Assembly (NCBI RefSeq): GCF_003722355.1
Contig: NZ_QWDD01000001.1
Location: 1,364,001-1,428,000, forward strand
DNA: 64,000 nucleotides
DNA from: Methylocystis hirsuta
Lineage (GTDB): Bacteria > Pseudomonadota > Alphaproteobacteria > Rhizobiales > Beijerinckiaceae
Direction of reading: 5' to 3'
Position 1 is the stretch's first letter, and each line of letters begins with the position of its first letter. Under the pieces are notes generated by a model. It was not told the origin of the DNA. It did not search any database and saw only the letters and a program-made list of their open reading frames with translations. A program made the position numbers and the translations under genes. Positions 1 through 64,000 of this stretch are shown one piece after another.

Positions 1-639
1 GAAGCCGCCAAGCGCCTTGTAGAGCGCGGCCGGCACGTTGCGCACGCGAAAGATGAAGGTGGTGATGGTCGACCCCGCGCTCGGCGCCGCCCATTGCCTG
101 GTCTTCGACAGCACGATGAAACGCGTCGTGTTATGCGCTTCGTCCTCGATGTTCTCCGCCAGCACGTCGAGATCGTAGATGTCGGCGGCGAGTCGCGGCG
201 CGATCGCGGCCTTCGTCGGATCGCCCCACTCGGCGACTTCCCGCGCGGCGCCGGCAGTGTCTCCGGCGGTGTGCGCTGCGAGGCCGAGTTGGCGGATGGC
301 GCGGCGGCACTGACCCAGCGCATGGACATGGCTGTAGACGCTTCTGAGCCCTTGCCGCGTCGCGCCCCTGGGCGCCATCAAGTGAAAATGGATCGGCAGG
401 AAGTGTTCGCCGACGATATGCAGACCGGAATGCGGCAGGAAATGATGAATATCCGCGACGCGTCCGGCGATCGAATTCTCGATTGGGATCATGCCGAGCG
501 CGGCGCGCCCCTCGGTCACCGACGCGAAGGCGTCCTCGAAGCTTGCGCAAGGGAGCGGCGTCAGATGCGGATAGGCCTGACGGCAGACGAGGTCGGAATT
601 CGCGCCGGGCTCTCCCTGATAGGCGATATATTGCGTCAC
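1..639 (-). CDS. pheA: Prephenate dehydratase (3' end cut by window edge)
   Basis: Converts prephenate to phenylpyruvate in phenylalanine synthesis. The reading frame runs from a GTG at 639 to the window edge and gives 213 codons. It opens with the family's YQGEPGANS motif (the substrate-loop start of prephenate dehydratases) and contains IPIENSIAGRV, the conserved serine/asparagine region, and later ARFI-like NTTRFIVLS, the conserved TRF motif that precedes the ACT regulatory domain. The ACT domain is only just entered before the edge. The GTG overlaps the TGA of kdsB (GTGA), so the two genes are translationally coupled, an arrangement usual in Rhizobiales. It is on the strand opposite to several long shadow frames. 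Confidence 0.93.
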   Translation of the reverse strand, partial: MTQYIAYQGEPGANSDLVCRQAYPHLTPLPCASFEDAFASVTEGRAALGMIPIENSIAGRVADIHHFLPHSGLHIVGEHFLPIHFHLMAPRGATRQGLRSVYSHVHALGQCRRAIRQLGLAAHTAGDTAGAAREVAEWGDPTKAAIAPRLAADIYDLDVLAENIEDEAHNTTRFIVLSKTRQWAAPSAGSTITTFIFRVRNVPAALYKALGGF

Positions 640-1382
640 TTTGGGTCCTGTTCGCGCGCCGCGGCGCGCAGCGCGGTCAAATCGCGTTCCGTATCCACCG
701 ATGGGGCGCCTTTGTCCAGCAGCGCGGCGTCGATGCGCATGCCGGCCTCGAGCGCGCGCAACTGCTCGAGGCGCTCACGCAATTCGGGCGCAGAGGGCGC
801 AAGCGCGACGAATCGTTCCAGCGCGGCGCGGCGAAAGGCGTAAACGCCGATGTGCTTCAATCGCGGCCCCTCGCCATAAGGCGCCGGGGCGCGCGTAAAG
901 TAAAGCGCGCGAACCCGTCCAGGCGCGAGCGAGGCTCCGACGAGCTTGACGGCGTTGGGATCGCCGGCGTCTTCGGCGCGCGCCGGGCAGGCGAGGGTGC
1001 CGATGTCGACCGCTGGATCATCGAGAAGCGCGAGCGCCGCTTCGAGCGCCCCGTCAGGAAGCAAGGGCTGGTCGCCCTGCAGATTGATCACGGCGCCATG
1101 GCGGCCTTTCGGGTCGAGCGCCCGCAAGGCTTCGCCGATGCGATCGCTGCCACAGGCGTGTGCGCCGCGCGTAAGCGCCGCTTGTCCGCCGACCGACTCG
1201 ATCGCGCGCGCGATCTCGGGAGAGTCGGTCGCGACCACGACAGGTCCGAGCGCTGCGGCGCATGCGCGCTCCCAGACATGGACGATCATGGGCCGACCGT
1301 CGATATCGGCGAGCGCCTTGCCGGGCAGACGCGTCGAGCGTAGACGCGCCGGAATGATGACGATCGGCGCGAGCGCCTGCAC
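636..1382 (-). CDS. kdsB: 3-deoxy-manno-octulosonate cytidylyltransferase
   Basis: Activates Kdo as CMP-Kdo for lipopolysaccharide core synthesis in the cytoplasm. The 248-residue length is typical. The N-terminal IIPARLRSTRLPGKAL nucleotide-binding motif, VVVATDSPEI, GSDRIGEAL and the NLQGDQPLL segment that binds metal and CTP are all present. Its stop overlaps the pheA start. An outer-membrane LPS pathway gene here fits a Gram-negative host. Confidence 0.95.
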   Translation of the reverse strand: MQALAPIVIIPARLRSTRLPGKALADIDGRPMIVHVWERACAAALGPVVVATDSPEIARAIESVGGQAALTRGAHACGSDRIGEALRALDPKGRHGAVINLQGDQPLLPDGALEAALALLDDPAVDIGTLACPARAEDAGDPNAVKLVGASLAPGRVRALYFTRAPAPYGEGPRLKHIGVYAFRRAALERFVALAPSAPELRERLEQLRALEAGMRIDAALLDKGAPSVDTERDLTALRAAAREQDPK

Positions 1383-1386
1383 CGCG

Positions 1387-1800
1387 CTAATAGGCGTTGC
1401 TATCCTCGGCCATCCAGCCCTTTTCGCTCTTCACGAAATGCAGCGTGCCTTCGCTCGTGTGCACTTCGGCCTTGCTGAATGTCCGGTCGTCGTCGAGGCC
1501 GAGAAATGCGCAGGTTCCGCGCTCGCGCTCATCGGCGCATTTGGCTTCGAAACCCTCGGGAAACTGAATTTCAGCCTCATACATCAATTCGTAAGCGTCG
1601 ACGTTCTCGCGCTTCACTTCGCGACCCTGCACCTTCTTGAAGGAGACGAGCTTGGCGTCGACGCCGTTCTTCTCCAGAAGATTGCGCAAGACTTTCGCGC
1701 CGGTGGCGTCGCCGGGCATATGTTCGCCGCAGGCGGAAAGCGTTAGGGCGACCGAGACGCCGGCCACAAGCCCAAGAACAAAGCGGAATCCAGATGCCAT
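1387..1800 (-). CDS. Small lipoprotein of unknown function
   Basis: A 137-residue protein with a lipoprotein signal: a hydrophobic stretch GLVAGVSVALTLSAC ends in a lipobox (LSAC, Cys about residue 24), so it is probably anchored in the envelope. The mature part is mixed alpha/beta and contains two further Cys (about residues 88 and 97) that could form a disulfide. It lies 4 bases upstream of kdsB and is probably cotranscribed with kdsB and pheA. The start is preceded by GGAG at about 8 bases. Family not recognised. Confidence 0.75.
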   Translation of the reverse strand: MASGFRFVLGLVAGVSVALTLSACGEHMPGDATGAKVLRNLLEKNGVDAKLVSFKKVQGREVKRENVDAYELMYEAEIQFPEGFEAKCADERERGTCAFLGLDDDRTFSKAEVHTSEGTLHFVKSEKGWMAEDSNAY

Positions 1801-1974
1801 CTACTCCTCCAGCGCCACGTTCATCGCGGCGCGATGTTATTGGTTACGCTGGTCGTAGAAACGCCCTCGCAACTCCCCATCTGGGAAAATTCATATCAGA
1901 TAGTTGCATTTTTGTGCAGCCGGAGTAACGTGACTTCGCCAAATGAGTTGCGCGTCTGGCGGCGTCGAAGGGCC

Positions 1975-2157
1975 TGTAAGAAGACCCATGGCGTGCGTAA
2001 GCGTTTGATGCGTATTCGGCACAACTTTGAATACCCTGCGGAGTGCTCAGGTCCGCCGCATCTCCTGGGTCCGTGGGGTTGGCCGACTGGCGGTGGTTGG
2101 AGTGGCCTCCTTGAAGCCATCGTCAGTCGGCCGCCTTCCCCAAGGCGGTTTCTTCTC
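1975..2157 (+). ncRNA. Candidate structured small RNA upstream of rpmG, ending in a terminator
   Basis: This gene-free stretch can fold extensively on the + strand. GACCCA (1985-1990) pairs with TGGGTC (about 2066-2071) around an inner GTATTC/GAATAC hairpin. A second hairpin has arms GCCGACTGgCGGTGG and CCATCGtCAGTCGGC. It ends with CCGCCTT-CCCC-AAGGCGG followed by a T-rich run. A long stem with an open bubble and terminal hairpin is the general architecture of 6S RNA, but I cannot recognise a diagnostic 6S sequence, so the class is open. It could instead be a leader or another alphaproteobacterial sRNA. Confidence 0.45.
2131..2157 (+). terminator. Intrinsic terminator of the candidate small RNA
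   Basis: Perfect 7-bp stem CCGCCTT/AAGGCGG with a CCCC loop, followed by TTTCTTCTCC. No protein gene on the + strand precedes it, which supports a non-coding transcript. Confidence 0.6.
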
Positions 2158-2261
2158 CAGCCAAAATTATCGAAGCGTCGCCCTGCGGCGACGCTCCTTC
2201 CTGGCTAGACCAGCGATTGTGACGAACGCCTCGACAGGGCGCGCGCTTTATCTGCGCGCGC

Positions 2262-2429
2262 CTACTTGATCTTGGTTTCCTTGAATTCCACGTGCTTGCG
2301 CGCGACGGGATCGTATTTCTTGAAGACGAGCTTTTCCGTCTTGGTGCGCGCGTTCTTCTTGGTCACGTAGAAATAGCCCGTATCCGCCGTGGACAGGAGC
2401 TTGATCTTGATCATGGCGGACTTGGCCAT
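2262..2429 (-). CDS. rpmG: 50S ribosomal protein L33
   Basis: A 55-residue basic protein beginning [20 protein letters not shown] and containing the L33 pattern [14 protein letters not shown] with [20 protein letters not shown] at the end; it is a component of the large ribosomal subunit. The Cys pairs of zinc-binding L33 forms are absent, so this is the zinc-independent (C-minus) type. Too short for a 60-residue cut-off. After the TAG stop a 9-bp GC-only hairpin (2236-2260) and a second hairpin (2174-2195) could end transcription. Confidence 0.95.
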
Positions 2430-2787
2430 CGCTCATCCCAGTCTATCAGAGAAATGAAATCGTCCCGGTCGCTGAGCGCGCCGGGAGCGAATTGGCCGGC
2501 AACATACGTGCGGGGCGAACGATGTCAAGAAGGCGCGCCGGGCCAGCCTGAGTCCGGCGCGATTCGTGTCTCGTCAAGAGGATACGGCAAAGAACAGCCA
2601 TAATTTTGTTGGTTAATCCACAAGAGAAGCGGCGTGTGGCTGGAACGACTCCAGCGAATTGCGGGGCGGGGAGAAATATCTCGTAAGTAGCTGGTGCTCG
2701 CGCGCGCCGTCGAGCGCAGCGCCTGCATGTATCGACGTGAAGAAATGCTTCCTTCGCCTTCACGCGAACGCGCTTGGAGTGAGTAGT
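2430..2787. other. Intergenic stretch without a supported gene
   Basis: Divergent spacer between rpmG (leftward) and the membrane protein gene (rightward). Frames here are short or shadows. A GGAG at 2775-2778 is the ribosome site of the next gene. No other clear signal is seen. Confidence 0.5.
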
Positions 2788-3780
2788 ATGAGCGTAACAC
2801 TCGAAAAGCGGCGCAAAGTCGCGGAGTTGGAGAATTTTGAACGGCGGATACTCCAAGAGAAGCGGCGCCTCTTAAGAGAGCTCGAAAGCTTGGAGAAGCC
2901 CTTCCGCAACACGCGCGCAATGGGCTGGATCAAGGATGTTTCGAGCGACGTCGCTGGCGAGTGGCGCGCGGTCCAGGGCGCCGCGTCATTCAGGGCGCCG
3001 ATCTGGTTTTATGTCGTCGCCGCGACCATCCTGCTCGGAGGCGGCGGCTTCGTCGCATATCTCGCGCTGAGAGGCGCGCCGCGCGCCGATGGCGCGACGC
3101 TGCGTCAGGTCGAAACGCCGACGACGCCTGTGCGGATCGAGCAGCCGACGCCGGCGCCCGTGACTGAGGCCGCGCAAGCCGCCGACGTCGCGCCATCCTC
3201 GGCGCTTACGATTAGCGCCCCGCCGGACTCAATTGCGTCTCCCACGCCGTCGACGCCCGACTCCAAGGAGCTGAAAGAGCGGCTTCTGGAGGCCCAGGCC
3301 GCGGCGGAGCCCTTGCCCGAGCCGCTGCCGCCGCCCCAAAAAACCGATGTTCCCGCCGCCGCGCCGGCGCTCGGCGCGGCGACGGTTCCGCCGCTCGGCG
3401 CGGCGCTGCCGAAAACCGCCTTTGACGCCGCGCCGCCGGTCGATACGGCCGCGACGGCGGAGCCGGACGACGAGGCGCCAGCGGCGCGGACCGCGGCGCG
3501 CGAACGCCAACGCGAGGACGAGCCCGCCGACGAAGGCCGCCGCGCAAAATGCTTCGTCAAGATCGATGGACGGGTTCTCTTCGAGCGCACCTGTATGCTG
3601 CGCCAGCCCGGGCGCTCGACGCTGACGCTCAACGCCGGAGACGACGCCGTCGTTCTGACGCAAGATCATGGACGGACGTGGACGGCGAGCCTCGGCGGCC
3701 GCAGCCTCGGCAAGGTCTACCGGACGGGCGAATGCTGGGGCCGGCGCCGACAGGTCTTCATCTGCGCGAAGGGCGCGTGA
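2788..3780 (+). CDS. Single-pass membrane protein with Pro/Ala-rich linker
   Basis: A 330-residue protein. Residues 1-45 are highly charged and coiled-coil-like (many Glu/Arg/Lys). One membrane segment follows (about residues 73-95, FYVVAATILLGGGGFVAYLA). A long Pro/Ala/Thr/Glu-rich linker comes next, then a C-terminal globular piece of about 80 residues with three Cys. The layout suggests a cytoplasmic N-terminus, periplasmic linker and periplasmic domain. The ATG at 2788 has GGAG 9 bases upstream; an earlier in-frame start at 2659 looks like non-coding sequence. The family is not recognised. Confidence 0.7.
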   Translation: MSVTLEKRRKVAELENFERRILQEKRRLLRELESLEKPFRNTRAMGWIKDVSSDVAGEWRAVQGAASFRAPIWFYVVAATILLGGGGFVAYLALRGAPRADGATLRQVETPTTPVRIEQPTPAPVTEAAQAADVAPSSALTISAPPDSIASPTPSTPDSKELKERLLEAQAAAEPLPEPLPPPQKTDVPAAAPALGAATVPPLGAALPKTAFDAAPPVDTAATAEPDDEAPAARTAARERQREDEPADEGRRAKCFVKIDGRVLFERTCMLRQPGRSTLTLNAGDDAVVLTQDHGRTWTASLGGRSLGKVYRTGECWGRRRQVFICAKGA

Positions 3781-3864
3781 AGCGCGCACCGCCTATCGGT
3801 TCTTCGCTTGCGTAGAATCATCGGAGGGCGCGGCGCGCTCGCCGGCAACTTTGGATACAATAGC

Positions 3865-3893
3865 AGCCCTGCCGTTAGCGGCGGGGCTTTTGC
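3865..3893 (+). terminator. Intrinsic terminator
   Basis: GCCCtGCCG-TTAG-CGGCgGGGC stem-loop followed by TTTTG, 85 bases after the membrane-protein stop. Confidence 0.7.
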
Positions 3894-3934
3894 GTTTTCT
3901 CGAAGGCGTGAATTCAAATTTTTCGATGGAGGCC

Positions 3935-4597
3935 ATGTTGAGATTCAAACATCGTATCGCGACCGCTTTCGCGCTCGCAGGCATATTGTTTTCAGGCGTC
4001 GCTCTGGCGGAGGAGGCGGAGAACCGGCTCGTGAAAGAGGCGATCGCGCTCTTTCGCGCCTTTGGAGTCATGCACCCTAAAAAGACTCGCGATCCACTGC
4101 CGCGCTGCTTCTATGCGGCGAGATGGGATTCCGGGAGCGTTCCCGAGTGGTACTCGCGCAAATATTTCGGGATCAAGGCCCTGGCGGGACTTACTGCTGA
4201 GGCTCCCGAAATCGAGGTCAGAAAATTTTTTGATCCGGAAGGTCAGCAGTCCGGCGCTTTCTGTACCAAGGAAGAGTATCAAGAGCATTTGGATGCTGTG
4301 CGCGACATGTTGAAGGACGAAAACAAGCTCACAGACAAGAGTTGGATTCTAGAAACATCCCGCGTTGGAGAATATAGGACTCGTGATGTATTGCATAAAG
4401 AATTTACGTTTCCGGTGTTCGACACAAAATTCCGCAGGGCTGCGTTCCTTGTAAACATTTCTGAAAGCTATTTCAGACGTTCGAAGGACGGCGGCATCGG
4501 GCGTGGTGCGCCCGAATTCCTTTACGCGGTGGTAGTTTTTGAAAAACGCAACGGCGTTTGGCGCGAAATCGAGACATCAGTTCTCGGGCAAACGTAA
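3935..4597 (+). CDS. Exported protein of unknown function
   Basis: A 220-residue protein with a clear signal peptide: basic start MLRFKHR, hydrophobic core AFALAGILFSGVALA and an ALA-EE cleavage site. The mature part has two Cys (in LPRCFYAARW and GAFCTKEEY) and no motif I recognise. A GGAGG at 3928-3932 lies very close to the ATG at 3935, so the ATG at 3926 is an alternative start. It stands alone between a terminator and the convergent rnr gene. Confidence 0.7.
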   Translation: MLRFKHRIATAFALAGILFSGVALAEEAENRLVKEAIALFRAFGVMHPKKTRDPLPRCFYAARWDSGSVPEWYSRKYFGIKALAGLTAEAPEIEVRKFFDPEGQQSGAFCTKEEYQEHLDAVRDMLKDENKLTDKSWILETSRVGEYRTRDVLHKEFTFPVFDTKFRRAAFLVNISESYFRRSKDGGIGRGAPEFLYAVVVFEKRNGVWREIETSVLGQT

Positions 4598-4614
4598 GTC
4601 TGCTGGCCAGACTA

Positions 4615-6915
4615 TCACTTGCGGCGCGCCGGCTTTCGCTCACGTTCTTTTTTCGCGCCATTGCGCGGCGGCGCGCGGCGTTCGCCGCCGCTCACCACCT
4701 CGAAACGCAAGGCGCCGGCGATCGGCGCCGCTTCGATGAGCCGCACCTCGATGACATCTGCGAGCCGGTAGCTGACGCCAGAGCGCGAGGTGAGCGCATG
4801 CGCGGCCTCGTCATAGGCGTAATATTCACGGCCCAGCGTCGCCGCCGGAACGAATCCGTCGGCGCCGGTCTCGGCGAGGCGCACGAACAGACCGGATCTC
4901 GTGACGCCCGATATGCGCGCCTGAAAGCGCGCGCCGATCTGGTCGGCGAGATGGTGCGCGATGAGCCGATCGACCGTCTCGCGTTCCGCCGCCATGGCGC
5001 GCCGTTCCGCGGCCGAGATGCGCGCGGCGATCTCGGCGAGTTCGCCGACCGGCATCTCGGGCAAGGCGCCTTCGCCGAATTTCAGCGCGCGAATGAGCGC
5101 GCGATGCACGATCAGATCGGCGTAGCGGCGAATGGGCGAGGTGAAATGCGCGTAGCGGCGCAAATTCAGGCCGAAGTGCCCGTAATTTTCATGCGTATAT
5201 TCGGCCTGCGCCTGCGTGCGCAGAATGATCTCGTTGACGATGTTCTCATGCTCCAAGCCCTTCACGCGATCGAGGATCACATTGAAATGCGCGGGGCGCA
5301 GCGCTTGGCCCTTGGCGAGCTTGACGCCGATCGTCGCCAGGAATTCCGAAAGCGCCGAAATCTTTTCGCGCGAAGGTTCGTCATGCGCGCGATAGATCAG
5401 CTGCTGGCGATGCTGCTCCAAGGTTTCGGCCGCCGCGACATTCGCCAGAATCATGAATTCTTCGATCAAGCGATGCGCTTCGAGCCGCGGCGGAATGATG
5501 ACGCGGTCGAAAGAGCCGTCCTTCTTTAAAAGGATCTTGCGCTCGGGCAGATCGAGATCGAGCGGCGCGCGCAGATTGCGGGCGTGCTGCAGCGCTTCAT
5601 GCGCGGCGTAAAGCGGCTTGAGCACCGGGACGAGCAGCGGCTTCGAGGTTTCATCCGTGCGGCCCTCGATCGCGTCCTGCGCCTGCGCATAGGCGAGCTT
5701 GGCGTGCGAGCGCATCATCACGCGATGAAAACTGTGGTCGATCTTCCTGCCCTTGCTGGTGACGCGCATGCGCACGGCGAGCGCCGGCCGATCTTCATCG
5801 GGCCGCAAGGAGCAGAGGTCGTTGGAGATGCGCTCGGGCAGCATCGGCACGACGCGATCCGGGAAATAGACCGAATTGCCGCGCTCCAAGGCGTCGCGGT
5901 CGAGCGCCGAGCGCGGCGTCACATAATGCGCGACGTCGGCGATCGCGACCGTAAGAACGAAGCCCCCGTCATTGTCCGGCGCGCCGTCGAGCGCGGCGTG
6001 CACCGCGTCGTCGTGGTCTTTCGCGTCCGGCGGATCGATGGTGACGAGCGGCAGATCGCGCCAGTCTTCGCGGCCGTGCAGAGACGCGGGCCGCGCGCGT
6101 TCCGCCTCCGCGATCGCTTCGGCGCGAAAGACGTCCGGAATATCATGCGCGCGCAGCGCGATGAGGCTCACCGCCTTCTCGCCCGTCACTGAGCCGAGCG
6201 TTTCGCGCACGCGGGCGCGCGGCGCGCCAAAGCGCGTCTTGCCGACGAGATCGATCGAGACGAGGTCGCCGTGCTTGCCTGCGCCGATGTCGGCCGCGGC
6301 GACGGCGAGTTCGCGTCCCGCCTGCTTCTTGTCGATCGGCTCGACGCGCCCGGCGCCGTTCGCTTCGATATGCAGCACGCCGAGCACGCGTTGCCGCTGG
6401 CGCGACAGGAGTTTGACGACGCGCCCGACATAGGGCGGCTCGTTCGGTCCGGCGTCGCGGTCGGGCTCGGCGCGAACCAGCGCGCGATCGCCGACGCCGG
6501 GCAGGGGCTCGCCCGGCCGGGCGCGGCGTGGCGCGTGGATGCGGATGCGCGGCGCCGGCCCCAGCTCGTCCTCGTCCCATTCGACCGGCGCGGCGATCAT
6601 CTCGCCGTCGCGGTCGCGCGCGATGATGTCGACGAGCGCAACCGGCGGCAGCGTCCCCTTGCGGTTCACGCGCTTGCCGCGCTTTTCCAGGAGGCCTTCG
6701 TCCGCCATCTCGGCGAGCATGCGCTTGATGGCGATGCGGTCGTCTCCGGCGACGCCGAAGGCGCGGGCGATTTCGCGCACGCCGATCTTGCGCGGGCCGC
6801 CCGCCTCGGTTTCGCGGGAGATGAAGGCGAGAATGTCTTCGCGGGAGGGCGCGTGTTTTGCCGCGTGTTTTGCCGAGTGTTTTGCTTCGTCGTCTTTCGC
6901 CAAGGGCTCGCTCAA
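4615..6915 (-). CDS. rnr: Ribonuclease R
   Basis: A 3'-5' exoribonuclease that degrades structured RNA. Order: N-terminal winged-helix segment (REDILAFI...GVREIARAFGV), cold-shock-like OB domains, the RNB catalytic domain with DPPDAKDHDDAVH (metal-binding Asp cluster) and the conserved TSPIRRYADLIVHRAL, then an S1 domain (FQARISGVTRSGLFVRL) and a Lys/Arg-rich tail. The frame is open to 7110, but the sequence upstream of 6915 looks non-coding, with a promoter-like TTGTGC...TATGAT. I chose the TTG at 6915 (766 residues, the usual size); the ATG at about 7044 is an alternative. It follows topA, a gene order common in alphaproteobacteria. Confidence 0.9.
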   Translation of the reverse strand: MSEPLAKDDEAKHSAKHAAKHAPSREDILAFISRETEAGGPRKIGVREIARAFGVAGDDRIAIKRMLAEMADEGLLEKRGKRVNRKGTLPPVALVDIIARDRDGEMIAAPVEWDEDELGPAPRIRIHAPRRARPGEPLPGVGDRALVRAEPDRDAGPNEPPYVGRVVKLLSRQRQRVLGVLHIEANGAGRVEPIDKKQAGRELAVAAADIGAGKHGDLVSIDLVGKTRFGAPRARVRETLGSVTGEKAVSLIALRAHDIPDVFRAEAIAEAERARPASLHGREDWRDLPLVTIDPPDAKDHDDAVHAALDGAPDNDGGFVLTVAIADVAHYVTPRSALDRDALERGNSVYFPDRVVPMLPERISNDLCSLRPDEDRPALAVRMRVTSKGRKIDHSFHRVMMRSHAKLAYAQAQDAIEGRTDETSKPLLVPVLKPLYAAHEALQHARNLRAPLDLDLPERKILLKKDGSFDRVIIPPRLEAHRLIEEFMILANVAAAETLEQHRQQLIYRAHDEPSREKISALSEFLATIGVKLAKGQALRPAHFNVILDRVKGLEHENIVNEIILRTQAQAEYTHENYGHFGLNLRRYAHFTSPIRRYADLIVHRALIRALKFGEGALPEMPVGELAEIAARISAAERRAMAAERETVDRLIAHHLADQIGARFQARISGVTRSGLFVRLAETGADGFVPAATLGREYYAYDEAAHALTSRSGVSYRLADVIEVRLIEAAPIAGALRFEVVSGGERRAPPRNGAKKERERKPARRK

Positions 6916-7156
6916 AATGGGCAAGGAATGCGGACCTATGCCGCCCACATCATAGTGTCCTGTCGAGTCGTTTGCACAATGTCGCTCCCGGCGGACCGCA
7001 GGTTCGACCGGGAGAGCAACATTCAAGATCTTTGTCGTCATTCTGGATTCCAGATCGCGCGCGGCGCGCGTCGGGACATCCGAGCAGTTCGACCGGACTC
7101 GTTGTTGCAATATAGGACGCCGGCGCCGGAATCGAAACGCCGCGCCGAGCGCGTCT

Positions 7157-10105
7157 TTATTTCGCTGCGGCTTTTTTCGTCGCCAGCTTTTTTGCGGGCG
7201 CCTTCTTCGCCGCAGGTTTCTTTGCGGCCGTTCCGGCGACCTTTACGGGCTGGGAGTCATCAAAAGGCGTCTCATCGCTGTCTTCGATTTTCTTCTTGGC
7301 GTTAGCCGGCGTTTTCTTACTGGGCGCTTTCTTGGCGGGCGCCTTTTTCGCCGATTTCTTCGGCGCGGCGCCCTTGACTTCGATCAGTCGCAGGGCCTCT
7401 TCGAGAGTCACGTCCTCGGCCGAAGCGCCCTTGGCCAGCGTCGCGTTGATCTTGCCCCAATTGACGTAAGGGCCGAAGCGGCCGGGGCGCACCGTGACCT
7501 TGCCGCCCTCTGGATGGTCGCCGAGCGCGCGTCCGCCGGCCGAGTCGCCGCCGCCAGCCGCTTTCGCCGCGAGCAGCGCCAGCCCCTCTTCGAGCGTCAA
7601 CGCCGCGGGGTCGTTGCCCTTCGGGATCGTCGCATTGACCTTGCCCCAGTTCACATAAGGACCGAACCGGCCGGCCTTGACGGTCACCGATCCGCCTTGA
7701 GGGTGATCGCCCAGCACGCGCGCCGGCTCCGCCGGGCCGCGCGAGAAACGGGAGCCGCCGCCGCCCGACTCCTTCTGCACGATGAGATCGATGGCGCGGT
7801 TTGCGCCAATGCTCAGCACGTCGTCGTCGCGGCCGATATTGGCGTAGGTCTTGCCATGCTGGACGTAGGGCCCAAAGCGCCCGATGCCGGCGACGATGGG
7901 CTCGCCGCTCGTTGGATGTTTCGCCACTTCGCGCGGCAGCGCGAGCAGGGCGATGGCCTGCATCAGCGTCAGATCGTCGGGCCTGATGTTCTTGGGCAGC
8001 GAGCCGCGTTTGGGCTTTTCGCCGCCTTCCTCCTGTTCGCCTTCCTGCACATAGGCGCCAAAGCGGCCGTCCCGCAGCGTGACTTCGGCGCCGGTCTCGG
8101 GATTGACGCCCAGGACCTTGACGCCCGGACGCGCCGCGTCCGCGGCGTCGCCCGTCGGCGGCGACAGGGTTCGCGTGTAACGGCACTCGGGGTAATTCGA
8201 GCAGCCGACGAAGGCGCCGAATTTGCCGACCTTCAGCGAGAGCTGGCCGGCGTTGCACGCCGGACAAAGCCGCGGATCGCTTCCGTCCTCCTTCGGCGGG
8301 AACACATGCGGGCCGAGGAGCTCGTTGAGGCTGTCGAGCACCTCGCTGACCCGCAGATCCTTGGTGCCGTCGACGGCCGCCGAGAAATCTTTCCAGAAGT
8401 CGCGCAGCACCTGTTTCCAGTCGATCTCATTATTGGAGACGAGATCGAGCTTTTCTTCGAGGTCGGCGGTGAAGTCGAATTCGACGTAGCGCGAGAAAAA
8501 GCTTTCGAGGAAGGCGACAACGAGTCGTCCCTTGTCCTCGGGAACGAGGCGCTTCTTGTCGATCCGCACATAGTCGCGGTCGCGCAGCACGGCGAGCGTC
8601 GAGGCGTAGGTCGAGGGGCGCCCGATGCCGAGCTCCTCCATGCGCTTGACCAGCGTCGCTTCCGTGAAGCGCGGCGGCGGCTCGGTGAAATGCTGGGTGG
8701 CGTCGATTTTTTCGCGCGTGCATGGCTCACCCTGCGCCATCGCCGGCAGGCGACCGCCGTCCTCGTCCTCTCCGTCGTCGCGGCCTTCCTGATAGAGCTC
8801 AAGGAAGCCGGGGAAGCGAATGACCTGACCCGTCGCGCGCAGCTCCAACGCGCGGGCTCCGGCTTTTCTGGCGTCGGTCGCTTCCGCTCCGACGCGGGCG
8901 TCGATGTCGACGGTGGTTCGCTCCATCTCGGCCGATTCCATCTGGCTGGCGATGGTGCGCGTCCAGATCAGCTCATAGAGCTTGGCCTGCTCGGGTTCGA
9001 GATATTTGGCCACGTCCTTGGGCAATCGCGCCGGGTCGGTCGGGCGGATCGCCTCGTGAGCTTCCTGCGCGTTCTTGGCCTTCGTCGTATATTTGCGCGG
9101 AACCTTGGGAACGAAACGGTCGCCGTATTCCCGGCCGATTACGCTGCGCACGCCGGCGACCGCCTCGGGCGCCATGTCGACGCCGTCGGTTCGCATATAA
9201 GTAATGAGACCCGCCGTCTCGCCGCCGATATCGACGCCTTCATAGAGCCGCTGGGCGATGCGCATGGTGATCGCCGGCGCCAGTCCGAGCTTGCGCGAGG
9301 CCTCCTGCTGCAGGGTGGAGGTCGTGAAGGGCGCGTAAGGGTGGCGCTTGACGGGTTTCGCTTCGACCGAGCGCACGACAAAGGCGGCGGACTCCAGCGC
9401 CTTCTTGAAGTCCTCGGCCTCCTGGCCCGCGCCGATGTCGAGCCGCGAAATCTTCTTGCCGTCGGCGCCGACCAGTCGCGCCGTGAAGGGTTCGCCCGCC
9501 TTGGTCTTCAGATGGGCGACGAGCGACCAATATTCGCGCGCGACGAATTTCTCGATTTCGAGCTCGCGGTCGCAGACGAGGCGAAGCGCGACGGACTGCA
9601 CGCGGCCGGCCGAACGGGCCCCGGGGAGCTTGCGCCACAGCACCGGCGACAGGGTGAAGCCCACGAGATAGTCGAGCGCGCGGCGCGCGAGATAGGCGTC
9701 GACCAGCGCCTGATCGATCTGGCGCGGATGCGCCATCGCCTCTTGGATCGCGTTCTTGGTGACCGCATTGAAGACGACGCGCTCGATCTTCTTATCCTTG
9801 AGCACGCGTTTCTTGTTCAAAATGTCGAGCAAATGCCAGGAGATGGCCTCTCCCTCACGGTCGGGGTCGGTCGCGAGGATGACTTTGTCGGCGCCCTTCA
9901 CCGCCTCGGCGATGGCGGCGACGCGCTTTGCGCCCTTGGCGTCCATTTCCCAGACCATGAGAAAATCCTGGTCGGGATCGACCGATCCGTCCTTGGCGGG
10001 AAGGTCGCGAACATGGCCGTAGCAGGCCAACACATTGAAATTCTTGCCTAAATATTTGTTTATCGTTTGCGCTTTGGCCGCCGATTCGACGATAACGACA
10101 TTCAT
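7157..10105 (-). CDS. topA: DNA topoisomerase I
   Basis: Relaxes negative supercoils by single-strand passage. A Toprim domain begins at residue 1 (NVVIVESAAKAQTINKYLG), with DPDREGEAISWH as the Toprim acidic motif. The catalytic Tyr lies in the TYMRTDGVDM motif. A four-Cys zinc finger follows (CPAC...C...C), then four GRFGPYV/GRFGAYV repeats and an Ala/Lys-rich tail typical of alphaproteobacterial enzymes. Length 982 residues. The ATG at 10105 starts exactly at the Toprim motif; the open frame continues upstream to 10159 but adds nothing conserved. Confidence 0.96.
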   Translation of the reverse strand: MNVVIVESAAKAQTINKYLGKNFNVLACYGHVRDLPAKDGSVDPDQDFLMVWEMDAKGAKRVAAIAEAVKGADKVILATDPDREGEAISWHLLDILNKKRVLKDKKIERVVFNAVTKNAIQEAMAHPRQIDQALVDAYLARRALDYLVGFTLSPVLWRKLPGARSAGRVQSVALRLVCDRELEIEKFVAREYWSLVAHLKTKAGEPFTARLVGADGKKISRLDIGAGQEAEDFKKALESAAFVVRSVEAKPVKRHPYAPFTTSTLQQEASRKLGLAPAITMRIAQRLYEGVDIGGETAGLITYMRTDGVDMAPEAVAGVRSVIGREYGDRFVPKVPRKYTTKAKNAQEAHEAIRPTDPARLPKDVAKYLEPEQAKLYELIWTRTIASQMESAEMERTTVDIDARVGAEATDARKAGARALELRATGQVIRFPGFLELYQEGRDDGEDEDGGRLPAMAQGEPCTREKIDATQHFTEPPPRFTEATLVKRMEELGIGRPSTYASTLAVLRDRDYVRIDKKRLVPEDKGRLVVAFLESFFSRYVEFDFTADLEEKLDLVSNNEIDWKQVLRDFWKDFSAAVDGTKDLRVSEVLDSLNELLGPHVFPPKEDGSDPRLCPACNAGQLSLKVGKFGAFVGCSNYPECRYTRTLSPPTGDAADAARPGVKVLGVNPETGAEVTLRDGRFGAYVQEGEQEEGGEKPKRGSLPKNIRPDDLTLMQAIALLALPREVAKHPTSGEPIVAGIGRFGPYVQHGKTYANIGRDDDVLSIGANRAIDLIVQKESGGGGSRFSRGPAEPARVLGDHPQGGSVTVKAGRFGPYVNWGKVNATIPKGNDPAALTLEEGLALLAAKAAGGGDSAGGRALGDHPEGGKVTVRPGRFGPYVNWGKINATLAKGASAEDVTLEEALRLIEVKGAAPKKSAKKAPAKKAPSKKTPANAKKKIEDSDETPFDDSQPVKVAGTAAKKPAAKKAPAKKLATKKAAAK

Positions 10106-10214
10106 TTCGTGATTATTCCAGGTGGCGCGCCGGCTTGGCGAGCGGCGGAAGATGGTCAAAATGGGCGCCCCCTGTCAAATTGGCTCGTCCAGGGACCTGA
10201 AGGAAAGCTGCGCC

Positions 10215-10700
10215 ATGGAAAAGCCAATTAGGTCCCTGTCGGCCGCAGTCGAGGCGGCGGATGTCGCCCCTCGGGCCAAGCGCTCGAACTACCCCGACCC
10301 GTTCGCGGCGCGGGTTCGTGGGCGCGAGAAGCGGTCGCTTGGCGACCTTTTTGGCCTGACCAATTTCGGCGTCAATCTGACGCGGCTCGCCCCCGGCGCG
10401 CAGTCGGCGCTGAAGCATCGCCACAGCCGGCAGGACGAATTCGTCTTTATCCTGGAGGGAGAGCCGACGCTGCTGCGCGACGATGAAGAGATCCTCCTGC
10501 GCGCCGGCATGTGCGCGGGATTTCCGGCGCGAGGGCCGGCCCACTGCCTCGTCAACAGAACCGATCGCGACATCGTCTATCTGGAAATCGGCGACCGGTC
10601 GGCCGGCGACGCGGCGAGCTATCCCGACGACGACCTCGCCGCGGCGCTCGGCCCGGACGGCCGCTGGATCATGACGCATAAGGACGGCCGTCCCTATTGA
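10215..10700 (+). CDS. Cupin-domain protein
   Basis: A 161-residue single-domain cupin. Motif 1 is visible as GAQSALKHRHSRQDEFVFILEG (two His, then Glu) and motif 2 as AGFPARGPAHCLVN (G-X5-P-X-G-P-X-H), so a metal-binding beta-barrel is likely. Such proteins resemble transcription-linked or sugar-isomerase-like cupins, but the substrate cannot be told. AAGGAAA lies 9 bases before the ATG. Last host protein gene before the prophage. Confidence 0.85.
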   Translation: MEKPIRSLSAAVEAADVAPRAKRSNYPDPFAARVRGREKRSLGDLFGLTNFGVNLTRLAPGAQSALKHRHSRQDEFVFILEGEPTLLRDDEEILLRAGMCAGFPARGPAHCLVNRTDRDIVYLEIGDRSAGDAASYPDDDLAAALGPDGRWIMTHKDGRPY

Positions 10701-10720
10701 CGCGCGTACTCGCGAGACCT

Positions 10721-10790
10721 GGCTCGGGCGACTTGGCTCGGGCGACTTGGCGCGCGCGACTTGGCTCGCGCGACTTGGCTTGCTCGCCAT
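10721..10790 (+). repeat. 14-bp tandem repeat, about five copies
   Basis: Unit GGCTCGGGCGACTT. Copies at 10721, 10735, 10749 and 10763 differ at one or two positions; a degraded fifth copy is at 10777 and a partial one precedes 10721. It sits between the cupin gene and tRNA-Cys. Function unknown. Confidence 0.8.
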
Positions 10791-10836
10791 GACGCGCTCC
10801 TGTATGAGCGAGCCCACGCGGCGCACGCCGTGCTAA

Positions 10837-10910
10837 GGCCTCGTGGCGGAGTGGCTACGCAGAGGACTGCAAATCCTTGTACGGGGGTTCGATTCCCTCC
10901 GAGGCCTCAA
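10837..10910 (+). tRNA. tRNA-Cys (GCA anticodon)
   Basis: The cloverleaf is complete: acceptor arms GGCCTCG/CGAGGCC, anticodon loop CTGCAAA with GCA, and T arm GGGGGTTCGATTCCCTC. The CCA end is not encoded exactly (TCAA follows the discriminator), so the mature 3' end is near 10907-10910. Phage sequence starts directly after it, which makes its 3' end the likely attachment site. Confidence 0.95.
10881..10910 (+). other. Probable left prophage attachment site (attL)
   Basis: Host genes stop at the tRNA-Cys 3' half and a phage-type regulator, terminator and lysis genes follow at once. Many temperate phages recombine in a tRNA 3' end. The matching right copy would lie beyond the window, so the core cannot be delimited. 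Confidence 0.45.
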
Positions 10911-10938
10911 ATAATTATAAAAAACAGTCAGTTATGGT

Positions 10939-10960
10939 GGTGGTGGGATATCCCACCACC
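10939..10960. repeat. 22-bp perfect palindrome next to the attachment site
   Basis: GGTGGTGGGAT and its exact complement ATCCCACCACC meet with no spacer. It lies between the tRNA and the regulator gene and could be a terminator stem shared by both directions or a protein-binding site at the prophage end. Confidence 0.6.
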
Positions 10961-10989
10961 GCTGCGTTCATGAAACAAAACGATCCCAC

Positions 10990-11502
10990 CTATGCGGGTT
11001 TGCCGTCTTTTTGGGTCTTCTGCGCGAGCGCCATAATCTGCACTGCGACATCCGCCGGCAACTCCATATCGAGCTTCAGGCGGGCCGTTCCGTTAGTAGC
11101 GATCGACATTTGAATCGCCTTTTCACCCTGGCCGATGACCGTGGCGGAGCCCTCTGGCACTAAATCCGCGATCGTCTTACCGAACACCCTGGCGAGGATG
11201 TCCATGTTGATGCGATCCGGCATATGCCGGCCGGACAACCACGAACTGATAAGATGGCGCTCGAACTTTCGCTTGGGCGGCAAGAACGGCTGCGCTTTCG
11301 TCACAACGTCGCGCTGTCTCCAACCGCGCTCCAACATCAGGCGGTTCAGGTTTTTGGCGAGCGCTTGCGCTTGCGGATCGTCAACGCGCGACGTGTTGTC
11401 GACGTAAACACGCGACCGCGTTCTCGCTTTTGGCGGCTCAGCATTAGGCCCTCTCGGGTTTTTAGGTCCTCGCGGACCTTGCGGGTTTCTAGGTCTGGCC
11501 AT
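10990..11502 (-). CDS. XRE-family (Cro/CI-type) DNA-binding regulator
   Basis: A 170-residue protein. Residues 1-35 are basic and Pro-rich. A helix-turn-helix domain of the CI/Cro class follows (about residues 45-115: ALAKNLNRLMLERGWRQRDV, then FERHLISSWLSGRHMPDRIN and a DILARVFGKTIADLVP helix), and then a small C-terminal domain. No RecA-cleavage (LexA-type) peptidase motif is visible. AAGGAGGTG precedes the ATG. As the first phage gene, and alone in orientation after a terminator, it may be a lysogeny regulator and is one candidate to bind the dispersed palindromes; that link is inference. Confidence 0.8.
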   Translation of the reverse strand: MARPRNPQGPRGPKNPRGPNAEPPKARTRSRVYVDNTSRVDDPQAQALAKNLNRLMLERGWRQRDVVTKAQPFLPPKRKFERHLISSWLSGRHMPDRINMDILARVFGKTIADLVPEGSATVIGQGEKAIQMSIATNGTARLKLDMELPADVAVQIMALAQKTQKDGKPA

Positions 11503-11621
11503 AAGGCACCTCCTTTTTATTCATCTCAATATACCATCAGACACAGGCGTTTGGTAGGGGGGAGACAAGATCGAATAACCGCATGTTACAACGTTAGTCA
11601 GCACAATACAACATGCACAAC

Positions 11622-11656
11622 AAAAAAGGCCCCCGACCGAATTAACGGCCGGGGGC
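11622..11656 (-). terminator. Strong terminator at the end of the late operon
   Basis: Read leftward: GCCCCCGgCCG-TTAATT-CGGtCGGGGGC followed by CTTTTTTG. It lies just past the o-spanin stop and isolates the late transcript from the regulator gene. Confidence 0.85.
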
Positions 11657-11680
11657 GAAATACGATGTTTCAACATCTAG

Positions 11681-11962
11681 TTATTGTTCGTTTAGCGCAC
11701 CATATCCACGCTTCACGTCTTGACTGAATTGTCCACAGCGTAGTTTCGTAGCGCCTTCATTACGTGCCGCTTTGCGGTTATCCGCTGCGAAGACCTCCAA
11801 ATCACCGCCGACCTTAGCCGCCGGCAACTTCGTCGGCTCCAAACACTCCTTCGGTGTGTCAGGGATTTCGGCGCGATGCACGGGCGGTGGCGTCGAACCG
11901 GCGCAACCACTTAACGTAATCGCCAGTAATGCGACAGTCGCGACCAGTGGTTTTGACAACAT
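11681..11962 (-). CDS. Outer-membrane spanin lipoprotein (Rz1-like)
   Basis: A 93-residue lipoprotein with signal MLSKPLVATVALLAITLSGC and lipobox LSGC, followed by a short Pro-rich mature chain with two later Cys. It begins inside the preceding Rz-like gene in another frame (104-base overlap), the classic nested spanin layout. It would sit on the inner leaflet of the outer membrane and bridge to Rz to fuse the membranes at lysis. It is the last gene before the late terminator. Confidence 0.8.
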   Translation of the reverse strand: MLSKPLVATVALLAITLSGCAGSTPPPVHRAEIPDTPKECLEPTKLPAAKVGGDLEVFAADNRKAARNEGATKLRCGQFSQDVKRGYGALNEQ

Positions 11963-12278
11963 CAGGATGTTCTGCCTTCCATTGCTTCAACGCCTCAATT
12001 TCGGCGGATAGGTTACTGATGGCGATCGTGTCGTCGGCCACCCGTTTCGTGGCCGCAGCGGCGATTTCCTGCGCGGTATTCGCGTCCTGCGCCACGGCGG
12101 CAGCAATCGCCGCTGCCTGCTCGCTTTTGTAGTTGTCGAGCGTTTCCTGCCATGACGCACGTGTGTTCCACCACGACATCACCCACGCAATCGCGAAAGC
12201 CGCGACGATCTGCACGATCCGCGATTGCGCGAGATTCCAACCGGCTGACAACGCCGGCCAAAGAGCCGCTAGTGGCAT
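11859..12278 (-). CDS. Inner-membrane spanin (Rz-like)
   Basis: A 139-residue protein with one N-terminal membrane segment (about residues 20-38, IVQIVAAFAIAWVMSWW) and a periplasmic coiled coil rich in Ala/Gln/Glu (ETLDNYKSEQAAAIAAAVAQ onward), as in Rz. The 3' end overlaps the lipoprotein gene. The ATG overlaps the TAG stop of the holin-like gene by 10 bases. Identification rests on topology and context. Confidence 0.75.
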   Translation of the reverse strand: MPLAALWPALSAGWNLAQSRIVQIVAAFAIAWVMSWWNTRASWQETLDNYKSEQAAAIAAAVAQDANTAQEIAAAATKRVADDTIAISNLSAEIEALKQWKAEHPDVVKTTGRDCRITGDYVKWLRRFDATARASRRNP

Positions 12279-12529
12279 GACGGCGACTCCTCTTGCGCGG
12301 AGCCGTCCTCGTCGGCGTTGCGAGCGTTGCGCACGTTACATGCCGCAACATTCAGCCCCTTGCGCAAACGCCACCACAAAGAGCCTTTGCGGCGCGCCTT
12401 CGGAAGAATGGCGGTGAGCATAGAAGCCGCGCCAACAAGCATTGGGGCGAGCGCAACCACAGCGGCGGCGAGCGTTGAAATCTCGCTCGCGTGTTCGACA
12501 ACGTAATGAACGTGATCGAGTAGAGCCAA
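12269..12529 (-). CDS. Holin-like small membrane protein
   Basis: An 86-residue protein with one clear hydrophobic segment (about residues 17-43: STLAAAVVALAPMLVGAASMLTA), then a basic stretch KARRKGSLWWRLRKG. Its place between the endolysin and the spanins suggests that it forms the lysis pore. Sequence family not recognised. Confidence 0.55.
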   Translation of the reverse strand: MALLDHVHYVVEHASEISTLAAAVVALAPMLVGAASMLTAILPKARRKGSLWWRLRKGLNVAACNVRNARNADEDGSAQEESPSCH

Positions 12530-12554
12530 AATCTAACTCCTTAAATGTGAGATA

Positions 12555-13058
12555 TTAGGCCTCCCGGCCGGGCGCCGCGGCGGACGCCGAACGAAACGCG
12601 CCTTCCTTCGAGTTGGTCGGGATTGGGGCTTCCTTCGGCCATGTGTAGCCGACGAGCGCCGCACGCGGATATTTAACGACGTTCACCATGTCGCTCTGAT
12701 TGCCGCCAAGGCCCCACACATACTGCGCGTCGTAATCGACGACGAAGAACACGTGGCCGCTCCAAGACGTGCCAGGACGGCGCTTGGTAGCAAGGCAACC
12801 GACGACAGGCGATTTGAGCGTGACACCCCACTTGCCGGGCGCGTAGGACAGCGCGAGTAGCGAGCCGGAGGGTTTGACGCCTGCGCGCTTCAACGTTGCG
12901 CCAACGAACGCCGCGCACCACGCAGTTTCGTCGTCCTTGATGCCGGAGAAGCCGGCGTCAGCAAACATCTGCACGACAGTCGGGTTGTGCTTGGGGCCGC
13001 GTATCTCTCGCGTGCCGAGAAGCTTGCGCGCCTCGGTGATCCATTTCTGTTCAGCCAT
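12555..13058 (-). CDS. Endolysin-like peptidoglycan hydrolase (CHAP/TIGR02594 type)
   Basis: A 167-residue protein resembling the TIGR02594 cysteine amidase group. Cys48 lies in ETAWCAAFVG, His102 in SGHVFFVV, and a polar residue follows in GGNQSDMVNV (Asn120), giving a plausible Cys-His-Asn catalytic set. The N-terminal helix KWITEARKLLGTREIRG matches the same group. It cleaves the wall at lysis. I chose the ATG at 13058, which has GGA 8 bases upstream; an ATG five codons earlier is possible. No signal peptide, so release needs the holin. Confidence 0.75.
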   Translation of the reverse strand: MAEQKWITEARKLLGTREIRGPKHNPTVVQMFADAGFSGIKDDETAWCAAFVGATLKRAGVKPSGSLLALSYAPGKWGVTLKSPVVGCLATKRRPGTSWSGHVFFVVDYDAQYVWGLGGNQSDMVNVVKYPRAALVGYTWPKEAPIPTNSKEGAFRSASAAAPGREA

Positions 13059-13071
13059 AACATGGTTCCAC

Positions 13072-13108
13072 AAAAAGAAACCCCGCCGACCGGAGTCGAC
13101 GGGGTTGC
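13072..13108 (-). terminator. Intrinsic terminator before the endolysin gene
   Basis: Read leftward: AACCCCGtCGAC-TCCG-GTCGgCGGGGTT followed by TCTTTTTG, between the repeat protein and the endolysin. It may lower read-through into the lysis genes. Confidence 0.7.
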
Positions 13109-13129
13109 GAGTTGAGATTGGGTGTTGTG

Positions 13130-13609
13130 TTAAGCGGCGGCGCCTTCGAGCTTCGTGAGGCGAGCTTCGATCGCGGCTAAACGCGCCTCGCTCGGGTCGA
13201 CGACGGGCGGTCCCGGCTGCGCGATCGGCTTGCCGTAAACGTCGAGGGCGACGGTCGGCGTATCGATGCTCGTCTGCGTCACTTCGTCAGCCGGGACCGC
13301 CACGAGATCGGCGACAGGCTTGTCCACGACGGCCGGCTCGGACGCCACTTCGACAGGCTTGTCCACGACGGCCGGCTCGGACGCCACTTCGACAGGCGGC
13401 ACGACGGCCGGCTCGGACGCCACTTCGACAGGCGGCACGGGCTCCTTGTCCAAGTCGTCGAGCAGGTCACGCACGCTGTCGAGCTTCGCGTCGACATTGT
13501 CGAGCGCCGCATCGTCCAAGCCAGCAATTTTGGTCTGCATCTCGGCGAGCTTGTTGTCGATGTCGTTAAGTTCTGCCGTAACGGATTCAACCTTCGTCTG
13601 ATCAACCAT
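13130..13609 (-). CDS. Coiled-coil protein with VEVASEPAVV repeats
   Basis: A 159-residue acidic protein. Residues 1-55 are coiled coil (Leu/Asp/Lys heptads). Three copies of VEVASEPAVV follow, joined by PP or DKP; the repeats are near-identical in DNA. The end (ARLAAIEARLTKLEGAAA) is again coiled coil. It may be a fibre-associated or decoration protein. GGAGG stands 6 bases before the ATG at 13609. Family not recognised. Confidence 0.65.
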   Translation of the reverse strand: MVDQTKVESVTAELNDIDNKLAEMQTKIAGLDDAALDNVDAKLDSVRDLLDDLDKEPVPPVEVASEPAVVPPVEVASEPAVVDKPVEVASEPAVVDKPVADLVAVPADEVTQTSIDTPTVALDVYGKPIAQPGPPVVDPSEARLAAIEARLTKLEGAAA

Positions 13610-13639
13610 AAAGACCTCCAAAAATATGTTAGAGAAAAA

Positions 13640-14146
13640 TCAACTCTTGGCCGCTAATTCCGCCAGATCGGCGGCTTGAGCGAATACGGGCCACGACGCA
13701 TCCGTGATGGCCCCATCCACCAGGATGCCGTCAACAGCGTCGAGCATTTGCTGCTCCCATCGAGCGGCCGCCAACAGCAGATTGAGATCGTGTTGCTTGT
13801 CGATTGACAGCGGGCCGAGCATTTGCTCCGCGCCAAGTTGTGCTAAATACCCATATAGCGACGTTCTTTTTTCAACACCGCCATACGCGTGCGTGACCAA
13901 AGACGCCCGCACGGCATGGAAGTTGTTTGCGAAATCCACTCCCGGCGCGTCAGAGTCGACAACAACAACCCCGTCCACGAGTCTCCACACGCTCGGATCA
14001 GCTTGTGGCAATTGTGCGCTATCCACAATAACATACGGCTGGCCTTCGGGCACCACGCGGCCGGCCTCGCTTTGCGCATCTATACCGGGTGCAACACCGA
14101 CAGCAACGCAGCTACCTTCCTTTGTGGAATAAACAATCGCATCCAT
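13640..14146 (-). CDS. Tail-fibre region protein, possibly a fibre assembly factor
   Basis: A 168-residue protein with a beta-rich N-terminal part (MDAIVYSTKEGSCVAVGVAP) and a helical C-terminal half. It lies directly after fibre genes in the leftward run, the position usual for fibre assembly chaperones, but I see no chaperone family motif. Confidence 0.5.
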   Translation of the reverse strand: MDAIVYSTKEGSCVAVGVAPGIDAQSEAGRVVPEGQPYVIVDSAQLPQADPSVWRLVDGVVVVDSDAPGVDFANNFHAVRASLVTHAYGGVEKRTSLYGYLAQLGAEQMLGPLSIDKQHDLNLLLAAARWEQQMLDAVDGILVDGAITDASWPVFAQAADLAELAAKS

Positions 14147-14155
14147 TTTATTTCC

Positions 14156-14824
14156 TCAGTTTTGGAAGATTACCACGCCGTTCACAGGGCAATCCACGTT
14201 GCCAACATTAGAGTTGGAGGTCATAATGCGCGCGTTATAGTTGGTGATGGCGGTGGTAGGATAAGATTGCGTGTCGAAATACGCATAGCATCCCCATCCG
14301 CTCGCCCAAGATGTGGTTAGGATTGCGGAGGCTCCGGCGGCGCTAAGGGGGTTTGTGAAGTTGATTTGAAATCGCCCTGTCCCGTATCGCGTAACGCTCG
14401 AAACGTTGTATGCAGATGTTATTGTTGGAACGGGCGTTGTTCCATCAAAATTGACCCACGCTTTCGCAGCGGTCGGCGCGTTGTAAACCGGAGTCAATGT
14501 CGTAGGCCACGTGCCAGCTTTTGGACCGCACACCAACATAGGGTTGGCCGAAATGTCGAGCGTATAGTCGCCGTTCTGCCCAACCGTATCGCTCGGCGGT
14601 GGAGCGCCGCCAAACGAGCCGAATATTGCATTGCCATCCGCACCGCCGCCCCCGCCACCGACAGCAGCAAGGGTGACAGTGCCGTCGCTGTTTGGCGTCA
14701 TGGACATATTCGCGCCGGGAAGGATCGTGCGCTTGAGAATTGTCTGCGCGTTCACTTCCGCAACATCGGACAACGCAACAGAAAACACATCAAATTTGTC
14801 GTTCAGAGGGTCTAGCACCGCCAT
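14156..14824 (-). CDS. Tail fibre/adhesin-type structural protein
   Basis: A 222-residue protein. The N-terminal 55 residues (LNDKFDVFSVALSDVAEVNA...) resemble the start of the larger fibre at 15244-16806. A GGGGGGADG hinge follows, then a beta-rich domain with small residues and Thr/Ser/Asn. No catalytic motif. It probably sits at the tail tip. Confidence 0.55.
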   Translation of the reverse strand: MAVLDPLNDKFDVFSVALSDVAEVNAQTILKRTILPGANMSMTPNSDGTVTLAAVGGGGGGADGNAIFGSFGGAPPPSDTVGQNGDYTLDISANPMLVCGPKAGTWPTTLTPVYNAPTAAKAWVNFDGTTPVPTITSAYNVSSVTRYGTGRFQINFTNPLSAAGASAILTTSWASGWGCYAYFDTQSYPTTAITNYNARIMTSNSNVGNVDCPVNGVVIFQN

Positions 14825-14835
14825 GAAGAAAAACC

Positions 14836-15222
14836 TTACGTTAACACGGGGCGCTCGCTGAGCCCCAAATTGCTTTGGATAACGAGATACCCCGGCGCGA
14901 CGCCGGGTATGATGCGAACGCCACGATTGGCAGATAGCCGCGAACCAAGAATCGCAGCGATGCGCTCGTCGGCGATGTTCTGAATCGCTTTGTAGAGCAT
15001 CAGGTCATCCAGATCGTCCAGGGCGACGCCGGCCTGACGAATGGTCTCACGCAACTGCGCAACGATGATGTTGAAGAAGGACGCGTTCAAAAACGTTCCG
15101 TCTTTTGCGCCTGCCGCGGTGCAGTCTTTCGCCCACGTATCGATGCCGCCTGAAGCGACCGGCGACGTAGCGGGGCGCGACGTTGTATAGTTCGGGCCTT
15201 GCGGCCCGATTGCTGTGGTCAT
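14836..15222 (-). CDS. Fibre-region protein, paralogue of 16819-17169
   Basis: A 128-residue protein. The segment DTWAKDCTAAGAKDGTFLNA followed by FFNIIVAQLRETI matches DTWVRDCSAAGANDGTALDA-FFNILIGNLNQVI in the neighbour at 16819-17169. The two copies flank the glycine-rich fibre gene, and a GPQGP collagen-like start is shared. Function unknown; fibre connector is plausible. Confidence 0.6.
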   Translation of the reverse strand: MTTAIGPQGPNYTTSRPATSPVASGGIDTWAKDCTAAGAKDGTFLNASFFNIIVAQLRETIRQAGVALDDLDDLMLYKAIQNIADERIAAILGSRLSANRGVRIIPGVAPGYLVIQSNLGLSERPVLT

Positions 15223-15243
15223 TTGGTGAAGACCCTTGTTGAT

Positions 15244-16806
15244 TTAGAAATTTTCGACGATGATGACGATGCCGTCGCCGCCTTTACCGCCGTTACCCGA
15301 GAGCGCGCCGTTTAGAACGGAGCCGCCACCGCCACCGCCACCGCCGCGAATGCCGTCGCCACCGTGGCCCGCAACCGAGCCGTGGGACGCGCCACCGCCT
15401 GCGCCAGGGCCGCACGCGTAAAGGATGCGATAGGGCAGGTAGATGTCGGCGTCTGCGCCGTCGACCGTGCCGCCGACCGTTCCTCCCGCGCCGCCAGGGA
15501 TGCCTGCGAAGACGTTGTAAGTTCCGCCGCCGGGACCTCCGTTAGTCGGCGACGTGTCCGACTGACGAATGCCGCCGCCTGCGCCGCCGCCGCCCGGACC
15601 CCAAATCGAGGCGCCGCCGCCAAACCCATCCGTCGTGTTCGAGCCGCCCGCGCCGCCGCCACCGGGACCGCCACCGGGACCGCCCAATGTCGCGACACCG
15701 CCAGGAGCGCCCGAGCCGCCCGGAACGCTCGCGACACCGCCTGCGCTGCCCGCCGCGGGGCTTGTCGCGCTGCCGCCTGCACCGCCAATGCCTGCGCCGC
15801 CGCCGCCGCCAGAATTGTCGGCGTCCTGGCCTCCTGCGCCACCGCCACCGCCGTTACCAGAAATCCAGACGCCGGTTCCGAATGTCGAATTGCCACCTGG
15901 GGAACCGTGACCGCCTTCCGTTGAATCAGCCGCCGCCGCAATGCCGCCTACGCCGCCTTGCCCCACCACGTATGGTTGGGACGCGCCTATCTGATCTGCC
16001 GTGAAACGCCCGAGCGCGCATTGGCCGCCTGCGCCACCGCCGCCGCCGCTGTTATCCCCTGCGCTGCGCGCACCGCCGCCGCCTGCGCCACCGCCGCCAA
16101 GCAAGAAGATATCGGCGAACTTCATCCCTGGCGTAGGGGTGTATATGCCATCGGCCGTGGCGATGATGATGTTTGTTTGTCGCGCCGGCGTGTAGCTGAT
16201 GTTCGCTACGGCGGCTCCGACTGCGAGCTTCGCATTGGTGACAGCGCCATCTGCGATCTTGTCTGTGGTGACGCTCGCGTTGAGTATTTTCGCCGTTGAA
16301 ACCGCGTCATTCAACAGCTTGTCCGTGGTGACGGCGTTGTCCGCGATCTTGTCGGGGAGAACCGCACCGTCTGCGAGCTTCGCCGTCGTCACGTTCAGAT
16401 CAGCGATCTTGTCGGTAAGCACCGCGTTGATAGCAAGTTTCGACGCGGTGACATTCAGATCAGCGATCTTACTGGTGATAATGGCGCCGTTCGCAATCTG
16501 CGAACCAACAAGCCCGCTCACTAATGGCGACATTTGTGCAGCAAAAGCCGAGGGGCTTATGCGCACCATCGTTACGCCTTGAAGCCCCACCACCTCGTCG
16601 ACGGTTGGTGCAACAGGTAGGGCCGCGCCGCCCTCAGAAGAATCGGCGCTGATCTGCAAACCACCATCGATCGTTGCCGATAAGACAATGCCGTTGCCGG
16701 GCCGTAAAACAGATTTAACAAGGTGATACGGTGTTGTTTCTGCAAAACGCTTTAACGGTGTGCTGTATAAACCCACCTTATCGGTAGACGGAACGATAAT
16801 TACCAT
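15244..16806 (-). CDS. Tail fibre with KIAD/KLA repeats and glycine-rich tip
   Basis: A 520-residue fibre. Residues about 110-200 hold seven or eight copies of a decad of the type VTTDKIADGA/LNVTASKLA, a triple-stranded shaft repeat common in tail fibres. From about residue 245 the chain is extremely Gly-rich (LLGGGGAGGGGARSAGDNSG onward) and ends GKGGDGIVIIVENF, the pattern of glycine-rich receptor-binding tips. It probably contacts the cell surface. The low-complexity DNA creates long shadow frames in every other reading phase. Confidence 0.8.
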   Translation of the reverse strand: MVIIVPSTDKVGLYSTPLKRFAETTPYHLVKSVLRPGNGIVLSATIDGGLQISADSSEGGAALPVAPTVDEVVGLQGVTMVRISPSAFAAQMSPLVSGLVGSQIANGAIITSKIADLNVTASKLAINAVLTDKIADLNVTTAKLADGAVLPDKIADNAVTTDKLLNDAVSTAKILNASVTTDKIADGAVTNAKLAVGAAVANISYTPARQTNIIIATADGIYTPTPGMKFADIFLLGGGGAGGGGARSAGDNSGGGGGAGGQCALGRFTADQIGASQPYVVGQGGVGGIAAAADSTEGGHGSPGGNSTFGTGVWISGNGGGGGAGGQDADNSGGGGGAGIGGAGGSATSPAAGSAGGVASVPGGSGAPGGVATLGGPGGGPGGGGAGGSNTTDGFGGGASIWGPGGGGAGGGIRQSDTSPTNGGPGGGTYNVFAGIPGGAGGTVGGTVDGADADIYLPYRILYACGPGAGGGASHGSVAGHGGDGIRGGGGGGGGSVLNGALSGNGGKGGDGIVIIVENF

Positions 16807-16818
16807 GTTGTGTGCGCC

Positions 16819-17169
16819 TTATGAAGTGACCAGCGGCAACACGCCTTTACCAACGGCGATCGTGACCTTGCCGTTTTCGAGAATTATCCCTTCGCCAGAA
16901 TCAAAGACGTTGAGAGCGATTTGGTTGATCGCCTTATACAAAGCCAAAAAATCTGTTCGCGCAGTCGGCAACGCGCCCGACTGCGTGATGACTTGGTTCA
17001 AATTGCCGATGAGGATGTTGAAGAACGCGGCGTCGAGCGCGGTGCCGTCGTTAGCGCCAGCCGCCGAGCAATCCCGGACCCACGTGTCTTGTGAGCCGTA
17101 ACGCACCTTCGTGGCGCCGCCGGGCAAGATGTTTGCCGCGTGCGCGCCCTGGGGACCAAACAGATTCAT
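16819..17169 (-). CDS. Fibre-region protein, paralogue of 14836-15222
   Basis: A 116-residue protein starting MNLFGPQGAHAANILPGGAT and carrying the DTWVRDCSAAGANDGTALDA motif shared with its paralogue. The C-terminal end (EGIILENGKVTIAVGKGVLP) is beta-like. It lies between the tail-tip gene and the fibre gene. Confidence 0.6.
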   Translation of the reverse strand: MNLFGPQGAHAANILPGGATKVRYGSQDTWVRDCSAAGANDGTALDAAFFNILIGNLNQVITQSGALPTARTDFLALYKAINQIALNVFDSGEGIILENGKVTIAVGKGVLPLVTS

Positions 17170-17182
17170 GTGAATACTCTCT

Positions 17183-17215
17183 GAAGAAAAGAGTCGGCGG
17201 AAACCCGCCGACTCT
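17183..17215 (-). terminator. Intrinsic terminator after the tail-tip gene
   Basis: Read leftward: GAGTCGGCGG-GTTT-CCGCCGACTC followed by TTTTCTTC. It would separate tail-core genes from fibre genes. Confidence 0.75.
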
Positions 17216-19963
17216 CTATGGACCCTTCTTGAACACCACCAAGCCGTCCCGCATGATCTGCGGCATCGCCCATATGTAGATGTTGTTCGCGCCTCGCTTG
17301 ACGCCTACCTCCGCGGCCTTGACGATGCGCGGCCACAAGGTTGCTGCGTCAACTGCGTTCAACACAAACCCGGAGAAGTAGTCTTGTTTTTCGGCAGGAT
17401 AACCGAGCAGGTTCGTAATGGCCGACGCGGCCGTGGCGCTCTGATCGACATCCCCATCGATGACGAAATCGTAGTCTTCGAGTTGCAACACATCGAACGC
17501 AGGGCTGCTCCACGCAGCCGGCCGGTTTACGCGATGAAGCTCAGGCGTGTTGCTTGCCTGCACCTGTGGGGCATAAAACAACAAGTAGGTGGTTGCGTTG
17601 GGGAACTCCGCTTTCACCGCGTCCCGAAGATCGAGCGTCGCTTGGCCGAGCTTTTCCCCGAGCCAATCGAGATACGCTTTTTGCGCATCGTTCATCGGGT
17701 CCCGCATATCTGTGATCGCAGGAGCCGCCAGACCTGTCTCAGCCGTGTAGAGCGCCGTTGTCGACGCATCATAGAAGTTGGGCACGTATGAAGTGAAATG
17801 CACCCACCACCACGGCTCGCCGATCTGAAACCGCACCGGCAAACCAGCATCGTGCGCGAGCGAACAGAACGCCTTCGCGGCGCCATGCAGATGTGCTTGC
17901 GCGGATTGGTTCGTGATCGACAACAGTGTCGACGGCGGCGTCCATCCGGTAAGCGCCGGATTGCCGTTGTAATCATATTGACGCCAAGCCGGCGGACAAT
18001 TCTCGTTCAACAACTCAAACGACAACGACAGGATGACATCGAAACGATACAGTTTTGCTCGTGCAAGGAAGTCGTTGTGCCATGCGACACACGGCGGGTT
18101 CAAAAATCCGGCCGAGCTATCGGCGATCCAGTCGCCGCCCACATTCGTTAGGCGCGAGTAGTGACTCATACCCACGTAATGGTTGATGATGCTCGAATAG
18201 CCGAGAGAGCGGATGTTCCGCAGCAGCCGTTCTGGCGTGATGTTATAAGAGTCATCGTAGCCGGTAGCCGCCTTCAGCCCGTGGCTAGGAGCCGCGGCAT
18301 TGAACAACTTGATGGTTCGCGCGCCGGAACCAGACACCGTTAGCTCGGTGATCTCCAACGTTCCGTAGCAAGGCTCAGACAATGGAGATGAATCGCCTAT
18401 CACATAATCCGGCGACACCATGCTGATCAGCATGTCGTCAATGTCGAACGGATATACTGGATCGGCGTCAGCAGGCAGCGAGAAGCCGCCAACGAGATTG
18501 TCGAAGTCGAGAACGACATCCATTTTGGTGCTTGTGCCGGTAGCGTAGTTCCACAACCGAACATACCAAGTCTTCGGCGCACTCGATGCGTCCCGACCAT
18601 TGATGGTCAAGACCGCCCCGTTTAGTGAATCGAAATCGGCGAGCCCCGTCTGCTTAATATTGAAAGACATGGTTAGACCGCTGTAGTCGCGGTTTGTCTC
18701 ATACGCGAGCAAGGGGTGGTCGATCGTGTCTTCCGACTGCCAGATCAGGCCTGCGAGATCGTTGTGGTTGTAGAGCGCGCATTCCGCCCGCATCCCCGTC
18801 GATGCTGTCGTCACGGACGCATTGCACGGTCTCGGGAAATTGACCGTCCAAAAACGAGGATCAAACCGCTCCATCGGTTGCGGCCAATATCGATCGGCTT
18901 CCGTCGCGAGATAGTAGCCGTATAGATCAGCAGGCACGTCATCCACATTGATGTTTGTGTGCATAACTGTGTGCGCGGGCTTCACCTGCTCCAAGAAGCA
19001 GAGCAAGAACGCCGCAGGGCCTTCGTCTGAGCACAGCGGCGTGCAACCTACTTCGAAATTGCCGGCGTTACTCAGGTTCTCGTCCGGCTCCGCCAAAGGC
19101 TCTCCGCGAAGCGCGTAGCTGGCATTAACGTCCACGTGGACACGCCAGTGATAGCTTCCGCCATAGTCAAGCAAGAATCGCACGTCCTCACCGCCACAAG
19201 GCGTCCGCCTCAACGATGGAGTAGAACCCACCGGGCATTCAAATTGAATGGTGGCGCCGTTGAAGTCACATGCGCTGCGAACAACCTCTCCGTTGTTCCT
19301 CAACGGCGGATCGTAATAGCCGACGATAAAGCAGCAGTCGGGATCGCCCGACGTTTCGCCTAAATTCGAGCCCGGAACCGGGCAGTGCGCCGTCGCCGTG
19401 CGAATGAACTCCCAATACTCCGGCTCGGGATGATCAATGCCAGGGCCGTATTCGCAACCACACACCTCACCTATGGCAAGGTTCGAGCCCTCAATTAGAA
19501 CCGGCGCGGGACCGAGATGTGTGCAGCCTACTTCAAAACATCCGGCGTAATTCGTATACCACGCTGCGATGTCTTCGCAGGTAATCACCCATCCCGCGTT
19601 GCGCGCGATCTCAACAAACGTGTCGCAGTCCTGGCCGCCTTTCATCGTAACCTTGACACACAGGTTGTTGCCGGACGGATCGCAATCGTCGGGCAGACCG
19701 TATTCCGTCATCCATTGATCACGGCTTTCCGCGATCGTCGAACAGTGGAACTCCTGCGGAAAGTCACACAATCGCTGGTAGGCGTAAGATGTCACATTCG
19801 CGATTGCGCGCCAGAAGCGATTTTGAACCGAGCCGTCAATGTCGGCCGCCGCCCAAGGAGCCCCTTGCGGCAGCAAGCCGAGAACGGAAGGCAGTGCGTC
19901 ATCTTCCGTAGCCGGACACCAATTGTGCGGCTGCGCGCCGCCGTCGCAATCCAGAAGCCCCAT
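17216..19963 (-). CDS. Baseplate gp48/DUF2313-type protein fused to a large TIM-barrel-like domain
   Basis: A 915-residue protein. The N-terminal ~200 residues (LLPQGAPWAAADIDGSVQNR...) occupy the place of Mu gp48/P2 gpI (DUF2313), the protein that links baseplate and fibres; those are normally about 200 residues. The middle is Cys-rich and beta-like. The last ~370 residues (LLRNIRSLGYSSIINHYVGM, VILSLSFELLNENCPP, IGEPWWWVHF, DFVIDGDVDQ) read like a glycoside-hydrolase TIM barrel with a GEPWWW active-site-like strand. The ATG at 19963 has GGAG 6 bases upstream. A depolymerase or sugar-binding role is inference. Confidence 0.7.
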   Translation of the reverse strand: MGLLDCDGGAQPHNWCPATEDDALPSVLGLLPQGAPWAAADIDGSVQNRFWRAIANVTSYAYQRLCDFPQEFHCSTIAESRDQWMTEYGLPDDCDPSGNNLCVKVTMKGGQDCDTFVEIARNAGWVITCEDIAAWYTNYAGCFEVGCTHLGPAPVLIEGSNLAIGEVCGCEYGPGIDHPEPEYWEFIRTATAHCPVPGSNLGETSGDPDCCFIVGYYDPPLRNNGEVVRSACDFNGATIQFECPVGSTPSLRRTPCGGEDVRFLLDYGGSYHWRVHVDVNASYALRGEPLAEPDENLSNAGNFEVGCTPLCSDEGPAAFLLCFLEQVKPAHTVMHTNINVDDVPADLYGYYLATEADRYWPQPMERFDPRFWTVNFPRPCNASVTTASTGMRAECALYNHNDLAGLIWQSEDTIDHPLLAYETNRDYSGLTMSFNIKQTGLADFDSLNGAVLTINGRDASSAPKTWYVRLWNYATGTSTKMDVVLDFDNLVGGFSLPADADPVYPFDIDDMLISMVSPDYVIGDSSPLSEPCYGTLEITELTVSGSGARTIKLFNAAAPSHGLKAATGYDDSYNITPERLLRNIRSLGYSSIINHYVGMSHYSRLTNVGGDWIADSSAGFLNPPCVAWHNDFLARAKLYRFDVILSLSFELLNENCPPAWRQYDYNGNPALTGWTPPSTLLSITNQSAQAHLHGAAKAFCSLAHDAGLPVRFQIGEPWWWVHFTSYVPNFYDASTTALYTAETGLAAPAITDMRDPMNDAQKAYLDWLGEKLGQATLDLRDAVKAEFPNATTYLLFYAPQVQASNTPELHRVNRPAAWSSPAFDVLQLEDYDFVIDGDVDQSATAASAITNLLGYPAEKQDYFSGFVLNAVDAATLWPRIVKAAEVGVKRGANNIYIWAMPQIMRDGLVVFKKGP

Positions 19964-19975
19964 AAAGCGCTCCAA

Positions 19976-21070
19976 TTATTTGAAGGTTACAGAGCGCAAG
20001 CAAGGCACAATGCCGGCGGGGAAGTCCAAATTTGTAGCCGGTGCGCTGACGCCATCATTGAATTGCTCGCCCGTCGCATTGCTCACCGCCTGTTCGAGCC
20101 ACGAGTGCCGAAGCACGAAGGTTTTTCCAGGCAAACCCGGCTGTGTCATGCGAAGGAAGACAGCCAACAGTTCAGCCGCAACGGCCGACCTTGTTTGCGG
20201 AGTATCGGGCGCGATGCCGTTCACAACGATGTCAATGCAATCCGGGATAGGAGCTTGCACGAACACATATGCCGTAGCAGGCTTTCGCAAATCCAGGTGT
20301 TCTTGAATCGCCTCGATGTCATATTCCTGCGGAATGCCGAAAGGATATGTGCCATCCATTAACGGCCAAACACCAACAGTGCCGGGTCCGAACGCGTTGC
20401 CCTTCACGAACACGCGTGTGACGCCCGGCATTTCCATCGCCCATTTCTCATAGTCATATTCGGCTCCGCCCATGGGAGGCCGGCGCTTGTAATCAAGGAT
20501 GCGTGCTTTCCACTGCTCTAACGGCTCGATATCGGCGCCCTGTCCGATACCCTCGTCCGCGACATATGGGGCGACAAGCTCTCCTGCGCTGTTCACTAAT
20601 GTGCTGGTGAGGGGTGCCGCGGCTAGGGTGTTGCCGATCTTGCCAACCGTCGTGCAGATCACCGGGACGCGAACCGCGCTGCTTATCGCGTGTTCGAGCG
20701 GCGCGACCGTTTGCGTCGCTCGAAACTGAACGCCATCAGAGCGGGTAAACACGGTGCCGGCCAGAACCGCGTCGGGGTGAAGCAGAGGAACCTCGACATA
20801 CCCTTGCGCGAACGACGACGCCTTGCGGCCGATCCCGAACTCCGCTCCATGAAGACCGATCTGTTCTTCATCATCGGCCGTATGCACGAAGCGCTGCCTA
20901 TCGATCCACTTCAAGCGCGCAAACATCAAATGCACAATGCCAGCGAAGACCTTTGCCGTAACATAAACGTTGTTCGGCCACACCCATGCGTCTAAACCAG
21001 ACCCGGCCGCAACGAACGCGTTGCGCGTGCGCTGCGACAAGGTTTTTAGATCGGGAATGAAAAAGCTCAT
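19976..21070 (-). CDS. Baseplate J/gp47-like protein
   Basis: A 364-residue protein of the Baseplate_J (Mu gp47) family: N-terminal helices, LHGAEFGIGRKASSFAQGYV (the strand entering the J domain), the GTVFTRSDGVQFRATQTV segment, and PPMGGAEYDYEKWAMEMPGV, the conserved G-A-YDY-WA motif. It forms the baseplate wedge. It overlaps the gp46-like gene by 4 bases. Confidence 0.9.
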   Translation of the reverse strand: MSFFIPDLKTLSQRTRNAFVAAGSGLDAWVWPNNVYVTAKVFAGIVHLMFARLKWIDRQRFVHTADDEEQIGLHGAEFGIGRKASSFAQGYVEVPLLHPDAVLAGTVFTRSDGVQFRATQTVAPLEHAISSAVRVPVICTTVGKIGNTLAAAPLTSTLVNSAGELVAPYVADEGIGQGADIEPLEQWKARILDYKRRPPMGGAEYDYEKWAMEMPGVTRVFVKGNAFGPGTVGVWPLMDGTYPFGIPQEYDIEAIQEHLDLRKPATAYVFVQAPIPDCIDIVVNGIAPDTPQTRSAVAAELLAVFLRMTQPGLPGKTFVLRHSWLEQAVSNATGEQFNDGVSAPATNLDFPAGIVPCLRSVTFK

Positions 21071-21651
21071 TTCAGTTCAACCCATCCGGCAAAACCCGGC
21101 GGCGGCGTGAAGTGGGTAAACTCGTCACGCCAAACGCGAGAAAAGCGTTGCTCATAAATTCGTTGGCCGTCTTGCGAATATCCTGCGATGTCGATTAGCA
21201 ACGCTTCGCGACGACGATCAATAGCTGTCTCGATGTCAAAACGAACAACGACGCCTTGATCTATGAACGTCTGAAGCGCCTCGATCGTGTAGTTCTTTGC
21301 GCGAACAGCTAGCCTGTCATTCAACGGCTCGCGATAGAGCAGCCACAGGCGCGACCCAAGTGGCGTTTCACTTGGCTCCAAATCTATCGTATCGCCCCAC
21401 CAACCTTTTGGGTCCGATCCTGACGGCAGAACATCGTAGGGCTCAGCGCGGCGCCATGTTAGAATTTGCAGCAGGATCGCCGTGTCGAGTGAGCGCGTCG
21501 CGCGCAACCCCATTCGGTTTAATGCGTCGTCGGGGCCGGCGCAGACCCAGTCCCACCCGTAGGTCTCGCCGGTGTATTGCGTGTCCCACAGATGGTTCGG
21601 TTGCGACTCGACTTCCTCGCCTTGGCGAATGGAGATATCGACATCAACCAT
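21067..21651 (-). CDS. Phage GP46-family baseplate protein
   Basis: A 194-residue protein matching Mu gp46. It has the short acidic N-terminal arm, a GLRATRSLDTAILLQILTWR helix, then GWWGDTIDL and GSRLWLLYREPLN, the typical GP46 core. It sits between gp45-like and gp47-like genes as in Mu. Confidence 0.88.
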   Translation of the reverse strand: MVDVDISIRQGEEVESQPNHLWDTQYTGETYGWDWVCAGPDDALNRMGLRATRSLDTAILLQILTWRRAEPYDVLPSGSDPKGWWGDTIDLEPSETPLGSRLWLLYREPLNDRLAVRAKNYTIEALQTFIDQGVVVRFDIETAIDRRREALLIDIAGYSQDGQRIYEQRFSRVWRDEFTHFTPPPGFAGWVELK

Positions 21652-21868
21652 CGTTCTTGCCGCCTTGTATAACGGAAAGCTCGGCTTGCGAGCGTGTCTT
21701 TATGGTGCGCTTCACCACATCGATGAAGTCGAGAGCGGCCTTCTTCAGCGCCGGGTCTGTCACCTTGTCCGCTGCGACGATAAGCGTAGCGACGGCTTGA
21801 ATGCGCTCCGCCACAGGATCAACAAAAGAAGGTTCGTGGCCTTCATCGTCAACAATATCGGCACTCAT
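21644..21868 (-). CDS. Small protein inserted between spike and gp46-like genes
   Basis: A 74-residue helical acidic protein (MSADIVDDEGHEPSFVDPVA...). Its ATG overlaps the spike gene stop (ATGA) and its own end overlaps the gp46-like start by 8 bases, so coupled translation is likely. No counterpart known to me in Mu. Function unknown. Confidence 0.65.
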   Translation of the reverse strand: MSADIVDDEGHEPSFVDPVAERIQAVATLIVAADKVTDPALKKAALDFIDVVKRTIKTRSQAELSVIQGGKNDG

Positions 21869-22431
21869 TGCGGCGGGCCTCCCAAGCCAACTCCACCGGA
21901 GTTGATGTGGACATGGGCGTTGTCGATCTTCTTGCCGTTGTGTTTGATCTCTCCGCCTTCGACATTTATGCCGTTCTTGTCCATCGTCAGAGTCACGTCG
22001 CCGCATTTGATCTTGAAGGTTTTAGCTTCGATCTCATGTTTTTCTTTGATCGTCGTCTTCGAGTTTTTGGCTTTATGCGAATAGTCGCCCTCGTGCTCTA
22101 ACGACACATCCTTCTTGATCATTTTCATGATCGAGCCGTCAGCGTTGTAGAAGGCACTGTTGCCTTCACCAAGCTTCTTCGGCTTCTTCTCGGAGTGCTC
22201 GCCGCCGAGCGCCACCATGAGATCGTATTGATGGCCGAGATGCACGCAAATGAGATGCGCGTCTTTAACCGGCACCGACACAAACCCGTGGGGTTGAATG
22301 TGGAGAACCTTCGTCGGCTCGTGACCTTCGAAGCCTTTCAGGTCGAGATAGTTTTCGCCATCTTTATCTTCGACCTTCACCACCTGATAGCGATGCACTG
22401 CATTACGGGTGATGTGGTGGTCGTCACGCAT
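21865..22431 (-). CDS. Baseplate spike protein (Mu gp45-like)
   Basis: A 188-residue central spike. The N-terminal OB-like part has HIQPHGFVSVPVKDAHLICV; the middle is a beta-helix (DVSLEHEGDYSHKAKNSK, KTFKIKCGDVTLTMDKNG). The tip carries AHVHINSGG, the His-X-His motif that binds an iron ion in spike apices. The ATG at 22431 overlaps the gp44-like stop by 8 bases; the longer frame upstream is shadow. Confidence 0.88.
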   Translation of the reverse strand: MRDDHHITRNAVHRYQVVKVEDKDGENYLDLKGFEGHEPTKVLHIQPHGFVSVPVKDAHLICVHLGHQYDLMVALGGEHSEKKPKKLGEGNSAFYNADGSIMKMIKKDVSLEHEGDYSHKAKNSKTTIKEKHEIEAKTFKIKCGDVTLTMDKNGINVEGGEIKHNGKKIDNAHVHINSGGVGLGGPPQ

Positions 22432-23482
22432 TGTCGAAATCCGGGTTCCACACATCCGATGCAGATGCGTTTGCTGACTTGCTGTTAAGCGCCTTCGGAT
22501 GAACAAGTTGCAGCGATGTGAAGGAGCCGCTAGCGTCCATCGTGCAGTTCACATCTGAGATCAAAAGGTCCATGTCGAGTTTGATTAGAGGCGAACGCAC
22601 ATGGATCAACGTGTTTGGTTGATAGTGCTGCCCGTTCTGATCACGCCAGCCACGAACACGGATGGTCGCCGAAACCGACTCGCCGAACTGCCGGTCGCGA
22701 TGCGCTTCGGCGCGCTTCTTTGCGTCCTTCTCGTCAGTCGCGGTTTCGTGAGTGAGCGTCTTTGGACGATTCCGCTTTACCGACTTGTCTTTGGCGGTGC
22801 CGATGATGGAGATCGCTTTGCGATTACCTCCAAACACCTTCTGGCCCTTCACCTTGTATTCTGAGTGCTTGTCGCTCTCGTCGAAGGTCGCGGAAGCGCC
22901 GATTATGTTCTCGCCTTCAATCAGGGGGGCGTTAACACGCCGGGTGCCGCCTTTGTCGATCTTGATGCCGCCGTCAGGCTGCCCGATCAAAAGAAGGTGC
23001 TGCTTGCGCGCGATGCGTTCGATGGCCTCGAACACTGTTTCGTGTGGATTGATCCTAAAATATTCCAACTTGGGCATGTCGGAATCCGCAAGTTCCGACT
23101 TATATCCAACGTTCTGTTTGTCGAGGTCCTTCGCGATCTGAAGAATGTTCTTGTCGCGAAACTCGCCTTTGTCGTGCTCTACAGAACTGTCGACAGAATC
23201 TTTACCTTTTGATCGGCCGCCTATTTCGACATGGTGGTTCTTCGCTTCATAGCTCGGCGTCATCTTGTCGATGAAACCTTTCACCATGAGTTCACCGCCT
23301 TCCATGACCTGCACTTCCGTGCCCGGCATGAAATCCCATTTGCCGGCCCAATCTGCGGTGTCCGTGACGGTCAGAGCAAACGCCCTGACCGCCTGTTTCG
23401 CCCCATACTGCACAGACGCGCGCTTCCATGCGGTCCAATTACTTCCGCCTGCGATAACGGAAACGTCGGCGTCAAAAATCAT
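22424..23482 (-). CDS. Tail hub protein (Mu gp44/late control D type)
   Basis: A 352-residue protein. The N-terminal half has GTEVQVMEGGELMVKGFIDK and EIGGRSKGKDSVDSS, both typical of gp44/gpD hub proteins, with HETVFEAIERIARKQHLLLI in the middle. It forms the trimeric hub between tube and spike. Position between gp43- and gp45-like genes supports it. Confidence 0.88.
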   Translation of the reverse strand: MIFDADVSVIAGGSNWTAWKRASVQYGAKQAVRAFALTVTDTADWAGKWDFMPGTEVQVMEGGELMVKGFIDKMTPSYEAKNHHVEIGGRSKGKDSVDSSVEHDKGEFRDKNILQIAKDLDKQNVGYKSELADSDMPKLEYFRINPHETVFEAIERIARKQHLLLIGQPDGGIKIDKGGTRRVNAPLIEGENIIGASATFDESDKHSEYKVKGQKVFGGNRKAISIIGTAKDKSVKRNRPKTLTHETATDEKDAKKRAEAHRDRQFGESVSATIRVRGWRDQNGQHYQPNTLIHVRSPLIKLDMDLLISDVNCTMDASGSFTSLQLVHPKALNSKSANASASDVWNPDFDNA

Positions 23483-24792
23483 GGGGTTAAAGCCTCAAAC
23501 TCTTGCGGCATATAAGCAGGTGTTGGAACGCGGTTTCGATCAGCGAGTTCCGTGGCGCGCGTCGCGTCGTTATAGAGACGATACGCCCAATAGATCGACG
23601 GCATCGATCTAGACGCCGAAACGGTGACAACCGGAATGATGCTGGTGATGGATTGCGTTAACGCCTTCACGGCATAATCCCGCGCGTCCAACAGCGCACC
23701 GATGACCGTCTCGTCCAACGTGCGTTGAAGCTGCTGATCGAATAGCTCAACCAGATTGGCGCGCACGCGCAAAGCGTCTCGCCGCGAAGTGAAGCTCGTT
23801 GAGGCTACCGCTTTCGCGAACGCCACCAACGCGAGTGAACGAACTGCGCCGTTGAATGCCGCCGCGTTCGCTCCATCGGCCAATTCGGATGGCGCTGGCG
23901 TTGGAAGAAAGGTCTCGTCGCCAATCGTAACAAACGAACCTGTGATGCCAACGGACGGCAAAAGCCCGTGCGAACCATACCGAGCCACGCCGCTTGGCCC
24001 AACGGCTTCGGCGACCGCGTAGGTCGCGAGGTTTTCGAAGATGATCAACGCAGAGTCCGGGGAGAGGGCGTTCGAAATGTTCGAGATGACCTCCGCTACG
24101 ATCTGCACGACGTTCTCCGGCGGAGGATCGTTGGGGCTAGGCTGCGAGATAACCGCAACGTTTTGCGCCAAACTGATCGCGGTCGTGAGTGCGTCGGTCG
24201 CGGCGTCCTGCGAAACAACCGCCGGCGCCGCATCCATCAACGCGAGCACGCTATCTGCAAAACCAACAACCCGCATCTGCGCATTCGTCGATACATACTG
24301 CAAAACATTGGATGACTGATAGGTGGACGCAAACACGTTCGTAAGTGCCCCAAGCAGCACATCCGTTGCGACACTGCTGATAAGGCCCGCGAATACGGGC
24401 GCGGGCGTTGGCGCTCCGCTGCTCATAGGTTCGGCGGTGAACTCGAAATTCAGTTCGAAGACGCCGATCTCTTCTTTGCTTCGCGAGACGGAACAGGTGT
24501 TGCACACCGCCCTAAAAGCGTTCTTTGCAGGCAGTTGCAGAATTGCCGCGCCGCGGCTGCGGCAGGCAGAGACAACCGCCTCTTTCTGCGATTGGGCGTC
24601 GTCACCGAAGACATATCCGGTAACGTGAAAGGTTTGCGCTTTTTCGCCCAAGTCCTCGTTCGTGTGCTCGTCGCGCATCGGATATTCGTGCGTGACGATG
24701 CGGCGCCCGTAGTTCTCCTTGTCGGTTCGAACCCAAAAGGAGACGCCGCGAAACGACGCCTCCTGCAACTGGTTCGTGATGCAAAAACTCAT
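23479..24792 (-). CDS. DNA circularisation N-domain protein (Mu gp43-like)
   Basis: A 437-residue protein beginning with the DNA_circ_N domain (QEASFRGVSFWVRTDKENYG, RIVTHEYPMRDEHTNEDLGE, FHVTGYVFGDD). In contractile tails this family is a baseplate/tube-tip protein despite the name. The remainder is Ala-rich helix. It overlaps the hub gene by 4 bases. Confidence 0.87.
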   Translation of the reverse strand: MSFCITNQLQEASFRGVSFWVRTDKENYGRRIVTHEYPMRDEHTNEDLGEKAQTFHVTGYVFGDDAQSQKEAVVSACRSRGAAILQLPAKNAFRAVCNTCSVSRSKEEIGVFELNFEFTAEPMSSGAPTPAPVFAGLISSVATDVLLGALTNVFASTYQSSNVLQYVSTNAQMRVVGFADSVLALMDAAPAVVSQDAATDALTTAISLAQNVAVISQPSPNDPPPENVVQIVAEVISNISNALSPDSALIIFENLATYAVAEAVGPSGVARYGSHGLLPSVGITGSFVTIGDETFLPTPAPSELADGANAAAFNGAVRSLALVAFAKAVASTSFTSRRDALRVRANLVELFDQQLQRTLDETVIGALLDARDYAVKALTQSITSIIPVVTVSASRSMPSIYWAYRLYNDATRATELADRNRVPTPAYMPQEFEALTP

Positions 24793-24807
24793 GACAGGAA
24801 AGCCCGG

Positions 24808-27144
24808 TTAGAGTTTCAACGGCGCGGGCGCAGGCGCGAGAACGCTGCCGCCAGATCGAGCAGGCGCGTTACCGCCGCCGCTCATGGTGCGACCGAGCTT
24901 GACGATGCTGCCTTCGACTCGCGCTACGGCGTTCTGTGCTTCTGACATCTTCGCCAGGAACAGCGGGGATGGGTCGAGACGGATAGACTGGTGGATGTCG
25001 ACGGCCCCGCGCACGTTGCCTTCAACACCGACTTCAACCGGCTGACGAACAGCAGACGCCACGTTGTCGAGGGCGGATTTGAACGCCATACCCGTCTCCA
25101 CATTTTGCGAAGCCGGTCGGAAAATGTCGCCTTGCTGCTGCGAAGGTGCTTTAAGCGGTGTCTCGTCTTTGAAGCGAAACCACTCGGCGCCTTTCTTGAT
25201 GCCATCGTTCCAAAGCTCTTTGGCTTTGTCGACCCCGCTACCGAGCGCACCGCCCGCGCCATCCATCCATGAACTGAACAGCTTCATGTGATCGTTGAAG
25301 ATAGTCTTCAATGTATCGATGAAAGCTTTCACACCGTTTGCTACCGCTTGCAGCGCGCCAGCAATGCCGGGAATTGCTTCACCGACAAGCCATTGAACAG
25401 CGCCCTTCGCCGCCTCCGCTACGCCGGGAATGTTCATCAAGGCGGTGACGATCGCTGCGACTGCTATCGCCGGTCCCGCGCCGATCGCCCCAATCGCCTG
25501 CATTGCCAGACCAATGGCAATGAGTGCGGGGCCGACAGCAGCGAGGGTCGCCATACCTTTGACCAACGAGCCAAGCGACGCGGCATCCCACCCCGCCATG
25601 CGATCAAACAGGTCCGCGACTTTGTTGATGCCGTCCTCGATGAACTTCATCGCACCGGAATCATGCAGCGCGGCCTTCAGATGTGTAAAGGCGGCACTCA
25701 GGCGAATGAACGCGCCCTCCATTCCGCTACCGTGCTCGCCAGACATCTTCATAGCCGTGCCGTGGAACTTCTCCATCTTCTGAAGATATTCGTCACGAAG
25801 CTCCGGCGATGACATGCTGGCCGCCGTTCGGATGACTTGCTCCCACATCTCACCGAACGCGCGCCGCATCGCCTGCGCAAAAACATCTTGCTTGCCTGCC
25901 GCGGCTTCCTCCGCAGTAGGCTTCATCAAATACGCCCACGAGCGCGGTATTTGCCGCTTCTCCATCATAGACGCCATAGCGCCAGGAGGCAGATGCGCCT
26001 CACGCAACGCGAGCAGCACGCCCATGATGTTACTGCTGGCCATGTGGGAGTTGAAATACTGCTGCGAATATTTCTCGGCCAAGTCGGGGTTGACCGTCGA
26101 GCCTTTCTTGCCCGTGCGTCGTAGGTGGCCGACAGACGCTTGCACCAACTTCGTGATGTCTAGGCTGCCTTCGTCATCATGCGCAGCCGCGAACATTTTC
26201 GCGGCGTAAGACTTAGCAATATCGATACCTTTGCCGCGCATAAAACCGACATAGCCTTCAGGCGACAATCCCTCGTAGCCAAAATATTTGTTGAGATCGA
26301 CGCCATGCTGCAACATCGCTGGCACCGCCGTCGATTTCGGCGCCACCAAAGACAACATCCACGAACGAACGTTTACGCCAGCCTCAGAGCCCTTGATGCC
26401 CATCTCGGCCTGCGCCTCGTGCATCGCCGCTATCAGCGCCGCATTCGTGTGCGTCATATGCGCCAACGGGGCTGACAACTTCAACGCATCGGCCGCCTGA
26501 TCAACGGTCATGTTCGAGTTCGAGGACATCACCGCGAGCAAATCGGAATAGCGCTGAAACTGCGGCAACATTTCCTTGAACGATTTGTTCGAGCCGTCGA
26601 CATTCTTCGTGATCAACCCGAAGGCCTGCGCGACATTTATCAGGCGCTCGTTTGCTTCGTGCTGATCGATGCGACCCGCAAGCGCGAGGTGGAACGACGC
26701 CGTGGCCGATGCGGCGGCCTGCTCGGCGTCCATGTTCGCTTTGACGCCTTGAACGATTGCCTTGCGATATTCCAAGGCATCCAACATGCCGCGGGACTCG
26801 TTGTAGCCGAGCGCTTCCGCGCCTTTCGCCACTTGTTCCTGCTGACGCAGATACGACTCTGTCGCTTCCTTGCCGAGCCCCATGATACGAGCGCGGTTTT
26901 CGATCACGCCGCGAAAGGTGTTCTCTTGCTCTGAAAATTCCTTGCTGGCGTGTGCAAGCCGTTCCAAGCCGAGCGTCAGCGGCAAGGTGACGGCCCACGT
27001 CATATGCTGGCCCGCATGGACCATGGATTTACCCATGGACGCCATGCGGTTCTGTTGAACAGCAACTTTGTTCGCAAGTTGCTGAAGCGGTCCGCTCAGA
27101 TGGTCGATCAAACTGATGACCGCGGCCGTCTCAAACGTCCGCAT
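24808..27144 (-). CDS. Tail tape measure protein
   Basis: A 778-residue protein setting tail length. It is helical with coiled coil at the start (HLSGPLQQLANKVAVQQNRM), has a TMP core (FRGVIENRARIMGLGKEA...), hydrophobic Gly/Ala-rich segments near residues 545-590 and a C-terminal mixed part. It lies after the chaperone genes and before gp43, as expected. Confidence 0.9.
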   Translation of the reverse strand: MRTFETAAVISLIDHLSGPLQQLANKVAVQQNRMASMGKSMVHAGQHMTWAVTLPLTLGLERLAHASKEFSEQENTFRGVIENRARIMGLGKEATESYLRQQEQVAKGAEALGYNESRGMLDALEYRKAIVQGVKANMDAEQAAASATASFHLALAGRIDQHEANERLINVAQAFGLITKNVDGSNKSFKEMLPQFQRYSDLLAVMSSNSNMTVDQAADALKLSAPLAHMTHTNAALIAAMHEAQAEMGIKGSEAGVNVRSWMLSLVAPKSTAVPAMLQHGVDLNKYFGYEGLSPEGYVGFMRGKGIDIAKSYAAKMFAAAHDDEGSLDITKLVQASVGHLRRTGKKGSTVNPDLAEKYSQQYFNSHMASSNIMGVLLALREAHLPPGAMASMMEKRQIPRSWAYLMKPTAEEAAAGKQDVFAQAMRRAFGEMWEQVIRTAASMSSPELRDEYLQKMEKFHGTAMKMSGEHGSGMEGAFIRLSAAFTHLKAALHDSGAMKFIEDGINKVADLFDRMAGWDAASLGSLVKGMATLAAVGPALIAIGLAMQAIGAIGAGPAIAVAAIVTALMNIPGVAEAAKGAVQWLVGEAIPGIAGALQAVANGVKAFIDTLKTIFNDHMKLFSSWMDGAGGALGSGVDKAKELWNDGIKKGAEWFRFKDETPLKAPSQQQGDIFRPASQNVETGMAFKSALDNVASAVRQPVEVGVEGNVRGAVDIHQSIRLDPSPLFLAKMSEAQNAVARVEGSIVKLGRTMSGGGNAPARSGGSVLAPAPAPLKL

Positions 27145-27156
27145 TCAACAACCCCT

Positions 27157-27288
27157 TTATGGCTGGCGGAGCTTTTGCAAATCCCCAAGCAGGTTCACGT
27201 AAGCGGCGAGCTGCGAAACCGACATCGCCTCGATCTCTGACGGTTGGATGTGATAATCCGCAATCAGAAAGGCGATCCTCAGCCTCAC
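27157..27288 (-). CDS. GpE-type second tail chaperone (43 residues)
   Basis: A 43-residue frame starting GTG at 27288, which overlaps the TGA of the preceding chaperone (GTGA). The product begins MRLRIAFLIADYHIQPSEIE and continues with an AMSVSQLAAYV helix, the shape of P2 GpE'-like proteins that help assemble tails around the tape measure. It is in the -1 frame relative to the upstream gene, as in P2 E/E', but I see no canonical slippery heptamer, so independent initiation is more likely here. Too short for a 60-residue cut-off. Confidence 0.7.
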   Translation of the reverse strand: MRLRIAFLIADYHIQPSEIEAMSVSQLAAYVNLLGDLQKLRQP

Positions 27289-27596
27289 AGATCGATAGGG
27301 TTCTCGGCGCCGGTCGACTCCTGCAACATGTTGACAAGCTTGGTTCGCACCTCGGTGTAGTCGCGAGCAGATAAGCCTTCCAGCACCAACTCGTCATGGC
27401 CGGTCATGTCGACAAGAAAGCCGATCACGGCTTTGTTGTCGAAGGAGACCTCCTTCATGCCGTCGTTTCCGAACCGCATGATGAAAGGTTCGCCATATTT
27501 GATGAACGGACGCGCGGTCGGCTCGTTCAGGACAAGCTCCTTTACAAGGCCTTTGTGCGTCTCCAAGGCCTTACGAAGCGGCACGGTGTTTGACAT
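27285..27596 (-). CDS. Tail assembly chaperone
   Basis: A 103-residue protein in the chaperone position between tube and tape measure genes. It starts MSNTVPLRKALETHKGLVKE, with LVLNEPTARPFIKYGEPFIM as the beta-hairpin element of the P2 gpE/Mu gp41 group and a helical remainder. Confidence 0.75.
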   Translation of the reverse strand: MSNTVPLRKALETHKGLVKELVLNEPTARPFIKYGEPFIMRFGNDGMKEVSFDNKAVIGFLVDMTGHDELVLEGLSARDYTEVRTKLVNMLQESTGAENPIDL

Positions 27597-27616
27597 TTGC
27601 GGGGGGAACTCCGGTT

Positions 27617-28000
27617 TTAGTATGTGGTGATGATGACGCGATTAGCGGTGATCTTCAGGCCGCTAATCTCGCCGGTTTCGGTGTTGAGTTTCGGACGCCC
27701 GACAATCACGCCGCGCGTAAACAAATACTTCCGGCGCACGTCCCACAGGTCGATCGTAACGTCGACCGGGCAGCCCATGAGGCCGAGGATGTCGAGGCCG
27801 CAGCTATCGGAAAGGGTCATCTCCGCTTCGGCCGGCATCGGCTTGTTGATGGTGTAGATGGTGCCGTCCTGGTTGGACTTCACCTCACGCTCGAAATTGG
27901 TCGGAGTCACGCTGACAGAACGCGGCGACACATTGACGCCGTTGATTGCAATCGACGCGCGACCGCCAGAAGCCGAGCAGCAATCGGTGACAGATGCCAT
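27617..28000 (-). CDS. Tail tube protein
   Basis: A 127-residue protein of the Mu gpM/tail-tube family. It has RASIAINGVNVSPRSVSVTP, the middle hairpin YTINKPMPAEAEMTLSDSCG and the closing strand GLKITANRVIITTY. Ring-forming tube subunit inside the sheath; encoded directly after the sheath as in Mu. Confidence 0.85.
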   Translation of the reverse strand: MASVTDCCSASGGRASIAINGVNVSPRSVSVTPTNFEREVKSNQDGTIYTINKPMPAEAEMTLSDSCGLDILGLMGCPVDVTIDLWDVRRKYLFTRGVIVGRPKLNTETGEISGLKITANRVIITTY

Positions 28001-28024
28001 GAATTGGAGTCCTTATGATGAGAG

Positions 28025-28060
28025 GACGTGCGGACGCTCATGTCCGCACGTCGCAACAAT
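28025..28060 (-). promoter_or_regulatory. Hairpin and TTGTTGCGAC motif after the sheath stop
   Basis: Directly after the TAA of the sheath gene the leftward strand reads TTGTTGCGAC and an 11-bp hairpin GACGTGCGGAC/GTCCGCACGTC. No T-run follows, so it may stabilise the upstream mRNA or bind a protein rather than terminate. Related TGTTG(C/T)GAC sequences follow the capsid, terminase and 59.2-kb genes. Confidence 0.5.
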
Positions 28061-29841
28061 TACTGCGAGAACTGAAGGTGGCTGGTGACGTTGCCGGCGA
28101 AAATCTCGAACTGATTGACGTGATCGACTGGGATGTAGGCGTTCACGCGATCCGGGTCTTGCTCACTGCGCTCGACGATAAGAAGCCGCGCAAACAGTTC
28201 GGAGTTCTCGAAAACGCCCAAGCTCTCCAACTGACGGTATGCATGGACGATAGCGTCGTGAATGTCCGAAGCAGTCACGAAATTCTGCAACCGATCAGGG
28301 TTGTCATTGACAAGCGCACACCGAGGGAACGTCTGCTCGATATACGCTTTCATGAAGCGGATGCCATACATCGCCTGCGCCAGGGTGTTGACGCGCATGA
28401 AGCTTTGATCGGGGTTGCCGTTCACGTCACGCTGATACGTCGAGAGCATACGATCGATGTGAACGGTGCCTTCGCGAGTGACGAAATAGCTGCCCAACCC
28501 GGCATAGTAGAAGCTCTGACGCTGAACAGTCGTCCAAACATCGTTGAAGTTCTTCGGCGGCCGAATGCCGATAAGCTGCAACGTGCCAAGTCGACGCGAC
28601 AATTCGGGCGGGGCCTGAAGATGGGCCGCGGCCTGCGCGCCCCATGCCGCCGCGAGCAATTCGGCCGGCTGCGGACTGTTATACATCGCGACCGGGAACG
28701 TGAACTGACTGTTCCGCGATGAGAAGAACGCTTGCACCTCGCCGAAAGTCTTGCCGACCATAGCCGTAAAGTTGAGCCCATAAGTCTGCTGGATCGGCGC
28801 CCATCGCGCGGACAGCCACGCCTCGATCTGATCGAGATACGCCGCCTGCGCGTAAGGCATGACGACGAAATCCCACAGATCATCGCCGAGCCCGGTAACG
28901 GCGCTCGTGATCAACGGATCGCCGGAGCCGCCGGACATCTGCGTGATCGAGAGAATCTGGTCGGACAACTCGCTGTCGTCGCGCAACATGCGGGTTTCGA
29001 TTCGAATGCCGTTGCCGAGCGTGCCCTTGTTGATCGCCGTGATATTGACGACATCGTTTGTGCCGTTGGCGACGTTGTGATTGGTGAGCGTGTTCAACGC
29101 CGCCGACCATGTGGAGACTTGCCGCGTGTTGGCCCACACGCCCGCGCTGATAGCAGTGAAGGTGACATCCGCGACGTTCGCGGCGGCGGTAAAGCCGCAA
29201 CGTGAGTCAATCGCCGCTGCGACCTTGGCCGCGATCTGCGCCGACGTGTCCGCCGCCAGGATCGGCACCGAGTAGAGAATGCCATTGACGGTGACGGGAA
29301 GCGTCTGATTGGAGCCCGGCGCATTCAACGTGTAGGAGACGGTGACAGCGCCCTTAACGCCTGCCACCGCCACAGCGGACACCTGAATCTTGGGGCACGC
29401 GTTGATAGCGTCGCGCAACGCCGTCGCCATCTGGTAGTTGGTCATCAGGGTGTTGACGGGCACCGCGATGCGTTTGCCGCCGACATAGAGGATCAGCGAG
29501 CCCGAGCGCGCCAGCGGTGCATAGGCCGGAAACGCAAAAGAGCCCGTCGCCGCGGCGCCGCCGGCCGCGTCCGCGAGCGGAAGGCACCAGATTTCTTGGA
29601 ACGGCGCATTGGCGCGCGCAATGTCATACATCGCCGCCAGTTGCGAGCCGACGCCAAACAGGCCATCCTCGCCGCCCGCAACAATGATCGGAACGTCAGC
29701 GACCGCCGAGCCTGCTGAAGTCTTCTGGCCGATCAGCAAAAGTCGGCTGATCGTCTGATACGGCGCGCGCGACGGATTGAACTCGAACCACGCAAACGGA
29801 ACGCGCAGGTTGTCGGGAATCTGATTGAATGAAACAGCCAT
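28060..29841 (-). CDS. Tail sheath protein
   Basis: A 593-residue contractile sheath subunit (Mu gpL family). It starts MAVSFNQIPDNLRVPFAWFE, followed by RAPYQTISRLLLIGQK, with the C-terminal sheath domain containing IYGIRF-type VNTLAQAMYGIRFMKAYIEQ and DRLQNFVTASDIHDAIVHAY. Presence of sheath and tube shows a myovirus tail. Confidence 0.93.
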   Translation of the reverse strand: MAVSFNQIPDNLRVPFAWFEFNPSRAPYQTISRLLLIGQKTSAGSAVADVPIIVAGGEDGLFGVGSQLAAMYDIARANAPFQEIWCLPLADAAGGAAATGSFAFPAYAPLARSGSLILYVGGKRIAVPVNTLMTNYQMATALRDAINACPKIQVSAVAVAGVKGAVTVSYTLNAPGSNQTLPVTVNGILYSVPILAADTSAQIAAKVAAAIDSRCGFTAAANVADVTFTAISAGVWANTRQVSTWSAALNTLTNHNVANGTNDVVNITAINKGTLGNGIRIETRMLRDDSELSDQILSITQMSGGSGDPLITSAVTGLGDDLWDFVVMPYAQAAYLDQIEAWLSARWAPIQQTYGLNFTAMVGKTFGEVQAFFSSRNSQFTFPVAMYNSPQPAELLAAAWGAQAAAHLQAPPELSRRLGTLQLIGIRPPKNFNDVWTTVQRQSFYYAGLGSYFVTREGTVHIDRMLSTYQRDVNGNPDQSFMRVNTLAQAMYGIRFMKAYIEQTFPRCALVNDNPDRLQNFVTASDIHDAIVHAYRQLESLGVFENSELFARLLIVERSEQDPDRVNAYIPVDHVNQFEIFAGNVTSHLQFSQ

Positions 29842-29854
29842 AATAGCTCAGCCC

Positions 29855-30103
29855 TTAAAGAGATTCGTCATCGGGCGTGTCGACAAGTCCCGACAACGGA
29901 CCGTCAGGACCGTCGTCGACAGGTGGCACAACCGGCGCCGGCGTAGATTCCGGCGGCGTCTTCGTGAGATCACCCACGCGCAATGCTGAATAGTAGAAAG
30001 GATCGTAACCGCTGACCGTCACGCCTTCGGGCGGAACCGGCCGGAAATTGTGCTCAGGCTGCAAGATCAGCCGTCCAGGCACGGGATAAACCGTGATCTG
30101 CAT
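29855..30103 (-). CDS. DUF2635 protein (Mu gp38-like)
   Basis: An 82-residue protein. The N-terminal half has the family pattern VYPVPGRLILQPEHNFRPVP with PEGVTV and YYSALRVGDL. The C-terminal tail is Pro/Asp-rich. It stands immediately before the sheath gene, as in Mu. Role in the tail unknown. Confidence 0.8.
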   Translation of the reverse strand: MQITVYPVPGRLILQPEHNFRPVPPEGVTVSGYDPFYYSALRVGDLTKTPPESTPAPVVPPVDDGPDGPLSGLVDTPDDESL

Positions 30104-30129
30104 CTCAAACCTCTATGATGTGAGTGAAG

Positions 30130-30975
30130 CTATTGCGTCGATTGCGACGGCGACCACATCGCGCGAAATTCAACACGTCCGTCAGGCCCCTGCGTCTTAT
30201 TCATCGCCGCCAGCAGATTGGGGTTGGCAGGATCGATTGCGTCGACATCGACGCCCACACGCTTCAACAAACGTGCGTAAGTCTGCGGAATGTCTTGTCC
30301 GCCGAGCGCCCCAACTACACCTGCCATCGACGGTGACGCCTGCATGGCAACAAGCATTGGTCGCAACCAAGGCGACAGCGCTACGAAGTCGTCCTCGGTC
30401 AATTTCTTGACATGTGGCTGCGGGTCCGTCGCAAAGCCCCACGGCGGAGGGCAGTCGTCATTGATGCGACATTTAAACAAGAGAACGCGCGCCGCCAATT
30501 TGTTGTTGCTGTTCTCGTCGCGCTGGACATGCGACGAGATGGATTGAACCTGCACGACGTATTTCTTGAACGCGTTCGTTGCAGGCCGGTTCTGGTAGCC
30601 GAGTAAAGCCCAACGAACCTGTTGCTCAAACAGGTCTAGGCGTAACTCCAATTGCGGGTCTGTCATCGGAACGAGGAAGACGCTCGATCCCGTCTTGACC
30701 TGTGAATCGAACGAGCCGATAACAACCTCCACGCGCAGCGTGACGTTGCGAATATAAGGCCCGTTGCTGGTGGCGCGACTTACGTTTTGCGTGTCATCTT
30801 CGTCGGTATAAACCAACACCGCCGGCAAGTCGGATTTGGATTCGGTGAACTGCGCAGGGTCCAACATACTGTCGAACACCTTGTCGCCCGCCATAGTGAC
30901 GACATCAAGATCGCCGTCTTGTGGCGTCATCGCGTTGACCGCCAACGCGCGAAGCATCAAACGTGAAAGGCTCAT
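30130..30975 (-). CDS. Probable tail terminator protein
   Basis: A 281-residue protein starting at the ATG at 30975, which overlaps the preceding stop (ATGA). The fold pattern DLPAVLVYTDEDD, VTLRVEVVIGSFD and PQLELRLDLFEQQVRWALLG resembles tail terminator/Mu gp37 proteins, which cap the tube. The C-terminal half (DIPQTYARLLKRVGVDVDAI onward) is an extra. The open frame continues upstream as shadow. Confidence 0.65.
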   Translation of the reverse strand: MSLSRLMLRALAVNAMTPQDGDLDVVTMAGDKVFDSMLDPAQFTESKSDLPAVLVYTDEDDTQNVSRATSNGPYIRNVTLRVEVVIGSFDSQVKTGSSVFLVPMTDPQLELRLDLFEQQVRWALLGYQNRPATNAFKKYVVQVQSISSHVQRDENSNNKLAARVLLFKCRINDDCPPPWGFATDPQPHVKKLTEDDFVALSPWLRPMLVAMQASPSMAGVVGALGGQDIPQTYARLLKRVGVDVDAIDPANPNLLAAMNKTQGPDGRVEFRAMWSPSQSTQ

Positions 30976-31355
30976 GGGGCCTCGCCAAGTTGCACAAGGT
31001 TCACGAGGATGCCCGAAACGGTGTCCGGCTGCGCGCTCGTTACCTCGTAAAGGAGTCCTGTCGAGCAACGTTGAAAGCGGTCCCCGCGGTTCACTAGATA
31101 GCGAAGCTGGCCGCGATGAATTGTCAGCGTCGGATCGTTGGAAACGACGCCGGCCTGTTCCAAGCCAAGACGCACATCGCGCGGCTCGTAGCAAAACTTC
31201 GCCACCAACATGTAGGCCGGTTTGCTTGGGTCTGGCGCACTCGGATAATTCGGCCGCGAAACGGTCGAAACATGTGTCCACATGTCGCCGACATGCTGAT
31301 CGATTTCCGCGTGCGCTTTCGCCTCAAATTCTTCAAACGAAGGCCGATCAAACAT
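30972..31355 (-). CDS. Head-tail connector region protein
   Basis: A 127-residue protein, MFDRPSFEEFEAKAHAEIDQ at the start, then beta-rich (DRFQRCSTGLLYEVTSAQPD). The position between capsid and tail terminator genes suggests head completion or stopper. Overlap ATGA with the next gene. Family uncertain. Confidence 0.55.
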   Translation of the reverse strand: MFDRPSFEEFEAKAHAEIDQHVGDMWTHVSTVSRPNYPSAPDPSKPAYMLVAKFCYEPRDVRLGLEQAGVVSNDPTLTIHRGQLRYLVNRGDRFQRCSTGLLYEVTSAQPDTVSGILVNLVQLGEAP

Positions 31356-31357
31356 CG

Positions 31358-31786
31358 CTACCCCGCGACAACGACTACGTTGATTCGCCGCACGAGCTTT
31401 CGCACCGGCAGGGCGAGATCGCCGGGATTGGTGATTTGGGTTGCGGTGATGTTGAGCGTCACATCGAGCCAATATGCGTCGCCGACTTTCGCGTTCACCG
31501 CGGGCGAAATAACAACAGCCGTCGCATACGACGCGTATACGTCGTCTTCGATCACAGGCGTGCTCGGGCTGTCGACCGCCACCGCCCATGTCGCACTGGA
31601 AAGCGTCGCAGGGCCGTTTGCAGACAACCAGTCCGCGAGGTCGATGATAAAATCGAGCGTATCACGCTGCCGAATATAGAATGTTGCGAGCGCGTCAGGT
31701 TTCGGCGCCATCTCGGCGATACTCTGCGGTTCGCAAACAGGTAGGGCCACACGTCGGCAAGCCGGCGCGTCCTTCAATTGAAACAT
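31358..31786 (-). CDS. Unknown protein of the connector region
   Basis: A 142-residue protein. The N-terminal part has two Cys (ACRRVALPVCEPQ). The C-terminal half (AYWLDVTLNITATQITNPGD, LVRRINVVVVAG) is beta-rich. It lies 2 bases before the connector gene. Possibly a head-tail adaptor, not recognised. Confidence 0.5.
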   Translation of the reverse strand: MFQLKDAPACRRVALPVCEPQSIAEMAPKPDALATFYIRQRDTLDFIIDLADWLSANGPATLSSATWAVAVDSPSTPVIEDDVYASYATAVVISPAVNAKVGDAYWLDVTLNITATQITNPGDLALPVRKLVRRINVVVVAG

Positions 31787-31795
31787 GTGCGCCTC

Positions 31796-32200
31796 TTAGT
31801 GAGATTTAATCCACGCTAGGATCACGTCGAGCTTCGCGACAATCGCAAGAAGCAACGCGGCAACAATCCCAAACGACCACTTCGCGCCGGAGACAAACCA
31901 CGACGCTTGCTTGCGTTGCTCAAAGGCGCTGCGAATAGCAGGGGCCAACTCGTCGAGCGTATTTTTCATGCTGGCGATCTCAGTCGCCATTTTCTCGTCA
32001 GAAACCAAATGACCCGAGAAGTCTAGGCGCATTTGTGCAAGATCGTTCTTGATCTCTTTTATGTCTTGCATCATCTCCTGACGCTCACGCGTGCCCTCTT
32101 TAATGGACGTGTCCATTCGTCCAAGTTGTTGACCTAATTCGATTGCGCGTGATGTTGAGAGGTCGGCCCCTTGATGGGCGACATCCGACTGCATATCCAT
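31796..32200 (-). CDS. Coiled-coil protein with C-terminal membrane segment
   Basis: A 134-residue protein with heptad-rich residues about 15-90 and one C-terminal membrane helix (GAKWSFGIVAALLLAIVAKL). The topology recalls phage inner-membrane proteins such as antiholins or DUF1515-like proteins, but it sits inside the structural genes. The ATG at 32200 was chosen over a TTG five codons earlier. Confidence 0.6.
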   Translation of the reverse strand: MDMQSDVAHQGADLSTSRAIELGQQLGRMDTSIKEGTRERQEMMQDIKEIKNDLAQMRLDFSGHLVSDEKMATEIASMKNTLDELAPAIRSAFEQRKQASWFVSGAKWSFGIVAALLLAIVAKLDVILAWIKSH

Positions 32201-32221
32201 CAACAGGGACCCCAACAGCGG

Positions 32222-32257
32222 AAAAGGAAAAGAGCGGACGTTGTTACCGTCCGCTCC
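32222..32257 (-). terminator. Intrinsic terminator within the late run
   Basis: Read leftward: GAGCGGACG-GTAACAA-CGTCCGCTC followed by TTTTCCTTTT, between two small genes downstream of the capsid block. It could reduce transcription of tail genes relative to capsid. Confidence 0.75.
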
Positions 32258-32265
32258 CTAGTTGA

Positions 32266-32502
32266 TCAGATGTCGTCGCCGTCGAGCGCGGCGTCATACT
32301 CCGTCGCAATCTCGTCCTTGATCATCTGCTCGCCAACCGCGTCGTCAACAGTGACGATGCTGCCTGCCGGCATCAAAGGGGTTTCAACGTCAACAACTTT
32401 TGTTTCCCGCCCACGCCATTTCTTGACGGCCTGCACGGGCTGACCGTCGTCGTCAAGAATGGGCTGCGGGATGACTGCGCTTTGGCGGAGCGTAACCTTC
32501 AT
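32266..32502 (-). CDS. Small protein of the head region
   Basis: A 78-residue acidic protein, MKVTLRQSAVIPQPILDDDG, with PAGSIVTVDDAVGEQMIKDE as a beta-turn-helix part. It looks like small connector or decoration accessory proteins. Its start touches the stop of the Ig-domain gene (1-base overlap). Confidence 0.55.
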   Translation of the reverse strand: MKVTLRQSAVIPQPILDDDGQPVQAVKKWRGRETKVVDVETPLMPAGSIVTVDDAVGEQMIKDEIATEYDAALDGDDI

Positions 32503-33233
32503 TAGTTGATGACCTTTCCTCGTTTCAGGATGTCGACTTCCGACTGGTGGATGGAGGCCGTTGAGCCGCCGAGCACCGTCGTGGTGAATCCGCCGACACT
32601 CACACCCATGCGACCGGATTGTGGATCGCCGGACAAGTGTTGCTTGACAGTGACGGAAGCCATGTTGCCGTCCGCCGGATCGAAGCCGTTGAAGTAAGAC
32701 GAAGCGGACTCGGCGATCGTGCCTGTGAAGGTGCGATAGCCAAGAGACCCGTTCACATCCTCGACGATGACACGGAAGAAATACGGTCCAGGAACAATTG
32801 GCGTGCCGGTGATCTCTCCGGTAGCCTGATCGAGAAACAGACCGGCCGGCAGATGACCCTCGATAATCGAGAACACATGCACGCCGACGCCGCCCGCAGG
32901 CGTCATGTCGACCGGCGTCATCGCCGAACCCTGGGTCAGGGCGCCAAGCGTCGTCGGCGAGATCGAGATCGGGTCTTCAACAACGCCGGCAAAAGCCTGA
33001 TCGCCGGTCACCGCGACGTTATCCGTTGCGCGGATCGTGAACGAGTAGGGGCCGAGCGTCGTCGGGGTGCCAGAAATCACGCCAGCATTCAGCGCCAAAC
33101 CCGCAGGCAGCGCGCCGCTTTGAACAGCATACGTGTAAGGCCCGGTGCCCCCCGCGCCAACAAGCGTGACGTTCGAGATCGCCACACCCTTCGTCAGAAC
33201 GCCGAGCGAAGTCGGCGTCATCGTAACAGCCAT
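32502..33233 (-). CDS. Ig-like (putative He_PIG) domain head or fibre protein
   Basis: A 243-residue protein with two tandem Ig-type repeats: each has PLPAGL-type turns (GALPAGLALNAGVISGTPTT and GHLPAGLFLDQATGEITGTP), the He_PIG signature. The last ~70 residues form a separate domain. Encoded next to the major capsid protein, so a head fibre or decoration role is likely. Confidence 0.75.
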   Translation of the reverse strand: MAVTMTPTSLGVLTKGVAISNVTLVGAGGTGPYTYAVQSGALPAGLALNAGVISGTPTTLGPYSFTIRATDNVAVTGDQAFAGVVEDPISISPTTLGALTQGSAMTPVDMTPAGGVGVHVFSIIEGHLPAGLFLDQATGEITGTPIVPGPYFFRVIVEDVNGSLGYRTFTGTIAESASSYFNGFDPADGNMASVTVKQHLSGDPQSGRMGVSVGGFTTTVLGGSTASIHQSEVDILKRGKVIN

Positions 33234-33255
33234 TGAAAAAATCTCCTGTGAAGGA

Positions 33256-33291
33256 ACATGCGCTCAGTTAAGAGCGCATGTCACAACAGTT
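33256..33291 (-). promoter_or_regulatory. Hairpin with operator-like half sites after the capsid stop
   Basis: Read leftward after the capsid TAA: TGTTGTGACATG and a 10-bp hairpin ACATGCGCTC/GAGCGCATGT. The sequence GCATGTCACAACAGTT (33276-33291) matches the dispersed 16-bp palindrome at 10 of 14 fixed positions. No T-run follows. Confidence 0.45.
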
Positions 33292-34351
33292 ACGCCACGC
33301 GCAGCTTGAACATTGCGTTCGGACGCTTAGGTGCGACCAGCGGAGCGGATTGCGTGAGGACGTTCAAGCCGCTCGGATTCTCGGTGATCCAACTTTTCGA
33401 AAACGTCTTGCGCGCCTCCAAGTTGGCCCCAATGTCGAAGATGCCGCCGAAATACTGCGTCCCCTCCAACTGGCCGCTCGCAATGCCGAGAACGGTGTAG
33501 GGCGGAATGAATGGCAAATCGTTGCCGTTGTCGTCCTGATAGAACGCGTCGTAGACCCACACGTTGAAGCGCCCGCCGATCGTGCCGACCCACTGCGCCT
33601 CGTAGATGTTGTTCCGCGGCGCCATGTCGATCGCCGTCAGCGTTTGACCGGGCAAGTGCCGACGAAAACGATCGTCGAGCAAATCCTGCACCGTCGCGTG
33701 CTGCTTCAGCAGTTGCCACGTCGCGCCATCCATGAGCAACGTGTCGATCACCGAGCCCTTCGAAATGCGACGCGTCAGGATCGACGCGTCTTCGATATTC
33801 TGAAGCGGGTTCGAAGTGGGCTTCGTCCACTGCGCGGCGCCGAGAATATCGATGTTCAGCGACGCGTCACGCTGAAAGTCAACGCGCACCGCCGGATAGG
33901 CCTCACCCTTGATGGTGATAGCGCCATAGACGAGCGCCTGCGCGGCCATCCATTCCAGGGTGTTGTCGATCATCATGATGTGACGATCGAGCGTGCCCGT
34001 GACGAGCCGATCGAAACGCTGCTTCGGCGTAAGCTGGCCGCCATAAGGCTCGCCGGGCATACGATCGTAGCTCTCGGACGGCTGCACGGTGTCGAACGGC
34101 TTGATGTAGGCTGGCGACAAGGATTTCGTGTGGTAGCCGTCGCGCCGGGTCGGCGTGCCCGAAACGTGCGGGCTGACAAACGGCGCCAGCCGACGCTCGT
34201 TGTGATCGACGACATCGAACTCCACCGTGCGCGACGTAAACAGCTTCTCCCGGCCGAAGAAGGTGCGCAGCATCCAAGGATTGGGGCGCTCGATATTCGT
34301 GATCAGCGCATCCAATTCCCACGTCTCATAACGCGAGATAGTCGGTTCCAT
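33290..34351 (-). CDS. Major capsid protein (lambda gpE/Phage_cap_E type)
   Basis: A 353-residue capsid subunit. The family layout is visible: N-terminal arm, FFGREKLFTSRTVEFDVVDH, SYDRMPGEPYGGQLTPKQRF and the HIMMIDNTLEWMAAQALVYG helix, then VYDAFYQDDNGNDLPFIPPY. The gpD-like decoration gene precedes it, as in lambda. Confidence 0.9.
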   Translation of the reverse strand: MEPTISRYETWELDALITNIERPNPWMLRTFFGREKLFTSRTVEFDVVDHNERRLAPFVSPHVSGTPTRRDGYHTKSLSPAYIKPFDTVQPSESYDRMPGEPYGGQLTPKQRFDRLVTGTLDRHIMMIDNTLEWMAAQALVYGAITIKGEAYPAVRVDFQRDASLNIDILGAAQWTKPTSNPLQNIEDASILTRRISKGSVIDTLLMDGATWQLLKQHATVQDLLDDRFRRHLPGQTLTAIDMAPRNNIYEAQWVGTIGGRFNVWVYDAFYQDDNGNDLPFIPPYTVLGIASGQLEGTQYFGGIFDIGANLEARKTFSKSWITENPSGLNVLTQSAPLVAPKRPNAMFKLRVA

Positions 34352-34378
34352 ATTGAAAAAATCTCCGTAAAACGCCGA

Positions 34379-34786
34379 TTAGCCGCCCGAATAAACCGGA
34401 AGCGTGCCGTAGATGCCGGCCTGACGCAGCGAATCCTTGGTCGACGCCCAGGTGTGCCCTGCGCCGAACGTAAGAGCGGACGGGTTGACGTAGCCTTCGA
34501 CAACAACCCGAAAAGGGGTGTCCTTCGGCGTCACGCCATCGACATCGTAAGTCTTGACGGGCTGCGACAGGATCGCAATCGCGTTCTGCGACCCGTCGCC
34601 CGCCGCCGATGCCGTCAGCTTGAATTTGTCGGTGGCCGACACGCGACCAAGAACAGCGCCCGCCGGCAAATCCTGGCCGCCTTCAAGGATCACATCCATG
34701 AAAATCGGGTGCTTGCCGCCAAGGAACAACTGATTCGAAACAAAGGCGTCGACCGTGCGGAACGACGCCGTATAAGGAGCAGACAT
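34379..34786 (-). CDS. Head decoration protein (gpD-like)
   Basis: A 135-residue protein with GQDLPAGAVLGRVSATDKFK and NAIAILSQPV, the lambda gpD/HDPD pattern. It binds the capsid three-fold sites after expansion. Encoded between protease/scaffold and the capsid. Confidence 0.87.
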   Translation of the reverse strand: MSAPYTASFRTVDAFVSNQLFLGGKHPIFMDVILEGGQDLPAGAVLGRVSATDKFKLTASAAGDGSQNAIAILSQPVKTYDVDGVTPKDTPFRVVVEGYVNPSALTFGAGHTWASTKDSLRQAGIYGTLPVYSGG

Positions 34787-34819
34787 TCAAATGTTCTCCA
34801 AGATAATGATCAGCCGCCG

Positions 34820-35275
34820 TTACGCGATGTAACCGCGCGCACGGTTGTGAGACTTCGCCATCGCCGTAAGCTCGGCGACGCGCGCAGCCTTCGGATCGAG
34901 CGCCGGCTTGTCGCCGGAAGAATCATCCGGCCCCACCGCGGGGGTGTTTGCGGCGAGCATTCGGTCAATGCTTTCCTGCGTCGCGGTCTTATGCTGCGGC
35001 GCCGGGGCGGCGGCGACAGGCTTCGGGTCCTCGATCTTCGCCGCCATCTTCGTAGCGAGCGCGACAGAGGCGCCGTCGTTCAACGCCTCAACAAAAATCG
35101 AAGCGCGGGGTGACTCAGGGAACAGCGTCGCGAGAGCCGCGCCGAACTCGGTGGTAAGCGCCTTGGTAACTTCCGCTGTAACGGCGGTGCGCGCCTCTTT
35201 TGCCCCTTCGACGCGGGCTTCCGCGCGAGCAGAGGCAAGTTCAGCGTCGCTATGATTCAAACGATCCGCAGACAT
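34820..35275 (-). CDS. Nested scaffold protein start inside the protease gene
   Basis: An in-frame internal start (ATG at 35275) preceded by TTGGAG 5 bases upstream would give a 151-residue C-terminal product beginning MSADRLNHSDAELASARAEA, highly helical and charged, with a Pro/Ala linker. Lambda makes its scaffold Nu3 in just this way inside gene C. The strong ribosome site at the domain boundary supports it. Confidence 0.6.
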   Translation of the reverse strand: MSADRLNHSDAELASARAEARVEGAKEARTAVTAEVTKALTTEFGAALATLFPESPRASIFVEALNDGASVALATKMAAKIEDPKPVAAAPAPQHKTATQESIDRMLAANTPAVGPDDSSGDKPALDPKAARVAELTAMAKSHNRARGYIA

Positions 35276-36157
35276 TGCGTCTCCAATTGAAAGCCCTGAG
35301 TAAATCGGGCGGTTAAGATGGGCGGCGAAATCGGACATTGCTTGCCCTAATGTCGCAACGCCGTCGACGAGCCCAAGGTCACGTGCTTGCTGCGGGCCAA
35401 AGACGCCCGCTTCAAAACCTTGAACCGCTTCTCGTGTCAGACCGCGCCGCTCCGCGACGTGATCCGCAAATTCATTCCACAAACTATTGACCGACGCCTG
35501 CATCTCAGTGCGAACCGTGTCCGGCAAAGCTTCAAACGGATTGCCTTGAACCTTCTTCGCGCCAGCAAACACAAACGTTGTGACGACGCCACGCTTCTCC
35601 ATTTGTTTGGAGACATCCACGTGCGCGACATAGACGCCGATCGAACCGACCCGCGAACCCGGCGCGGCGTAAAGCCGAGACGCCGACGACATCAGCCAAT
35701 ATCCGGCTGACGCAGCCGTAGCATTGGCAATAGCCCAAATCGGCTTCTCTTTACCAAGCTCTGCGACAACCGCTCCTAGCTCGTGCATACCCGCGGCTTC
35801 ACCGCCGGGCGTGTCGAGATCGAGCAGAATGCCGCGCACCGAATTGTCGGCGCGAACCATCCGCGTCAATTCGTTGTGAAGGGCCGTATATCCCGTAGTG
35901 CCCGTGCCGCTTTCGGATTCCGAAATGCCAGCGCTACGATGCACCATGCCGCCGACAATCGGCAGCACCGCGATGCCTTCGCGTTTATCCACCACCATCG
36001 ACCGCGTTGGCCGACGATAGCTGTCAACAACGTCTTGCGTAACAATCGGCTCGACGCCGAGCCGGTCTGCAAGCGCCGCATGAAGCACATTGCCGTATTC
36101 AGGCAGAAGCAAAAGCGGTGTGTTGAACAAACGCGCAGAAAGATGCGCGTATTTCAT
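34820..36157 (-). CDS. S49-family prohead protease with scaffold domain
   Basis: A 445-residue protein. The peptidase domain occupies residues ~60-270: GILLDLDTPGGEAAGMHELG, the catalytic Ser150 in ATAASAGYWLM, VGSIGVYVAHVDVSKQMEKR, and Lys201/202 in AGAKKVQGNPFEAL as general base. The C-terminal third is the scaffold. It matures the lambda-type procapsid. Its start overlaps the metallophosphoesterase stop by 4 bases. Confidence 0.9.
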   Translation of the reverse strand: MKYAHLSARLFNTPLLLLPEYGNVLHAALADRLGVEPIVTQDVVDSYRRPTRSMVVDKREGIAVLPIVGGMVHRSAGISESESGTGTTGYTALHNELTRMVRADNSVRGILLDLDTPGGEAAGMHELGAVVAELGKEKPIWAIANATAASAGYWLMSSASRLYAAPGSRVGSIGVYVAHVDVSKQMEKRGVVTTFVFAGAKKVQGNPFEALPDTVRTEMQASVNSLWNEFADHVAERRGLTREAVQGFEAGVFGPQQARDLGLVDGVATLGQAMSDFAAHLNRPIYSGLSIGDAMSADRLNHSDAELASARAEARVEGAKEARTAVTAEVTKALTTEFGAALATLFPESPRASIFVEALNDGASVALATKMAAKIEDPKPVAAAPAPQHKTATQESIDRMLAANTPAVGPDDSSGDKPALDPKAARVAELTAMAKSHNRARGYIA

Positions 36158-37212
36158 TCTGTCGACCTCTCATATGCGCGTCGCAACGCGTCCAATATCA
36201 GCAAACCCTTCTCAACCGTTGGCGCACAGAATGCGCGCCCCCGACTTGTATCGGGCTCCGTTGGATCGATAATGATCAGCGCCGATGCATGGATGTGGGC
36301 TGACTTTAAGCCGAGTTCCTTGGCGTAATGATCGGCCTGCTTGTATCCGCTCACGCGAACGATCTGCGAAACTAAGCCGTCCGGCGCAACCGTGCCTTGA
36401 TCGCCGCCTACGTGATGGTGCCCGGCAATCAAAACGTGATCACGCAAGCCCATCAGCACCTCGCGCTTCAAGCCATGAAGCTCGTTGTAGATGGAGGTGC
36501 CTTTGAAGTTGTGTCGCGCGTGAACACGTGTCTCCGCGCCGCACGGTTGTCGCAGCGCAAGACGAACGCCGTGCGCCTCTGTCACTCCTGGCGAGTGCCG
36601 CAAAATCCAATCAATCGGATTGCCATGCCCCGACCACATGTCGTGATTGCCGAGAATGCAGAACAGCGGCTCGATCTCATTGAGCAGCCATTCGGCAAGC
36701 AGCCAAGCCTCGCGCGCCGTCGTCGACTGATCCGCATAAAGCCGCGCCAGCCTGCCAACCCAATTGTTTGTAATATCGCCGATATGCCCCACCACGACAT
36801 GCGGGTGGGGCTTGATCAACTCGACGTGATTTTTCAGCAGGCGAAAATTGCAGCCTTGGTCGTCAATGTGGGGGTCGCCCATGACGAACAACCCAAACGG
36901 GCCGTTGAGATTGACCTTTACAGGAATGATTTGTCGTGCATCGTCGGCGCGCATCGAGCGATCCGAATCTTCGAGCCTGCGTGCGATCAATTCCTCGATC
37001 GTCAAGTCAGGACTCGGAAGGTGTAGGCTCTCGAACTTCGGCGCTGTGTCCAAAGGGATGTCGAGCAACCGAAGCCTGTTTGCCGCAGTAGAGCGGCGCA
37101 CGCCGAGATCGTCGGCAAGCTGCGCCAAGTTGACTCGACCTGCGGGCGCGCGATGTCGCGCCACAGCGGCGCGCGTGCGCTCCGCTTCAGAGTCAGAAAG
37201 GGTCGGCGCCAC
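36154..37212 (-). CDS. Calcineurin-like metallophosphoesterase in the head operon
   Basis: A 352-residue protein. A small HTH-like segment (residues 27-50, VNLAQLADDLGVRRSTAANR) precedes a full metallophosphoesterase domain: GDPHID (112-117), GDITNN (145-150), GNHD (188-191), and GHHH (264-267), all the metal ligands of the family. The GTG at 37212 has AGGAG 5 bases upstream. It lies between portal and protease genes with a 4-base overlap to the protease. Substrate unknown: DNA/RNA ends, nucleotides or protein phosphates are possible. Confidence 0.85.
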   Translation of the reverse strand: MAPTLSDSEAERTRAAVARHRAPAGRVNLAQLADDLGVRRSTAANRLRLLDIPLDTAPKFESLHLPSPDLTIEELIARRLEDSDRSMRADDARQIIPVKVNLNGPFGLFVMGDPHIDDQGCNFRLLKNHVELIKPHPHVVVGHIGDITNNWVGRLARLYADQSTTAREAWLLAEWLLNEIEPLFCILGNHDMWSGHGNPIDWILRHSPGVTEAHGVRLALRQPCGAETRVHARHNFKGTSIYNELHGLKREVLMGLRDHVLIAGHHHVGGDQGTVAPDGLVSQIVRVSGYKQADHYAKELGLKSAHIHASALIIIDPTEPDTSRGRAFCAPTVEKGLLILDALRRAYERSTE

Positions 37213-37232
37213 GGGCACTCCTGGGTTGGAGA

Positions 37233-38873
37233 TTATTGCTTGTTGGACGAGTCGCTCGGATACTGCTTCGCCTGCTTCGCGGCTTCGGCCTTCAGCGCGT
37301 CGCCGCGCAAGGACCAATCCAAGTCTTCAGGCTTCAATCCAAGACGCTCCATGTCCGCCTTCTCTTTGGCGCGCTGACGCAAGGTGCGCTGCACGTCACG
37401 TCCACCTTCGGTGCGCATGAGTTCGCGCAAAGTGCTGCCGCCCTTCGCGTAAACCATAAGATCGGCTTCGGTCTCCTTCACAGGATCGAGCCGCGGCTTC
37501 ATCCATGTTTCGAACGTGCCAAACGCCAAAGCATCGACAACATCGTAAAAGTCGTGCGGACCTAACATTGGAATGATGCCGCGCAGCGCCACCATTTCCT
37601 CCAACCAATTCACGAACACAGGCCATGCATAAAGGGTGATGAACCCTTCACGCTGCACCTCATAGCTGCGCCACACGTCGTAAATTGCTGCGCGGGCGCC
37701 AGAGTAGTTCGTCTGCGAGTAGTCCTTTGTGAGGGACTCCTTCGCGACTCCAAGCGCAGACGCAAGGATGTTCGTATTGATGTCGGAATAGTCTTTAATG
37801 ACGCTGTTGCCCAAGTTGCCTTGGACCATGTGAAGCTTCTCGTTCGGCAGCAGATGCGCAACCTTCGACCTGCCGAACTTTACGTCTTGCCCTTGGTAGA
37901 ACGACGCCTTATCGGCCATCATTCGCAAAGTGAAATCGAGAATGGGGTTCTGCTGGAGCGCAGTGCGACGTTCTTCGCCAATAACCTCCATTGCGCGTTC
38001 GTAGTCGAGTTCTGACTCGATCACAGCGGCATAGGTGGCGCGTAATGCAGCCGTCTCCAATTCAGTCAACAGATAGTCGTTCAACAGACGCATGGGCTGC
38101 AAAGCCGTCGTGAAAGACGACAGCCCGCGCGTCATGTCGCATCTATCATGCTCGAAAAAGTGGATGATATTCCAACGGCCCCATTTGTTTAACCGCGAAA
38201 CCTTGTTCCATGACGCAAGTCCGCTTGGCCCGAACACAAACTCGTCGCTCTGATGACGTTCACGGATGTGGTAGGCGGTCGGAGCACCGTCATCGTCGCG
38301 CTCAACACCCATCCTTACTTTGCCAGTATGATCTTGCCGACCGTTCGGGTCCGACAACCGTTCCGACTGAATTTGAAGCAGGCATGTGCGCTGCCCATTC
38401 GACGAAGGCTTCCATTTGAAGACGCCTAAGCACTCGCCGCCAGAATAGAAATCCTGGTAGGCCGTCCGCATCAAACCTGTGAACGTTTGCTTGCGCTGTG
38501 CGTCGAAGTGCGCACGTGGGCTTTCGGCCGCCGCATTCCAAAGAAGTTCAACGCGCTCAGCCCATGCTTCGGACTCGTCCTGCGACACGCCAAGAACATC
38601 CGCGATGGGATCAAGAAACAAATTGAGCTTCTTGCCGACCACGGCGTCGACGTTCACCCGCAGAGCCGAACGGCCGTAAGGGTTCGCGCGCGCGGCGTCG
38701 CGGGCATCCGCGGCCGCGCGATCCTTGTTGCGATAAACCTGAACGTCGGATGTTTGTAGGGAAGGCGTGACGCCCCATCCCCGGTTCGGCGCGAGCGATC
38801 CGGCGGCGCCGAACACGAGCCTCGGGTCTTGGCTCGGATTATCGGTGTTCGGTGGCGAGGTGATCGCGACCAT
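37233..38873 (-). CDS. Portal protein (lambda gpB type)
   Basis: A 546-residue protein with NRGWGVTPS near the start, ARANPYGRSALRVNVDAVVG, SGGECLGVFKW, IIHFFEHDRCDMTRGLSSFT and TKDYSQTNYSGARAAIYDVW, the sequence track of lambda-family portals. It forms the dodecameric DNA gate. It follows the gpW-like gene. Confidence 0.9.
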   Translation of the reverse strand: MVAITSPPNTDNPSQDPRLVFGAAGSLAPNRGWGVTPSLQTSDVQVYRNKDRAAADARDAARANPYGRSALRVNVDAVVGKKLNLFLDPIADVLGVSQDESEAWAERVELLWNAAAESPRAHFDAQRKQTFTGLMRTAYQDFYSGGECLGVFKWKPSSNGQRTCLLQIQSERLSDPNGRQDHTGKVRMGVERDDDGAPTAYHIRERHQSDEFVFGPSGLASWNKVSRLNKWGRWNIIHFFEHDRCDMTRGLSSFTTALQPMRLLNDYLLTELETAALRATYAAVIESELDYERAMEVIGEERRTALQQNPILDFTLRMMADKASFYQGQDVKFGRSKVAHLLPNEKLHMVQGNLGNSVIKDYSDINTNILASALGVAKESLTKDYSQTNYSGARAAIYDVWRSYEVQREGFITLYAWPVFVNWLEEMVALRGIIPMLGPHDFYDVVDALAFGTFETWMKPRLDPVKETEADLMVYAKGGSTLRELMRTEGGRDVQRTLRQRAKEKADMERLGLKPEDLDWSLRGDALKAEAAKQAKQYPSDSSNKQ

Positions 38874-38883
38874 CAGCTAAACC

Positions 38884-39183
38884 TCACAGGCGTGGGAAGG
38901 TGAAGACCGCGCTTGCCGGCGCGCCGCGGCGCGCGCGCAGTCCTGGGTTGAGATCGGGCAGCCCGGCCGCAGCGGCGGAGGGGCATTGCGCACGTTCGAT
39001 ACGGTAGGCCTCGATCAGGCCGGCAACGTCGCCGTGCCGATACGTGACCCAACGCTCATTGAAGCGCACCTCGATCGCCTGACTGCCGGAGATGCGCGCG
39101 TAATAAGCGTCGAGCAGCGACCGACAGCGCATCAGACAATCTTGACCGCGCAGATCAAATTTTGGTGTCGCACATTGCGTCAT
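38884..39183 (-). CDS. gpW-like head-tail joining protein
   Basis: A 99-residue protein. The segment LLDAYYARISGSQAIEVRFN followed by ERWVTYRHGDVAGLIEAYRI has the two-helix plus beta-hairpin pattern of lambda gpW. Its position between terminase and portal matches lambda order. The C-terminal tail is Arg/Ala-rich. Confidence 0.75.
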   Translation of the reverse strand: MTQCATPKFDLRGQDCLMRCRSLLDAYYARISGSQAIEVRFNERWVTYRHGDVAGLIEAYRIERAQCPSAAAAGLPDLNPGLRARRGAPASAVFTFPRL

Positions 39184-39207
39184 TAGAAACCTATAAGTCG
39201 CAACAAC

Positions 39208-41049
39208 TCACGCAGCGAACATCGCGCCGACTTTCGCCGGATCAAGACGTTCCTGCTCGCGTTGATTGAGCGCCGTCAAGCGCACGGCCATATCGATCTT
39301 CATGCTCGATCGCGCGGCCAGATTATAGACCATCATGTCGAGGCCTTCGTTGCGCGCACCCGGTTTCTTGTCCCAAACACGCTTCGGAAAGCCGTGATCG
39401 CTATATTCGATCTCGACATGCTCAACCGTCATCTGTTCGAGAAGTTTGTCACTCAAACCCTCGTGTAGATGAATGTAGCCCGGTCCCTTCTTCTGAAGCG
39501 CGTAGCGTTTGTAGATCGTCGTCTTCGCGTCGTCGACGCCGACCAGCACCAAAGGCACGCCTTTGCGTTGCATGTTCTCAGAGATGCGCCAGATCGGCTT
39601 GCCTTCGCCCGACACGCCTTTGATCGCGTGCCAACGTAGCCCACGCTTCTGCCCACGTGCCGCGAACTTATACGCTTCCTGTGTGAAGTGACCGCCGGAG
39701 TCGACAGCAACAACCTCAACGCCAAGCTCCTTCAAGCCCGTCTCATGACGATATCGGCGCGCCAACACTTCAGCGACATGATCCCACGTTGCCGGTATGC
39801 TCGGGTCCTGATTGACGATAATGTGTTCGAGAACCCATTGCTCGTCTTCTAAACCCCACGCGGTCGTGAGTATTTCAATGCGGTCGTCCTGAACGTCGAC
39901 GGAGCCAGTGACCAGACCGGCATCCTTCGGACATATGCGTGGCGAATAGGTCTCTCGCCGATTTTTAAGCCCCTCCACGTCGGCAACGTCAGAAAAGTTG
40001 CCGTCCCAAGGTAGGCCAAGACGAGTGTTATAAAAAACCTGTTCATCAGCAGGGTTGCCTTCCGCTTCAGTCCAAGCGACGGCCATCTTCGCCATAGAGG
40101 ACCACGGCGAATAAAGCTCATTCAGATAAAAGCCGATCTTGTTAGGCTGCGCAGGCGTGTTCGTCTCAAAGCATTTGAACGGGGCCTTCTTCGCAGTCAG
40201 CCATCCGCCGCCCATCTGCTCCGCGTCACGAACGAGAGCGCGCTTGCGCATTTCATCCCAACCGACGCCGCAACTCTCACAATGATATGTCGCTTCGGCT
40301 TCGCGGCCTTTCGTGTAAGCGACGTTCTTCCATTGCAGAACTTGCTTGTGTCCGCAGTCGGGGCAAACGACGTGGTAGTAGTGCTGCCGGGACCGCATGA
40401 ACATCGCAACAATCTGCGATGTCTTCGTGTGCCGCGGCGTCGAGGCATAGACGTGTTTGCGGTTGTGATAGGTGATAGTTCGCTTTTCGGCGAGAGCCGC
40501 CGGCGTTCCTTCGTCGCCCGCCGACAGCGGCCAACGGTCAACCTCGTCACCCACCACGACGCGAATGGGGCGCGCCGCAAGCTGTCGTGGATTGTTGGCG
40601 CCGACAAGCGCGACATATCCGCCCGGATATGAGAGCCCTGTAAAAACGGCGGCGAGCGCGGGGCTCGCGGCGATCGTAGGCTCCAACGCTTCTTCAAGAT
40701 ACTCGTCAGCGTTGATCTGTGTCGGGTGAACCATCAACTGCGGGGATGGTTCCGCGTCTGCAAAATATCCGAGCGCGGCGACGAGCACTGTCGTTTTTCC
40801 GACCTGAGCGCTCGTCACCATCACAACATCGCTGATGTCGGGATCGGTGATCGCGTCCATAATCGCGCGTTGATAAACCGCGTCGCCGGGCCTGTAGGGT
40901 CCCGGCAAGGATGCGCGCTCCGCCGGGAGCACAAGATTTTCACAAGCCCATTGGCTCAGCGTTTGCCGCTTGCGGGGCTTAAAGCCGTGCGCCAGACCTG
41001 CGTAAACCGGATGCCGGTTGCGCGCTTCGCGCCAAGTCGACGAACTCAT
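39208..41049 (-). CDS. Terminase large subunit (GpA family)
   Basis: A 613-residue packaging motor. ATPase: Walker A SAQVGKT (80-86), Walker B VVVGDEVD (165-171). A four-Cys zinc-binding insertion is present (CPDCG...CESCG). The nuclease domain starts at GSVDVQDDRIEI and includes VVAVDSGGHF. Lambda gpA-type terminases usually generate cohesive ends. It overlaps the small subunit by 4 bases. Confidence 0.93.
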   Translation of the reverse strand: MSSSTWREARNRHPVYAGLAHGFKPRKRQTLSQWACENLVLPAERASLPGPYRPGDAVYQRAIMDAITDPDISDVVMVTSAQVGKTTVLVAALGYFADAEPSPQLMVHPTQINADEYLEEALEPTIAASPALAAVFTGLSYPGGYVALVGANNPRQLAARPIRVVVGDEVDRWPLSAGDEGTPAALAEKRTITYHNRKHVYASTPRHTKTSQIVAMFMRSRQHYYHVVCPDCGHKQVLQWKNVAYTKGREAEATYHCESCGVGWDEMRKRALVRDAEQMGGGWLTAKKAPFKCFETNTPAQPNKIGFYLNELYSPWSSMAKMAVAWTEAEGNPADEQVFYNTRLGLPWDGNFSDVADVEGLKNRRETYSPRICPKDAGLVTGSVDVQDDRIEILTTAWGLEDEQWVLEHIIVNQDPSIPATWDHVAEVLARRYRHETGLKELGVEVVAVDSGGHFTQEAYKFAARGQKRGLRWHAIKGVSGEGKPIWRISENMQRKGVPLVLVGVDDAKTTIYKRYALQKKGPGYIHLHEGLSDKLLEQMTVEHVEIEYSDHGFPKRVWDKKPGARNEGLDMMVYNLAARSSMKIDMAVRLTALNQREQERLDPAKVGAMFAA

Positions 41050-41660
41050 ATTTCATCGTCCTCGTCGAGCGGACGCGCCAACGCATCAAATTTCTTATGC
41101 AAAGCGAACAGCGCACGGTCGACGATGTTGCCGACCTTGTTCCGCACTTCGACTCTCGTCGTGTGGTCAGGAAATAGCGCGGCGATCTCGTGTTCGAGCG
41201 CGCGCAGCATTGCCAGAATATCTGCGGCTGCCGCCGAAGAAGTGCGATACACCTCTGAACGTTCTATGAGGCGGCCTTCCTCGATCAAGTCGTTCCGCTT
41301 CAGCCGATCGAGCTTCACACGCTCCATCTCGGCGCGCAGTTCCGCCACCCGGCTGGTAGCCGACATGGTGGGCGCCTTCACGAGCACTTCGAGCGGGAAG
41401 TCGACGCCCAGACATTCGAGGTCTGGATCAACTGCGGCGGCGGAGGACGGCGCAGGCTTGCGCTCTTTTACCGTCGAGCAGATCGCAACCGCTTCTCCTT
41501 CAGAAACGGCAAGCGGACGATATTCAAGAGCAGCCTGCAAATCATAGAGGCCGTCCGCGCCAGGGGTCAGACGCCCCTCTTTACGGAACTGCCTGACCCT
41601 TTCTTCGGTCAACCTCCACAAGTGCGCTAACTCGTATTGCGAGACGCGTTGTGGAAGCAT
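41046..41660 (-). CDS. Terminase small subunit (Nu1-like)
   Basis: A 204-residue protein. The N-terminal winged HTH (VSQYELAHLWRLTEERVRQF, with REGRLTPGADGLYDLQAALE) recognises DNA; a linker and a helical terminase-binding part follow. The ATG at 41660 is preceded by a TTG that is not needed. It is the first gene of the leftward late run, next to the 41.66-42.10 kb control region. Confidence 0.8.
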   Translation of the reverse strand: MLPQRVSQYELAHLWRLTEERVRQFRKEGRLTPGADGLYDLQAALEYRPLAVSEGEAVAICSTVKERKPAPSSAAAVDPDLECLGVDFPLEVLVKAPTMSATSRVAELRAEMERVKLDRLKRNDLIEEGRLIERSEVYRTSSAAAADILAMLRALEHEIAALFPDHTTRVEVRNKVGNIVDRALFALHKKFDALARPLDEDDEI

Positions 41661-41840
41661 CAATTTTGCGAGGTTGCGCGAGCAAATAGCTCGCAGTTGC
41701 GCAGATGCGAACCATAGACAACGTCTATAGGTCCGCGCTTGTCAAAAGCCGTAAATCACTCAAAACGTGGTTATTTTTCGAGGGCCGGCGCTGCCCCCGG
41801 TCGACGGCGGGGGGCCGGGGAGGGACCCGAACGTTGTTCA

Positions 41841-41869
41841 TTGATAGAGAATGACTATGAACGTTATAA
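41841..41869 (+). promoter_or_regulatory. Rightward promoter TTGATA-N17-TTATAA
   Basis: -35 TTGATA at 41841-41846, 17-base spacer, -10 TTATAA at 41864-41869. The -10 lies in the left arm of the 15-bp inverted repeat, so binding there should block polymerase. Confidence 0.65.
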
Positions 41870-41916
41870 CATACGCACTCGATCTAGGTGCGGCGCAGCA
41901 CTATGTTATAACGTTC
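41859..41916. repeat. 15-bp perfect inverted repeat with 28-bp spacer
   Basis: Arms GAACGTTATAACATA (41859-41873) and its exact complement (41902-41916). The core GTTATAAC recurs in a 12-bp palindrome at 47178-47189. Probably paired operator sites able to loop DNA. Confidence 0.8.
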
Positions 41917-42013
41917 GGTGTCTAGGCGTGCGCTAACACATTGATTCATCTACATGAGCAGCCTCGCACCACGCCACATGTTGGGCGATGCGCATTAAAT
42001 GTTGTGCGCGGCG

Positions 42014-42041
42014 TTGACATAGCGCGACAAGCGCCTAGCCT
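42014..42041 (+). promoter_or_regulatory. Rightward promoter with operator (42017-42032)
   Basis: TTGACA at 42014-42019, 16-base spacer, TAGCCT at 42036-42041. The sequence ACATAGCGCGACAAGC starting in the -35 matches the dispersed palindrome at 10 of 14 positions. It precedes the gene at 42104 by 60 bases. Confidence 0.5.
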
Positions 42042-42103
42042 TTCAACGTGCGGTCTATCGATCGTGCCGCCCCACTAGGGCGAAGGCCACTAAGGGAGAA
42101 AAC

Positions 42104-42493
42104 ATGCCACGCAATCCGCAATCCGCGTCGCCTTTGGCCGTTGGCCTAGGGCGGGCTTGCGCGCCGGGCGACCGTGCGAACAACACACGCGCCCAACATT
42201 TCATGAGTCGCCAACATATGAAGGGACTCCTAGCTATCCCGCTTGCGCTGCATATCAGCGCCGCGAGCGCGCAACCGTGCGAGCTAATCGTGATCTATTG
42301 CAAACCCATCGCCGCCAAGGCGATTAACGCAATGCGCGACGGACGCTCCAAAGATCACGTGATCTCGACAGGGCTTTACAATCACGCTTGCGTCGCGTCG
42401 CCCGCGTCCGTCAAGCGCGCCGACATAAAGCCTGTGTGGGCTGCGCCGGCGCGCATCTACTGGACGCAATACGCGCCGCGAGGCGTCGAGTAA
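42104..42493 (+). CDS. Unknown protein with internal signal-like segment
   Basis: A 129-residue protein. The ATG at 42104 has a strong AAGGGAG 5 bases upstream. From residue 39 a signal-peptide-like stretch is seen (MKGLLAIPLALHISAASAQP with an ASA-QP cleavage pattern), followed by a mature part with three Cys. Either the first 38 residues precede an internal membrane anchor, or a second start at codon 39 is used. Family not recognised. Confidence 0.6.
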   Translation: MPRNPQSASPLAVGLGRACAPGDRANNTRAQHFMSRQHMKGLLAIPLALHISAASAQPCELIVIYCKPIAAKAINAMRDGRSKDHVISTGLYNHACVASPASVKRADIKPVWAAPARIYWTQYAPRGVE

Positions 42494-42597
42494 TGCGCGC
42501 CCTGGAAAATATCGTCTTTGCCGCCGGCGCGCTTGTCGCGTCTGCAATCCTTGTCGGCGCGCCGCTCGCGCTCGCCTTATGGAGTGTTCGCCAATGA
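42493..42597 (+). CDS. Very small membrane protein (34 residues)
   Basis: Starts in a TAATG overlap with the previous gene and ends in an ATGA overlap with the next. The product MRALENIVFAAGALVASAIL continues hydrophobic and ends in WSVRQ, one membrane helix. Tight coupling on both sides argues that it is a real gene. Confidence 0.6.
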   Translation: MRALENIVFAAGALVASAILVGAPLALALWSVRQ

Positions 42598-42797
42598 GCA
42601 AGAGTCATCTGAATCGCCTTATCTCGACGACGCGCGGCGCCCTTGTGCGCTATCGCGCGCAACTCCCTGCCACGGTCTATGCAAGCGCCGCGTCGGCGCT
42701 CGCGCTAGCCTCGCAACAGGCCAAAGCCGGCGACGTTAGTTCGGCCGTCGCAACCCTCGAAACAGCGCGCGGTCTACTCGACTCTTTCGCCGCATAA
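42594..42797 (+). CDS. Small helical protein
   Basis: A 67-residue Ala-rich helical protein (MSKSHLNRLISTTRGALVRY...). Start overlaps the previous stop (ATGA). Function unknown; last of a three-gene coupled unit. Confidence 0.6.
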   Translation: MSKSHLNRLISTTRGALVRYRAQLPATVYASAASALALASQQAKAGDVSSAVATLETARGLLDSFAA

Positions 42798-42812
42798 AAC
42801 GTCATGACATGG
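42797..42812. promoter_or_regulatory. Dispersed palindromic operator, site at 42.8 kb
   Basis: AAACGTCATGACATGG matches ACATGTC-NN-GACATGT at 11 of 14 fixed positions. It lies 43 bases before the ATG of the 502-residue protein gene. Confidence 0.5.
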
Positions 42813-42854
42813 GTGCAACAAGCGCCGCAAACCGCAACAAAAGGAACGACTCAA

Positions 42855-44363
42855 ATGTCCTATGGCCAATACAGCCCCAACGGTAAAACTCGCGACGATT
42901 GCCTGCTATCATCGGCGCCCGCGTCATATGTCGCGCAGCGTCGGCAGACATTCGGAACACATGCGCAGACCGCGCATGTTTGGGCGCAAAACGATGTTCG
43001 CTATGGGCGCTCGAATGACGGCCGCATTTTCTTTGAGAACGGAGTCATTTATTCGCACGGTCGACACTTCGCCATCGCCGAGATAACCGACGCGTTATGG
43101 AACGGTCGCCGCGTCATCCTTTGGAACGATGAGACACATTCCATAAGCACAAGCTCGCATCAATCTTACGCGCGCAGCGCCATCAAACACGACGAGTCAA
43201 TCGTTATTCCAGTGCAAGGATTCTCGCACGGCCACATCGACGACGAAAACACAAAAACGACGCTCGAATATCTCGCACGCCACGAAGACTCCGCGCCTTG
43301 CATGAATCGCGGCTATAACGAGAACACATACGACGACGCGCTAGCGGCCTTCGGAAGCGTTTACGCCCCAAAACTCAAATTACACCTCGCCGCCAACCGC
43401 ATTGCGTTCCGCGATCGCGTGAAGCGTGCGGACGAAGCGCGCGCGAAGAAAGAAGCGGCCGATAAACTGGCGCGCCTAAAGCGCGCGTTCCGCCTCGCCA
43501 AGCCCGAACAATACCACGTAGCGCAGCCGGGCGATAACGCCGATCTACACGCCGTCGCGGCTCAGGCCGCACATGCGGCCGAAAGCGCCATCCGCAATAT
43601 CGAACACAACCTAACGGAAGCGCGCCGCGCTCGCGCAGCGTTCAAGGCCGCAGGGTTACCGCTCTATCGGTCGCGCGCGTCCGCATATGTCAAATACTGG
43701 CAGGCGAAGCGCGACGCATGGGCCGTGCTCGCGACAGACTTGCGCAACCAAGAGCAACACGCGTCAGATGTTGCGGACGTTAAACAGTATGCAGAGCAGC
43801 CGCTAGAAAAGGCCGCTACGCAAGGTTGCATCTTGCCGCTTGTTTACGAAAAAGCGTTGCGCCTAGAAATGCCAGACGAAGCGGCCCAAATTCTGCGCGC
43901 CTATCAACTAAATCATTATTGGGGCGATCTAGACTCGACGTTCCGCACGCTGAATCCAGGCGCGTGGGATATCGTATATAACCGCCGTGCGGCGCGGACC
44001 GCGCGCGGGCGTTTCACGCCTGAAAAATGGCTGGCGGGCGAGGGCAACGCCTATCAATCTTTCGACGCAACGCTTGTTCGCCGCAAGGATGACAGATTGC
44101 AGACGACGAAAGGCGCGGAAGCTCCTTGGTCGCACGCGGTTGCGATATTCTTGCGCGCGCAGCGTTGCCGGAACGAGTCCACGTCATGGCGCCCTAATGG
44201 CGAGCGTTTCCGCGCCGGCCATTTCGAGTTAGATCGAATTGACGCATCGGGCGGAATCAATATCGGCTGCCATCGTATTGAATTTTCCGAGATGTTGCGA
44301 CTTGCGGTCAAAGAAGTCCCGCAACTCGTAACCGCTCAATATCCCTTGCCGGCCGTGATCTAA
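42855..44363 (+). CDS. Large unknown protein of the rightward island
   Basis: A 502-residue protein, MSYGQYSPNGKTRDDCLLSS at the start. The N-terminal ~170 residues are mixed alpha/beta with several His (YSHGRHFAIAEITDALWNGR, FSHGHIDDEN). The middle is a long Ala/Arg/Lys helix (residues ~200-330), and the C-terminal ~150 residues are mixed. AAGGAA lies before the ATG at 42855. No catalytic motif I recognise. Shares its N-terminal style (display of a tunable DISNVTRQ-like field) with the next gene only weakly. Possibly an anti-defence or DNA-modification accessory protein; this is a guess. Confidence 0.65.
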   Translation: MSYGQYSPNGKTRDDCLLSSAPASYVAQRRQTFGTHAQTAHVWAQNDVRYGRSNDGRIFFENGVIYSHGRHFAIAEITDALWNGRRVILWNDETHSISTSSHQSYARSAIKHDESIVIPVQGFSHGHIDDENTKTTLEYLARHEDSAPCMNRGYNENTYDDALAAFGSVYAPKLKLHLAANRIAFRDRVKRADEARAKKEAADKLARLKRAFRLAKPEQYHVAQPGDNADLHAVAAQAAHAAESAIRNIEHNLTEARRARAAFKAAGLPLYRSRASAYVKYWQAKRDAWAVLATDLRNQEQHASDVADVKQYAEQPLEKAATQGCILPLVYEKALRLEMPDEAAQILRAYQLNHYWGDLDSTFRTLNPGAWDIVYNRRAARTARGRFTPEKWLAGEGNAYQSFDATLVRRKDDRLQTTKGAEAPWSHAVAIFLRAQRCRNESTSWRPNGERFRAGHFELDRIDASGGINIGCHRIEFSEMLRLAVKEVPQLVTAQYPLPAVI

Positions 44364-44380
44364 TTCGAGGAGTCAAACCA

Positions 44381-45211
44381 ATGAACGTTGAACTGTTGCG
44401 CCTCTATAAAGACACACGACACATGAGCGACCGCTGCGCCTCTATATCGGCGCGGCGCGCATATATTTTTGCCAGTGACGCCCTTGCGAAAGGCAAAAAA
44501 GGTTATGTGAACGATTGGCCTTGGCAACGTGGCGCCAACAATGTCACGCGCCAAGAAAAGAAACATCCGGGCGACAATTACGCTTGGATCGAAAACACGG
44601 AGTCGGCCGGTTTGCGCTTCGTCGACCATGCCGACAAAATTTGTGACGGCATTCGCCACCAAGGCTGGTATACGGACGACGACGGCATAAGCGGCGAAGT
44701 CCTGCGCGGCGCCGTTTGGCAGCTACCCGCGCGACGCGGCGTCGCCCGCTACATCGCGGGTTACAAAGACCCAAACAATAAAGGCGCGGCCTTCGTCGAC
44801 CTAGACATAATATCTTTCGCGCCCGCCGCCTCGTTGTCTCGTTTAGGCGACCTCGCAAACGAATCCGCCAAACACGACGCGGCGCGCCGCGCAGATTCGA
44901 TTGCCGAGCGCAATGCGAAGCGCGAGCGTGATTACAACGCCGAGTTTCATGCGGGCTCGGAATGGTCAGACATGGCGGAACAAATTACCCGCATCAGACA
45001 GGAAACGCTCGCCTTGTTGCGAGAGTTGCGCCCCCTGCGCCATGCCGCGACCATAGAAGTGCCAACCATCTGCAAACATCTGCGCCGCGATATTGAAAGC
45101 GGCCTAGCGGAGATTCACAAACTCCGGCGCAGACGCGCCGAGATATTCGACGAATGGAGCCACACGGACGGTTTTGCGGAGTTTCTACCCCGGAACGAAT
45201 CCGCACGTTGA
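44381..45211 (+). CDS. Unknown protein with central globular part and C-terminal coiled coil
   Basis: A 276-residue protein. Residues ~1-150 are mixed (WPWQRGANNVTRQEKKHPGD; GWYTDDDGISGEVLRGAVWQ; RGVARYIAGYKDPNNKGAAF), then helices to the end (IRQETLALLRELRPLRHAAT). GAGGAG precedes the ATG. The part around the GWYTDDDGISGEVLRG motif may be a binding domain, but the family is not recognised. Confidence 0.65.
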   Translation: MNVELLRLYKDTRHMSDRCASISARRAYIFASDALAKGKKGYVNDWPWQRGANNVTRQEKKHPGDNYAWIENTESAGLRFVDHADKICDGIRHQGWYTDDDGISGEVLRGAVWQLPARRGVARYIAGYKDPNNKGAAFVDLDIISFAPAASLSRLGDLANESAKHDAARRADSIAERNAKRERDYNAEFHAGSEWSDMAEQITRIRQETLALLRELRPLRHAATIEVPTICKHLRRDIESGLAEIHKLRRRRAEIFDEWSHTDGFAEFLPRNESAR

Positions 45212-45246
45212 CACGTTCTAAGATTGTCTGGTATGTTGCGACATGT
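45208..45246 (+). promoter_or_regulatory. Promoter with operator over the -10
   Basis: TTGACA at 45208-45213, 18-base spacer, TATGTT at 45232-45237. The operator GTATGTTGCGACATGT (45231-45246) covers the -10 and start region and has a complete GACATGT half. It serves the gene at 45288. Confidence 0.65.
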
Positions 45247-45287
45247 GTGCGCAATGCGCCACATGTCAAAAAAAAGGAAAAGAGCCA

Positions 45288-45500
45288 ATGAAAAAGCGCT
45301 ATCACACTCTCGCGGAATATCTGCCGGCGCTCGAACGCTGGACTCCGCAGTTTGGCGACTATGACCGCAAAACGGTTAAGTCTGAACTGGACTACATGCG
45401 CGAGCAAGGCGTGAAGGAGAAGCATCTAAAAATCGTTAGCTCCGCCGGAACGCAAGAGGCCATCAATTCCGTCTGCGCCTCTATCCCACGTCCCGCGTAA
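45288..45500 (+). CDS. Small basic protein of the rightward island
   Basis: A 70-residue protein, MKKRYHTLAEYLPALERWTP, helical and charged. The start at 45288 has AGGAAAAGAG upstream; the longer frame from 45243 has no ribosome site and crosses the operator. Function unknown. Confidence 0.6.
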   Translation: MKKRYHTLAEYLPALERWTPQFGDYDRKTVKSELDYMREQGVKEKHLKIVSSAGTQEAINSVCASIPRPA

Positions 45501-45509
45501 GGTCGCCCC

Positions 45510-45525
45510 AAATGTCGTGACATGC
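45510..45525. promoter_or_regulatory. Dispersed palindromic operator, site at 45.5 kb
   Basis: AAATGTCGTGACATGC matches 12 of 14 fixed positions. It lies between the 70-residue protein gene and the small frame at 45569. No good -35/-10 pair is obvious here. Confidence 0.5.
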
Positions 45526-45568
45526 GCGCAGAATGGCGCGCATGTTGAATCAGAGCGGAGCGCCGCAA

Positions 45569-45661
45569 ATGTTCAAGCTCGCAACACTAATCGCCTCGAA
45601 TGCCGAATCGCTCGCGGATTTTGTCGCGTGGCAGGCAATCCTTAGAGGCGCGCTTCTATAG
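45569..45661 (+). CDS. Possible 30-residue peptide
   Basis: MFKLATLIASNAESLADFVA and ten further residues, after a GGAG-containing leader (GAGCGGAGCGCC). It ends directly at a strong terminator. Short and unconfirmed. Confidence 0.35.
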   Translation: MFKLATLIASNAESLADFVAWQAILRGALL

Positions 45662-45662
45662 G

Positions 45663-45701
45663 AAAAAGCCCGCCCGTCATGTCTCGACGCGCGGGCTTTT
45701 T
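45663..45701 (+). terminator. Strong intrinsic terminator
   Basis: AAAAAGCCCGC and GCGGGCTTTTT arms around a 17-base loop, with runs of A and T suitable for both directions. It divides the island into two transcription units. Confidence 0.8.
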
Positions 45702-45734
45702 CATATGCAAACGCGAACCAGGAAGGAGTCACAG

Positions 45735-46052
45735 ATGGTAGATGAATCGTTGCTTGATCGTGTCAAGAACGCCGCGCCGGGATTCTACACAGAACGCGAC
45801 GGCGGTTTTTGGTATATCGTCACACCCGACCACGCCGACCGGATCGGCGAATATTTTGTGTCGCGCGACACGGCGCGACTGTTCTTGTTGGTCGCCGCAG
45901 GCGCCGAGCCTATGCCAGATCATTGGCGGGTTATTGATGCGTCGCGACTATCTGCGATGGTCGAGGTCGGCAATTCTGTCATACCGACCTTGTGGCGTCG
46001 ACCGTTGGAACAGCACTTCCCAACATTCGCCGCGACCATTTGGCACGGGTAG
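45735..46052 (+). CDS. Unknown 105-residue protein
   Basis: MVDESLLDRVKNAAPGFYTE at the start, mixed alpha/beta. GGAAGGAG lies 8 bases before the ATG at 45735. Followed after 10 bases by the next gene with its own AGGAG, so they are cotranscribed. Function unknown. Confidence 0.65.
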   Translation: MVDESLLDRVKNAAPGFYTERDGGFWYIVTPDHADRIGEYFVSRDTARLFLLVAAGAEPMPDHWRVIDASRLSAMVEVGNSVIPTLWRRPLEQHFPTFAATIWHG

Positions 46053-46062
46053 GAGTCGCGCC

Positions 46063-46317
46063 ATGCCGAAAACCGTTCGCATCATGCAAAGCCTGTATTT
46101 CGCGCTCGACTCAATCGGCAATGGTTGGGCCTATGCGTTGCACAAATTCAAGCCGGAGCGCCGCTACGTTTGGCTTCAGGATGACGACGCGACACAGTTC
46201 CGCAAGGATCTGGACTCGGTCGAAAAGAAGTGGCCTCATGAGGCGTCCGACTTCATTCTTTCACGTTTATGGGTCGACTTTGAATATGGGCAAATTTCCC
46301 GGCCAGATGCAGATTAA
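46063..46317 (+). CDS. Unknown 84-residue protein
   Basis: MPKTVRIMQSLYFALDSIGN at the start; aromatic and charged, with DDDATQFRKDLDSVEKKWPH. AGGAG precedes the ATG. Function unknown. Confidence 0.62.
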   Translation: MPKTVRIMQSLYFALDSIGNGWAYALHKFKPERRYVWLQDDDATQFRKDLDSVEKKWPHEASDFILSRLWVDFEYGQISRPDAD

Positions 46318-46323
46318 AACATC

Positions 46324-46352
46324 TTGAACATGACGCGCCAGGACTCTAAGTT
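46324..46352 (+). promoter_or_regulatory. Promoter TTGAAC-N17-TAAGTT
   Basis: -35 at 46324-46329 and -10 at 46347-46352. An ACATCTTGAACATGA sequence overlaps the -35 and is only loosely like the dispersed operator. It serves the gene at 46395. Confidence 0.45.
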
Positions 46353-46394
46353 CTGGCGCATTACCGCTTCGAGAAACCGTTAAGAGGCCAGACC

Positions 46395-46589
46395 ATGCAA
46401 CTGCATATTACAATCGACGACGGCAAGAGCGTCGCGGGCGCGGACGCCTGGACGCAACGTCAAGAGCTTGCCAACATCTTGACGGCAGTCGTCGCCGATC
46501 TGTTGGACGAAGGCATTGCGCCGGGCGACAAGAAGCCGTTGCGCGACCGCAACGGTCACACTGTCGGAACGGCTCACCTCGCCGAGTAG
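46395..46589 (+). CDS. Unknown 64-residue protein
   Basis: MQLHITIDDGKSVAGADAWT at the start; a beta strand followed by helices (LANILTAVVADLLDEG). GAGG stands before the ATG. Last supported gene of the rightward island. Confidence 0.6.
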   Translation: MQLHITIDDGKSVAGADAWTQRQELANILTAVVADLLDEGIAPGDKKPLRDRNGHTVGTAHLAE

Positions 46590-46710
46590 TCCCGCGCGCC
46601 GATCCGGGCGCGCTCCGCTTGAAACCTAAAACGAAAGGAATTCGCTATCGATCGCACATGACGCGCCGTCCGGCGCTTTTCCTGTCGCGCTCGATCGAGC
46701 GCCGACACTG

Positions 46711-46740
46711 AAAAAAGCCGGGCCATTGCGCCCGGCTTTT
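46711..46740 (+). terminator. Intrinsic terminator at the end of the rightward island
   Basis: AAAAAAGCCGGGC-CATTGC-GCCCGGCTTTT. Effective on the + strand and possibly on both. Confidence 0.8.
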
Positions 46741-47177
46741 CTTTTGGCCTTTTCGCTTGCTCGCGCCGATCTCGGCATGATTCGCAAGTCGATGGCGCTC
46801 GCGCCGATCTCGGCGCCGGAAACTGCGAAGCGATTCGCGGGTTGCTCGCGCTCGCGCGCAAGCTGGAATGACAGGCGCGCCAGATCGCAGGCGACGCGCC
46901 GGAAGCATGGGAGTCCTAGTGAAAAAGACGCTTGAACGTTGTTCTATGCCCTTGTTCGAGCTGCGACGCTACTACGGTAGCGCAAGCGTTCCAATATGGC
47001 CTGCGCCCGGTTTCTGTCCCGTGGCGCGCAACAGCTTTTTCTCCGGCGCCGCTCGCCGCTGCGCACGGGCGCCGCCAGGGCGATCTAGCAGCACGCCGCG
47101 TCGGCGCGCCTATATCGCAATGTGTTGTTTACAAAATGTGTTCTCTGCGCGACGGGGGCGCTCGCATGTCAAATGTA

Positions 47178-47189
47178 ATGTTATAACAT
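47178..47189. promoter_or_regulatory. 12-bp palindrome ATGTTATAACAT
   Basis: Shares the core GTTATAAC with the 15-bp inverted repeat at 41859-41916; the sites bracket the rightward island. Probable binding site of the same regulator. Confidence 0.55.
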
Positions 47190-47207
47190 CACGTGTTGCC
47201 CGACGTG

Positions 47208-47290
47208 ATGAACGCCGTTCATTGTGCAACGCACATATCGAAAAACAAACTACATCGTTCAGGTCGCTTTTGACCAATGAACGACGTTCA
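47208..47290. promoter_or_regulatory. Two TGAACG-N-CGTTCA palindromes
   Basis: ATGAACGCCGTTCAT at 47208-47222 and TGAACGACGTTCA at 47278-47290, seven helical turns apart. A related GAACGTTGTTC is at 41828-41840 and 46933-46943. A dimeric regulator or spaced protein complex could bind. Confidence 0.5.
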
Positions 47291-47544
47291 GGCGGAAGCT
47301 CGATCCCCGCGTGCGCAAGATAAACGCAAAAAAATTCTTTTTTGCGCGCGCGGGCGAGCGCGGCCCGGAGGTCATCAACGTGCAGAGGCTTCCCCGCTTG
47401 ATCGCCCCACGTCTCTCTCCGGGCCGCCTGAAGCGGTCATTTGCCTGTCGCGAAACGCAATCAGATGACCGCGAGCAGCGTTCCCCGCCGCTCCAACATT
47501 CGCTGCCCAAGAGACAACGCCTACAACGAATGTTGTCAGTAAAG

Positions 47545-47614
47545 TTGGTCAGCACGAGCCGATGCCTTTGAGTGCAAAAATGCTCGTGATGTGTGTCCAT
47601 CGTGTGCTGACCAA
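47545..47614. repeat. Nested inverted repeats
   Basis: TTGGTCAGCAC (47545-47555) pairs perfectly with GTGCTGACCAA (47604-47614), while CACGAGC (47553-47559) pairs with GCTCGTG (47582-47588). The two pairings share CAC, so they are alternative or partly exclusive structures. Confidence 0.6.
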
Positions 47615-47949
47615 TCTCGAATAGGGCAGGGCGTCGCGGACTCCGCTTCAAATCCCGACAAAAGCCGGTGCGGTCGACGCCCTGGGGCAATAATCTCGTG
47701 ATCCAGAAATTCCAACTTTTCCAACTTTTCGGCCTGAGCCGGCATACTTGCCTAAGCTGGAAAAGAATAAGTTGGCGCAGCGGTGATCAACCGCCCAAGT
47801 CGTCAGGAGCCTACCCTGAAGCGTTCAACTGACAGACATAGGCAAAGCTGTCAGGACGCCATATGTTTCGACTTGTTGCGCCATGCCGGGTTGTTATTCC
47901 CGGCAATTCAAAACGCGAACGATCTCCTTCGGAGCAGTAACGCTCGTCT

Positions 47950-48585
47950 TCATCTCGTCTTGCCTCCCGCTCCCGCCATGATGGCGTCGAGCTTCTGTTC
48001 GAGCACCGGCACAAATTCGACCGGCACCACCGATGTCAGATACGCGAAAGTCGGTCGGCTCTCGCTGAGCATTTGCAGTGGCACGACAGGCCCCCACATC
48101 GCTTTCAACGATCCAGCCTTGTGGCCGCTCGCGACGCGTTTGACCGGCACGAGCCCGCCCGAACCGCCTTTTTGGAGCTTGCCACGACGGAAACGCGCTT
48201 TGCCGCCACCACCTGTTCCCATGATGAATGCGTGGCCGCGCGCGACGAGCGATTTCCCCCACGCTCGATAGGGCACCGACTTTTGGCCGGCGCGCACCGT
48301 GCCGTGCAGAAATTCTTTGAGCGGGATCGCCTTGTCGGACGCCTCGATACGATAGCTCATGCGATTCGGGTGCGCCCGGTTGCCGATCACATGCTTCATG
48401 ATCCGCCCGTAAGGCACGGAGGTCTGCGCGACGAGTTCGCGACGCGTCTTCGTCAGCGCTTTGGCGCCGACCTGATTGAGCCCCCACATGACCGCGCGCT
48501 CGGCTTGCGCCGCGTCGGCCGCCTTCGACAGCACCCGATGGATGTCTCGCTCGACAGGCGAGAAGTCGACAAAGATGGTCGCCAA
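47950..48585 (-). CDS. Minor tail protein Z-like protein
   Basis: A 211-residue protein resembling lambda gpZ/Minor_tail_Z: ERAVMWGLNQVGAKALTKTR near the start and the VPYGRIMKHV and RIEASDKAIPLKEFLHGT segments are typical. Such proteins complete the tail at the head-tail interface. It lies at the end of the leftward early run, about 6 kb from terminase and outside the structural block. Confidence 0.75.
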   Translation of the reverse strand: MATIFVDFSPVERDIHRVLSKAADAAQAERAVMWGLNQVGAKALTKTRRELVAQTSVPYGRIMKHVIGNRAHPNRMSYRIEASDKAIPLKEFLHGTVRAGQKSVPYRAWGKSLVARGHAFIMGTGGGGKARFRRGKLQKGGSGGLVPVKRVASGHKAGSLKAMWGPVVPLQMLSESRPTFAYLTSVVPVEFVPVLEQKLDAIMAGAGGKTR

Positions 48586-48597
48586 TGAATTGGCCTC

Positions 48598-48774
48598 TTA
48601 GCGGGGCCGGAAAGGACCCAGGCGCGCGTTGACGGGTCGAAGGATCGTCTGCACGTCTCGGCGAATCGTCTGCCCGAACTGCTGCACGATCGGCCGGATC
48701 GGCTGTTGCTGGCGAATGTTCTGGACGCCCTGCCGCAGCAGGCGCGCGCGCTCAGCGCAGGACATGCAGGCCAT
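48598..48774 (-). CDS. Small Gln/Arg-rich protein (58 residues)
   Basis: MACMSCAERARLLRQGVQNI, then a Gln/Arg-rich helix. GAGGG 9 bases before the ATG at 48774. The CMSC pair at the start could bind metal. It is 12 bases upstream of the gpZ-like gene, so they are probably cotranscribed. Below the 60-residue cut-off. Confidence 0.6.
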   Translation of the reverse strand: MACMSCAERARLLRQGVQNIRQQQPIRPIVQQFGQTIRRDVQTILRPVNARLGPFRPR

Positions 48775-48788
48775 ATTTGACGACCCTC

Positions 48789-48817
48789 AAAAAGAAAAGC
48801 CGCCGAATCACGGCGGC
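48789..48817 (-). terminator. Intrinsic terminator in the leader of the 58-residue gene
   Basis: Read leftward: GCCGCCG-TGATT-CGGCGGC followed by TTTTCTTTTT. It lies between the promoter at 48835-48863 and the gene, so it may act as an attenuator. Confidence 0.75.
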
Positions 48818-48834
48818 AGTAGTGGTTGTATGGA

Positions 48835-48863
48835 GATGTAGCGGTTAATCTCCCGCATGTCAA
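48835..48863 (-). promoter_or_regulatory. Leftward promoter TTGACA-N17-TACATC
   Basis: -35 at 48863-48858, -10 at 48840-48835. The -35 is followed by TG, giving the TTGACATG start seen at other phage promoters, but the second half of the operator is lost. Confidence 0.5.
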
Positions 48864-48868
48864 TACGG

Positions 48869-49120
48869 CTATTTCAGCCATTTTTTCCGTTCGGCCGGGT
48901 CCCGCGCTTTCCGCCGCAGATCATCCAGCACCCACCAGATCAACGCCGCGCTGGCGCAGATCGCCACGAGCCCCCACACATCGCCCGGCGTCGGATGGTG
49001 AAAGAAATCATGCCAGGGACCGGCGCCGTGCCAAAGGGGCTCCGCCGTCGTGATGGGCGCTTTTGGCGCAGCGAGATACTGCCGGAGCGCCCCCGCAATC
49101 GGGTTTTCAGAAAAGATCAT
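48869..49120 (-). CDS. Small membrane protein
   Basis: An 83-residue protein with one membrane helix (about residues 46-66, DVWGLVAICASAALIWWVLD) and a basic C-terminus. Typical of small phage membrane proteins; it could be a second holin or a superinfection-exclusion factor, unproven. Confidence 0.6.
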   Translation of the reverse strand: MIFSENPIAGALRQYLAAPKAPITTAEPLWHGAGPWHDFFHHPTPGDVWGLVAICASAALIWWVLDDLRRKARDPAERKKWLK

Positions 49121-49123
49121 TCG

Positions 49124-49330
49124 TCACCTCCATTCTTCGTCAGCCTTGGCCTGCCGCTCCCACTCGCGGATGCCTTCCAAAACGCGTTGACTGCGATCGC
49201 AGACAAAGCGCCAATAGGCGCGCGCGTCGTTAACGCAGATCGAGAGCCCGGCGCCTGCGATGAACAACGCGACCGCGCTGCCAATCGCAATAGCCCGAGC
49301 GACACCCGCAATGTGCTTTCGTTGAATCAT
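49124..49330 (-). CDS. Small membrane protein
   Basis: A 68-residue protein, MIQRKHIAGVARAIAIGSAV, one N-terminal membrane helix followed by a charged helix (CDRSQRVLEGIREWERQAKA). The layout recalls i-spanins or exclusion proteins. It ends 3 bases before the next gene. Confidence 0.58.
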   Translation of the reverse strand: MIQRKHIAGVARAIAIGSAVALFIAGAGLSICVNDARAYWRFVCDRSQRVLEGIREWERQAKADEEWR

Positions 49331-49333
49331 TCG

Positions 49334-50011
49334 TCACCCCCTTTCTCGCTCGCGAATAGTCGCGACGAAGGTTGCAAAGTGCGCGTCGGTTTCTTCGAGA
49401 CGTTTGGCGAGCACCAGCAGCGCTTCTCGAATCCAAAAACGCATCATGTCGGGATGCGCCCCCCAACGGCGCGCGATGACTCCTGTTGGTTGTTCACGCA
49501 CCAACAGATCGAAAAGAATCGAAACCTCACGCGGTCGCAACCATTCAGTGAATTTCCGCGTGGCGTCGATCCTGCGCAACAATCGCGTCTCAGGATCGCT
49601 GGCGCCGCCGCTGTCGTCACGGCCGCTCATGCGTCCGACGTGACCTTGCACAACCAAGTCCATGCGCGCGACTTCGGCAGGCGTCATGCTGTCGCGCAAC
49701 AAATGCGCGCGCTCGATCTTTTGCTCATAGGCGATCTCGTTCGTCGACCGCCGCAGTCGAAGCGCTGTTTCGAGCGCCGCGGCCGTTGGACTCTTTCCAC
49801 CCCCTGGCTCGTGACCATTGAGGAACACAAGCGCCGCGGCGTATTGAATTTCGCTGATCGGATTTTTCGAACGGAACCGGAGATAGTTCAGCGGCGTGTC
49901 GGCGACCTTCGTGATCGCCACCTCGCCGCCAACGTTCGTCTTCACGAGCGCGGGCAGCACCTCGTCTGGCGATTTGCCGTTCAAAACGATCTCGTGCAGA
50001 ACATCGTGCAT
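49334..50011 (-). CDS. Unknown protein with C-terminal HTH-like part
   Basis: A 225-residue protein from the ATG at 50011. The middle holds KSPTAAALETALRLRRSTNE and the C-terminal 90 residues contain WLRPREVSILFDLLVREQPT followed by GVIARRWGAHPDMMRFWIRE, which resembles sigma-region-4/antitermination HTH proteins of phages. It might regulate late genes, like phage antiterminator-type proteins at this position. A promoter with operator lies just upstream. Confidence 0.6.
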   Translation of the reverse strand: MHDVLHEIVLNGKSPDEVLPALVKTNVGGEVAITKVADTPLNYLRFRSKNPISEIQYAAALVFLNGHEPGGGKSPTAAALETALRLRRSTNEIAYEQKIERAHLLRDSMTPAEVARMDLVVQGHVGRMSGRDDSGGASDPETRLLRRIDATRKFTEWLRPREVSILFDLLVREQPTGVIARRWGAHPDMMRFWIREALLVLAKRLEETDAHFATFVATIRERERG

Positions 50012-50049
50012 TCGAGCTATGGCCTCCGGCTGTCGGAATGTGATGCCAC

Positions 50050-50078
50050 AACATCCCACATGTCCCGACAATGGTCAA
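50050..50078 (-). promoter_or_regulatory. Leftward promoter with operator (50058-50073)
   Basis: TTGACC (50078-50073), 17-base spacer, GATGTT (50055-50050). The operator ACATGTCCCGACAATG fills the spacer and matches 11 of 14 positions. Confidence 0.6.
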
Positions 50079-50606
50079 CCTCAATTTTTACCCTTCGGCC
50101 CGGTGCATCCCGAAGCGAGTGTGGAGCACGCAGGAGCGCGCCGAGCACCAAGCGACGGCGCCAGCGAGTGTAGTGTGTGCCCTTTAGGGCACACACTCGC
50201 GGCGCACTAGGATTCTCATAGCAGTTCGATCGAGAAGCGTCCGCTAGTTCAATACCTTAGCTGCCAGAAAACACCAAAATCACACAACATTGCATAGTGG
50301 GGCCGTAGCAATCCCGTAGCAACTTCGTCGCGCGGCCTAGAACGTTGATTTATATGGTCGTAGCGTTTGCGCCTGCTATTCGCCACAATTCCCATAGCAA
50401 TGCTCATAGCGCCGTAGCGCCAAGAACTGCTACGGCCTTATAAATCAATGCCGTAGCGCGCTTTACATGCTCGTCGTTCATAGCGCTATGAAGTGCTACG
50501 GCCTTATAAATCAACGACGTAGCGCACGTCAAAACGTCTCGTGACCTGGCTGTGTGGCAAATCGCTCGTAGCGCTACGAACTGCTACGGTCTTTAAGATC
50601 AATGGT
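50079..50606. other. Gene-free repeat region, candidate replication origin
   Basis: No gene is supported. It starts with a 10-bp GTGTGTGCCC/GGGCACACAC hairpin (50173-50196) and then carries the repeat array described separately. Confidence 0.55.
50295..50606. repeat. Iteron-like array: GTAGCGC units and 22-bp AT-rich elements
   Basis: Four copies of GCTACGGCCTTATAAATCAACG-type elements (about 50342-50364 inverted, 50428-50450, 50496-50516, 50583-50604 more degenerate). Between them run (C/A)(G/A)TAGCGC motifs in both orientations at 50297, 50306, 50358, 50393, 50405, 50412, 50450, 50479, 50517 and 50567, some as palindromes such as CATAGCGCTATG and CGTAGCGCTACG. Dense short repeats plus AT-rich tracts are typical of iteron origins or partition sites. 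Confidence 0.7.
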
Positions 50607-50938
50607 TTACGTTCTCAAAACCGGCCCGATCGGACCGCTTTGGCCCCATCTCCCTGCACGTGTGCAAGTCTGCTCAACGGAGCGCGAGAGCCGGCTTTTC
50701 GGCCCCCAATTGGTCGAGGCAGCATGTCGGGAGATGGGGGTTGACTGGCGCGACGATCGGCCGTAAGCGGGGGTGACTTGCAGGGTTTGTGCGAGCAAGC
50801 GCGGGCTTCTGTCAACCAACCGAAAGGTTGGTTCGAGGTGTTCTAAGGAACCCTTGGGTAAAAGGGCGGCGCCGCATAAACTAAGTGCGTGCTGGTTTTG
50901 CGGCGCCGTCTACACCTTCTAGCGCAAAGAAAAATACG
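50607..50938. promoter_or_regulatory. Leader region of the HicB-like gene
   Basis: Contains an 11-bp inverted repeat CCCCATCTCCC (50644-50654)/GGGAGATGGGG (50729-50739), an operator GCATGTCGGGAGATGG (50722-50737, 11 of 14), a rightward promoter TTGACT (50741-50746)-N17-TAAGCG (50764-50769), and an 8-bp hairpin with GAAA loop (50814-50833). No HicA-like toxin frame is visible. Confidence 0.55.
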
Positions 50939-51139
50939 ATGATTCGGTATCGCCTTGAATTGTCGCCAGACGACAACGATACGGTTTTGGTCACGAGTTC
51001 AGACCTCCCCGGCCTTGTAACTTATGGCGAAGATCGCGCATCCGCGCTTGAGAACGCCGTCGATGCAGCGGAAACGCTTTTAGCGCGCAAGGTCGTATTG
51101 GATTACGAAACAACATCCTTGGTTGTCGCAGAGGCGTAA
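50939..51139 (+). CDS. HicB-like protein without HicA partner
   Basis: A 66-residue protein, MIRYRLELSPDDNDTVLVTS, followed by DLPGLVTYGEDRASALENAV, the HicB core (partial RNase H fold). HicB normally neutralises the HicA RNase encoded next to it and represses their promoter. Here no HicA is seen and the C-terminal DNA-binding domain is absent, so it may be an orphan antitoxin. It is the only rightward gene in this leftward region. Confidence 0.75.
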   Translation: MIRYRLELSPDDNDTVLVTSSDLPGLVTYGEDRASALENAVDAAETLLARKVVLDYETTSLVVAEA

Positions 51140-51140
51140 A

Positions 51141-51173
51141 GAAAAAAGCCCGGCGCAGGGGCCGGGCTCTTTC
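51141..51173 (+). terminator. Intrinsic terminator after the HicB-like gene
   Basis: AAAAAAGCCCGGC-GCAGGG-GCCGGGCTCTTTC; may serve both converging genes. Confidence 0.8.
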
Positions 51174-51193
51174 GATCTCCATGTTCCGACAGA

Positions 51194-51388
51194 TCAGGCG
51201 AAGGATTCTCCGCGCAAGAATGCCTCGATCGCCGGGCCTGACCAGCGACGCCGCCCAGGCAAATTCAGCGGCTTTGGCAGCAGACCCTTTTTGGCCCACA
51301 TGCTGATGGTGTCTGGGTCGACCTTGAAGTGCGCGGCGAGATCGGCCGCGGTGTAGACCGGCGGCAGCGGCGGCTTCTCATTGCTCAT
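51194..51388 (-). CDS. AlpA-like HTH protein (4th of four)
   Basis: A 64-residue protein with a MerR-type winged HTH: VYTAADLAAHFKVDPDTISM followed by WAKKGLLPKPLNLPGRRRW. AlpA/excisionase-type proteins regulate prophage excision or transcription. Its start overlaps the next upstream gene by 11 bases. Confidence 0.78.
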   Translation of the reverse strand: MSNEKPPLPPVYTAADLAAHFKVDPDTISMWAKKGLLPKPLNLPGRRRWSGPAIEAFLRGESFA

Positions 51389-51581
51389 GGGGCACTCCTT
51401 TCAGCTTCTCTATCGTCGAGCGACGCCAGCGCGGGTTGCCCGGCAGATTGACCGGATCGGGGAATTTGCCTGCCTTGCGCCAGCGCCATATCGTCGGCAA
51501 GGAGACATTGAGTTCCGCAGCCACCATAGGCGTGGTTAGCAGGGGATCGAATGCAGGCTGTTCGTCGGAAGGTTTCGTCAT
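51378..51581 (-). CDS. AlpA-like HTH protein (3rd of four)
   Basis: A 67-residue protein: LLTTPMVAAELNVSLPTIWR followed by WRKAGKFPDPVNLPGNPRWRR, closely parallel to its neighbour at 51194-51388. Same HTH class. Directly adjacent to the upstream gene. Confidence 0.78.
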   Translation of the reverse strand: MTKPSDEQPAFDPLLTTPMVAAELNVSLPTIWRWRKAGKFPDPVNLPGNPRWRRSTIEKLKGVPHEQ

Positions 51582-51803
51582 TCAGACGCTCCACAGGTTG
51601 CGGCGCACACGCCCGAGTTTCGGTTTGCAGGACGGCAGGCCGTCCTTCAACACGCGCTCAATCTCTGTGAGAGCGATGAACCGTCGGCCGCCTATGCGCA
51701 CGTCTTTCAGGGCTCCCGAATTGAGGTGCTTGAAGATCGTCGAGCGCCCGATGCGCAACTCCTGACGAGCTTCGTCTAAGGTGAGCAGGTTTGGGTGAGT
51801 CAC
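51582..51803 (-). CDS. Excisionase-type HTH protein (2nd of four)
   Basis: A 73-residue protein from the GTG at 51803, which overlaps the preceding TGA (GTGA). LLTLDEARQELRIGRSTIFK followed by HLNSGALKDVRIGGRRFI is the HTH_17/excisionase pattern. The longer frame upstream lies in the preceding gene and is shadow. Confidence 0.78.
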   Translation of the reverse strand: MTHPNLLTLDEARQELRIGRSTIFKHLNSGALKDVRIGGRRFIALTEIERVLKDGLPSCKPKLGRVRRNLWSV

Positions 51804-52042
51804 GGCCGATCTCCGTTGCTTGTGAGGACTCCGGCTTTCGACGCGAGCCAAAGCTGAAGGTCGGAAAGCAGGAAGGCGCGGCGCTTCTGACTGATCTGTA
51901 GCGCCTTGGGAAAATCGCCGCCATGGCGCGCTCGACGATCAATCTCCGGCACGGAGAGGGAGGTGATTCGTGCGGCTTCTTTGATGGAGACAGCGCGGTC
52001 GTTAGGCCCGAAACGCTGGATGGGCGGGGTGAAATCCGTCAT
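51800..52042 (-). CDS. AlpA-like HTH protein (1st of four)
   Basis: An 80-residue protein: AVSIKEAARITSLSVPEIDR followed by RARHGGDFPKALQISQKRRAF. Same winged-HTH class as the three genes after it. First gene of the unit and preceded by a good promoter. Confidence 0.78.
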   Translation of the reverse strand: MTDFTPPIQRFGPNDRAVSIKEAARITSLSVPEIDRRARHGGDFPKALQISQKRRAFLLSDLQLWLASKAGVLTSNGDRP

Positions 52043-52080
52043 GTCTTGAAACCTTTCTTTCTATTTCATCGATTATCACC

Positions 52081-52109
52081 TTGTAGCATTGTGTTGCGAT
52101 AGGAGTCAA
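52081..52109 (-). promoter_or_regulatory. Leftward promoter of the four HTH genes
   Basis: TTGACT (52109-52104), 17-base spacer, CTACAA (52086-52081). The spacer contains TATCGCAACACAA, a degenerate form of the TGTTGCGACAT operator half. Confidence 0.6.
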
Positions 52110-52118
52110 CAAGACACA

Positions 52119-52148
52119 ACAAAAAACCCGGCACAAAAGGCCGGGTTT
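52119..52148 (-). terminator. Intrinsic terminator after the gene at 52155
   Basis: Read leftward: ACCCGGC-CTTTTGT-GCCGGGT followed by TTTTTG. It separates the 124-residue protein gene from the HTH promoter. Confidence 0.8.
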
Positions 52149-52154
52149 CTGCGT

Positions 52155-52529
52155 TCAATGTTTTGACGGTGGGGTTGGCGGCGGCATGCCTTGCAGGACC
52201 TTATTTAATGGCATTCGCTTGGTGAAGAACTTGTCCAATTCGTCGGCGGCCTCCTTAGCTTTTAATGACACAATAAACAAACCGGATTCTGTGACGACGG
52301 TGCCCTGTTCCTCGGTCGGCATGTCGGATAGAAGACGGGTGTTTAATAATTCTTCGTCCAACGCCGCGCGGTGCTCCGGTGGCAACTTCTTGCGAACCTC
52401 TTGCGTGAATAATGTGCTGAAACGTTTGCTCAATGCTTTCGTTTGCTTAACGATGTCGCGCAGCTCCGGTGACATGTCGGCGATCTCTTTTTGGATAATA
52501 TGGCGGGGTGATTTCTTTCCTGGTGTCAT
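52155..52529 (-). CDS. Unknown helical protein
   Basis: A 124-residue charged, helical protein (MTPGKKSPRHIIQKEIADMS; LSKRFSTLFTQEVRKKLPPE). It has its own promoter and terminator, so it is a single-gene unit. Function unknown. Confidence 0.65.
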   Translation of the reverse strand: MTPGKKSPRHIIQKEIADMSPELRDIVKQTKALSKRFSTLFTQEVRKKLPPEHRAALDEELLNTRLLSDMPTEEQGTVVTESGLFIVSLKAKEAADELDKFFTKRMPLNKVLQGMPPPTPPSKH

Positions 52530-52568
52530 ATGAGGCTCCTTCTATGTCGTGTGCTGGAAACACATAAC

Positions 52569-52597
52569 CCTATAAGGTTGTCATGGGATGGAGTCAA
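52569..52597 (-). promoter_or_regulatory. Leftward promoter TTGACT-N17-TATAGG
   Basis: -35 at 52597-52592, -10 at 52574-52569. CCCATGACAACC in the spacer resembles a weak operator half. It serves the gene at 52155-52529. Confidence 0.65.
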
Positions 52598-52621
52598 CAG
52601 CGATCTTTAAGGCCTGACATA

Positions 52622-52795
52622 TCATGCCGCATTCTTTTTGTGCGGTGTGTTCTGAACATATTGCAACAGTGCGCTGCGCACGACATCCGTGACTCGGCGC
52701 TCTTGGGTTGCCGCCAAGGACTCCAACTCCTTGCGTAGCGTGATGGAGACTCGCACGCACAGGTTTGCGGTTGCGGCTTTCTTTGTTTTGCTCAT
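52622..52795 (-). CDS. Ribbon-helix-helix DNA-binding protein
   Basis: A 57-residue protein. LCVRVSITLRKELESLAATQ followed by ERRVTDVVRSALLQYV is the RHH pattern (one strand, two helices). Its ATG overlaps the ParB-like stop (ATGA). A ParB-like and RHH pair with no ParA suggests regulation rather than classical partition. Confidence 0.75.
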   Translation of the reverse strand: MSKTKKAATANLCVRVSITLRKELESLAATQERRVTDVVRSALLQYVQNTPHKKNAA

Positions 52796-53682
52796 ATTGA
52801 TTCGTCCTCCGTTTCGTAGAACCGCTCGATGATAGGCCTGATGCGCAGCTTGGCCTCGTTGGGCGCGGCATTCCACGTGTGAAGGAGTTTGAGGTAATCG
52901 GCTTCCTGCTCCTTTCGTTCTGTCGGTCGCGGCGTTTCGTTGGTATGTCGCGGCTTGCCGGCAGGCGCGCCGAATTTGGTGGCGAGGCGGCGGGCGTCCT
53001 TGGCGCCTTCTTGCATTTTTAGTTTCGCGAAGGCCGGTATGGCTTCGCGTTGGCGCTCTTTTGGAACTCGCGCCAACTGCGCGAGTTTGACGCGCCCGTC
53101 GACTCCCGCCTGGACGGCTTCCTCGACGATCTTCGGGTCCATCTTCGCGAAGCGCACGCTCTCGCTCAAAGATATCCTGTCGATGCCGAGTTCTCGGGCG
53201 CTGTCGCGGAGGCCGGTGCGCAGATGGGTGTTGCCCCCGCGTCCTTGATCATTCCGCCCGGATGAATATTCATCCGGGCGGGTTTTTGTCGCATCACGCA
53301 TTCGTATCTCGTGAAGCTCGGCCTCGCGAAACATGCGCTCCGCGGCCGTGAGGTCGCGCCGGGCGACGTTCTCCCACGCGTCTGCGCGCTCCTTGCTGAC
53401 GGACTGCCATCCGGGCTCGGAAAACGTCAGGCGCAACGCCGGCACCGCCGTGAGGCCTGCGCGCTTCGCTGCTTCAAGCCGGTGTCGTCCGGCGATAAGG
53501 CAGGTCATTCCTAGTTCAGGCGTATAAACCAGCACACGGGATGTGAATCCTTGCTCGCGAATGCTTTGCGCCAGCAAACGCACGGTGTCGGAATCTAGGG
53601 GCTCGTCCTTGCGAGGATCATGGAGCCCTCTTACAGGCACCATGAGTTCGTCGCGTCTGGTTACGAAGGCGGGATGATTCAT
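52792..53682 (-). CDS. ParB-like protein
   Basis: A 296-residue protein. The N-terminal ParB/Srx-type domain has MVPVRGLHDPRKDEPLDSDT, LAQSIREQGFTSRVLVYT, and CLIAGRHRLEAAKRAG (the conserved GxRR-like box, here GRHR). The middle carries a predicted HTH (RDSARELGIDRISLSESVRF), then VKLAQLARVPKERQREAI. It may bind phage DNA for segregation or control; some phage members are nucleases. Start at 53682 overlaps the preceding stop. Confidence 0.82.
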   Translation of the reverse strand: MNHPAFVTRRDELMVPVRGLHDPRKDEPLDSDTVRLLAQSIREQGFTSRVLVYTPELGMTCLIAGRHRLEAAKRAGLTAVPALRLTFSEPGWQSVSKERADAWENVARRDLTAAERMFREAELHEIRMRDATKTRPDEYSSGRNDQGRGGNTHLRTGLRDSARELGIDRISLSESVRFAKMDPKIVEEAVQAGVDGRVKLAQLARVPKERQREAIPAFAKLKMQEGAKDARRLATKFGAPAGKPRHTNETPRPTERKEQEADYLKLLHTWNAAPNEAKLRIRPIIERFYETEDESI

Positions 53683-54878
53683 GCCCCTCTCCATTGCCGG
53701 CGGGTCGACAGGAAAGAAGCATCCGGCGGCAACAACGGAGGATAAGGAGACGTGCAACGACCGAGCGAGATTGCTGGACCCAAGTCGCTCTTAGACAAGA
53801 TGTCGCCTGCAACAATCTTGTTCCAAGCAATGTGCAGCGCATGCATCACCACACGTTTCTCGTTCCAAGAATGCGGGGTTGAACGGGGAAACACGTCTTC
53901 GTAAAAACCAAGCCACGCATTGCGATTGCGTATCGAGCCGGACTTTCCGAGCATGATATTGAAGAAGGCGATAGCCGCCTTTTCATCCAACTCTTGCACC
54001 ATATATAGGAAAGCGCCGCCAACCCCTTTGGGTGTGCCTAACCCTTTCATTTGTCGAACGCCGGTTGCTCGGTCTTGTTTATAGGAACCTTCGATCTCTC
54101 TGATCAACGAAGTCATCGCTCGCAATCGGAAATATGGCCCATCAACAAGGGCGAGAGCTTGTTCTGGCGTAAAGTTGCTGAGACTTGAAGGCAGAACCTT
54201 TGTCGTGTGATATGAGCCGAGAGTCATCAATGTTGCCGAGACGATGTCCGCGTCTACAATAGCGGCCCGAGTCATCTGCTCCCCGAGAGTCTTCTGGGGA
54301 TCGGTTCGCAACATCTCGCGGCCGGACACGCCGACAACGATTTGCACGTGGGCGTAAACGTCTGGGTGTTTCGCACCGAACTTAACCAGGGACCGACAAC
54401 GGTGCTGAAAACTTCCCGTCTTGTTGAACGTAAATTTCATGGTTTCCGCGCCATAATCGGCGCAGCCATCAATGGCGTAATCAGACTCCAACATGTTTAT
54501 ATATCTAGTGACCAAACCGGGTTTGTATTTCGTGTTGACGGCATTGAAGGCGTCCAACATCGCCTGGGCATCGTTCGGCGTCAGATCGGTTTCGAAATGA
54601 GCCCGTTCCTGCAAAATACAAGCGTCGTTGATCTTACTCACAACTTCAGGGCCGGGCACATAAGGTAGCCCGTATTTGCTGCCAAAAGACGGCGGAACAT
54701 GCGTCGAAGCAGACTTCAGTTCCGCCGTCTTTTGCGCAACCTTCTTTTTTGCTTTTTTGCGCGAGGGCGCGGCAAACGATCCGTGCAACGGATTAGTTGT
54801 AGCGCGTGTCGCCGGGCCATTGTTTGGCATACGGTGTTTGCGGGTGGCGTCGTCTTGCTTAAGGAATAGGAAGGACAT
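53679..54878 (-). CDS. Large unknown early protein
   Basis: A 399-residue protein. The start is basic (SRKKAKKKVAQKTAELKSAS), then a globular mixed part (VPGPEVVSKINDACILQERA; MLESDYAIDGCADYGAETMK) with YFRLRAMTSLIREIEGSYKQ near the middle. No motif I recognise. The ATG at 54878 has AGAGG 7 bases upstream and a promoter with operator further upstream. Confidence 0.65.
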   Translation of the reverse strand: MSFLFLKQDDATRKHRMPNNGPATRATTNPLHGSFAAPSRKKAKKKVAQKTAELKSASTHVPPSFGSKYGLPYVPGPEVVSKINDACILQERAHFETDLTPNDAQAMLDAFNAVNTKYKPGLVTRYINMLESDYAIDGCADYGAETMKFTFNKTGSFQHRCRSLVKFGAKHPDVYAHVQIVVGVSGREMLRTDPQKTLGEQMTRAAIVDADIVSATLMTLGSYHTTKVLPSSLSNFTPEQALALVDGPYFRLRAMTSLIREIEGSYKQDRATGVRQMKGLGTPKGVGGAFLYMVQELDEKAAIAFFNIMLGKSGSIRNRNAWLGFYEDVFPRSTPHSWNEKRVVMHALHIAWNKIVAGDILSKSDLGPAISLGRCTSPYPPLLPPDASFLSTRRQWRGA

Positions 54879-54918
54879 GTCAGCACCTCTCATGGTTGTT
54901 GTGACTTGCGATATCTGC

Positions 54919-54947
54919 ACGTTATGACATGTCGCATTATGAGTCAA
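54919..54947 (-). promoter_or_regulatory. Leftward promoter with operator (54927-54942)
   Basis: TTGACT (54947-54942), 17-base spacer, TAACGT (54924-54919). ACATGTCGCATTATGA in the spacer keeps one full half site (10 of 14). Confidence 0.6.
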
Positions 54948-54978
54948 GCATCGCATGACAGAAATTACAAATGATGAT

Positions 54979-55004
54979 AAAAAAAGCCCGGCCGAAGCCG
55001 GGCT
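54979..55004 (-). terminator. Intrinsic terminator after the zinc-ribbon gene
   Basis: Read leftward: AGCCCGGC-TTCG-GCCGGGCT followed by TTTTTTT. Confidence 0.85.
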
Positions 55005-55012
55005 GTTTCGCG

Positions 55013-55282
55013 TTAGATTGACCGTCGCTCTCGGCCGACCTGATGCAGGGAGTCGAGCGTGCTGAGGTTACGACCAAACCCCAGGTAGTTGAACCACTGT
55101 TCGCAATTGGCGCACATGATGTTCATTGCGACGCCGCCAGACGGGCCTTCGAAGAAATGATCGTGCCCACAGTTCGGGCAGATAATATACTTCGGTTCGG
55201 GCGTGGGCTCCGGCGTCTTCTGGATTTTGAAGGGTATCGTCCGACACAAGAAATCGTGTATGCGATGCAGTAAATGCAGCAT
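55013..55282 (-). CDS. Zinc-ribbon protein
   Basis: An 89-residue protein with two Cys pairs (ICPNCGHDHF and IMCANCEQWF), a zinc ribbon. The N-terminal part is helical (MLHLLHRIHDFLCR). Possible nucleic-acid or protein binder. Confidence 0.7.
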   Translation of the reverse strand: MLHLLHRIHDFLCRTIPFKIQKTPEPTPEPKYIICPNCGHDHFFEGPSGGVAMNIMCANCEQWFNYLGFGRNLSTLDSLHQVGRERRSI

Positions 55283-55294
55283 GTTGTGCCTCCT

Positions 55295-55426
55295 TTATCT
55301 GCCCGGCATCCATCTGCCGAGCGTGACGATCGAGATGATCATGACGCAGAAGGCGATCGGGATTGTGACGATGGCCGCGCCGATCTCTCGCAGCCTGTAG
55401 GCGGCGCTACGCGTCACGCGTGACAT
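55295..55426 (-). CDS. Small membrane protein (43 residues)
   Basis: MSRVTRSAAYRLREIGAAIV, with one hydrophobic helix (IVTIPIAFCVMIISIVTLG). It overlaps the end of the coiled-coil gene by 20 bases; a GTG at 55417 is an alternative start. Confidence 0.5.
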   Translation of the reverse strand: MSRVTRSAAYRLREIGAAIVTIPIAFCVMIISIVTLGRWMPGR

Positions 55427-56105
55427 CCCACGCCGCGCGCGCCTGCGCCCACGCAGGATAGCGGTAGGTGCGGACGCCATGGAAGCGTAGTGCGCCTGCG
55501 TCAAGCTCCAACACCTGTGTGGCGCGCAGGTCAATCTCGGCGAGCGCGATGCGTTTGGCGCCTTTTTCTTTCGAGTTCAAGGCGACGCGAGCTAGGCGTC
55601 GTGTTGCCCGCAGCGCATCGCCGCGTTTGACGCTGCGAACGCGCATCTTGTCGGACACTTCGGCCAGATAGTCGAGGCGCTTCTTGCGCGCGGCGGCCAA
55701 CCGTTCCGCGTCTTCGGCGCGGGCGCGCAGACACGCGATATTGCCGCGAAGCTCGTCGACTAGGGTTTCGGCTTTTTTCGCACGATCGATCGCAGCAGCA
55801 AGTTGGTCGCGCAGAATCGACTTCATGCGCTCTTGACGTTGATGTTCGGAACCATATTCCTCTTTTACTTTCTTGACTTCTGCTTCCGCAGTTTGGGTGC
55901 GGTCGCGAGTCACGTCGATAACGTGATCTTTGGCCGAGATCGTGTCACGAAGCTTGTGGGCTTCGGATTCTGCGGTCTCAGCGCGGTTCAACGTCAGTTT
56001 ATAGGTGTTTGTGACGGCCGCAAGCTGCTCGGATTGAACGTGCGCTCGCCTCGCGAGAAGGATATTCGCTGCACGTAATTCTTTCAGTTCGTCATATAAG
56101 CACAT
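55407..56105 (-). CDS. Coiled-coil protein
   Basis: A 232-residue protein, almost entirely coiled coil to about residue 190 (ELKELRAANILLARRAHVQS; KDHVIDVTRDRTQTAEAEVK), then a basic Arg-rich end. AGAGG precedes the ATG. Function unknown. Confidence 0.65.
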   Translation of the reverse strand: MCLYDELKELRAANILLARRAHVQSEQLAAVTNTYKLTLNRAETAESEAHKLRDTISAKDHVIDVTRDRTQTAEAEVKKVKEEYGSEHQRQERMKSILRDQLAAAIDRAKKAETLVDELRGNIACLRARAEDAERLAAARKKRLDYLAEVSDKMRVRSVKRGDALRATRRLARVALNSKEKGAKRIALAEIDLRATQVLELDAGALRFHGVRTYRYPAWAQARAAWDVTRDA

Positions 56106-56421
56106 TCGATAACCTCTTTTGTTGTCTGGATGTGAAAGAGCCGATCTGACACAACACGAGCACGTGTCAGATCGGCCTTAATCACGAAATGGCGTTTCGC
56201 GTTGCTTGTGTAGAAAGACTCGTGCTCTTTCGGGTTTCAGATCATGACGGTTGCCGCGCTCTTACGAGGGGTCCCTATGGTGTGGTTGATAAAGAGTTGG
56301 ACGATACGGTGACCCAACCTGCTGAACGAGCCTCTGTCGATCAACCCTGCCCGGATACGGTCTTTCGGGAACCCGTCACCTCGCCAAACTCGGTGCGTCA
56401 TGATGTGAACATGACAAGCAC
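56106..56421. other. Leader region with hairpin between two leftward genes
   Basis: No convincing gene. A 13-bp perfect inverted repeat GCCGATCTGACAC/GTGTCAGATCGGC lies at 56140-56176. A 54-codon frame (56237-56401) lacks a ribosome site and starts at the predicted transcription start. Confidence 0.5.
56140..56176. repeat. 13-bp inverted repeat
   Basis: Arms at 56140-56152 and 56164-56176, 11-base loop; read leftward it is followed by TCTTTCA. It could attenuate transcription before the coiled-coil gene or bind a protein. Confidence 0.6.
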
Positions 56422-56439
56422 CTACATGTCAAGACATGT
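56404..56439 (-). promoter_or_regulatory. Leftward promoter with perfect operator (56424-56439)
   Basis: ACATGTCAAGACATGT, a perfect 14-of-14 match and best site in the window. Leftward -35 TTGACA (56432-56427) starts inside it, 17-base spacer, weak -10 TTCACA (56409-56404). Confidence 0.65.
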
Positions 56440-56652
56440 TTCGCGCGCCATGCGCAGGGATCGTTGCGCGCGCAAAGCCTTTGCCTGACGGACAAGCTCC
56501 TGGCGAAGGCACGACTCGTCCTCGTGATTGCTGCGTTCGCGGGCGATGTCCGCGCCGAACGCGAGCGTCGTCAGTTCGCAAAGGCTGTTGCCGTGCGCTT
56601 CCGCGCCGCCGGGCCGGATCGACGGAAAAGTGGTGGGTTGACGAAATCTCAT
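56422..56652 (-). CDS. Small unknown protein
   Basis: A 76-residue Arg/Ala/Glu-rich protein, MRFRQPTTFPSIRPGGAEAH, start overlapping the previous stop (ATGA) with GGGAGAAG upstream. Its 3' end overlaps the perfect operator. Function unknown. Confidence 0.55.
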   Translation of the reverse strand: MRFRQPTTFPSIRPGGAEAHGNSLCELTTLAFGADIARERSNHEDESCLRQELVRQAKALRAQRSLRMARETCLDM

Positions 56653-56813
56653 TGCACTTCTCCCGCTTTGTGGGCGGCAAGCAGGCCTTTGTAGGTCGCA
56701 TAAAGCCACTGCCATTGGATATTGGCGTCCAGTTGGTCCCAAGCGTTAAGGGGAAAGAAATCGTTGAACGACGCCTTTGCGGCGGCGAGCAGCACGTCTT
56801 TAGATATGATCAC
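56649..56813 (-). CDS. Small unknown protein (54 residues)
   Basis: GTG start at 56813, 4 bases after the primase-helicase stop, with AGGAG 7 bases upstream. MIISKDVLLAAAKASFNDFF and a Trp-rich helix (WDQLDANIQWQWLYATYKGL). Coupled to both neighbours. Below the 60-residue cut-off. Confidence 0.6.
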   Translation of the reverse strand: MIISKDVLLAAAKASFNDFFPLNAWDQLDANIQWQWLYATYKGLLAAHKAGEVQ

Positions 56814-56817
56814 GTCC

Positions 56818-59121
56818 TTACTCCTGTTTCTTGGTGTTGAGTTTGTAGAAGGCTGACATCTTCTTGGGTCCGCGGCTCCAAATCAGGATCGCGTCTTCGA
56901 CAAGCTCCTGGCGCGTCAGCCGGAAGCTCGAATCGGGGATTGGACCTAGCTCGGGGTGAACATCCCGACGCACGGCGTCGACTTCGGATTCCAGTTCGCC
57001 CCATCTCCATTCCGTGGAGCCGCGCTCGGTCAGGCGCTTCGCCGCGGCGATCACGTCTGCGCGGCGGCCGTCTGCGCTCTTGTGCTGCTCGATCAGTTCT
57101 TTGAGCTTCTGGCGCTCGGCGCGCTCGATGTCGCGTGGAGATGATGGGGCTTCCTGCTCGTCTGGATCGTGGACGGCGTATTGCGGCGCGTCTCCGGCGG
57201 CTTCCGCCTCTTGCTCGGGTGAGACCGCCATGACGGCCTGAATGTGGGGGATCGCGACGCAGGAGGTCACGTGTTCGATCTCGCCGTCGTCGTCGACCAG
57301 ATCGCCAAGCTCGATCTCTTTGAGCGCGAACGGCACGCGGGCCTTCTTGGCGCCGTCACGCATCTTGTCCGCGCGCAGCACGTGCGTGCAGGTCTCGCTT
57401 TGCTGGCGTTTCGGCAATTCGTCTGTCATGAGCACAAAGTCGACGTTGCCGCGCAACGCAGACGAGCCACGAATGCCGTTTTCTTTGTTCTTGCCGAGAT
57501 GGTGGACGATCAGCACCGCGCATTGCAGCGCTGATTCGATGACGCGCGCATGGGAGAGCACAACGTTGATGTCGCCGGCCGAGTTCTCGTCCATGCCAGG
57601 GGCGCACGCGGCGAGCGTATCGAGAATGACAAGGCGCACAGGCAACGGATCGGCGGCGCGCGCCTTCTGGACGGCCTTGATGATCTTCGCCGTCGTCTCA
57701 CGTCCAGATTCGAAAAGGTCGATCATGGGCGCGCGCAGCACGTCGAAAGAGCCAAGCACCCCGGCGTTGTGGATTTTGAGCGCCAGGAGACGCCCATCGA
57801 CGCCGGAAACGCCTTCGCCAGGGATGTAGACGGCCCCGCCGTGGCGCGTCTTTTGTTCAAGCCACGGGACGCCACGCTCCACAGCGTCGGCGAGCCCGAG
57901 CATCAGGAACGATTTGCCGACGTTCGCATCTCCCACCATGAGCCCCACACCGCGCGCCGGGACGAGGTTTTTGACGACCCACTGCTGCGGCTCCCAATTG
58001 ATCGCGAGATCGGTCGCCTTGATAAGTTGGAACGCTTTGCGCTTTTCCTTGAGCGCCTGTTGCTGCGGGGGAAGCTCGCCGTCGTCGTGCTCGCCGTTTA
58101 CGGCGGTGAAGGCGGAGCCGTCCGTGACGCGCCATTCGTTCTCGGAACGGTAGAAGTCGCGTGCGAGCGAGCGGTAGCTGAAATCACCTTCGCCGGGCTT
58201 GTCATCGGCCACAAAGACGCCGAAGGCGCCCGCCGTTGGCGCGCCTTCACGGTTGTTGAGCCAATCGATGATGCCGGCGAAGTCGAGCACGTTGAACTTG
58301 TCGCCATATTCGGCCCATAGGCTCGACGCGAGGTGCCATCGCGCCTCGCTGTGCGACATGTTTCCGCCGGTTTCGAGCAGCACCTTCAGGCGCTCGTCCT
58401 TGGCGCAGAGAATGTCGAGATCATACCTCCCGGTGGCAACGTCGGTGATGTCTTCGCCGTCCGGCCAATCCTCGGCGCGCAAGGTCTCGATCAGTTGTGA
58501 TTCGAGCGTCTTGTCGGTGCCGATCTGATTCTTTGGCGCAGTTTTTATCGCCTCGACGACGGCCGGCGGAGCTTCCGACAACGAAGGGTCAAAGTCGGTC
58601 AGGGCAGGGTGATTTTCATCCGCAGTGTAGGCTTTGCCGTCTTCACGGATAGCGCCAGGAGACACAACCTGCCCGCCCACACCTTTGACATCTGTGCCCA
58701 GGTCCTTGAACATGCCGGCCGAGCAGCCGAGCGCGTGGTCGTTTGGCAGGTAGATGTGCAGGCCGCCCGAGCGCGTGTGCGTCACCGGGTATTGGCTGAC
58801 GTCGATATTGTTGTCGGCGAGCCATTGGGTGAGCTTCGCCGGGCCGTCTTTCTTCGTGTCGGCGTCGAGCACGATGACGCCGGAAGGACCGCAACTTACC
58901 GATGGAGTCGCATCAGGCCAGCGGCGCCACATCTTTTTTATGCGCGTAGGGTCACGCGTGCAGCCGCGAAACTCGCCGTCTACTTGCTCGACTTCGTTGT
59001 CTGGCTTCGTCCAGCCTTCGATGACGGGGTTCTTGTCGACAACCGGGAAAACATAAATGCCGGCCGCAGCGAGATCGAGCGCGAGCTTCAGATTGTGCCG
59101 GCGGCGGCTCGGGGTGTCCAT
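56818..59121 (-). CDS. Primase-polymerase/helicase replication protein
   Basis: A 767-residue protein. The N-terminal AEP prim-pol domain (residues ~10-190) has VFPVVDKNPVIEGWTK, GVIVLDADTK (catalytic Asp86/Asp88) and THTRSGGLHIYL. The C-terminal RepA/RecA-like helicase (AAA_25) has Walker A VGDANVGKS (396-404) and Walker B LVILDTLAACAPGMDENSAG. Such fusions prime and unwind phage or plasmid DNA. It is the main replication protein and, with the iteron array, points to theta replication. Confidence 0.9.
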   Translation of the reverse strand: MDTPSRRRHNLKLALDLAAAGIYVFPVVDKNPVIEGWTKPDNEVEQVDGEFRGCTRDPTRIKKMWRRWPDATPSVSCGPSGVIVLDADTKKDGPAKLTQWLADNNIDVSQYPVTHTRSGGLHIYLPNDHALGCSAGMFKDLGTDVKGVGGQVVSPGAIREDGKAYTADENHPALTDFDPSLSEAPPAVVEAIKTAPKNQIGTDKTLESQLIETLRAEDWPDGEDITDVATGRYDLDILCAKDERLKVLLETGGNMSHSEARWHLASSLWAEYGDKFNVLDFAGIIDWLNNREGAPTAGAFGVFVADDKPGEGDFSYRSLARDFYRSENEWRVTDGSAFTAVNGEHDDGELPPQQQALKEKRKAFQLIKATDLAINWEPQQWVVKNLVPARGVGLMVGDANVGKSFLMLGLADAVERGVPWLEQKTRHGGAVYIPGEGVSGVDGRLLALKIHNAGVLGSFDVLRAPMIDLFESGRETTAKIIKAVQKARAADPLPVRLVILDTLAACAPGMDENSAGDINVVLSHARVIESALQCAVLIVHHLGKNKENGIRGSSALRGNVDFVLMTDELPKRQQSETCTHVLRADKMRDGAKKARVPFALKEIELGDLVDDDGEIEHVTSCVAIPHIQAVMAVSPEQEAEAAGDAPQYAVHDPDEQEAPSSPRDIERAERQKLKELIEQHKSADGRRADVIAAAKRLTERGSTEWRWGELESEVDAVRRDVHPELGPIPDSSFRLTRQELVEDAILIWSRGPKKMSAFYKLNTKKQE

Positions 59122-59153
59122 GCAGGATGTTTTCTCTCGCTAACAGAAAAAGA

Positions 59154-59189
59154 ACATGGGGACGATAAAGCCCCCATGTCGCAACATTT
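59154..59189 (-). terminator. Terminator overlapping an operator-like site
   Basis: Read leftward: ACATGGGG...CCCCATGT hairpin followed by TCTTTTTCTG, before the primase-helicase gene. CCATGTCGCAACATTT (59174-59189) matches the dispersed palindrome at 11 of 14 positions. Confidence 0.65.
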
Positions 59190-59194
59190 AGCCG

Positions 59195-59557
59195 TTAATG
59201 ACCGAGCGTTTCGTCGGCAGAGTCAAAGTCGAAGCGGACCTTGGCCGCTTCGTCGGTCGGTGCAACCGGCTTCGAGTTGCGGATCAGCCGATCCAGGCGT
59301 GTGCGCACCATGTCAAGCGTCATCCGCAACGCCGCAACCATGTTCTGCGCGTGCGCGAACTCGGTGTGCGGGATGTATTTGCCGGTGAGCTTGCCGTCTT
59401 TCAACAAGGCGACCTGTGCGTGAAAATCACGCAGATGTGTCGACAGGAGAACGACGGCGCACTCATGATCTTCGACCGTTTCGAGATCGCCGACGCGCAG
59501 ATCGGTGCCGTGAATAGGCAGATCGGCGACGAGGTCTTTCGCGAAAAGCCGGCTCAT
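59195..59557 (-). CDS. Unknown 120-residue protein
   Basis: MSRLFAKDLVADLPIHGTDL at the start; a beta-rich front and a long helix (AHAQNMVAALRMTLDMVRTR). ATGA overlap with the upstream gene. Possibly a replication accessory. Confidence 0.6.
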   Translation of the reverse strand: MSRLFAKDLVADLPIHGTDLRVGDLETVEDHECAVVLLSTHLRDFHAQVALLKDGKLTGKYIPHTEFAHAQNMVAALRMTLDMVRTRLDRLIRNSKPVAPTDEAAKVRFDFDSADETLGH

Positions 59558-60246
59558 GCCTTGCACCCCATATGGGCGACGACGTTGATCATATCGTGAT
59601 GGGGGCCGCGCGTCGCCGTGCAAGGCACGCCAAGCACCGTCTCGTAAAAGCGTCGGACTTCTTCCAACTGCTTGTCGACAGGCGGCCGCCAGTTGCGCGC
59701 GGATTCGAGGATGTCGCCCAAGGTGAGCGGCTTCGATTGGTCCTCGTCAACTGTCGACGTTACGGTCGGAGTCGGCTTTGGCGGCGGCATGAACAGGTCG
59801 GCGAGCAAGCTCGAAAGGAAAGCGTCGACGGCGTTCGTCGCCTTGCCCCACTGCTGCGGAGGCGAGAAAGCCTTCACTTCGTTGCGGCCGAACGGCGCCA
59901 CGAGCGGGTCGATCAGCGCAGGCCCGCCAAACGCCTTCATATACGGATCGTTGTTGGCGGCCGGCGCGGCCGTGTCGGCTTCGATGCGTTCCGCTTCCTC
60001 GATATGCGCCTCGACAGTCTCTTTCAACTTGCGAAGGAACGGCGTCGACATGCAGCCAAGGCTGGCCACAAATTCATGGACGGAGTTCTCGAAGCGGCCC
60101 AAAGAGTCGCTCTGCACGTCCCGCGAGGACAATATGGTCGTCGCCATGAGCGGCGCAAAGACGTTGTCGGCAGCAACGAGCATGTCGGCCGCGGCGCGAA
60201 GTCGGTCGTTCGTCAAGTCGTCGAGTTCTTTCACGCTATTCTGCAT
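59554..60246 (-). CDS. Unknown 230-residue protein
   Basis: MQNSVKELDDLTNDRLRAAA at the start; helical N-terminal 110 residues, Pro-rich linker (MPPPKPTPTVTST), C-terminal EEVRRFYETVLGVPCTATRG. Overlaps the upstream gene by 11 bases. Function unknown. Confidence 0.6.
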   Translation of the reverse strand: MQNSVKELDDLTNDRLRAAADMLVAADNVFAPLMATTILSSRDVQSDSLGRFENSVHEFVASLGCMSTPFLRKLKETVEAHIEEAERIEADTAAPAANNDPYMKAFGGPALIDPLVAPFGRNEVKAFSPPQQWGKATNAVDAFLSSLLADLFMPPPKPTPTVTSTVDEDQSKPLTLGDILESARNWRPPVDKQLEEVRRFYETVLGVPCTATRGPHHDMINVVAHMGCKA

Positions 60247-60703
60247 TCGTTGACTCCTCGGGGTTCTGACCGACTTCGCCGGTCTGGGCATTCGGCGCCG
60301 TGGTTGGCGCGGAATCGGTGTTGCGCAACTTATCGATCTGGCGATCGAGGCGCAGAAGATCGGCCGCGTAATAGCGCGCGCAGGCGTTGCGTTGGGCGAT
60401 AGCGGCGTCAAGTTGTGACGTGTAATGTTGGGCTTTCGGCCGCTTGGCGTAGAGCAAAGCGTGCTCGAAAGCCGGTCCACAACCCACCACCACGTAAACA
60501 ACAAAAGCATCGACACACGGTTGACCGAAACGTGTCTTCTGATCACTCGCCTTCAGCGCCGCGTCGAAATCCATTTGGGGCGGATCGTCATAGCGATCGA
60601 GGACGAAAGAGTTCTTCAGCGCGAGTTCGTGCCTCGCTTCGCGTAACGCTCTCTTGGTGCGCTCGTGAGCTTTTTGCTCTGGCGACTTGTCTTCTGTTGG
60701 CAT
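60236..60703 (-). CDS. Unknown 155-residue protein
   Basis: MPTEDKSPEQKAHERTKRAL at the start; charged helices around a hydrophobic middle (VDAFVVYVVVGCGPAFEHAL). AAGGAG 7 bases before the ATG at 60703. Function unknown. Confidence 0.6.
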   Translation of the reverse strand: MPTEDKSPEQKAHERTKRALREARHELALKNSFVLDRYDDPPQMDFDAALKASDQKTRFGQPCVDAFVVYVVVGCGPAFEHALLYAKRPKAQHYTSQLDAAIAQRNACARYYAADLLRLDRQIDKLRNTDSAPTTAPNAQTGEVGQNPEESTNAE

Positions 60704-60983
60704 TCTCACACTCCTTGATGTGGTGGTTCATTCCTTTTGCGGCGATGCGATAGGCTTTTCGTCGGTGGTCCATGCTTATTTCTTCGACGAACCCGATCTC
60801 GACGAGGTGGGCGGCGGCGATCGGGTCTGCGACAATTCGCCAACTGTCAGGCAAAAGCCGCTTGTGACGAATCAGGTCGTCGAAAACGGCACGGACCGGG
60901 CGGGGGAGGGTATCATTCACCGGCGTTAAGCCTTTGTATTTACGAATAAAGCCGGGGACGGCCCACGGCCTGATGCGCTGCAT
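60588..60983 (-). CDS. Unknown protein, first gene of the leftward early run
   Basis: A 131-residue frame from the ATG at 60983: WAVPGFIRKYKGLTPVNDTL, then a winged-helix-like middle (LIRHKRLLPDSWRIVADPIA; LVEIGFVEEISMDHRRKAYR). The last 39 codons overlap the next gene by 116 bases. The start is uncertain because the predicted promoter is very close; a GTG at 61043 is possible. Confidence 0.5.
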   Translation of the reverse strand: MQRIRPWAVPGFIRKYKGLTPVNDTLPRPVRAVFDDLIRHKRLLPDSWRIVADPIAAAHLVEIGFVEEISMDHRRKAYRIAAKGMNHHIKECENANRRQVARAKSSRAHQESVTRSEARTRAEELFRPRSL

Positions 60984-61027
60984 GTCATGCCACGTAAGGC
61001 ACCGTGAGTCAACATGTCCCGACAACT
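60984..61027 (-). promoter_or_regulatory. Leftward early promoter with operator (61012-61027)
   Basis: -35 TTGACT (61012-61007) with 17-base spacer to a weak CATGAC. The operator ACATGTCCCGACAACT (12 of 14) overlaps the -35. Confidence 0.55.
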
Positions 61028-61058
61028 TCGCGCCTTTAAGCACGTATTTTTAGAATGC

Positions 61059-61096
61059 TTGACCCATGCGGTTGTGTATGACATGTCTGATAATGG
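61059..61096 (+). promoter_or_regulatory. Rightward early promoter region with operator (61081-61096)
   Basis: TTGACC at 61059-61064 with 17-base spacer to CATGTC; the operator ACATGTCTGATAATGG covers the -10 and start (10 of 14). Facing the leftward site at 61012-61027, this forms a divergent double-operator switch about 70 bp apart. Confidence 0.5.
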
Positions 61097-61132
61097 ATTC
61101 ACAACTCATGACATTTGGCAGGGGGCTAATCG

Positions 61133-61600
61133 ATGCCGGCAATATTGGGGGTTGATCTAGGCACTAAATGCGGTTGGGCGCATTTGAACACAAACAGTCA
61201 AGGTTCGGCTATAATTTCGGGTGTGTGGGATTGTTCAATCCGGTCTGGTGTCGATTCTCCCGCAATACGCTTTCTGAAATTCGAAAAGAATTTGGATGGT
61301 GTTTTATCTTTATCACCTGACATGGTGTTTTACGAGATTGTGCGCGCACACCGCGGAGTCAAAGCGGCGCACATGTATGGCGCATTCCAACAAAAACTGT
61401 TCGAACGTTGCGACTATTTCGGCGTGCCTTATGAAGGCGTCAGCGTTCAAGCCATCAAGAAGTTTGCGACAGGAAAAGGTAACGCCCCAAAAGAGGATGT
61501 GATCGCAGCCGTCCGTGTGTGGGGGTTCCATCCGAAAGACGACAACGAAGCAGACGCTATTGCGCTCGCGCGTCTTGGATGGGAGCAATATGGCTCCTAA
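61133..61600 (+). CDS. RuvC-like Holliday junction resolvase
   Basis: A 155-residue protein with the RNase H-fold catalytic residues: Asp8 in ILGVDLGTKCGW, Glu68 in MVFYEIVRAHRG, and Asp137/Asp141 in DDNEADAIALA. Phage RuvC-like enzymes resolve recombination junctions before packaging. AGGGGG 7 bases before the ATG. First gene of the rightward unit. Confidence 0.87.
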   Translation: MPAILGVDLGTKCGWAHLNTNSQGSAIISGVWDCSIRSGVDSPAIRFLKFEKNLDGVLSLSPDMVFYEIVRAHRGVKAAHMYGAFQQKLFERCDYFGVPYEGVSVQAIKKFATGKGNAPKEDVIAAVRVWGFHPKDDNEADAIALARLGWEQYGS

Positions 61601-62915
61601 AATTCGGCGCCCGCTTAAACCTTATCAGATCGAAGATGGTCAACACGTAGCGAAGCGCAAAGCAACGCTCGTGGCGCACCAGCCGCGTGTTGGAAAAACA
61701 AACATCGCGATACACGCGGCTGATCTGCGGCTGGCTGATCTGGTTATCGTCATCTGTCCGCCGAACGTGCGTCACAACTGGCGCCAGGCTATCAAAGAGT
61801 TCCGCAAAGGCAGGTGGCACGCGATAGTTTGCGGCGACAACTTCGCCTCGAAACTGTTGCCGCGCATTAAGATGTTGCGCAAGACAAGGGCTTTCAAACA
61901 TGTCGTCCTGGTGCTCGACGAATCGCATCGGTTTAAGAACCGTGCGGCGGCGCGCACGCGGGCGGTTTATGGGCCAGAATGCACTGCAATAGGTGGTTTG
62001 GTTGAATTGGCCGATCAAGTTGTGTTGCTTACCGGCACGCCGCTGCCGAATGATCCTGTCGAGCTTTATCCGATGCTGCGCTCTTGTGCGCCGGAACTGA
62101 TCATAGGCGACAACGGCCGCCCGTTGTCGAAATCACGCTTCGAGAATCGATATTGCAAGGTAAAGTGGACGCCGTTCGGAACAAAGACGGTTGGGGGCAA
62201 ACGCTACGGCGAATTGAAGGCGCTCCTGATGGAGAGCGGCTTCTGCATTCGTCGCACCCGCAAGGAGGTGTTCGGGCGCGATCTGCAACCACCGACAAAC
62301 GTGTATGTGCAGGCGGCGAAGGCGTTTGGTTCCGAACTGTCGGCGCTCGAAGCGAGCCCCGAGGGACAACGAATCAAGGAAGCGTTGCAGCGTGGCGGCT
62401 TGGTTGCGCTCGCGAAGCTGGAAAAGGGCTCCGCGGCGCGGCTACGAAAGCTATATGGGCTCGCTAAGGTGGCCGATCTCTCGTCGCTGATTGCGGACGA
62501 GTTGGAGGAAGAACCGGACAGCAAAGTGGTGGTCGGCTTCTGGCACACAGATGTCGGCGACGCTTATGCGCAAGCGCTCCGCCGGTTCCATCCGCTTGTG
62601 TTCGACGGCCGGGTGTCGAGCGACCGCAAGGTGCGGATGAATCGGCAATTCCTCGACAACAAGAAGCATCGTGTGATCCTAGGGCAGATCGGCGCAGCCG
62701 GCGTCGGGCTCGACTTCAGCGCCGCGCGAAACGTTGTGTTGGCCGAATGGAGCTACGTCGGCGTGGACAACGAGCAGTTCTGCGCGCGTATCTTCAACAT
62801 GAACGTCGACGAACCCGGCTTCATCCGGTTCGCGGTTCTGCCCGGCTCAATGGATGCGGAAATCGCCCAGGAGGCAAAACGCAAGCTGGAAATAGCCGCC
62901 AAAATTTTTGATTGA
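61590..62915 (+). CDS. SNF2-type helicase
   Basis: A 441-residue protein. Walker A is degenerate but present (QPRVGKTNIAI, GKT 35-37). Further motifs: VIVICPPNVRHNW, DESH box (110-113), LLTGTPLPND, and C-terminal VILGQIGAAGVGLDF with ...DNEQFCARIF as motif VI. It is the small phage SNF2-like translocase type. Overlaps the RuvC-like gene by 11 bases, so they are coupled. Confidence 0.87.
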   Translation: MAPKIRRPLKPYQIEDGQHVAKRKATLVAHQPRVGKTNIAIHAADLRLADLVIVICPPNVRHNWRQAIKEFRKGRWHAIVCGDNFASKLLPRIKMLRKTRAFKHVVLVLDESHRFKNRAAARTRAVYGPECTAIGGLVELADQVVLLTGTPLPNDPVELYPMLRSCAPELIIGDNGRPLSKSRFENRYCKVKWTPFGTKTVGGKRYGELKALLMESGFCIRRTRKEVFGRDLQPPTNVYVQAAKAFGSELSALEASPEGQRIKEALQRGGLVALAKLEKGSAARLRKLYGLAKVADLSSLIADELEEEPDSKVVVGFWHTDVGDAYAQALRRFHPLVFDGRVSSDRKVRMNRQFLDNKKHRVILGQIGAAGVGLDFSAARNVVLAEWSYVGVDNEQFCARIFNMNVDEPGFIRFAVLPGSMDAEIAQEAKRKLEIAAKIFD

Positions 62916-62941
62916 CATGTCGGGACATGATGATGTAGAAG
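62913..62941 (+). promoter_or_regulatory. Rightward promoter with operator (62916-62931)
   Basis: TTGACA (62913-62918), 17-base spacer, GTAGAA (62936-62941). ACATGTCGGGACATGA matches 13 of 14 positions and begins within the -35. Confidence 0.65.
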
Positions 62942-62977
62942 CGTGCTAGACATTACAACTTGGGATGGCCAGCGCCC

Positions 62978-63214
62978 GTGGCAAACATCGTCGACAAGAA
63001 CGGCAACCGCACGTCGGTTGAGCGGGCAGTGCGCAGCGCACTCGACAACACCTCCTGGGGGCTCGGCCAGATGGAAGGGTTGTCCGAGAAGATCGAGAAT
63101 TTGCAGAACGTCGTCGCGAAGCTCGTGGACGAGGGCGTTTCGGATCAACGGATCAACAATGCGGCCTTGCGAGACATTCTCGGCTATGGCGCTGACTTCG
63201 AACGGGTGGAGTGA
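62978..63214 (+). CDS. Small unknown protein
   Basis: A 78-residue helical protein from a GTG at 62978 (GGATGG 9 bases upstream): VANIVDKNGNRTSVERAVRS, then a helical SEKIENLQNVVAKLVDEGVS. A TTG at 62960 is an alternative start. Function unknown. Confidence 0.55.
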   Translation: MANIVDKNGNRTSVERAVRSALDNTSWGLGQMEGLSEKIENLQNVVAKLVDEGVSDQRINNAALRDILGYGADFERVE

Positions 63215-63217
63215 TTG

Positions 63218-63718
63218 ATGCGCGTCTTTTTCGACACCGAGTTAGAGGACACCGGCCGGGAGATCAAACTGATCTCGCTCGGCGCCGTGCGTGAGGACGG
63301 CAAACAATTCTATGCCGAGATGGCGTGGAAGCCGTCACCGAGCACCGATCCTTGGATTGTCGAAAACGTCGCGCGCCACCTACGCGGCCCCTCTGTTTGG
63401 TTGCCGCGCGCCGATCTGGCTCGTGAGTTTAACGAGTTCGCGGGCCACGATCCTGAGTTCTGGGCCTACGTCGGCGCATATGATTGGGTGGCGCTCTGTC
63501 AGCTTTACGGAAAGCTGCTCGATCGTCCCGGCGGGTGGCCGAGCTACTATCGTGACGTGAAAATGTTGTGGGAGATGGCGGCGCGGCCGACGCCGCCGCG
63601 GCACTTCGGCACAACGCACTTTGCGCTCGACGACGCGATGTGGACGAAAGAGTTGTTCGATTCTCTCCATCGGCTGAACTGGTTCAAGATGCCTCCGCTC
63701 ATGTCGGAGGTGGCATGA
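63218..63718 (+). CDS. DEDD-type 3'-5' exonuclease
   Basis: A 166-residue protein. MRVFFDTELEDTG (Asp6, Glu8), AYDWVAL (Asp90), and HFALDDAMWTKEL (His135, Asp139) give the DEDD-h catalytic set. It resembles the Rv2179c-like/RNase T group and probably trims RNA or DNA ends. Confidence 0.83.
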   Translation: MRVFFDTELEDTGREIKLISLGAVREDGKQFYAEMAWKPSPSTDPWIVENVARHLRGPSVWLPRADLAREFNEFAGHDPEFWAYVGAYDWVALCQLYGKLLDRPGGWPSYYRDVKMLWEMAARPTPPRHFGTTHFALDDAMWTKELFDSLHRLNWFKMPPLMSEVA

Positions 63719-64000
63719 GAGTTCTTATCTGCGGCGGTCGCAACCATTCCGCGACACAAACCTTCAATTGGCTCGAACGCAATCTTCACGACGAGGTGTC
63801 GTTCAAGCTTGGCGTCAATGTTTGGACGTTGACGCACATCATCGAAGGCGGCGCTCGCGGCGCGGACTCAGGTGCTCGGCGGTGGGGTGAAAGTGCAGGC
63901 GTCACGGTGCTCACCTATCCGGCCAACTGGCAAATGTATGGAAGCAGCGCCGGCCCTAAACGGAATGCGCACATGCTGCGCGAAGGCAAGCCGGATGTGG
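63715..64000 (+). CDS. SLOG/DUF2493-family protein (cut by window end)
   Basis: The visible 95 residues start MRVLICGGRNHSATQTFNWL and contain HIIEGGARGADSGARRWGES, the GGARGAD nucleotide-binding signature of the YspA/YpsA-related SLOG fold. ATGA overlap with the exonuclease gene. These proteins bind nucleotide-derived ligands; many are phage encoded. Confidence 0.85.
   Translation, partial: MRVLICGGRNHSATQTFNWLERNLHDEVSFKLGVNVWTLTHIIEGGARGADSGARRWGESAGVTVLTYPANWQMYGSSAGPKRNAHMLREGKPDV

Follow-up and report, generated by a model that had tools for sequence, protein, structure and literature searches.

The prophage of Methylocystis hirsuta CSC1, a methane-eating bacterium, carries a dispersed family of 16-bp near-palindromic sites that is real and not the product of chance. 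We consider it probable that one phage-encoded dimeric repressor binds these sites, using some as promoter operators and others as stoperator-like sites inside operons. Taken together, the data suggest a predicted control in which one regulator silences almost every prophage gene set at once.

Results

A dispersed site family enriched in the prophage

The window, a stretch of 64,000 nucleotides, contains one end of a prophage that is inserted at a tRNA gene and carries an integrase gene. A second copy of its 14-base att core lies at extended coordinate 78136-78149 (L005:14136-14149; Table 1), and the presence of the core at both ends gives a prophage length of about 67 kb. We analysed the prophage as 10909-78200, comprising the window plus flank; the 14.15 kb beyond the window (64001-78150) had not been seen in the sequence-only reading from which the site family was proposed.

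That reading described a 16-bp operator scattered over the prophage, and the family was borne out. Allowing at most three mismatches, ACATGTC-NN-GACATGT matched 17 times in the window, compared with 1.53 expected from shuffles (0/100 shuffles reached 17), and 25 times in the prophage, compared with 3.36 expected from host DNA. The host expectation is based on 18 matches in 360,000 nucleotides from 18 host pieces, of which L008 and L009 had been chosen for containing matches. A matrix built only from the 12 sites listed in the reading, a check proposed with it, found 9 sites scoring 12 bits or more in the unseen 64001-78150, where host DNA predicts 0.6, and 5 in the late region 10909-42000 (1.31 expected). 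Matches are strongly enriched in the prophage compared with host DNA. Across 397 genomes of the order, TGTYRYRACATGGAG occurred in more than one copy only in the M. hirsuta genome, with four matches, every one inside the prophage and on a single strand.

The converged, self-consistent set comprises 23 sites in about 67 kb. It retained 10 of the 12 listed sites (leave-one-out 12.4-22.1 bits; registers 54917 for the listed 54927 and 62915 for 62916, as matched by the pattern); the listed sites 42017 and 61081 are weak, scoring 5.9 and 5.4 bits, respectively. Non-coding DNA was touched by 20/23 sites (12.3% at random; P 7.5e-16), and three, at 12338, 30400 and 77567, are wholly coding in the gene calls. 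Site 56424, which the reading took as the one listed site within coding sequence, is the only perfect palindrome and is non-coding by gene calls, although a 90-aa ORF (56429-56701, minus), a possible upstream ORF, would end inside it.

As a separate observation, GAACGNNGTTC was considered as a second motif and occurred 29 times versus 19.2 expected, with 4/100 shuffles reaching 29.

Table 1. Coordinates of prophage features, binding-site candidates and putative regulators.
Feature	Position	Strand	Remark
attL core (tRNA-Cys 3' end)	10895..10908	+	same 14 bases at 78136-78149
XRE/Cro-like protein P0001, 170 aa, favoured candidate regulator	10990..11502	-	weak HTH_3 match; gene beside integrase
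Weaker site	11581..11596	-	11.6 bits; upstream of XRE gene
Second candidate site	11663		9.0 bits; above XRE gene
Composite, site 28046 and hairpin	28025..28061	-	between tail sheath gene and next gene
Composite, site 33276 and hairpin	33255..33291	-	after major capsid gene
Site	42797..42812	+	42 nt before gene at 42855
Composite, site and hairpin	45231..45267	+	site overlaps possible -10; TTGACA 23 bp upstream
Composite, site and hairpin	45510..45546	+	
Site in promoter spacer	50058..50073	-	GG centre; TTGACC starts 5 bp upstream
Site	50722..50737	.	GG centre; 14.6 bits, leave-one-out 13.3
Four consecutive small HTH_17/AlpA/excisionase-like proteins	51194..52042	-	alternative candidate binders
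Arc-like ribbon-helix-helix protein	52622..52795	-	alternative candidate binder
ParB_N-domain protein	52792..53682	-	ParB_N match; alternative candidate binder
Site overlapping possible -10	54917..54932	-	TTGACT 15 bp upstream; 38 nt ahead of next same-strand gene start (54878)
Perfect palindrome	56424..56439	-	non-coding in gene calls
Composite, site 59174 and hairpin	59153..59189	-	before primase-helicase gene
Divergent early control region	60980..61116	.	sites 61012 and 61101, both in 23-site set
Weaker matches in divergent early control region	60980, 61081		
Site in promoter spacer	62915..62930	+	GG centre; TTGACA starts 3 bp upstream

Location and orientation of the sites

The commonest place of a site is the gap between same-strand genes. 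There it often merges with the Shine-Dalgarno sequence or has a hairpin behind it. Among the 45 same-strand gaps of at least 14 bp, 20 hold a site of at least 10.8 bits. A fixed scan of the 60 bp upstream of each downstream start found a site of at least 10 bits in 15/45 of these gaps (14/27 beyond 42000 and 1/18 in the late region) and in 0/45 of the shorter ones. The clearest series of sites lies in the 14 kb past the window end. Distances to the start codon form two clusters, one of 10-13 nt and one of 38-52 nt. Seven sites stop 10-13 nt short of a start codon, and the majority of these merge with the Shine-Dalgarno sequence; five sites continue into a 28-nt hairpin.

For promoter context we used an oriented set of 23 sites, namely the converged set minus 12338, 30400 and 77567, plus 39193, 73942 and 74473. 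A TTGAC starts within -45 to +24 bp of the site start at 11/23 oriented sites with mixed offsets, and begins 3-7 bp upstream, a consistent spacer position, at 4/22 (39193 left out), compared with 1.2% of random non-coding positions in the same placement (P 1.3e-4). The stretch examined holds no TTGAC at 12/23, including all seven sites at 10-13 nt. The claim that most sites overlap a TTGAC promoter was thus too strong. Its corollary, parallel operator control of early and accessory operons, agrees with sites on both strands and before many such genes, but promoters explain only part of the set.

At the 20 junction sites, the downstream half-site was stronger in 13, weaker in 1 and tied in 6 (P 0.0018). 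As the site is near-palindromic, this is a bias and not a strict orientation. The half-sites do not covary: positions 7 and 10 are complementary in 13/22 sites, and permutation gives 14.3. We therefore rejected the palindrome as an RNA structure and read it as the DNA operator of a protein dimer. Every one of the 12 sites in the Shine-Dalgarno-type or hairpin class has a purine-pyrimidine centre, and all five GG-centred sites fall outside these classes.

Composites of site and hairpin

At five sites, the downstream half-site would also serve as the 5' arm of a hairpin in the transcript. The geometry of these hairpins is constant (n=5), with an 11-bp stem, a 6-nt loop and a total of 28 nt overlapping the site. 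Compensating changes are evident, with 94.5% of cells paired versus 83.7% in shuffles; 0/500 shuffles reached the observed covariation score, and folding z-scores for six sequences ranged from -2.8 to -6.3. Tyrosine-recombinase core sites resemble this 11-6-11 layout, and the hairpins were considered as such sites; this candidate was set aside, the inner arms varying in sequence.

Dispersed operators are already known elsewhere, and the composite of operator and hairpin is the novel part. Tentatively, and at low probability, the intercistronic unit may be a dual DNA/RNA device in which the same 34 bases would serve as a protein roadblock in the off-state and as an RNA structure in the on-state, with protection, processing or terminator-like pausing as the possible role of the RNA. 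Copies of such a unit would lie between genes in several operons, the early operon having a plainer Shine-Dalgarno-fused version; if real, the unit would represent a kind of operon-wide control element not described before.

Candidate regulators

The likeliest binder of the sites is the XRE protein, a candidate suggested by its sequence and surroundings. P0001 matched HTH_3 weakly (E 0.014, below the Pfam cut-off) and phrog_2967 at 3.2e-5, with weak matches (E 0.16-0.33) to the PDB CI chains 3zhi, 3zhm, 5a7l and 6tri, which we take to be phage TP901-1 CI. It is 25% identical to a 'cro-like repressor' adjoining the integrase in Rhizobium phage RHph_N65, whose DNA polymerase had the highest bit score among the 20 matches listed. 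In circular order the XRE gene adjoins the integrase gene, with the attachment site between them, and both are minus-strand genes; the repressor is upstream of the integrase in RHph_N65, and likewise in Mae-Yong1326-1, with one small gene between. The weakness of the sites above the XRE gene, the best reaching 11.6 bits, counts against this assignment. Several further DNA-binding proteins of the prophage are candidate binders (Table 1).

Search for relatives

Relatives were sought with the primase (199 family genomes, genome contigs, viral contigs, phages), DNA polymerase (phages, genome contigs, viral contigs), ssDNA-binding protein (397 order genomes, viral contigs), capsid (39 genus genomes) and XRE protein (298 family and 385 class genomes, phages, plasmids, viral contigs), and with the terminase and tail sheath in phages only. 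These searches found no close relative of the phage, only distant ones (about 21-41% identity among the matches listed). The distant relatives scanned for the motif had little or no excess of it. None of 47 polymerase loci had more than one match of at least 14 bits with the first matrix, compared with 22 in the prophage. Matches of at least 13 bits numbered 0 in phage Mae-Yong1326-1 (1.16 expected) and 0 in 40 kb of a prophage region with a 32% identical primase (G071).

In viral contigs, the Shine-Dalgarno-fused form returned 27 stretches, each with a single pattern match and with no more than one match of at least 14 bits, and the composite pattern returned six. Repeats in two contigs (L127 and L128) lie inside a coding frame, are origin-repeat-like and were set aside. 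Another contig, L129 (IMGVR_UViG_3300009751_000010), has four genes in common with the phage, among them the terminase (33%), portal and primase, and its 14.7 kb contain 3 matches of at least 13 bits, against 0.35 expected. It carries ATGTTATAACAT upstream of the small terminase gene, where the M. hirsuta prophage has two near-copies. Since the contig was chosen by pattern, we take this as no more than suggestive.

Discussion

Proposed mechanism and alternative explanations

From the placement of the sites, we infer repression by roadblock as well as at promoters. At a minority of sites, a repressor bound in the promoter spacer or at the -10 would block initiation. At most sites, it would lie between co-directional genes near the next ribosome-binding site and stop or slow passing RNA polymerase, so that leaky transcription would be kept from spreading along the lysogen's long operons. 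A direction-dependent block would predict the observed placing of the strong half-site on the downstream side, and the hairpin at five sites may strengthen the block or protect processed RNA when the gene is on. Counting against this explanation are the fixed Shine-Dalgarno spacing and the hairpins, which a plain roadblock does not need, the 3/23 wholly coding sites, and the little or no motif excess in distant relatives.

A rival explanation is an element acting mainly on translation or mRNA next to the ribosome-binding site, like the start-associated SAS/ESAS of cluster K phages. The seven sites ending 10-13 nt before a start codon and the five constant hairpins, with their compensating changes and folding z-scores, favour such an element; even so, we consider it unlikely, since four sites lie between the -35 and -10 of likely promoters and would not be transcribed from them, the palindrome lacks RNA-type covariation and the SAS 13-bp consensus GGGATAGGAGCCC, at no more than two mismatches, is at chance level in the window (1 match versus 0.99 expected). 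Two preferred site-to-gene distances, and overlap with a possible -10 at 45231 and 54917, would also suit an activator or promoter element that turns genes on from phage-specific promoters. This is very unlikely given the 12/23 oriented sites that lack TTGAC. They include the seven sites at 10-13 nt, where the gene is moreover too close for a normal promoter and leader.

The nature of the protein is a further point of choice. The ParB_N protein (52792-53682) could be a ParB/KorB-type global regulator that binds the sites in a plasmid-like combination of regulation and partition; it has a Pfam ParB_N match (4.6e-7) and matches several ParB-like phage families. KorB has many operators. KorB of RK2 is described as a ParB protein needed for both partition and transcriptional repression (PMC5577506). 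We regard this reading as distinctly unlikely: the gene calls place the ParB_N gene inside the leftward early operon, no ParA gene was found among the proteins scanned (a subset of genes), and a phage with an integrase and a tRNA-gene integration site should need no partition. Chance palindromes or a base-composition artefact have practically negligible probability. Host GTCGCGAC-type repeats do score in L008 and L009, and other genomes hold single matches, but this origin is rejected by the shuffles, by the comparison with host DNA and by the unseen 14 kb, and multiple TGTYRYRACATGGAG copies were particular to M. hirsuta among the order genomes.

If the dimeric-repressor explanation is correct, stoperator-like control within operons is not restricted to actinobacteriophages and can use a dimeric, near-palindromic site. 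The roadblock strategy would then be separable from the unusual monomeric cluster A repressor, and its rules would be testable in a proteobacterial system. It would explain the silence of long operons in a 67-kb prophage, and the fixed units of operator and hairpin would offer a defined object for asking whether DNA roadblock and RNA structure cooperate.

Comparison with known systems

The stoperators of the cluster A phage L5 are the closest known design in layout, as the sequence-only reading held, and a stoperator-like working is predicted here by analogy. More than 20 dispersed sites (23 here) are repressor sites in L5 and predicted ones in the prophage; both sets occupy promoters and short intergenic gaps (here 4/22 promoter spacers and 20/45 gaps), with site orientation correlated with transcription. 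In contrast to the 13-bp asymmetric, monomer-bound L5 site, the present one is nearly palindromic, spans 16 bp and tends to be stronger in its downstream half; the host phylum differs, and five sites here carry hairpins. The L5 consensus had 2 matches in the window versus 1.99 expected.

Dispersal itself also has non-actinobacterial precedents in P1 C1 and SPbeta MrpR, which qualifies the comparison with L5. The C1 repressor of P1, a proteobacterial phage, is described with 22 dispersed operators of a 17-bp asymmetric consensus, ATTGCTCTAATAAATTT (PMC8546580). The sites are dispersed over the phage in both cases, with a single repressor predicted here, but our 16-bp site is a near-palindrome. 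At no more than three mismatches, ATTGCTCTAATAAATTT had 0 matches in the window. We know of no report of P1 C1 operators fused to Shine-Dalgarno sequences inside operons. In the Bacillus prophage SPbeta, the repressor MrpR is described as acting on about ten dispersed SPBRE elements, with all binding peaks inside the prophage; unlike our sites, SPBRE is a 15-bp element in promoter regions, and MrpR has a tyrosine-recombinase-like fold (PMC10516654).

The SAS/ESAS of cluster K, like our sites, are repeated elements next to start codons; they are described in the non-structural half, about half of the SAS with inverted repeats that are 17-bp and imperfect with a variable spacer (PMC3203893, PMC12699233). 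The hairpins found here differ in having 11-bp arms and a 6-nt loop and in overlapping the element, whereas theirs lie upstream of it; the sequence also differs, and promoter sites and a palindrome were found here.

RHph_N65 resembles the prophage in the Cro-like repressor gene upstream of the integrase and in relatives of the SNF2 helicase and polymerase, but has no dispersed set: its 48.7 kb contain 3 matches of at least 13 bits, where 1.15 are expected. One motif match, at 14364, stands at its repressor promoter, and the phage has a repeat of its own, TTTTGTCC, found only at 13518, 14377 and 14402.

Dispersed near-palindromic sites in the prophage

The window covers 1364001-1428000 on the largest contig of the genome (4,213,043 bases, 4 contigs). 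The dispersed sites are harboured by a contractile-tailed prophage, in which a tail sheath gene was identified, bordered on one side by a tRNA-Cys gene and on the other by 14 bases that repeat the 3' end of this gene, at extended coordinate 78136. The prophage spans ~67 kb and extends ~14 kb beyond the window end. The sequence-only reading had described ACATGTC-NN-GACATGT as a repeated operator, and this pattern indeed occurs 17 times in the window at three or fewer mismatches (1.53 expected). A symmetric matrix, seeded with the 12 sites of that reading (54927 shifting to 54917 and 62916 to 62915) and iterated, converged on 23 sites in the prophage with the consensus [A/C][C/A]ATGTY-RY-RACAT[G/T][T/G]. 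The proposed matrix scan of prophage and host DNA also bore the site family out: 21 of the 23 sites had leave-one-out scores of at least 13 bits, whereas the rate at 359,730 host positions predicts 0.75 for a stretch as long as the prophage, a figure that omits L008, a piece of host DNA with 5 by itself, because L008 had been fetched for its matches. Its motif-like GCTTGTCGCGAC-type host repeats, outside the prophage, are probably unrelated to the motif. Applied out of sample to 14.15 kb that the sequence-only reading never had, the 12-site matrix found 9 sites of at least 12 bits, against 0.6 expected from a host background that includes L008. Among 397 genomes of the order, solely this one has more than one copy of TGTYRYRACATGGAG, with 4 copies on one strand, all in the prophage.

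Coordinates of sites and neighbouring features (window numbering; values above 64000 run into the flank)
Feature	Coordinates	Remark
23-site set, window	12338, 28046, 30400, 33276, 42797, 45231, 45510, 50058, 50722, 54917, 56424, 59174, 61012, 61101, 62915
23-site set, extended	64777, 66070, 66668, 69586, 69952, 70827, 76642, 77567
Class 1	64777, 66668, 69586, 69952, 70827, 74473, 76642	10-13 nt before start
Second distance cluster	28046, 33276, 42797, 45231, 45510, 54917, 59174, 62915, 66070, 50058 (46 nt)	38-52 nt before start
Distance outliers	61101, 73942, 11581, 56424	16, 32, 78, 318 nt
Class 2	28046, 33276, 45231, 45510, 59174	site-hairpin composites
Class 3	50058, 62915, 66070, 73942	promoter spacer
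Divergent early control region	60980-61116	further sites
Hand-set genes	74499-75053, 45570-45662, 61133-61600, 38884-39183	in junction counts
P0001	10990-11502 (-)	XRE
CTACGGCCTTATAAATCAA-type repeats	50172-50620	~450 bp, non-coding
GAACG-NN-GTTC and ATGTTATAACAT-type palindromes	41828-41918, 46933-47290	upstream of terminase operon; after 42-46 kb operon
Four successive small genes	51194-52042	HTH_17/AlpA/excisionase-like match each
Two phage genes	42855-45211	phrog_7247, phrog_8188
EcpR1 (Atu_C6)	2031-2137	small RNA gene
GCTTGTCGCGAC-type repeats	L008 12041-16275	host

Placement of the sites and three classes among them

Non-coding DNA was touched by 20 of the 23 sites (random 12.3%, P 7.5e-16). 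Using genes called by a codon-usage script, with some set by hand, we counted 90 same-strand junctions, 45 of them with a gap of at least 14 bp. The claim that most sites overlap a TTGAC promoter held for a minority, the class 3 sites, where TTGAC begins 3–7 bp ahead (4 of 22 oriented sites versus 1.2% of random non-coding positions, P 1.3e-4). Of the 45 longer gaps, 20 hold a site of at least 10.8 bits (next best scores, 8.0 and 5.4). These 20 junction sites add 11581, 73942 and 74473 to the 23-site set and lack 12338, 30400, 50058, 50722, 61012 and 77567. An equal 60-bp scan before each downstream start gave a site of at least 10 bits at 15/45 long-gap versus 0/45 short-gap junctions; for long gaps, this amounted to 14/27 from 42000 on versus 1/18 in the late region. 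Distances to the start codon form two clusters; for 56424 the value would drop if a small ORF missing from the gene calls proves genuine. A possible -10 is overlapped by 45231 and 54917.

The rightward early operon contains all seven class 1 sites, set between genes that serve DNA methylation, nucleotide metabolism and replication. Six of them have the form ...RACATGGAG and therefore merge into the Shine-Dalgarno sequence, the exception being 76642 (GACATGTGGG). A purine-pyrimidine centre is found in 12/12 class 1 and 2 sites versus 4/10 others (P 0.003), and the five GG-centred sites all fall outside these classes.

In class 2, a 28-nt hairpin folds from the downstream half-site, with a bulge and shorter loop at 45231. 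A perfect stem of at least 6 bp beginning in this half occurred at 5 of 23 oriented sites (the 23-site set minus 12338, 30400 and 77567, plus 39193, 73942 and 74473), compared with 3.4% of random non-coding positions. The composites align without gaps through the hairpin, with 94.5% of cells paired and both-side changes in 4 of 11 pairs; their covariation score, calculated from only five sequences, was matched by 0/500 shuffles. Site 69952 differs in that a stem of 12 bp (6-nt loop) terminates in its upstream half. The composite with exact outer arms has 4 copies in the genome, all in the prophage (28046 deviates by 2), and a single copy in either of two further genomes, out of 238 others of the family; by eye, the inner stems of these two copies do not appear fully complementary. 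Hairpins per se are not prophage-specific: a stricter hairpin rule gave 31 in the prophage, 4 of which overlap a site, versus 19.3 in host DNA for every 67 kb. The operator-hairpin composite is the least explained part of the system.

Mode of action and candidate regulators

Action of the palindrome as an RNA stem was ruled against by positions 7 and 10, complementary in 13 of 22 sites versus 14.3 by permutation; given this absence of covariation, we interpret the two halves of the palindrome as half-sites bound by a dimeric protein. When the 20 junction sites were oriented by their flanking genes, the downstream 5-bp core was the stronger one at 13 sites and the weaker one at 1, with 6 ties (P 0.0018); the corresponding 7-bp halves, whose outer bases are influenced by the Shine-Dalgarno sequence, gave 15, 4 and 1 (P 0.019). 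In L5, promoter repressor sites are operators and short-intergenic sites stoperators, according to PMC9283540. Since the promoter sites, short-gap sites and orientation match this layout, we favour a repressor that would block initiation at some sites and, as a roadblock, elongation at most. The prophage site fails the test of the asymmetric 13-bp site of L5. The system appears to work like a stoperator system, a likeness that need not mean membership of that family. Dispersed repressor sites have been described in P1 (22 operators) and SPbeta as well, and start-linked repeats with inverted repeats (SAS/ESAS) in cluster K mycobacteriophages. None of the P1, SAS and L5 consensuses was enriched in the window, and among the titles and abstracts listed for Methylocystis with prophages, or with bacteriophages and repressors, none described this system.

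By our own gene calls, only the attachment site parts P0001, an XRE/Cro-like protein of 170 aa and the favoured candidate, from the integrase in the circular phage. The distantly related Rhizobium phage RHph_N65 has a repressor gene upstream of its integrase, as does Mae-Yong1326-1, another distant relative, with one small gene intervening; tblastn of P0001 matched both repressors (E 7e-4 and 8e-6, respectively). The HTH matches of P0001 are weak, however, as are the sites above its gene (11.6 and 9.0 bits), and a dispersed site set was found neither in RHph_N65 (3 matches of at least 13 bits versus 1.15 expected) nor in Mae-Yong1326-1 (0 versus 1.16), all of which count against P0001 as the binder. 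One RHph_N65 match, 14364, is located at its repressor promoter. Other possible binders, judged from sequence, are ParB-like, Arc-like and four AlpA/excisionase-like proteins and an excisionase-like protein at 76670. The four AlpA/excisionase-like proteins are the products of four successive small genes, each with an HTH_17/AlpA/excisionase-like match.

Other repeats and neighbouring genes

Several CTACGGCCTTATAAATCAA-type repeats flanked by GTAGCG, seen by eye, lie in a non-coding region that may be an origin, a partition site or a second regulatory region. The 12-mer ATGTTATAACAT, which typifies one of the two palindrome kinds at 41828-41918 and 46933-47290, recurs upstream of the small terminase gene in L129 (IMGVR_UViG_3300009751_000010), a distantly related viral contig sharing a few genes with the prophage. 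At 14190-14236, L129 carries the facing palindromes TTTTGTC-CG-GACATGC and GCATGTC-AT-GACAAAA, whose TTTTGTCC half is also present at the RHph_N65 repressor promoter. The two genes matching phrog_7247 and phrog_8188, phage families of unknown function, had no Pfam family at E 0.01 and belong to a rightward operon adjoining the leftward late genes. Outside the prophage, the window also contains the EcpR1 small RNA gene (97 bits).
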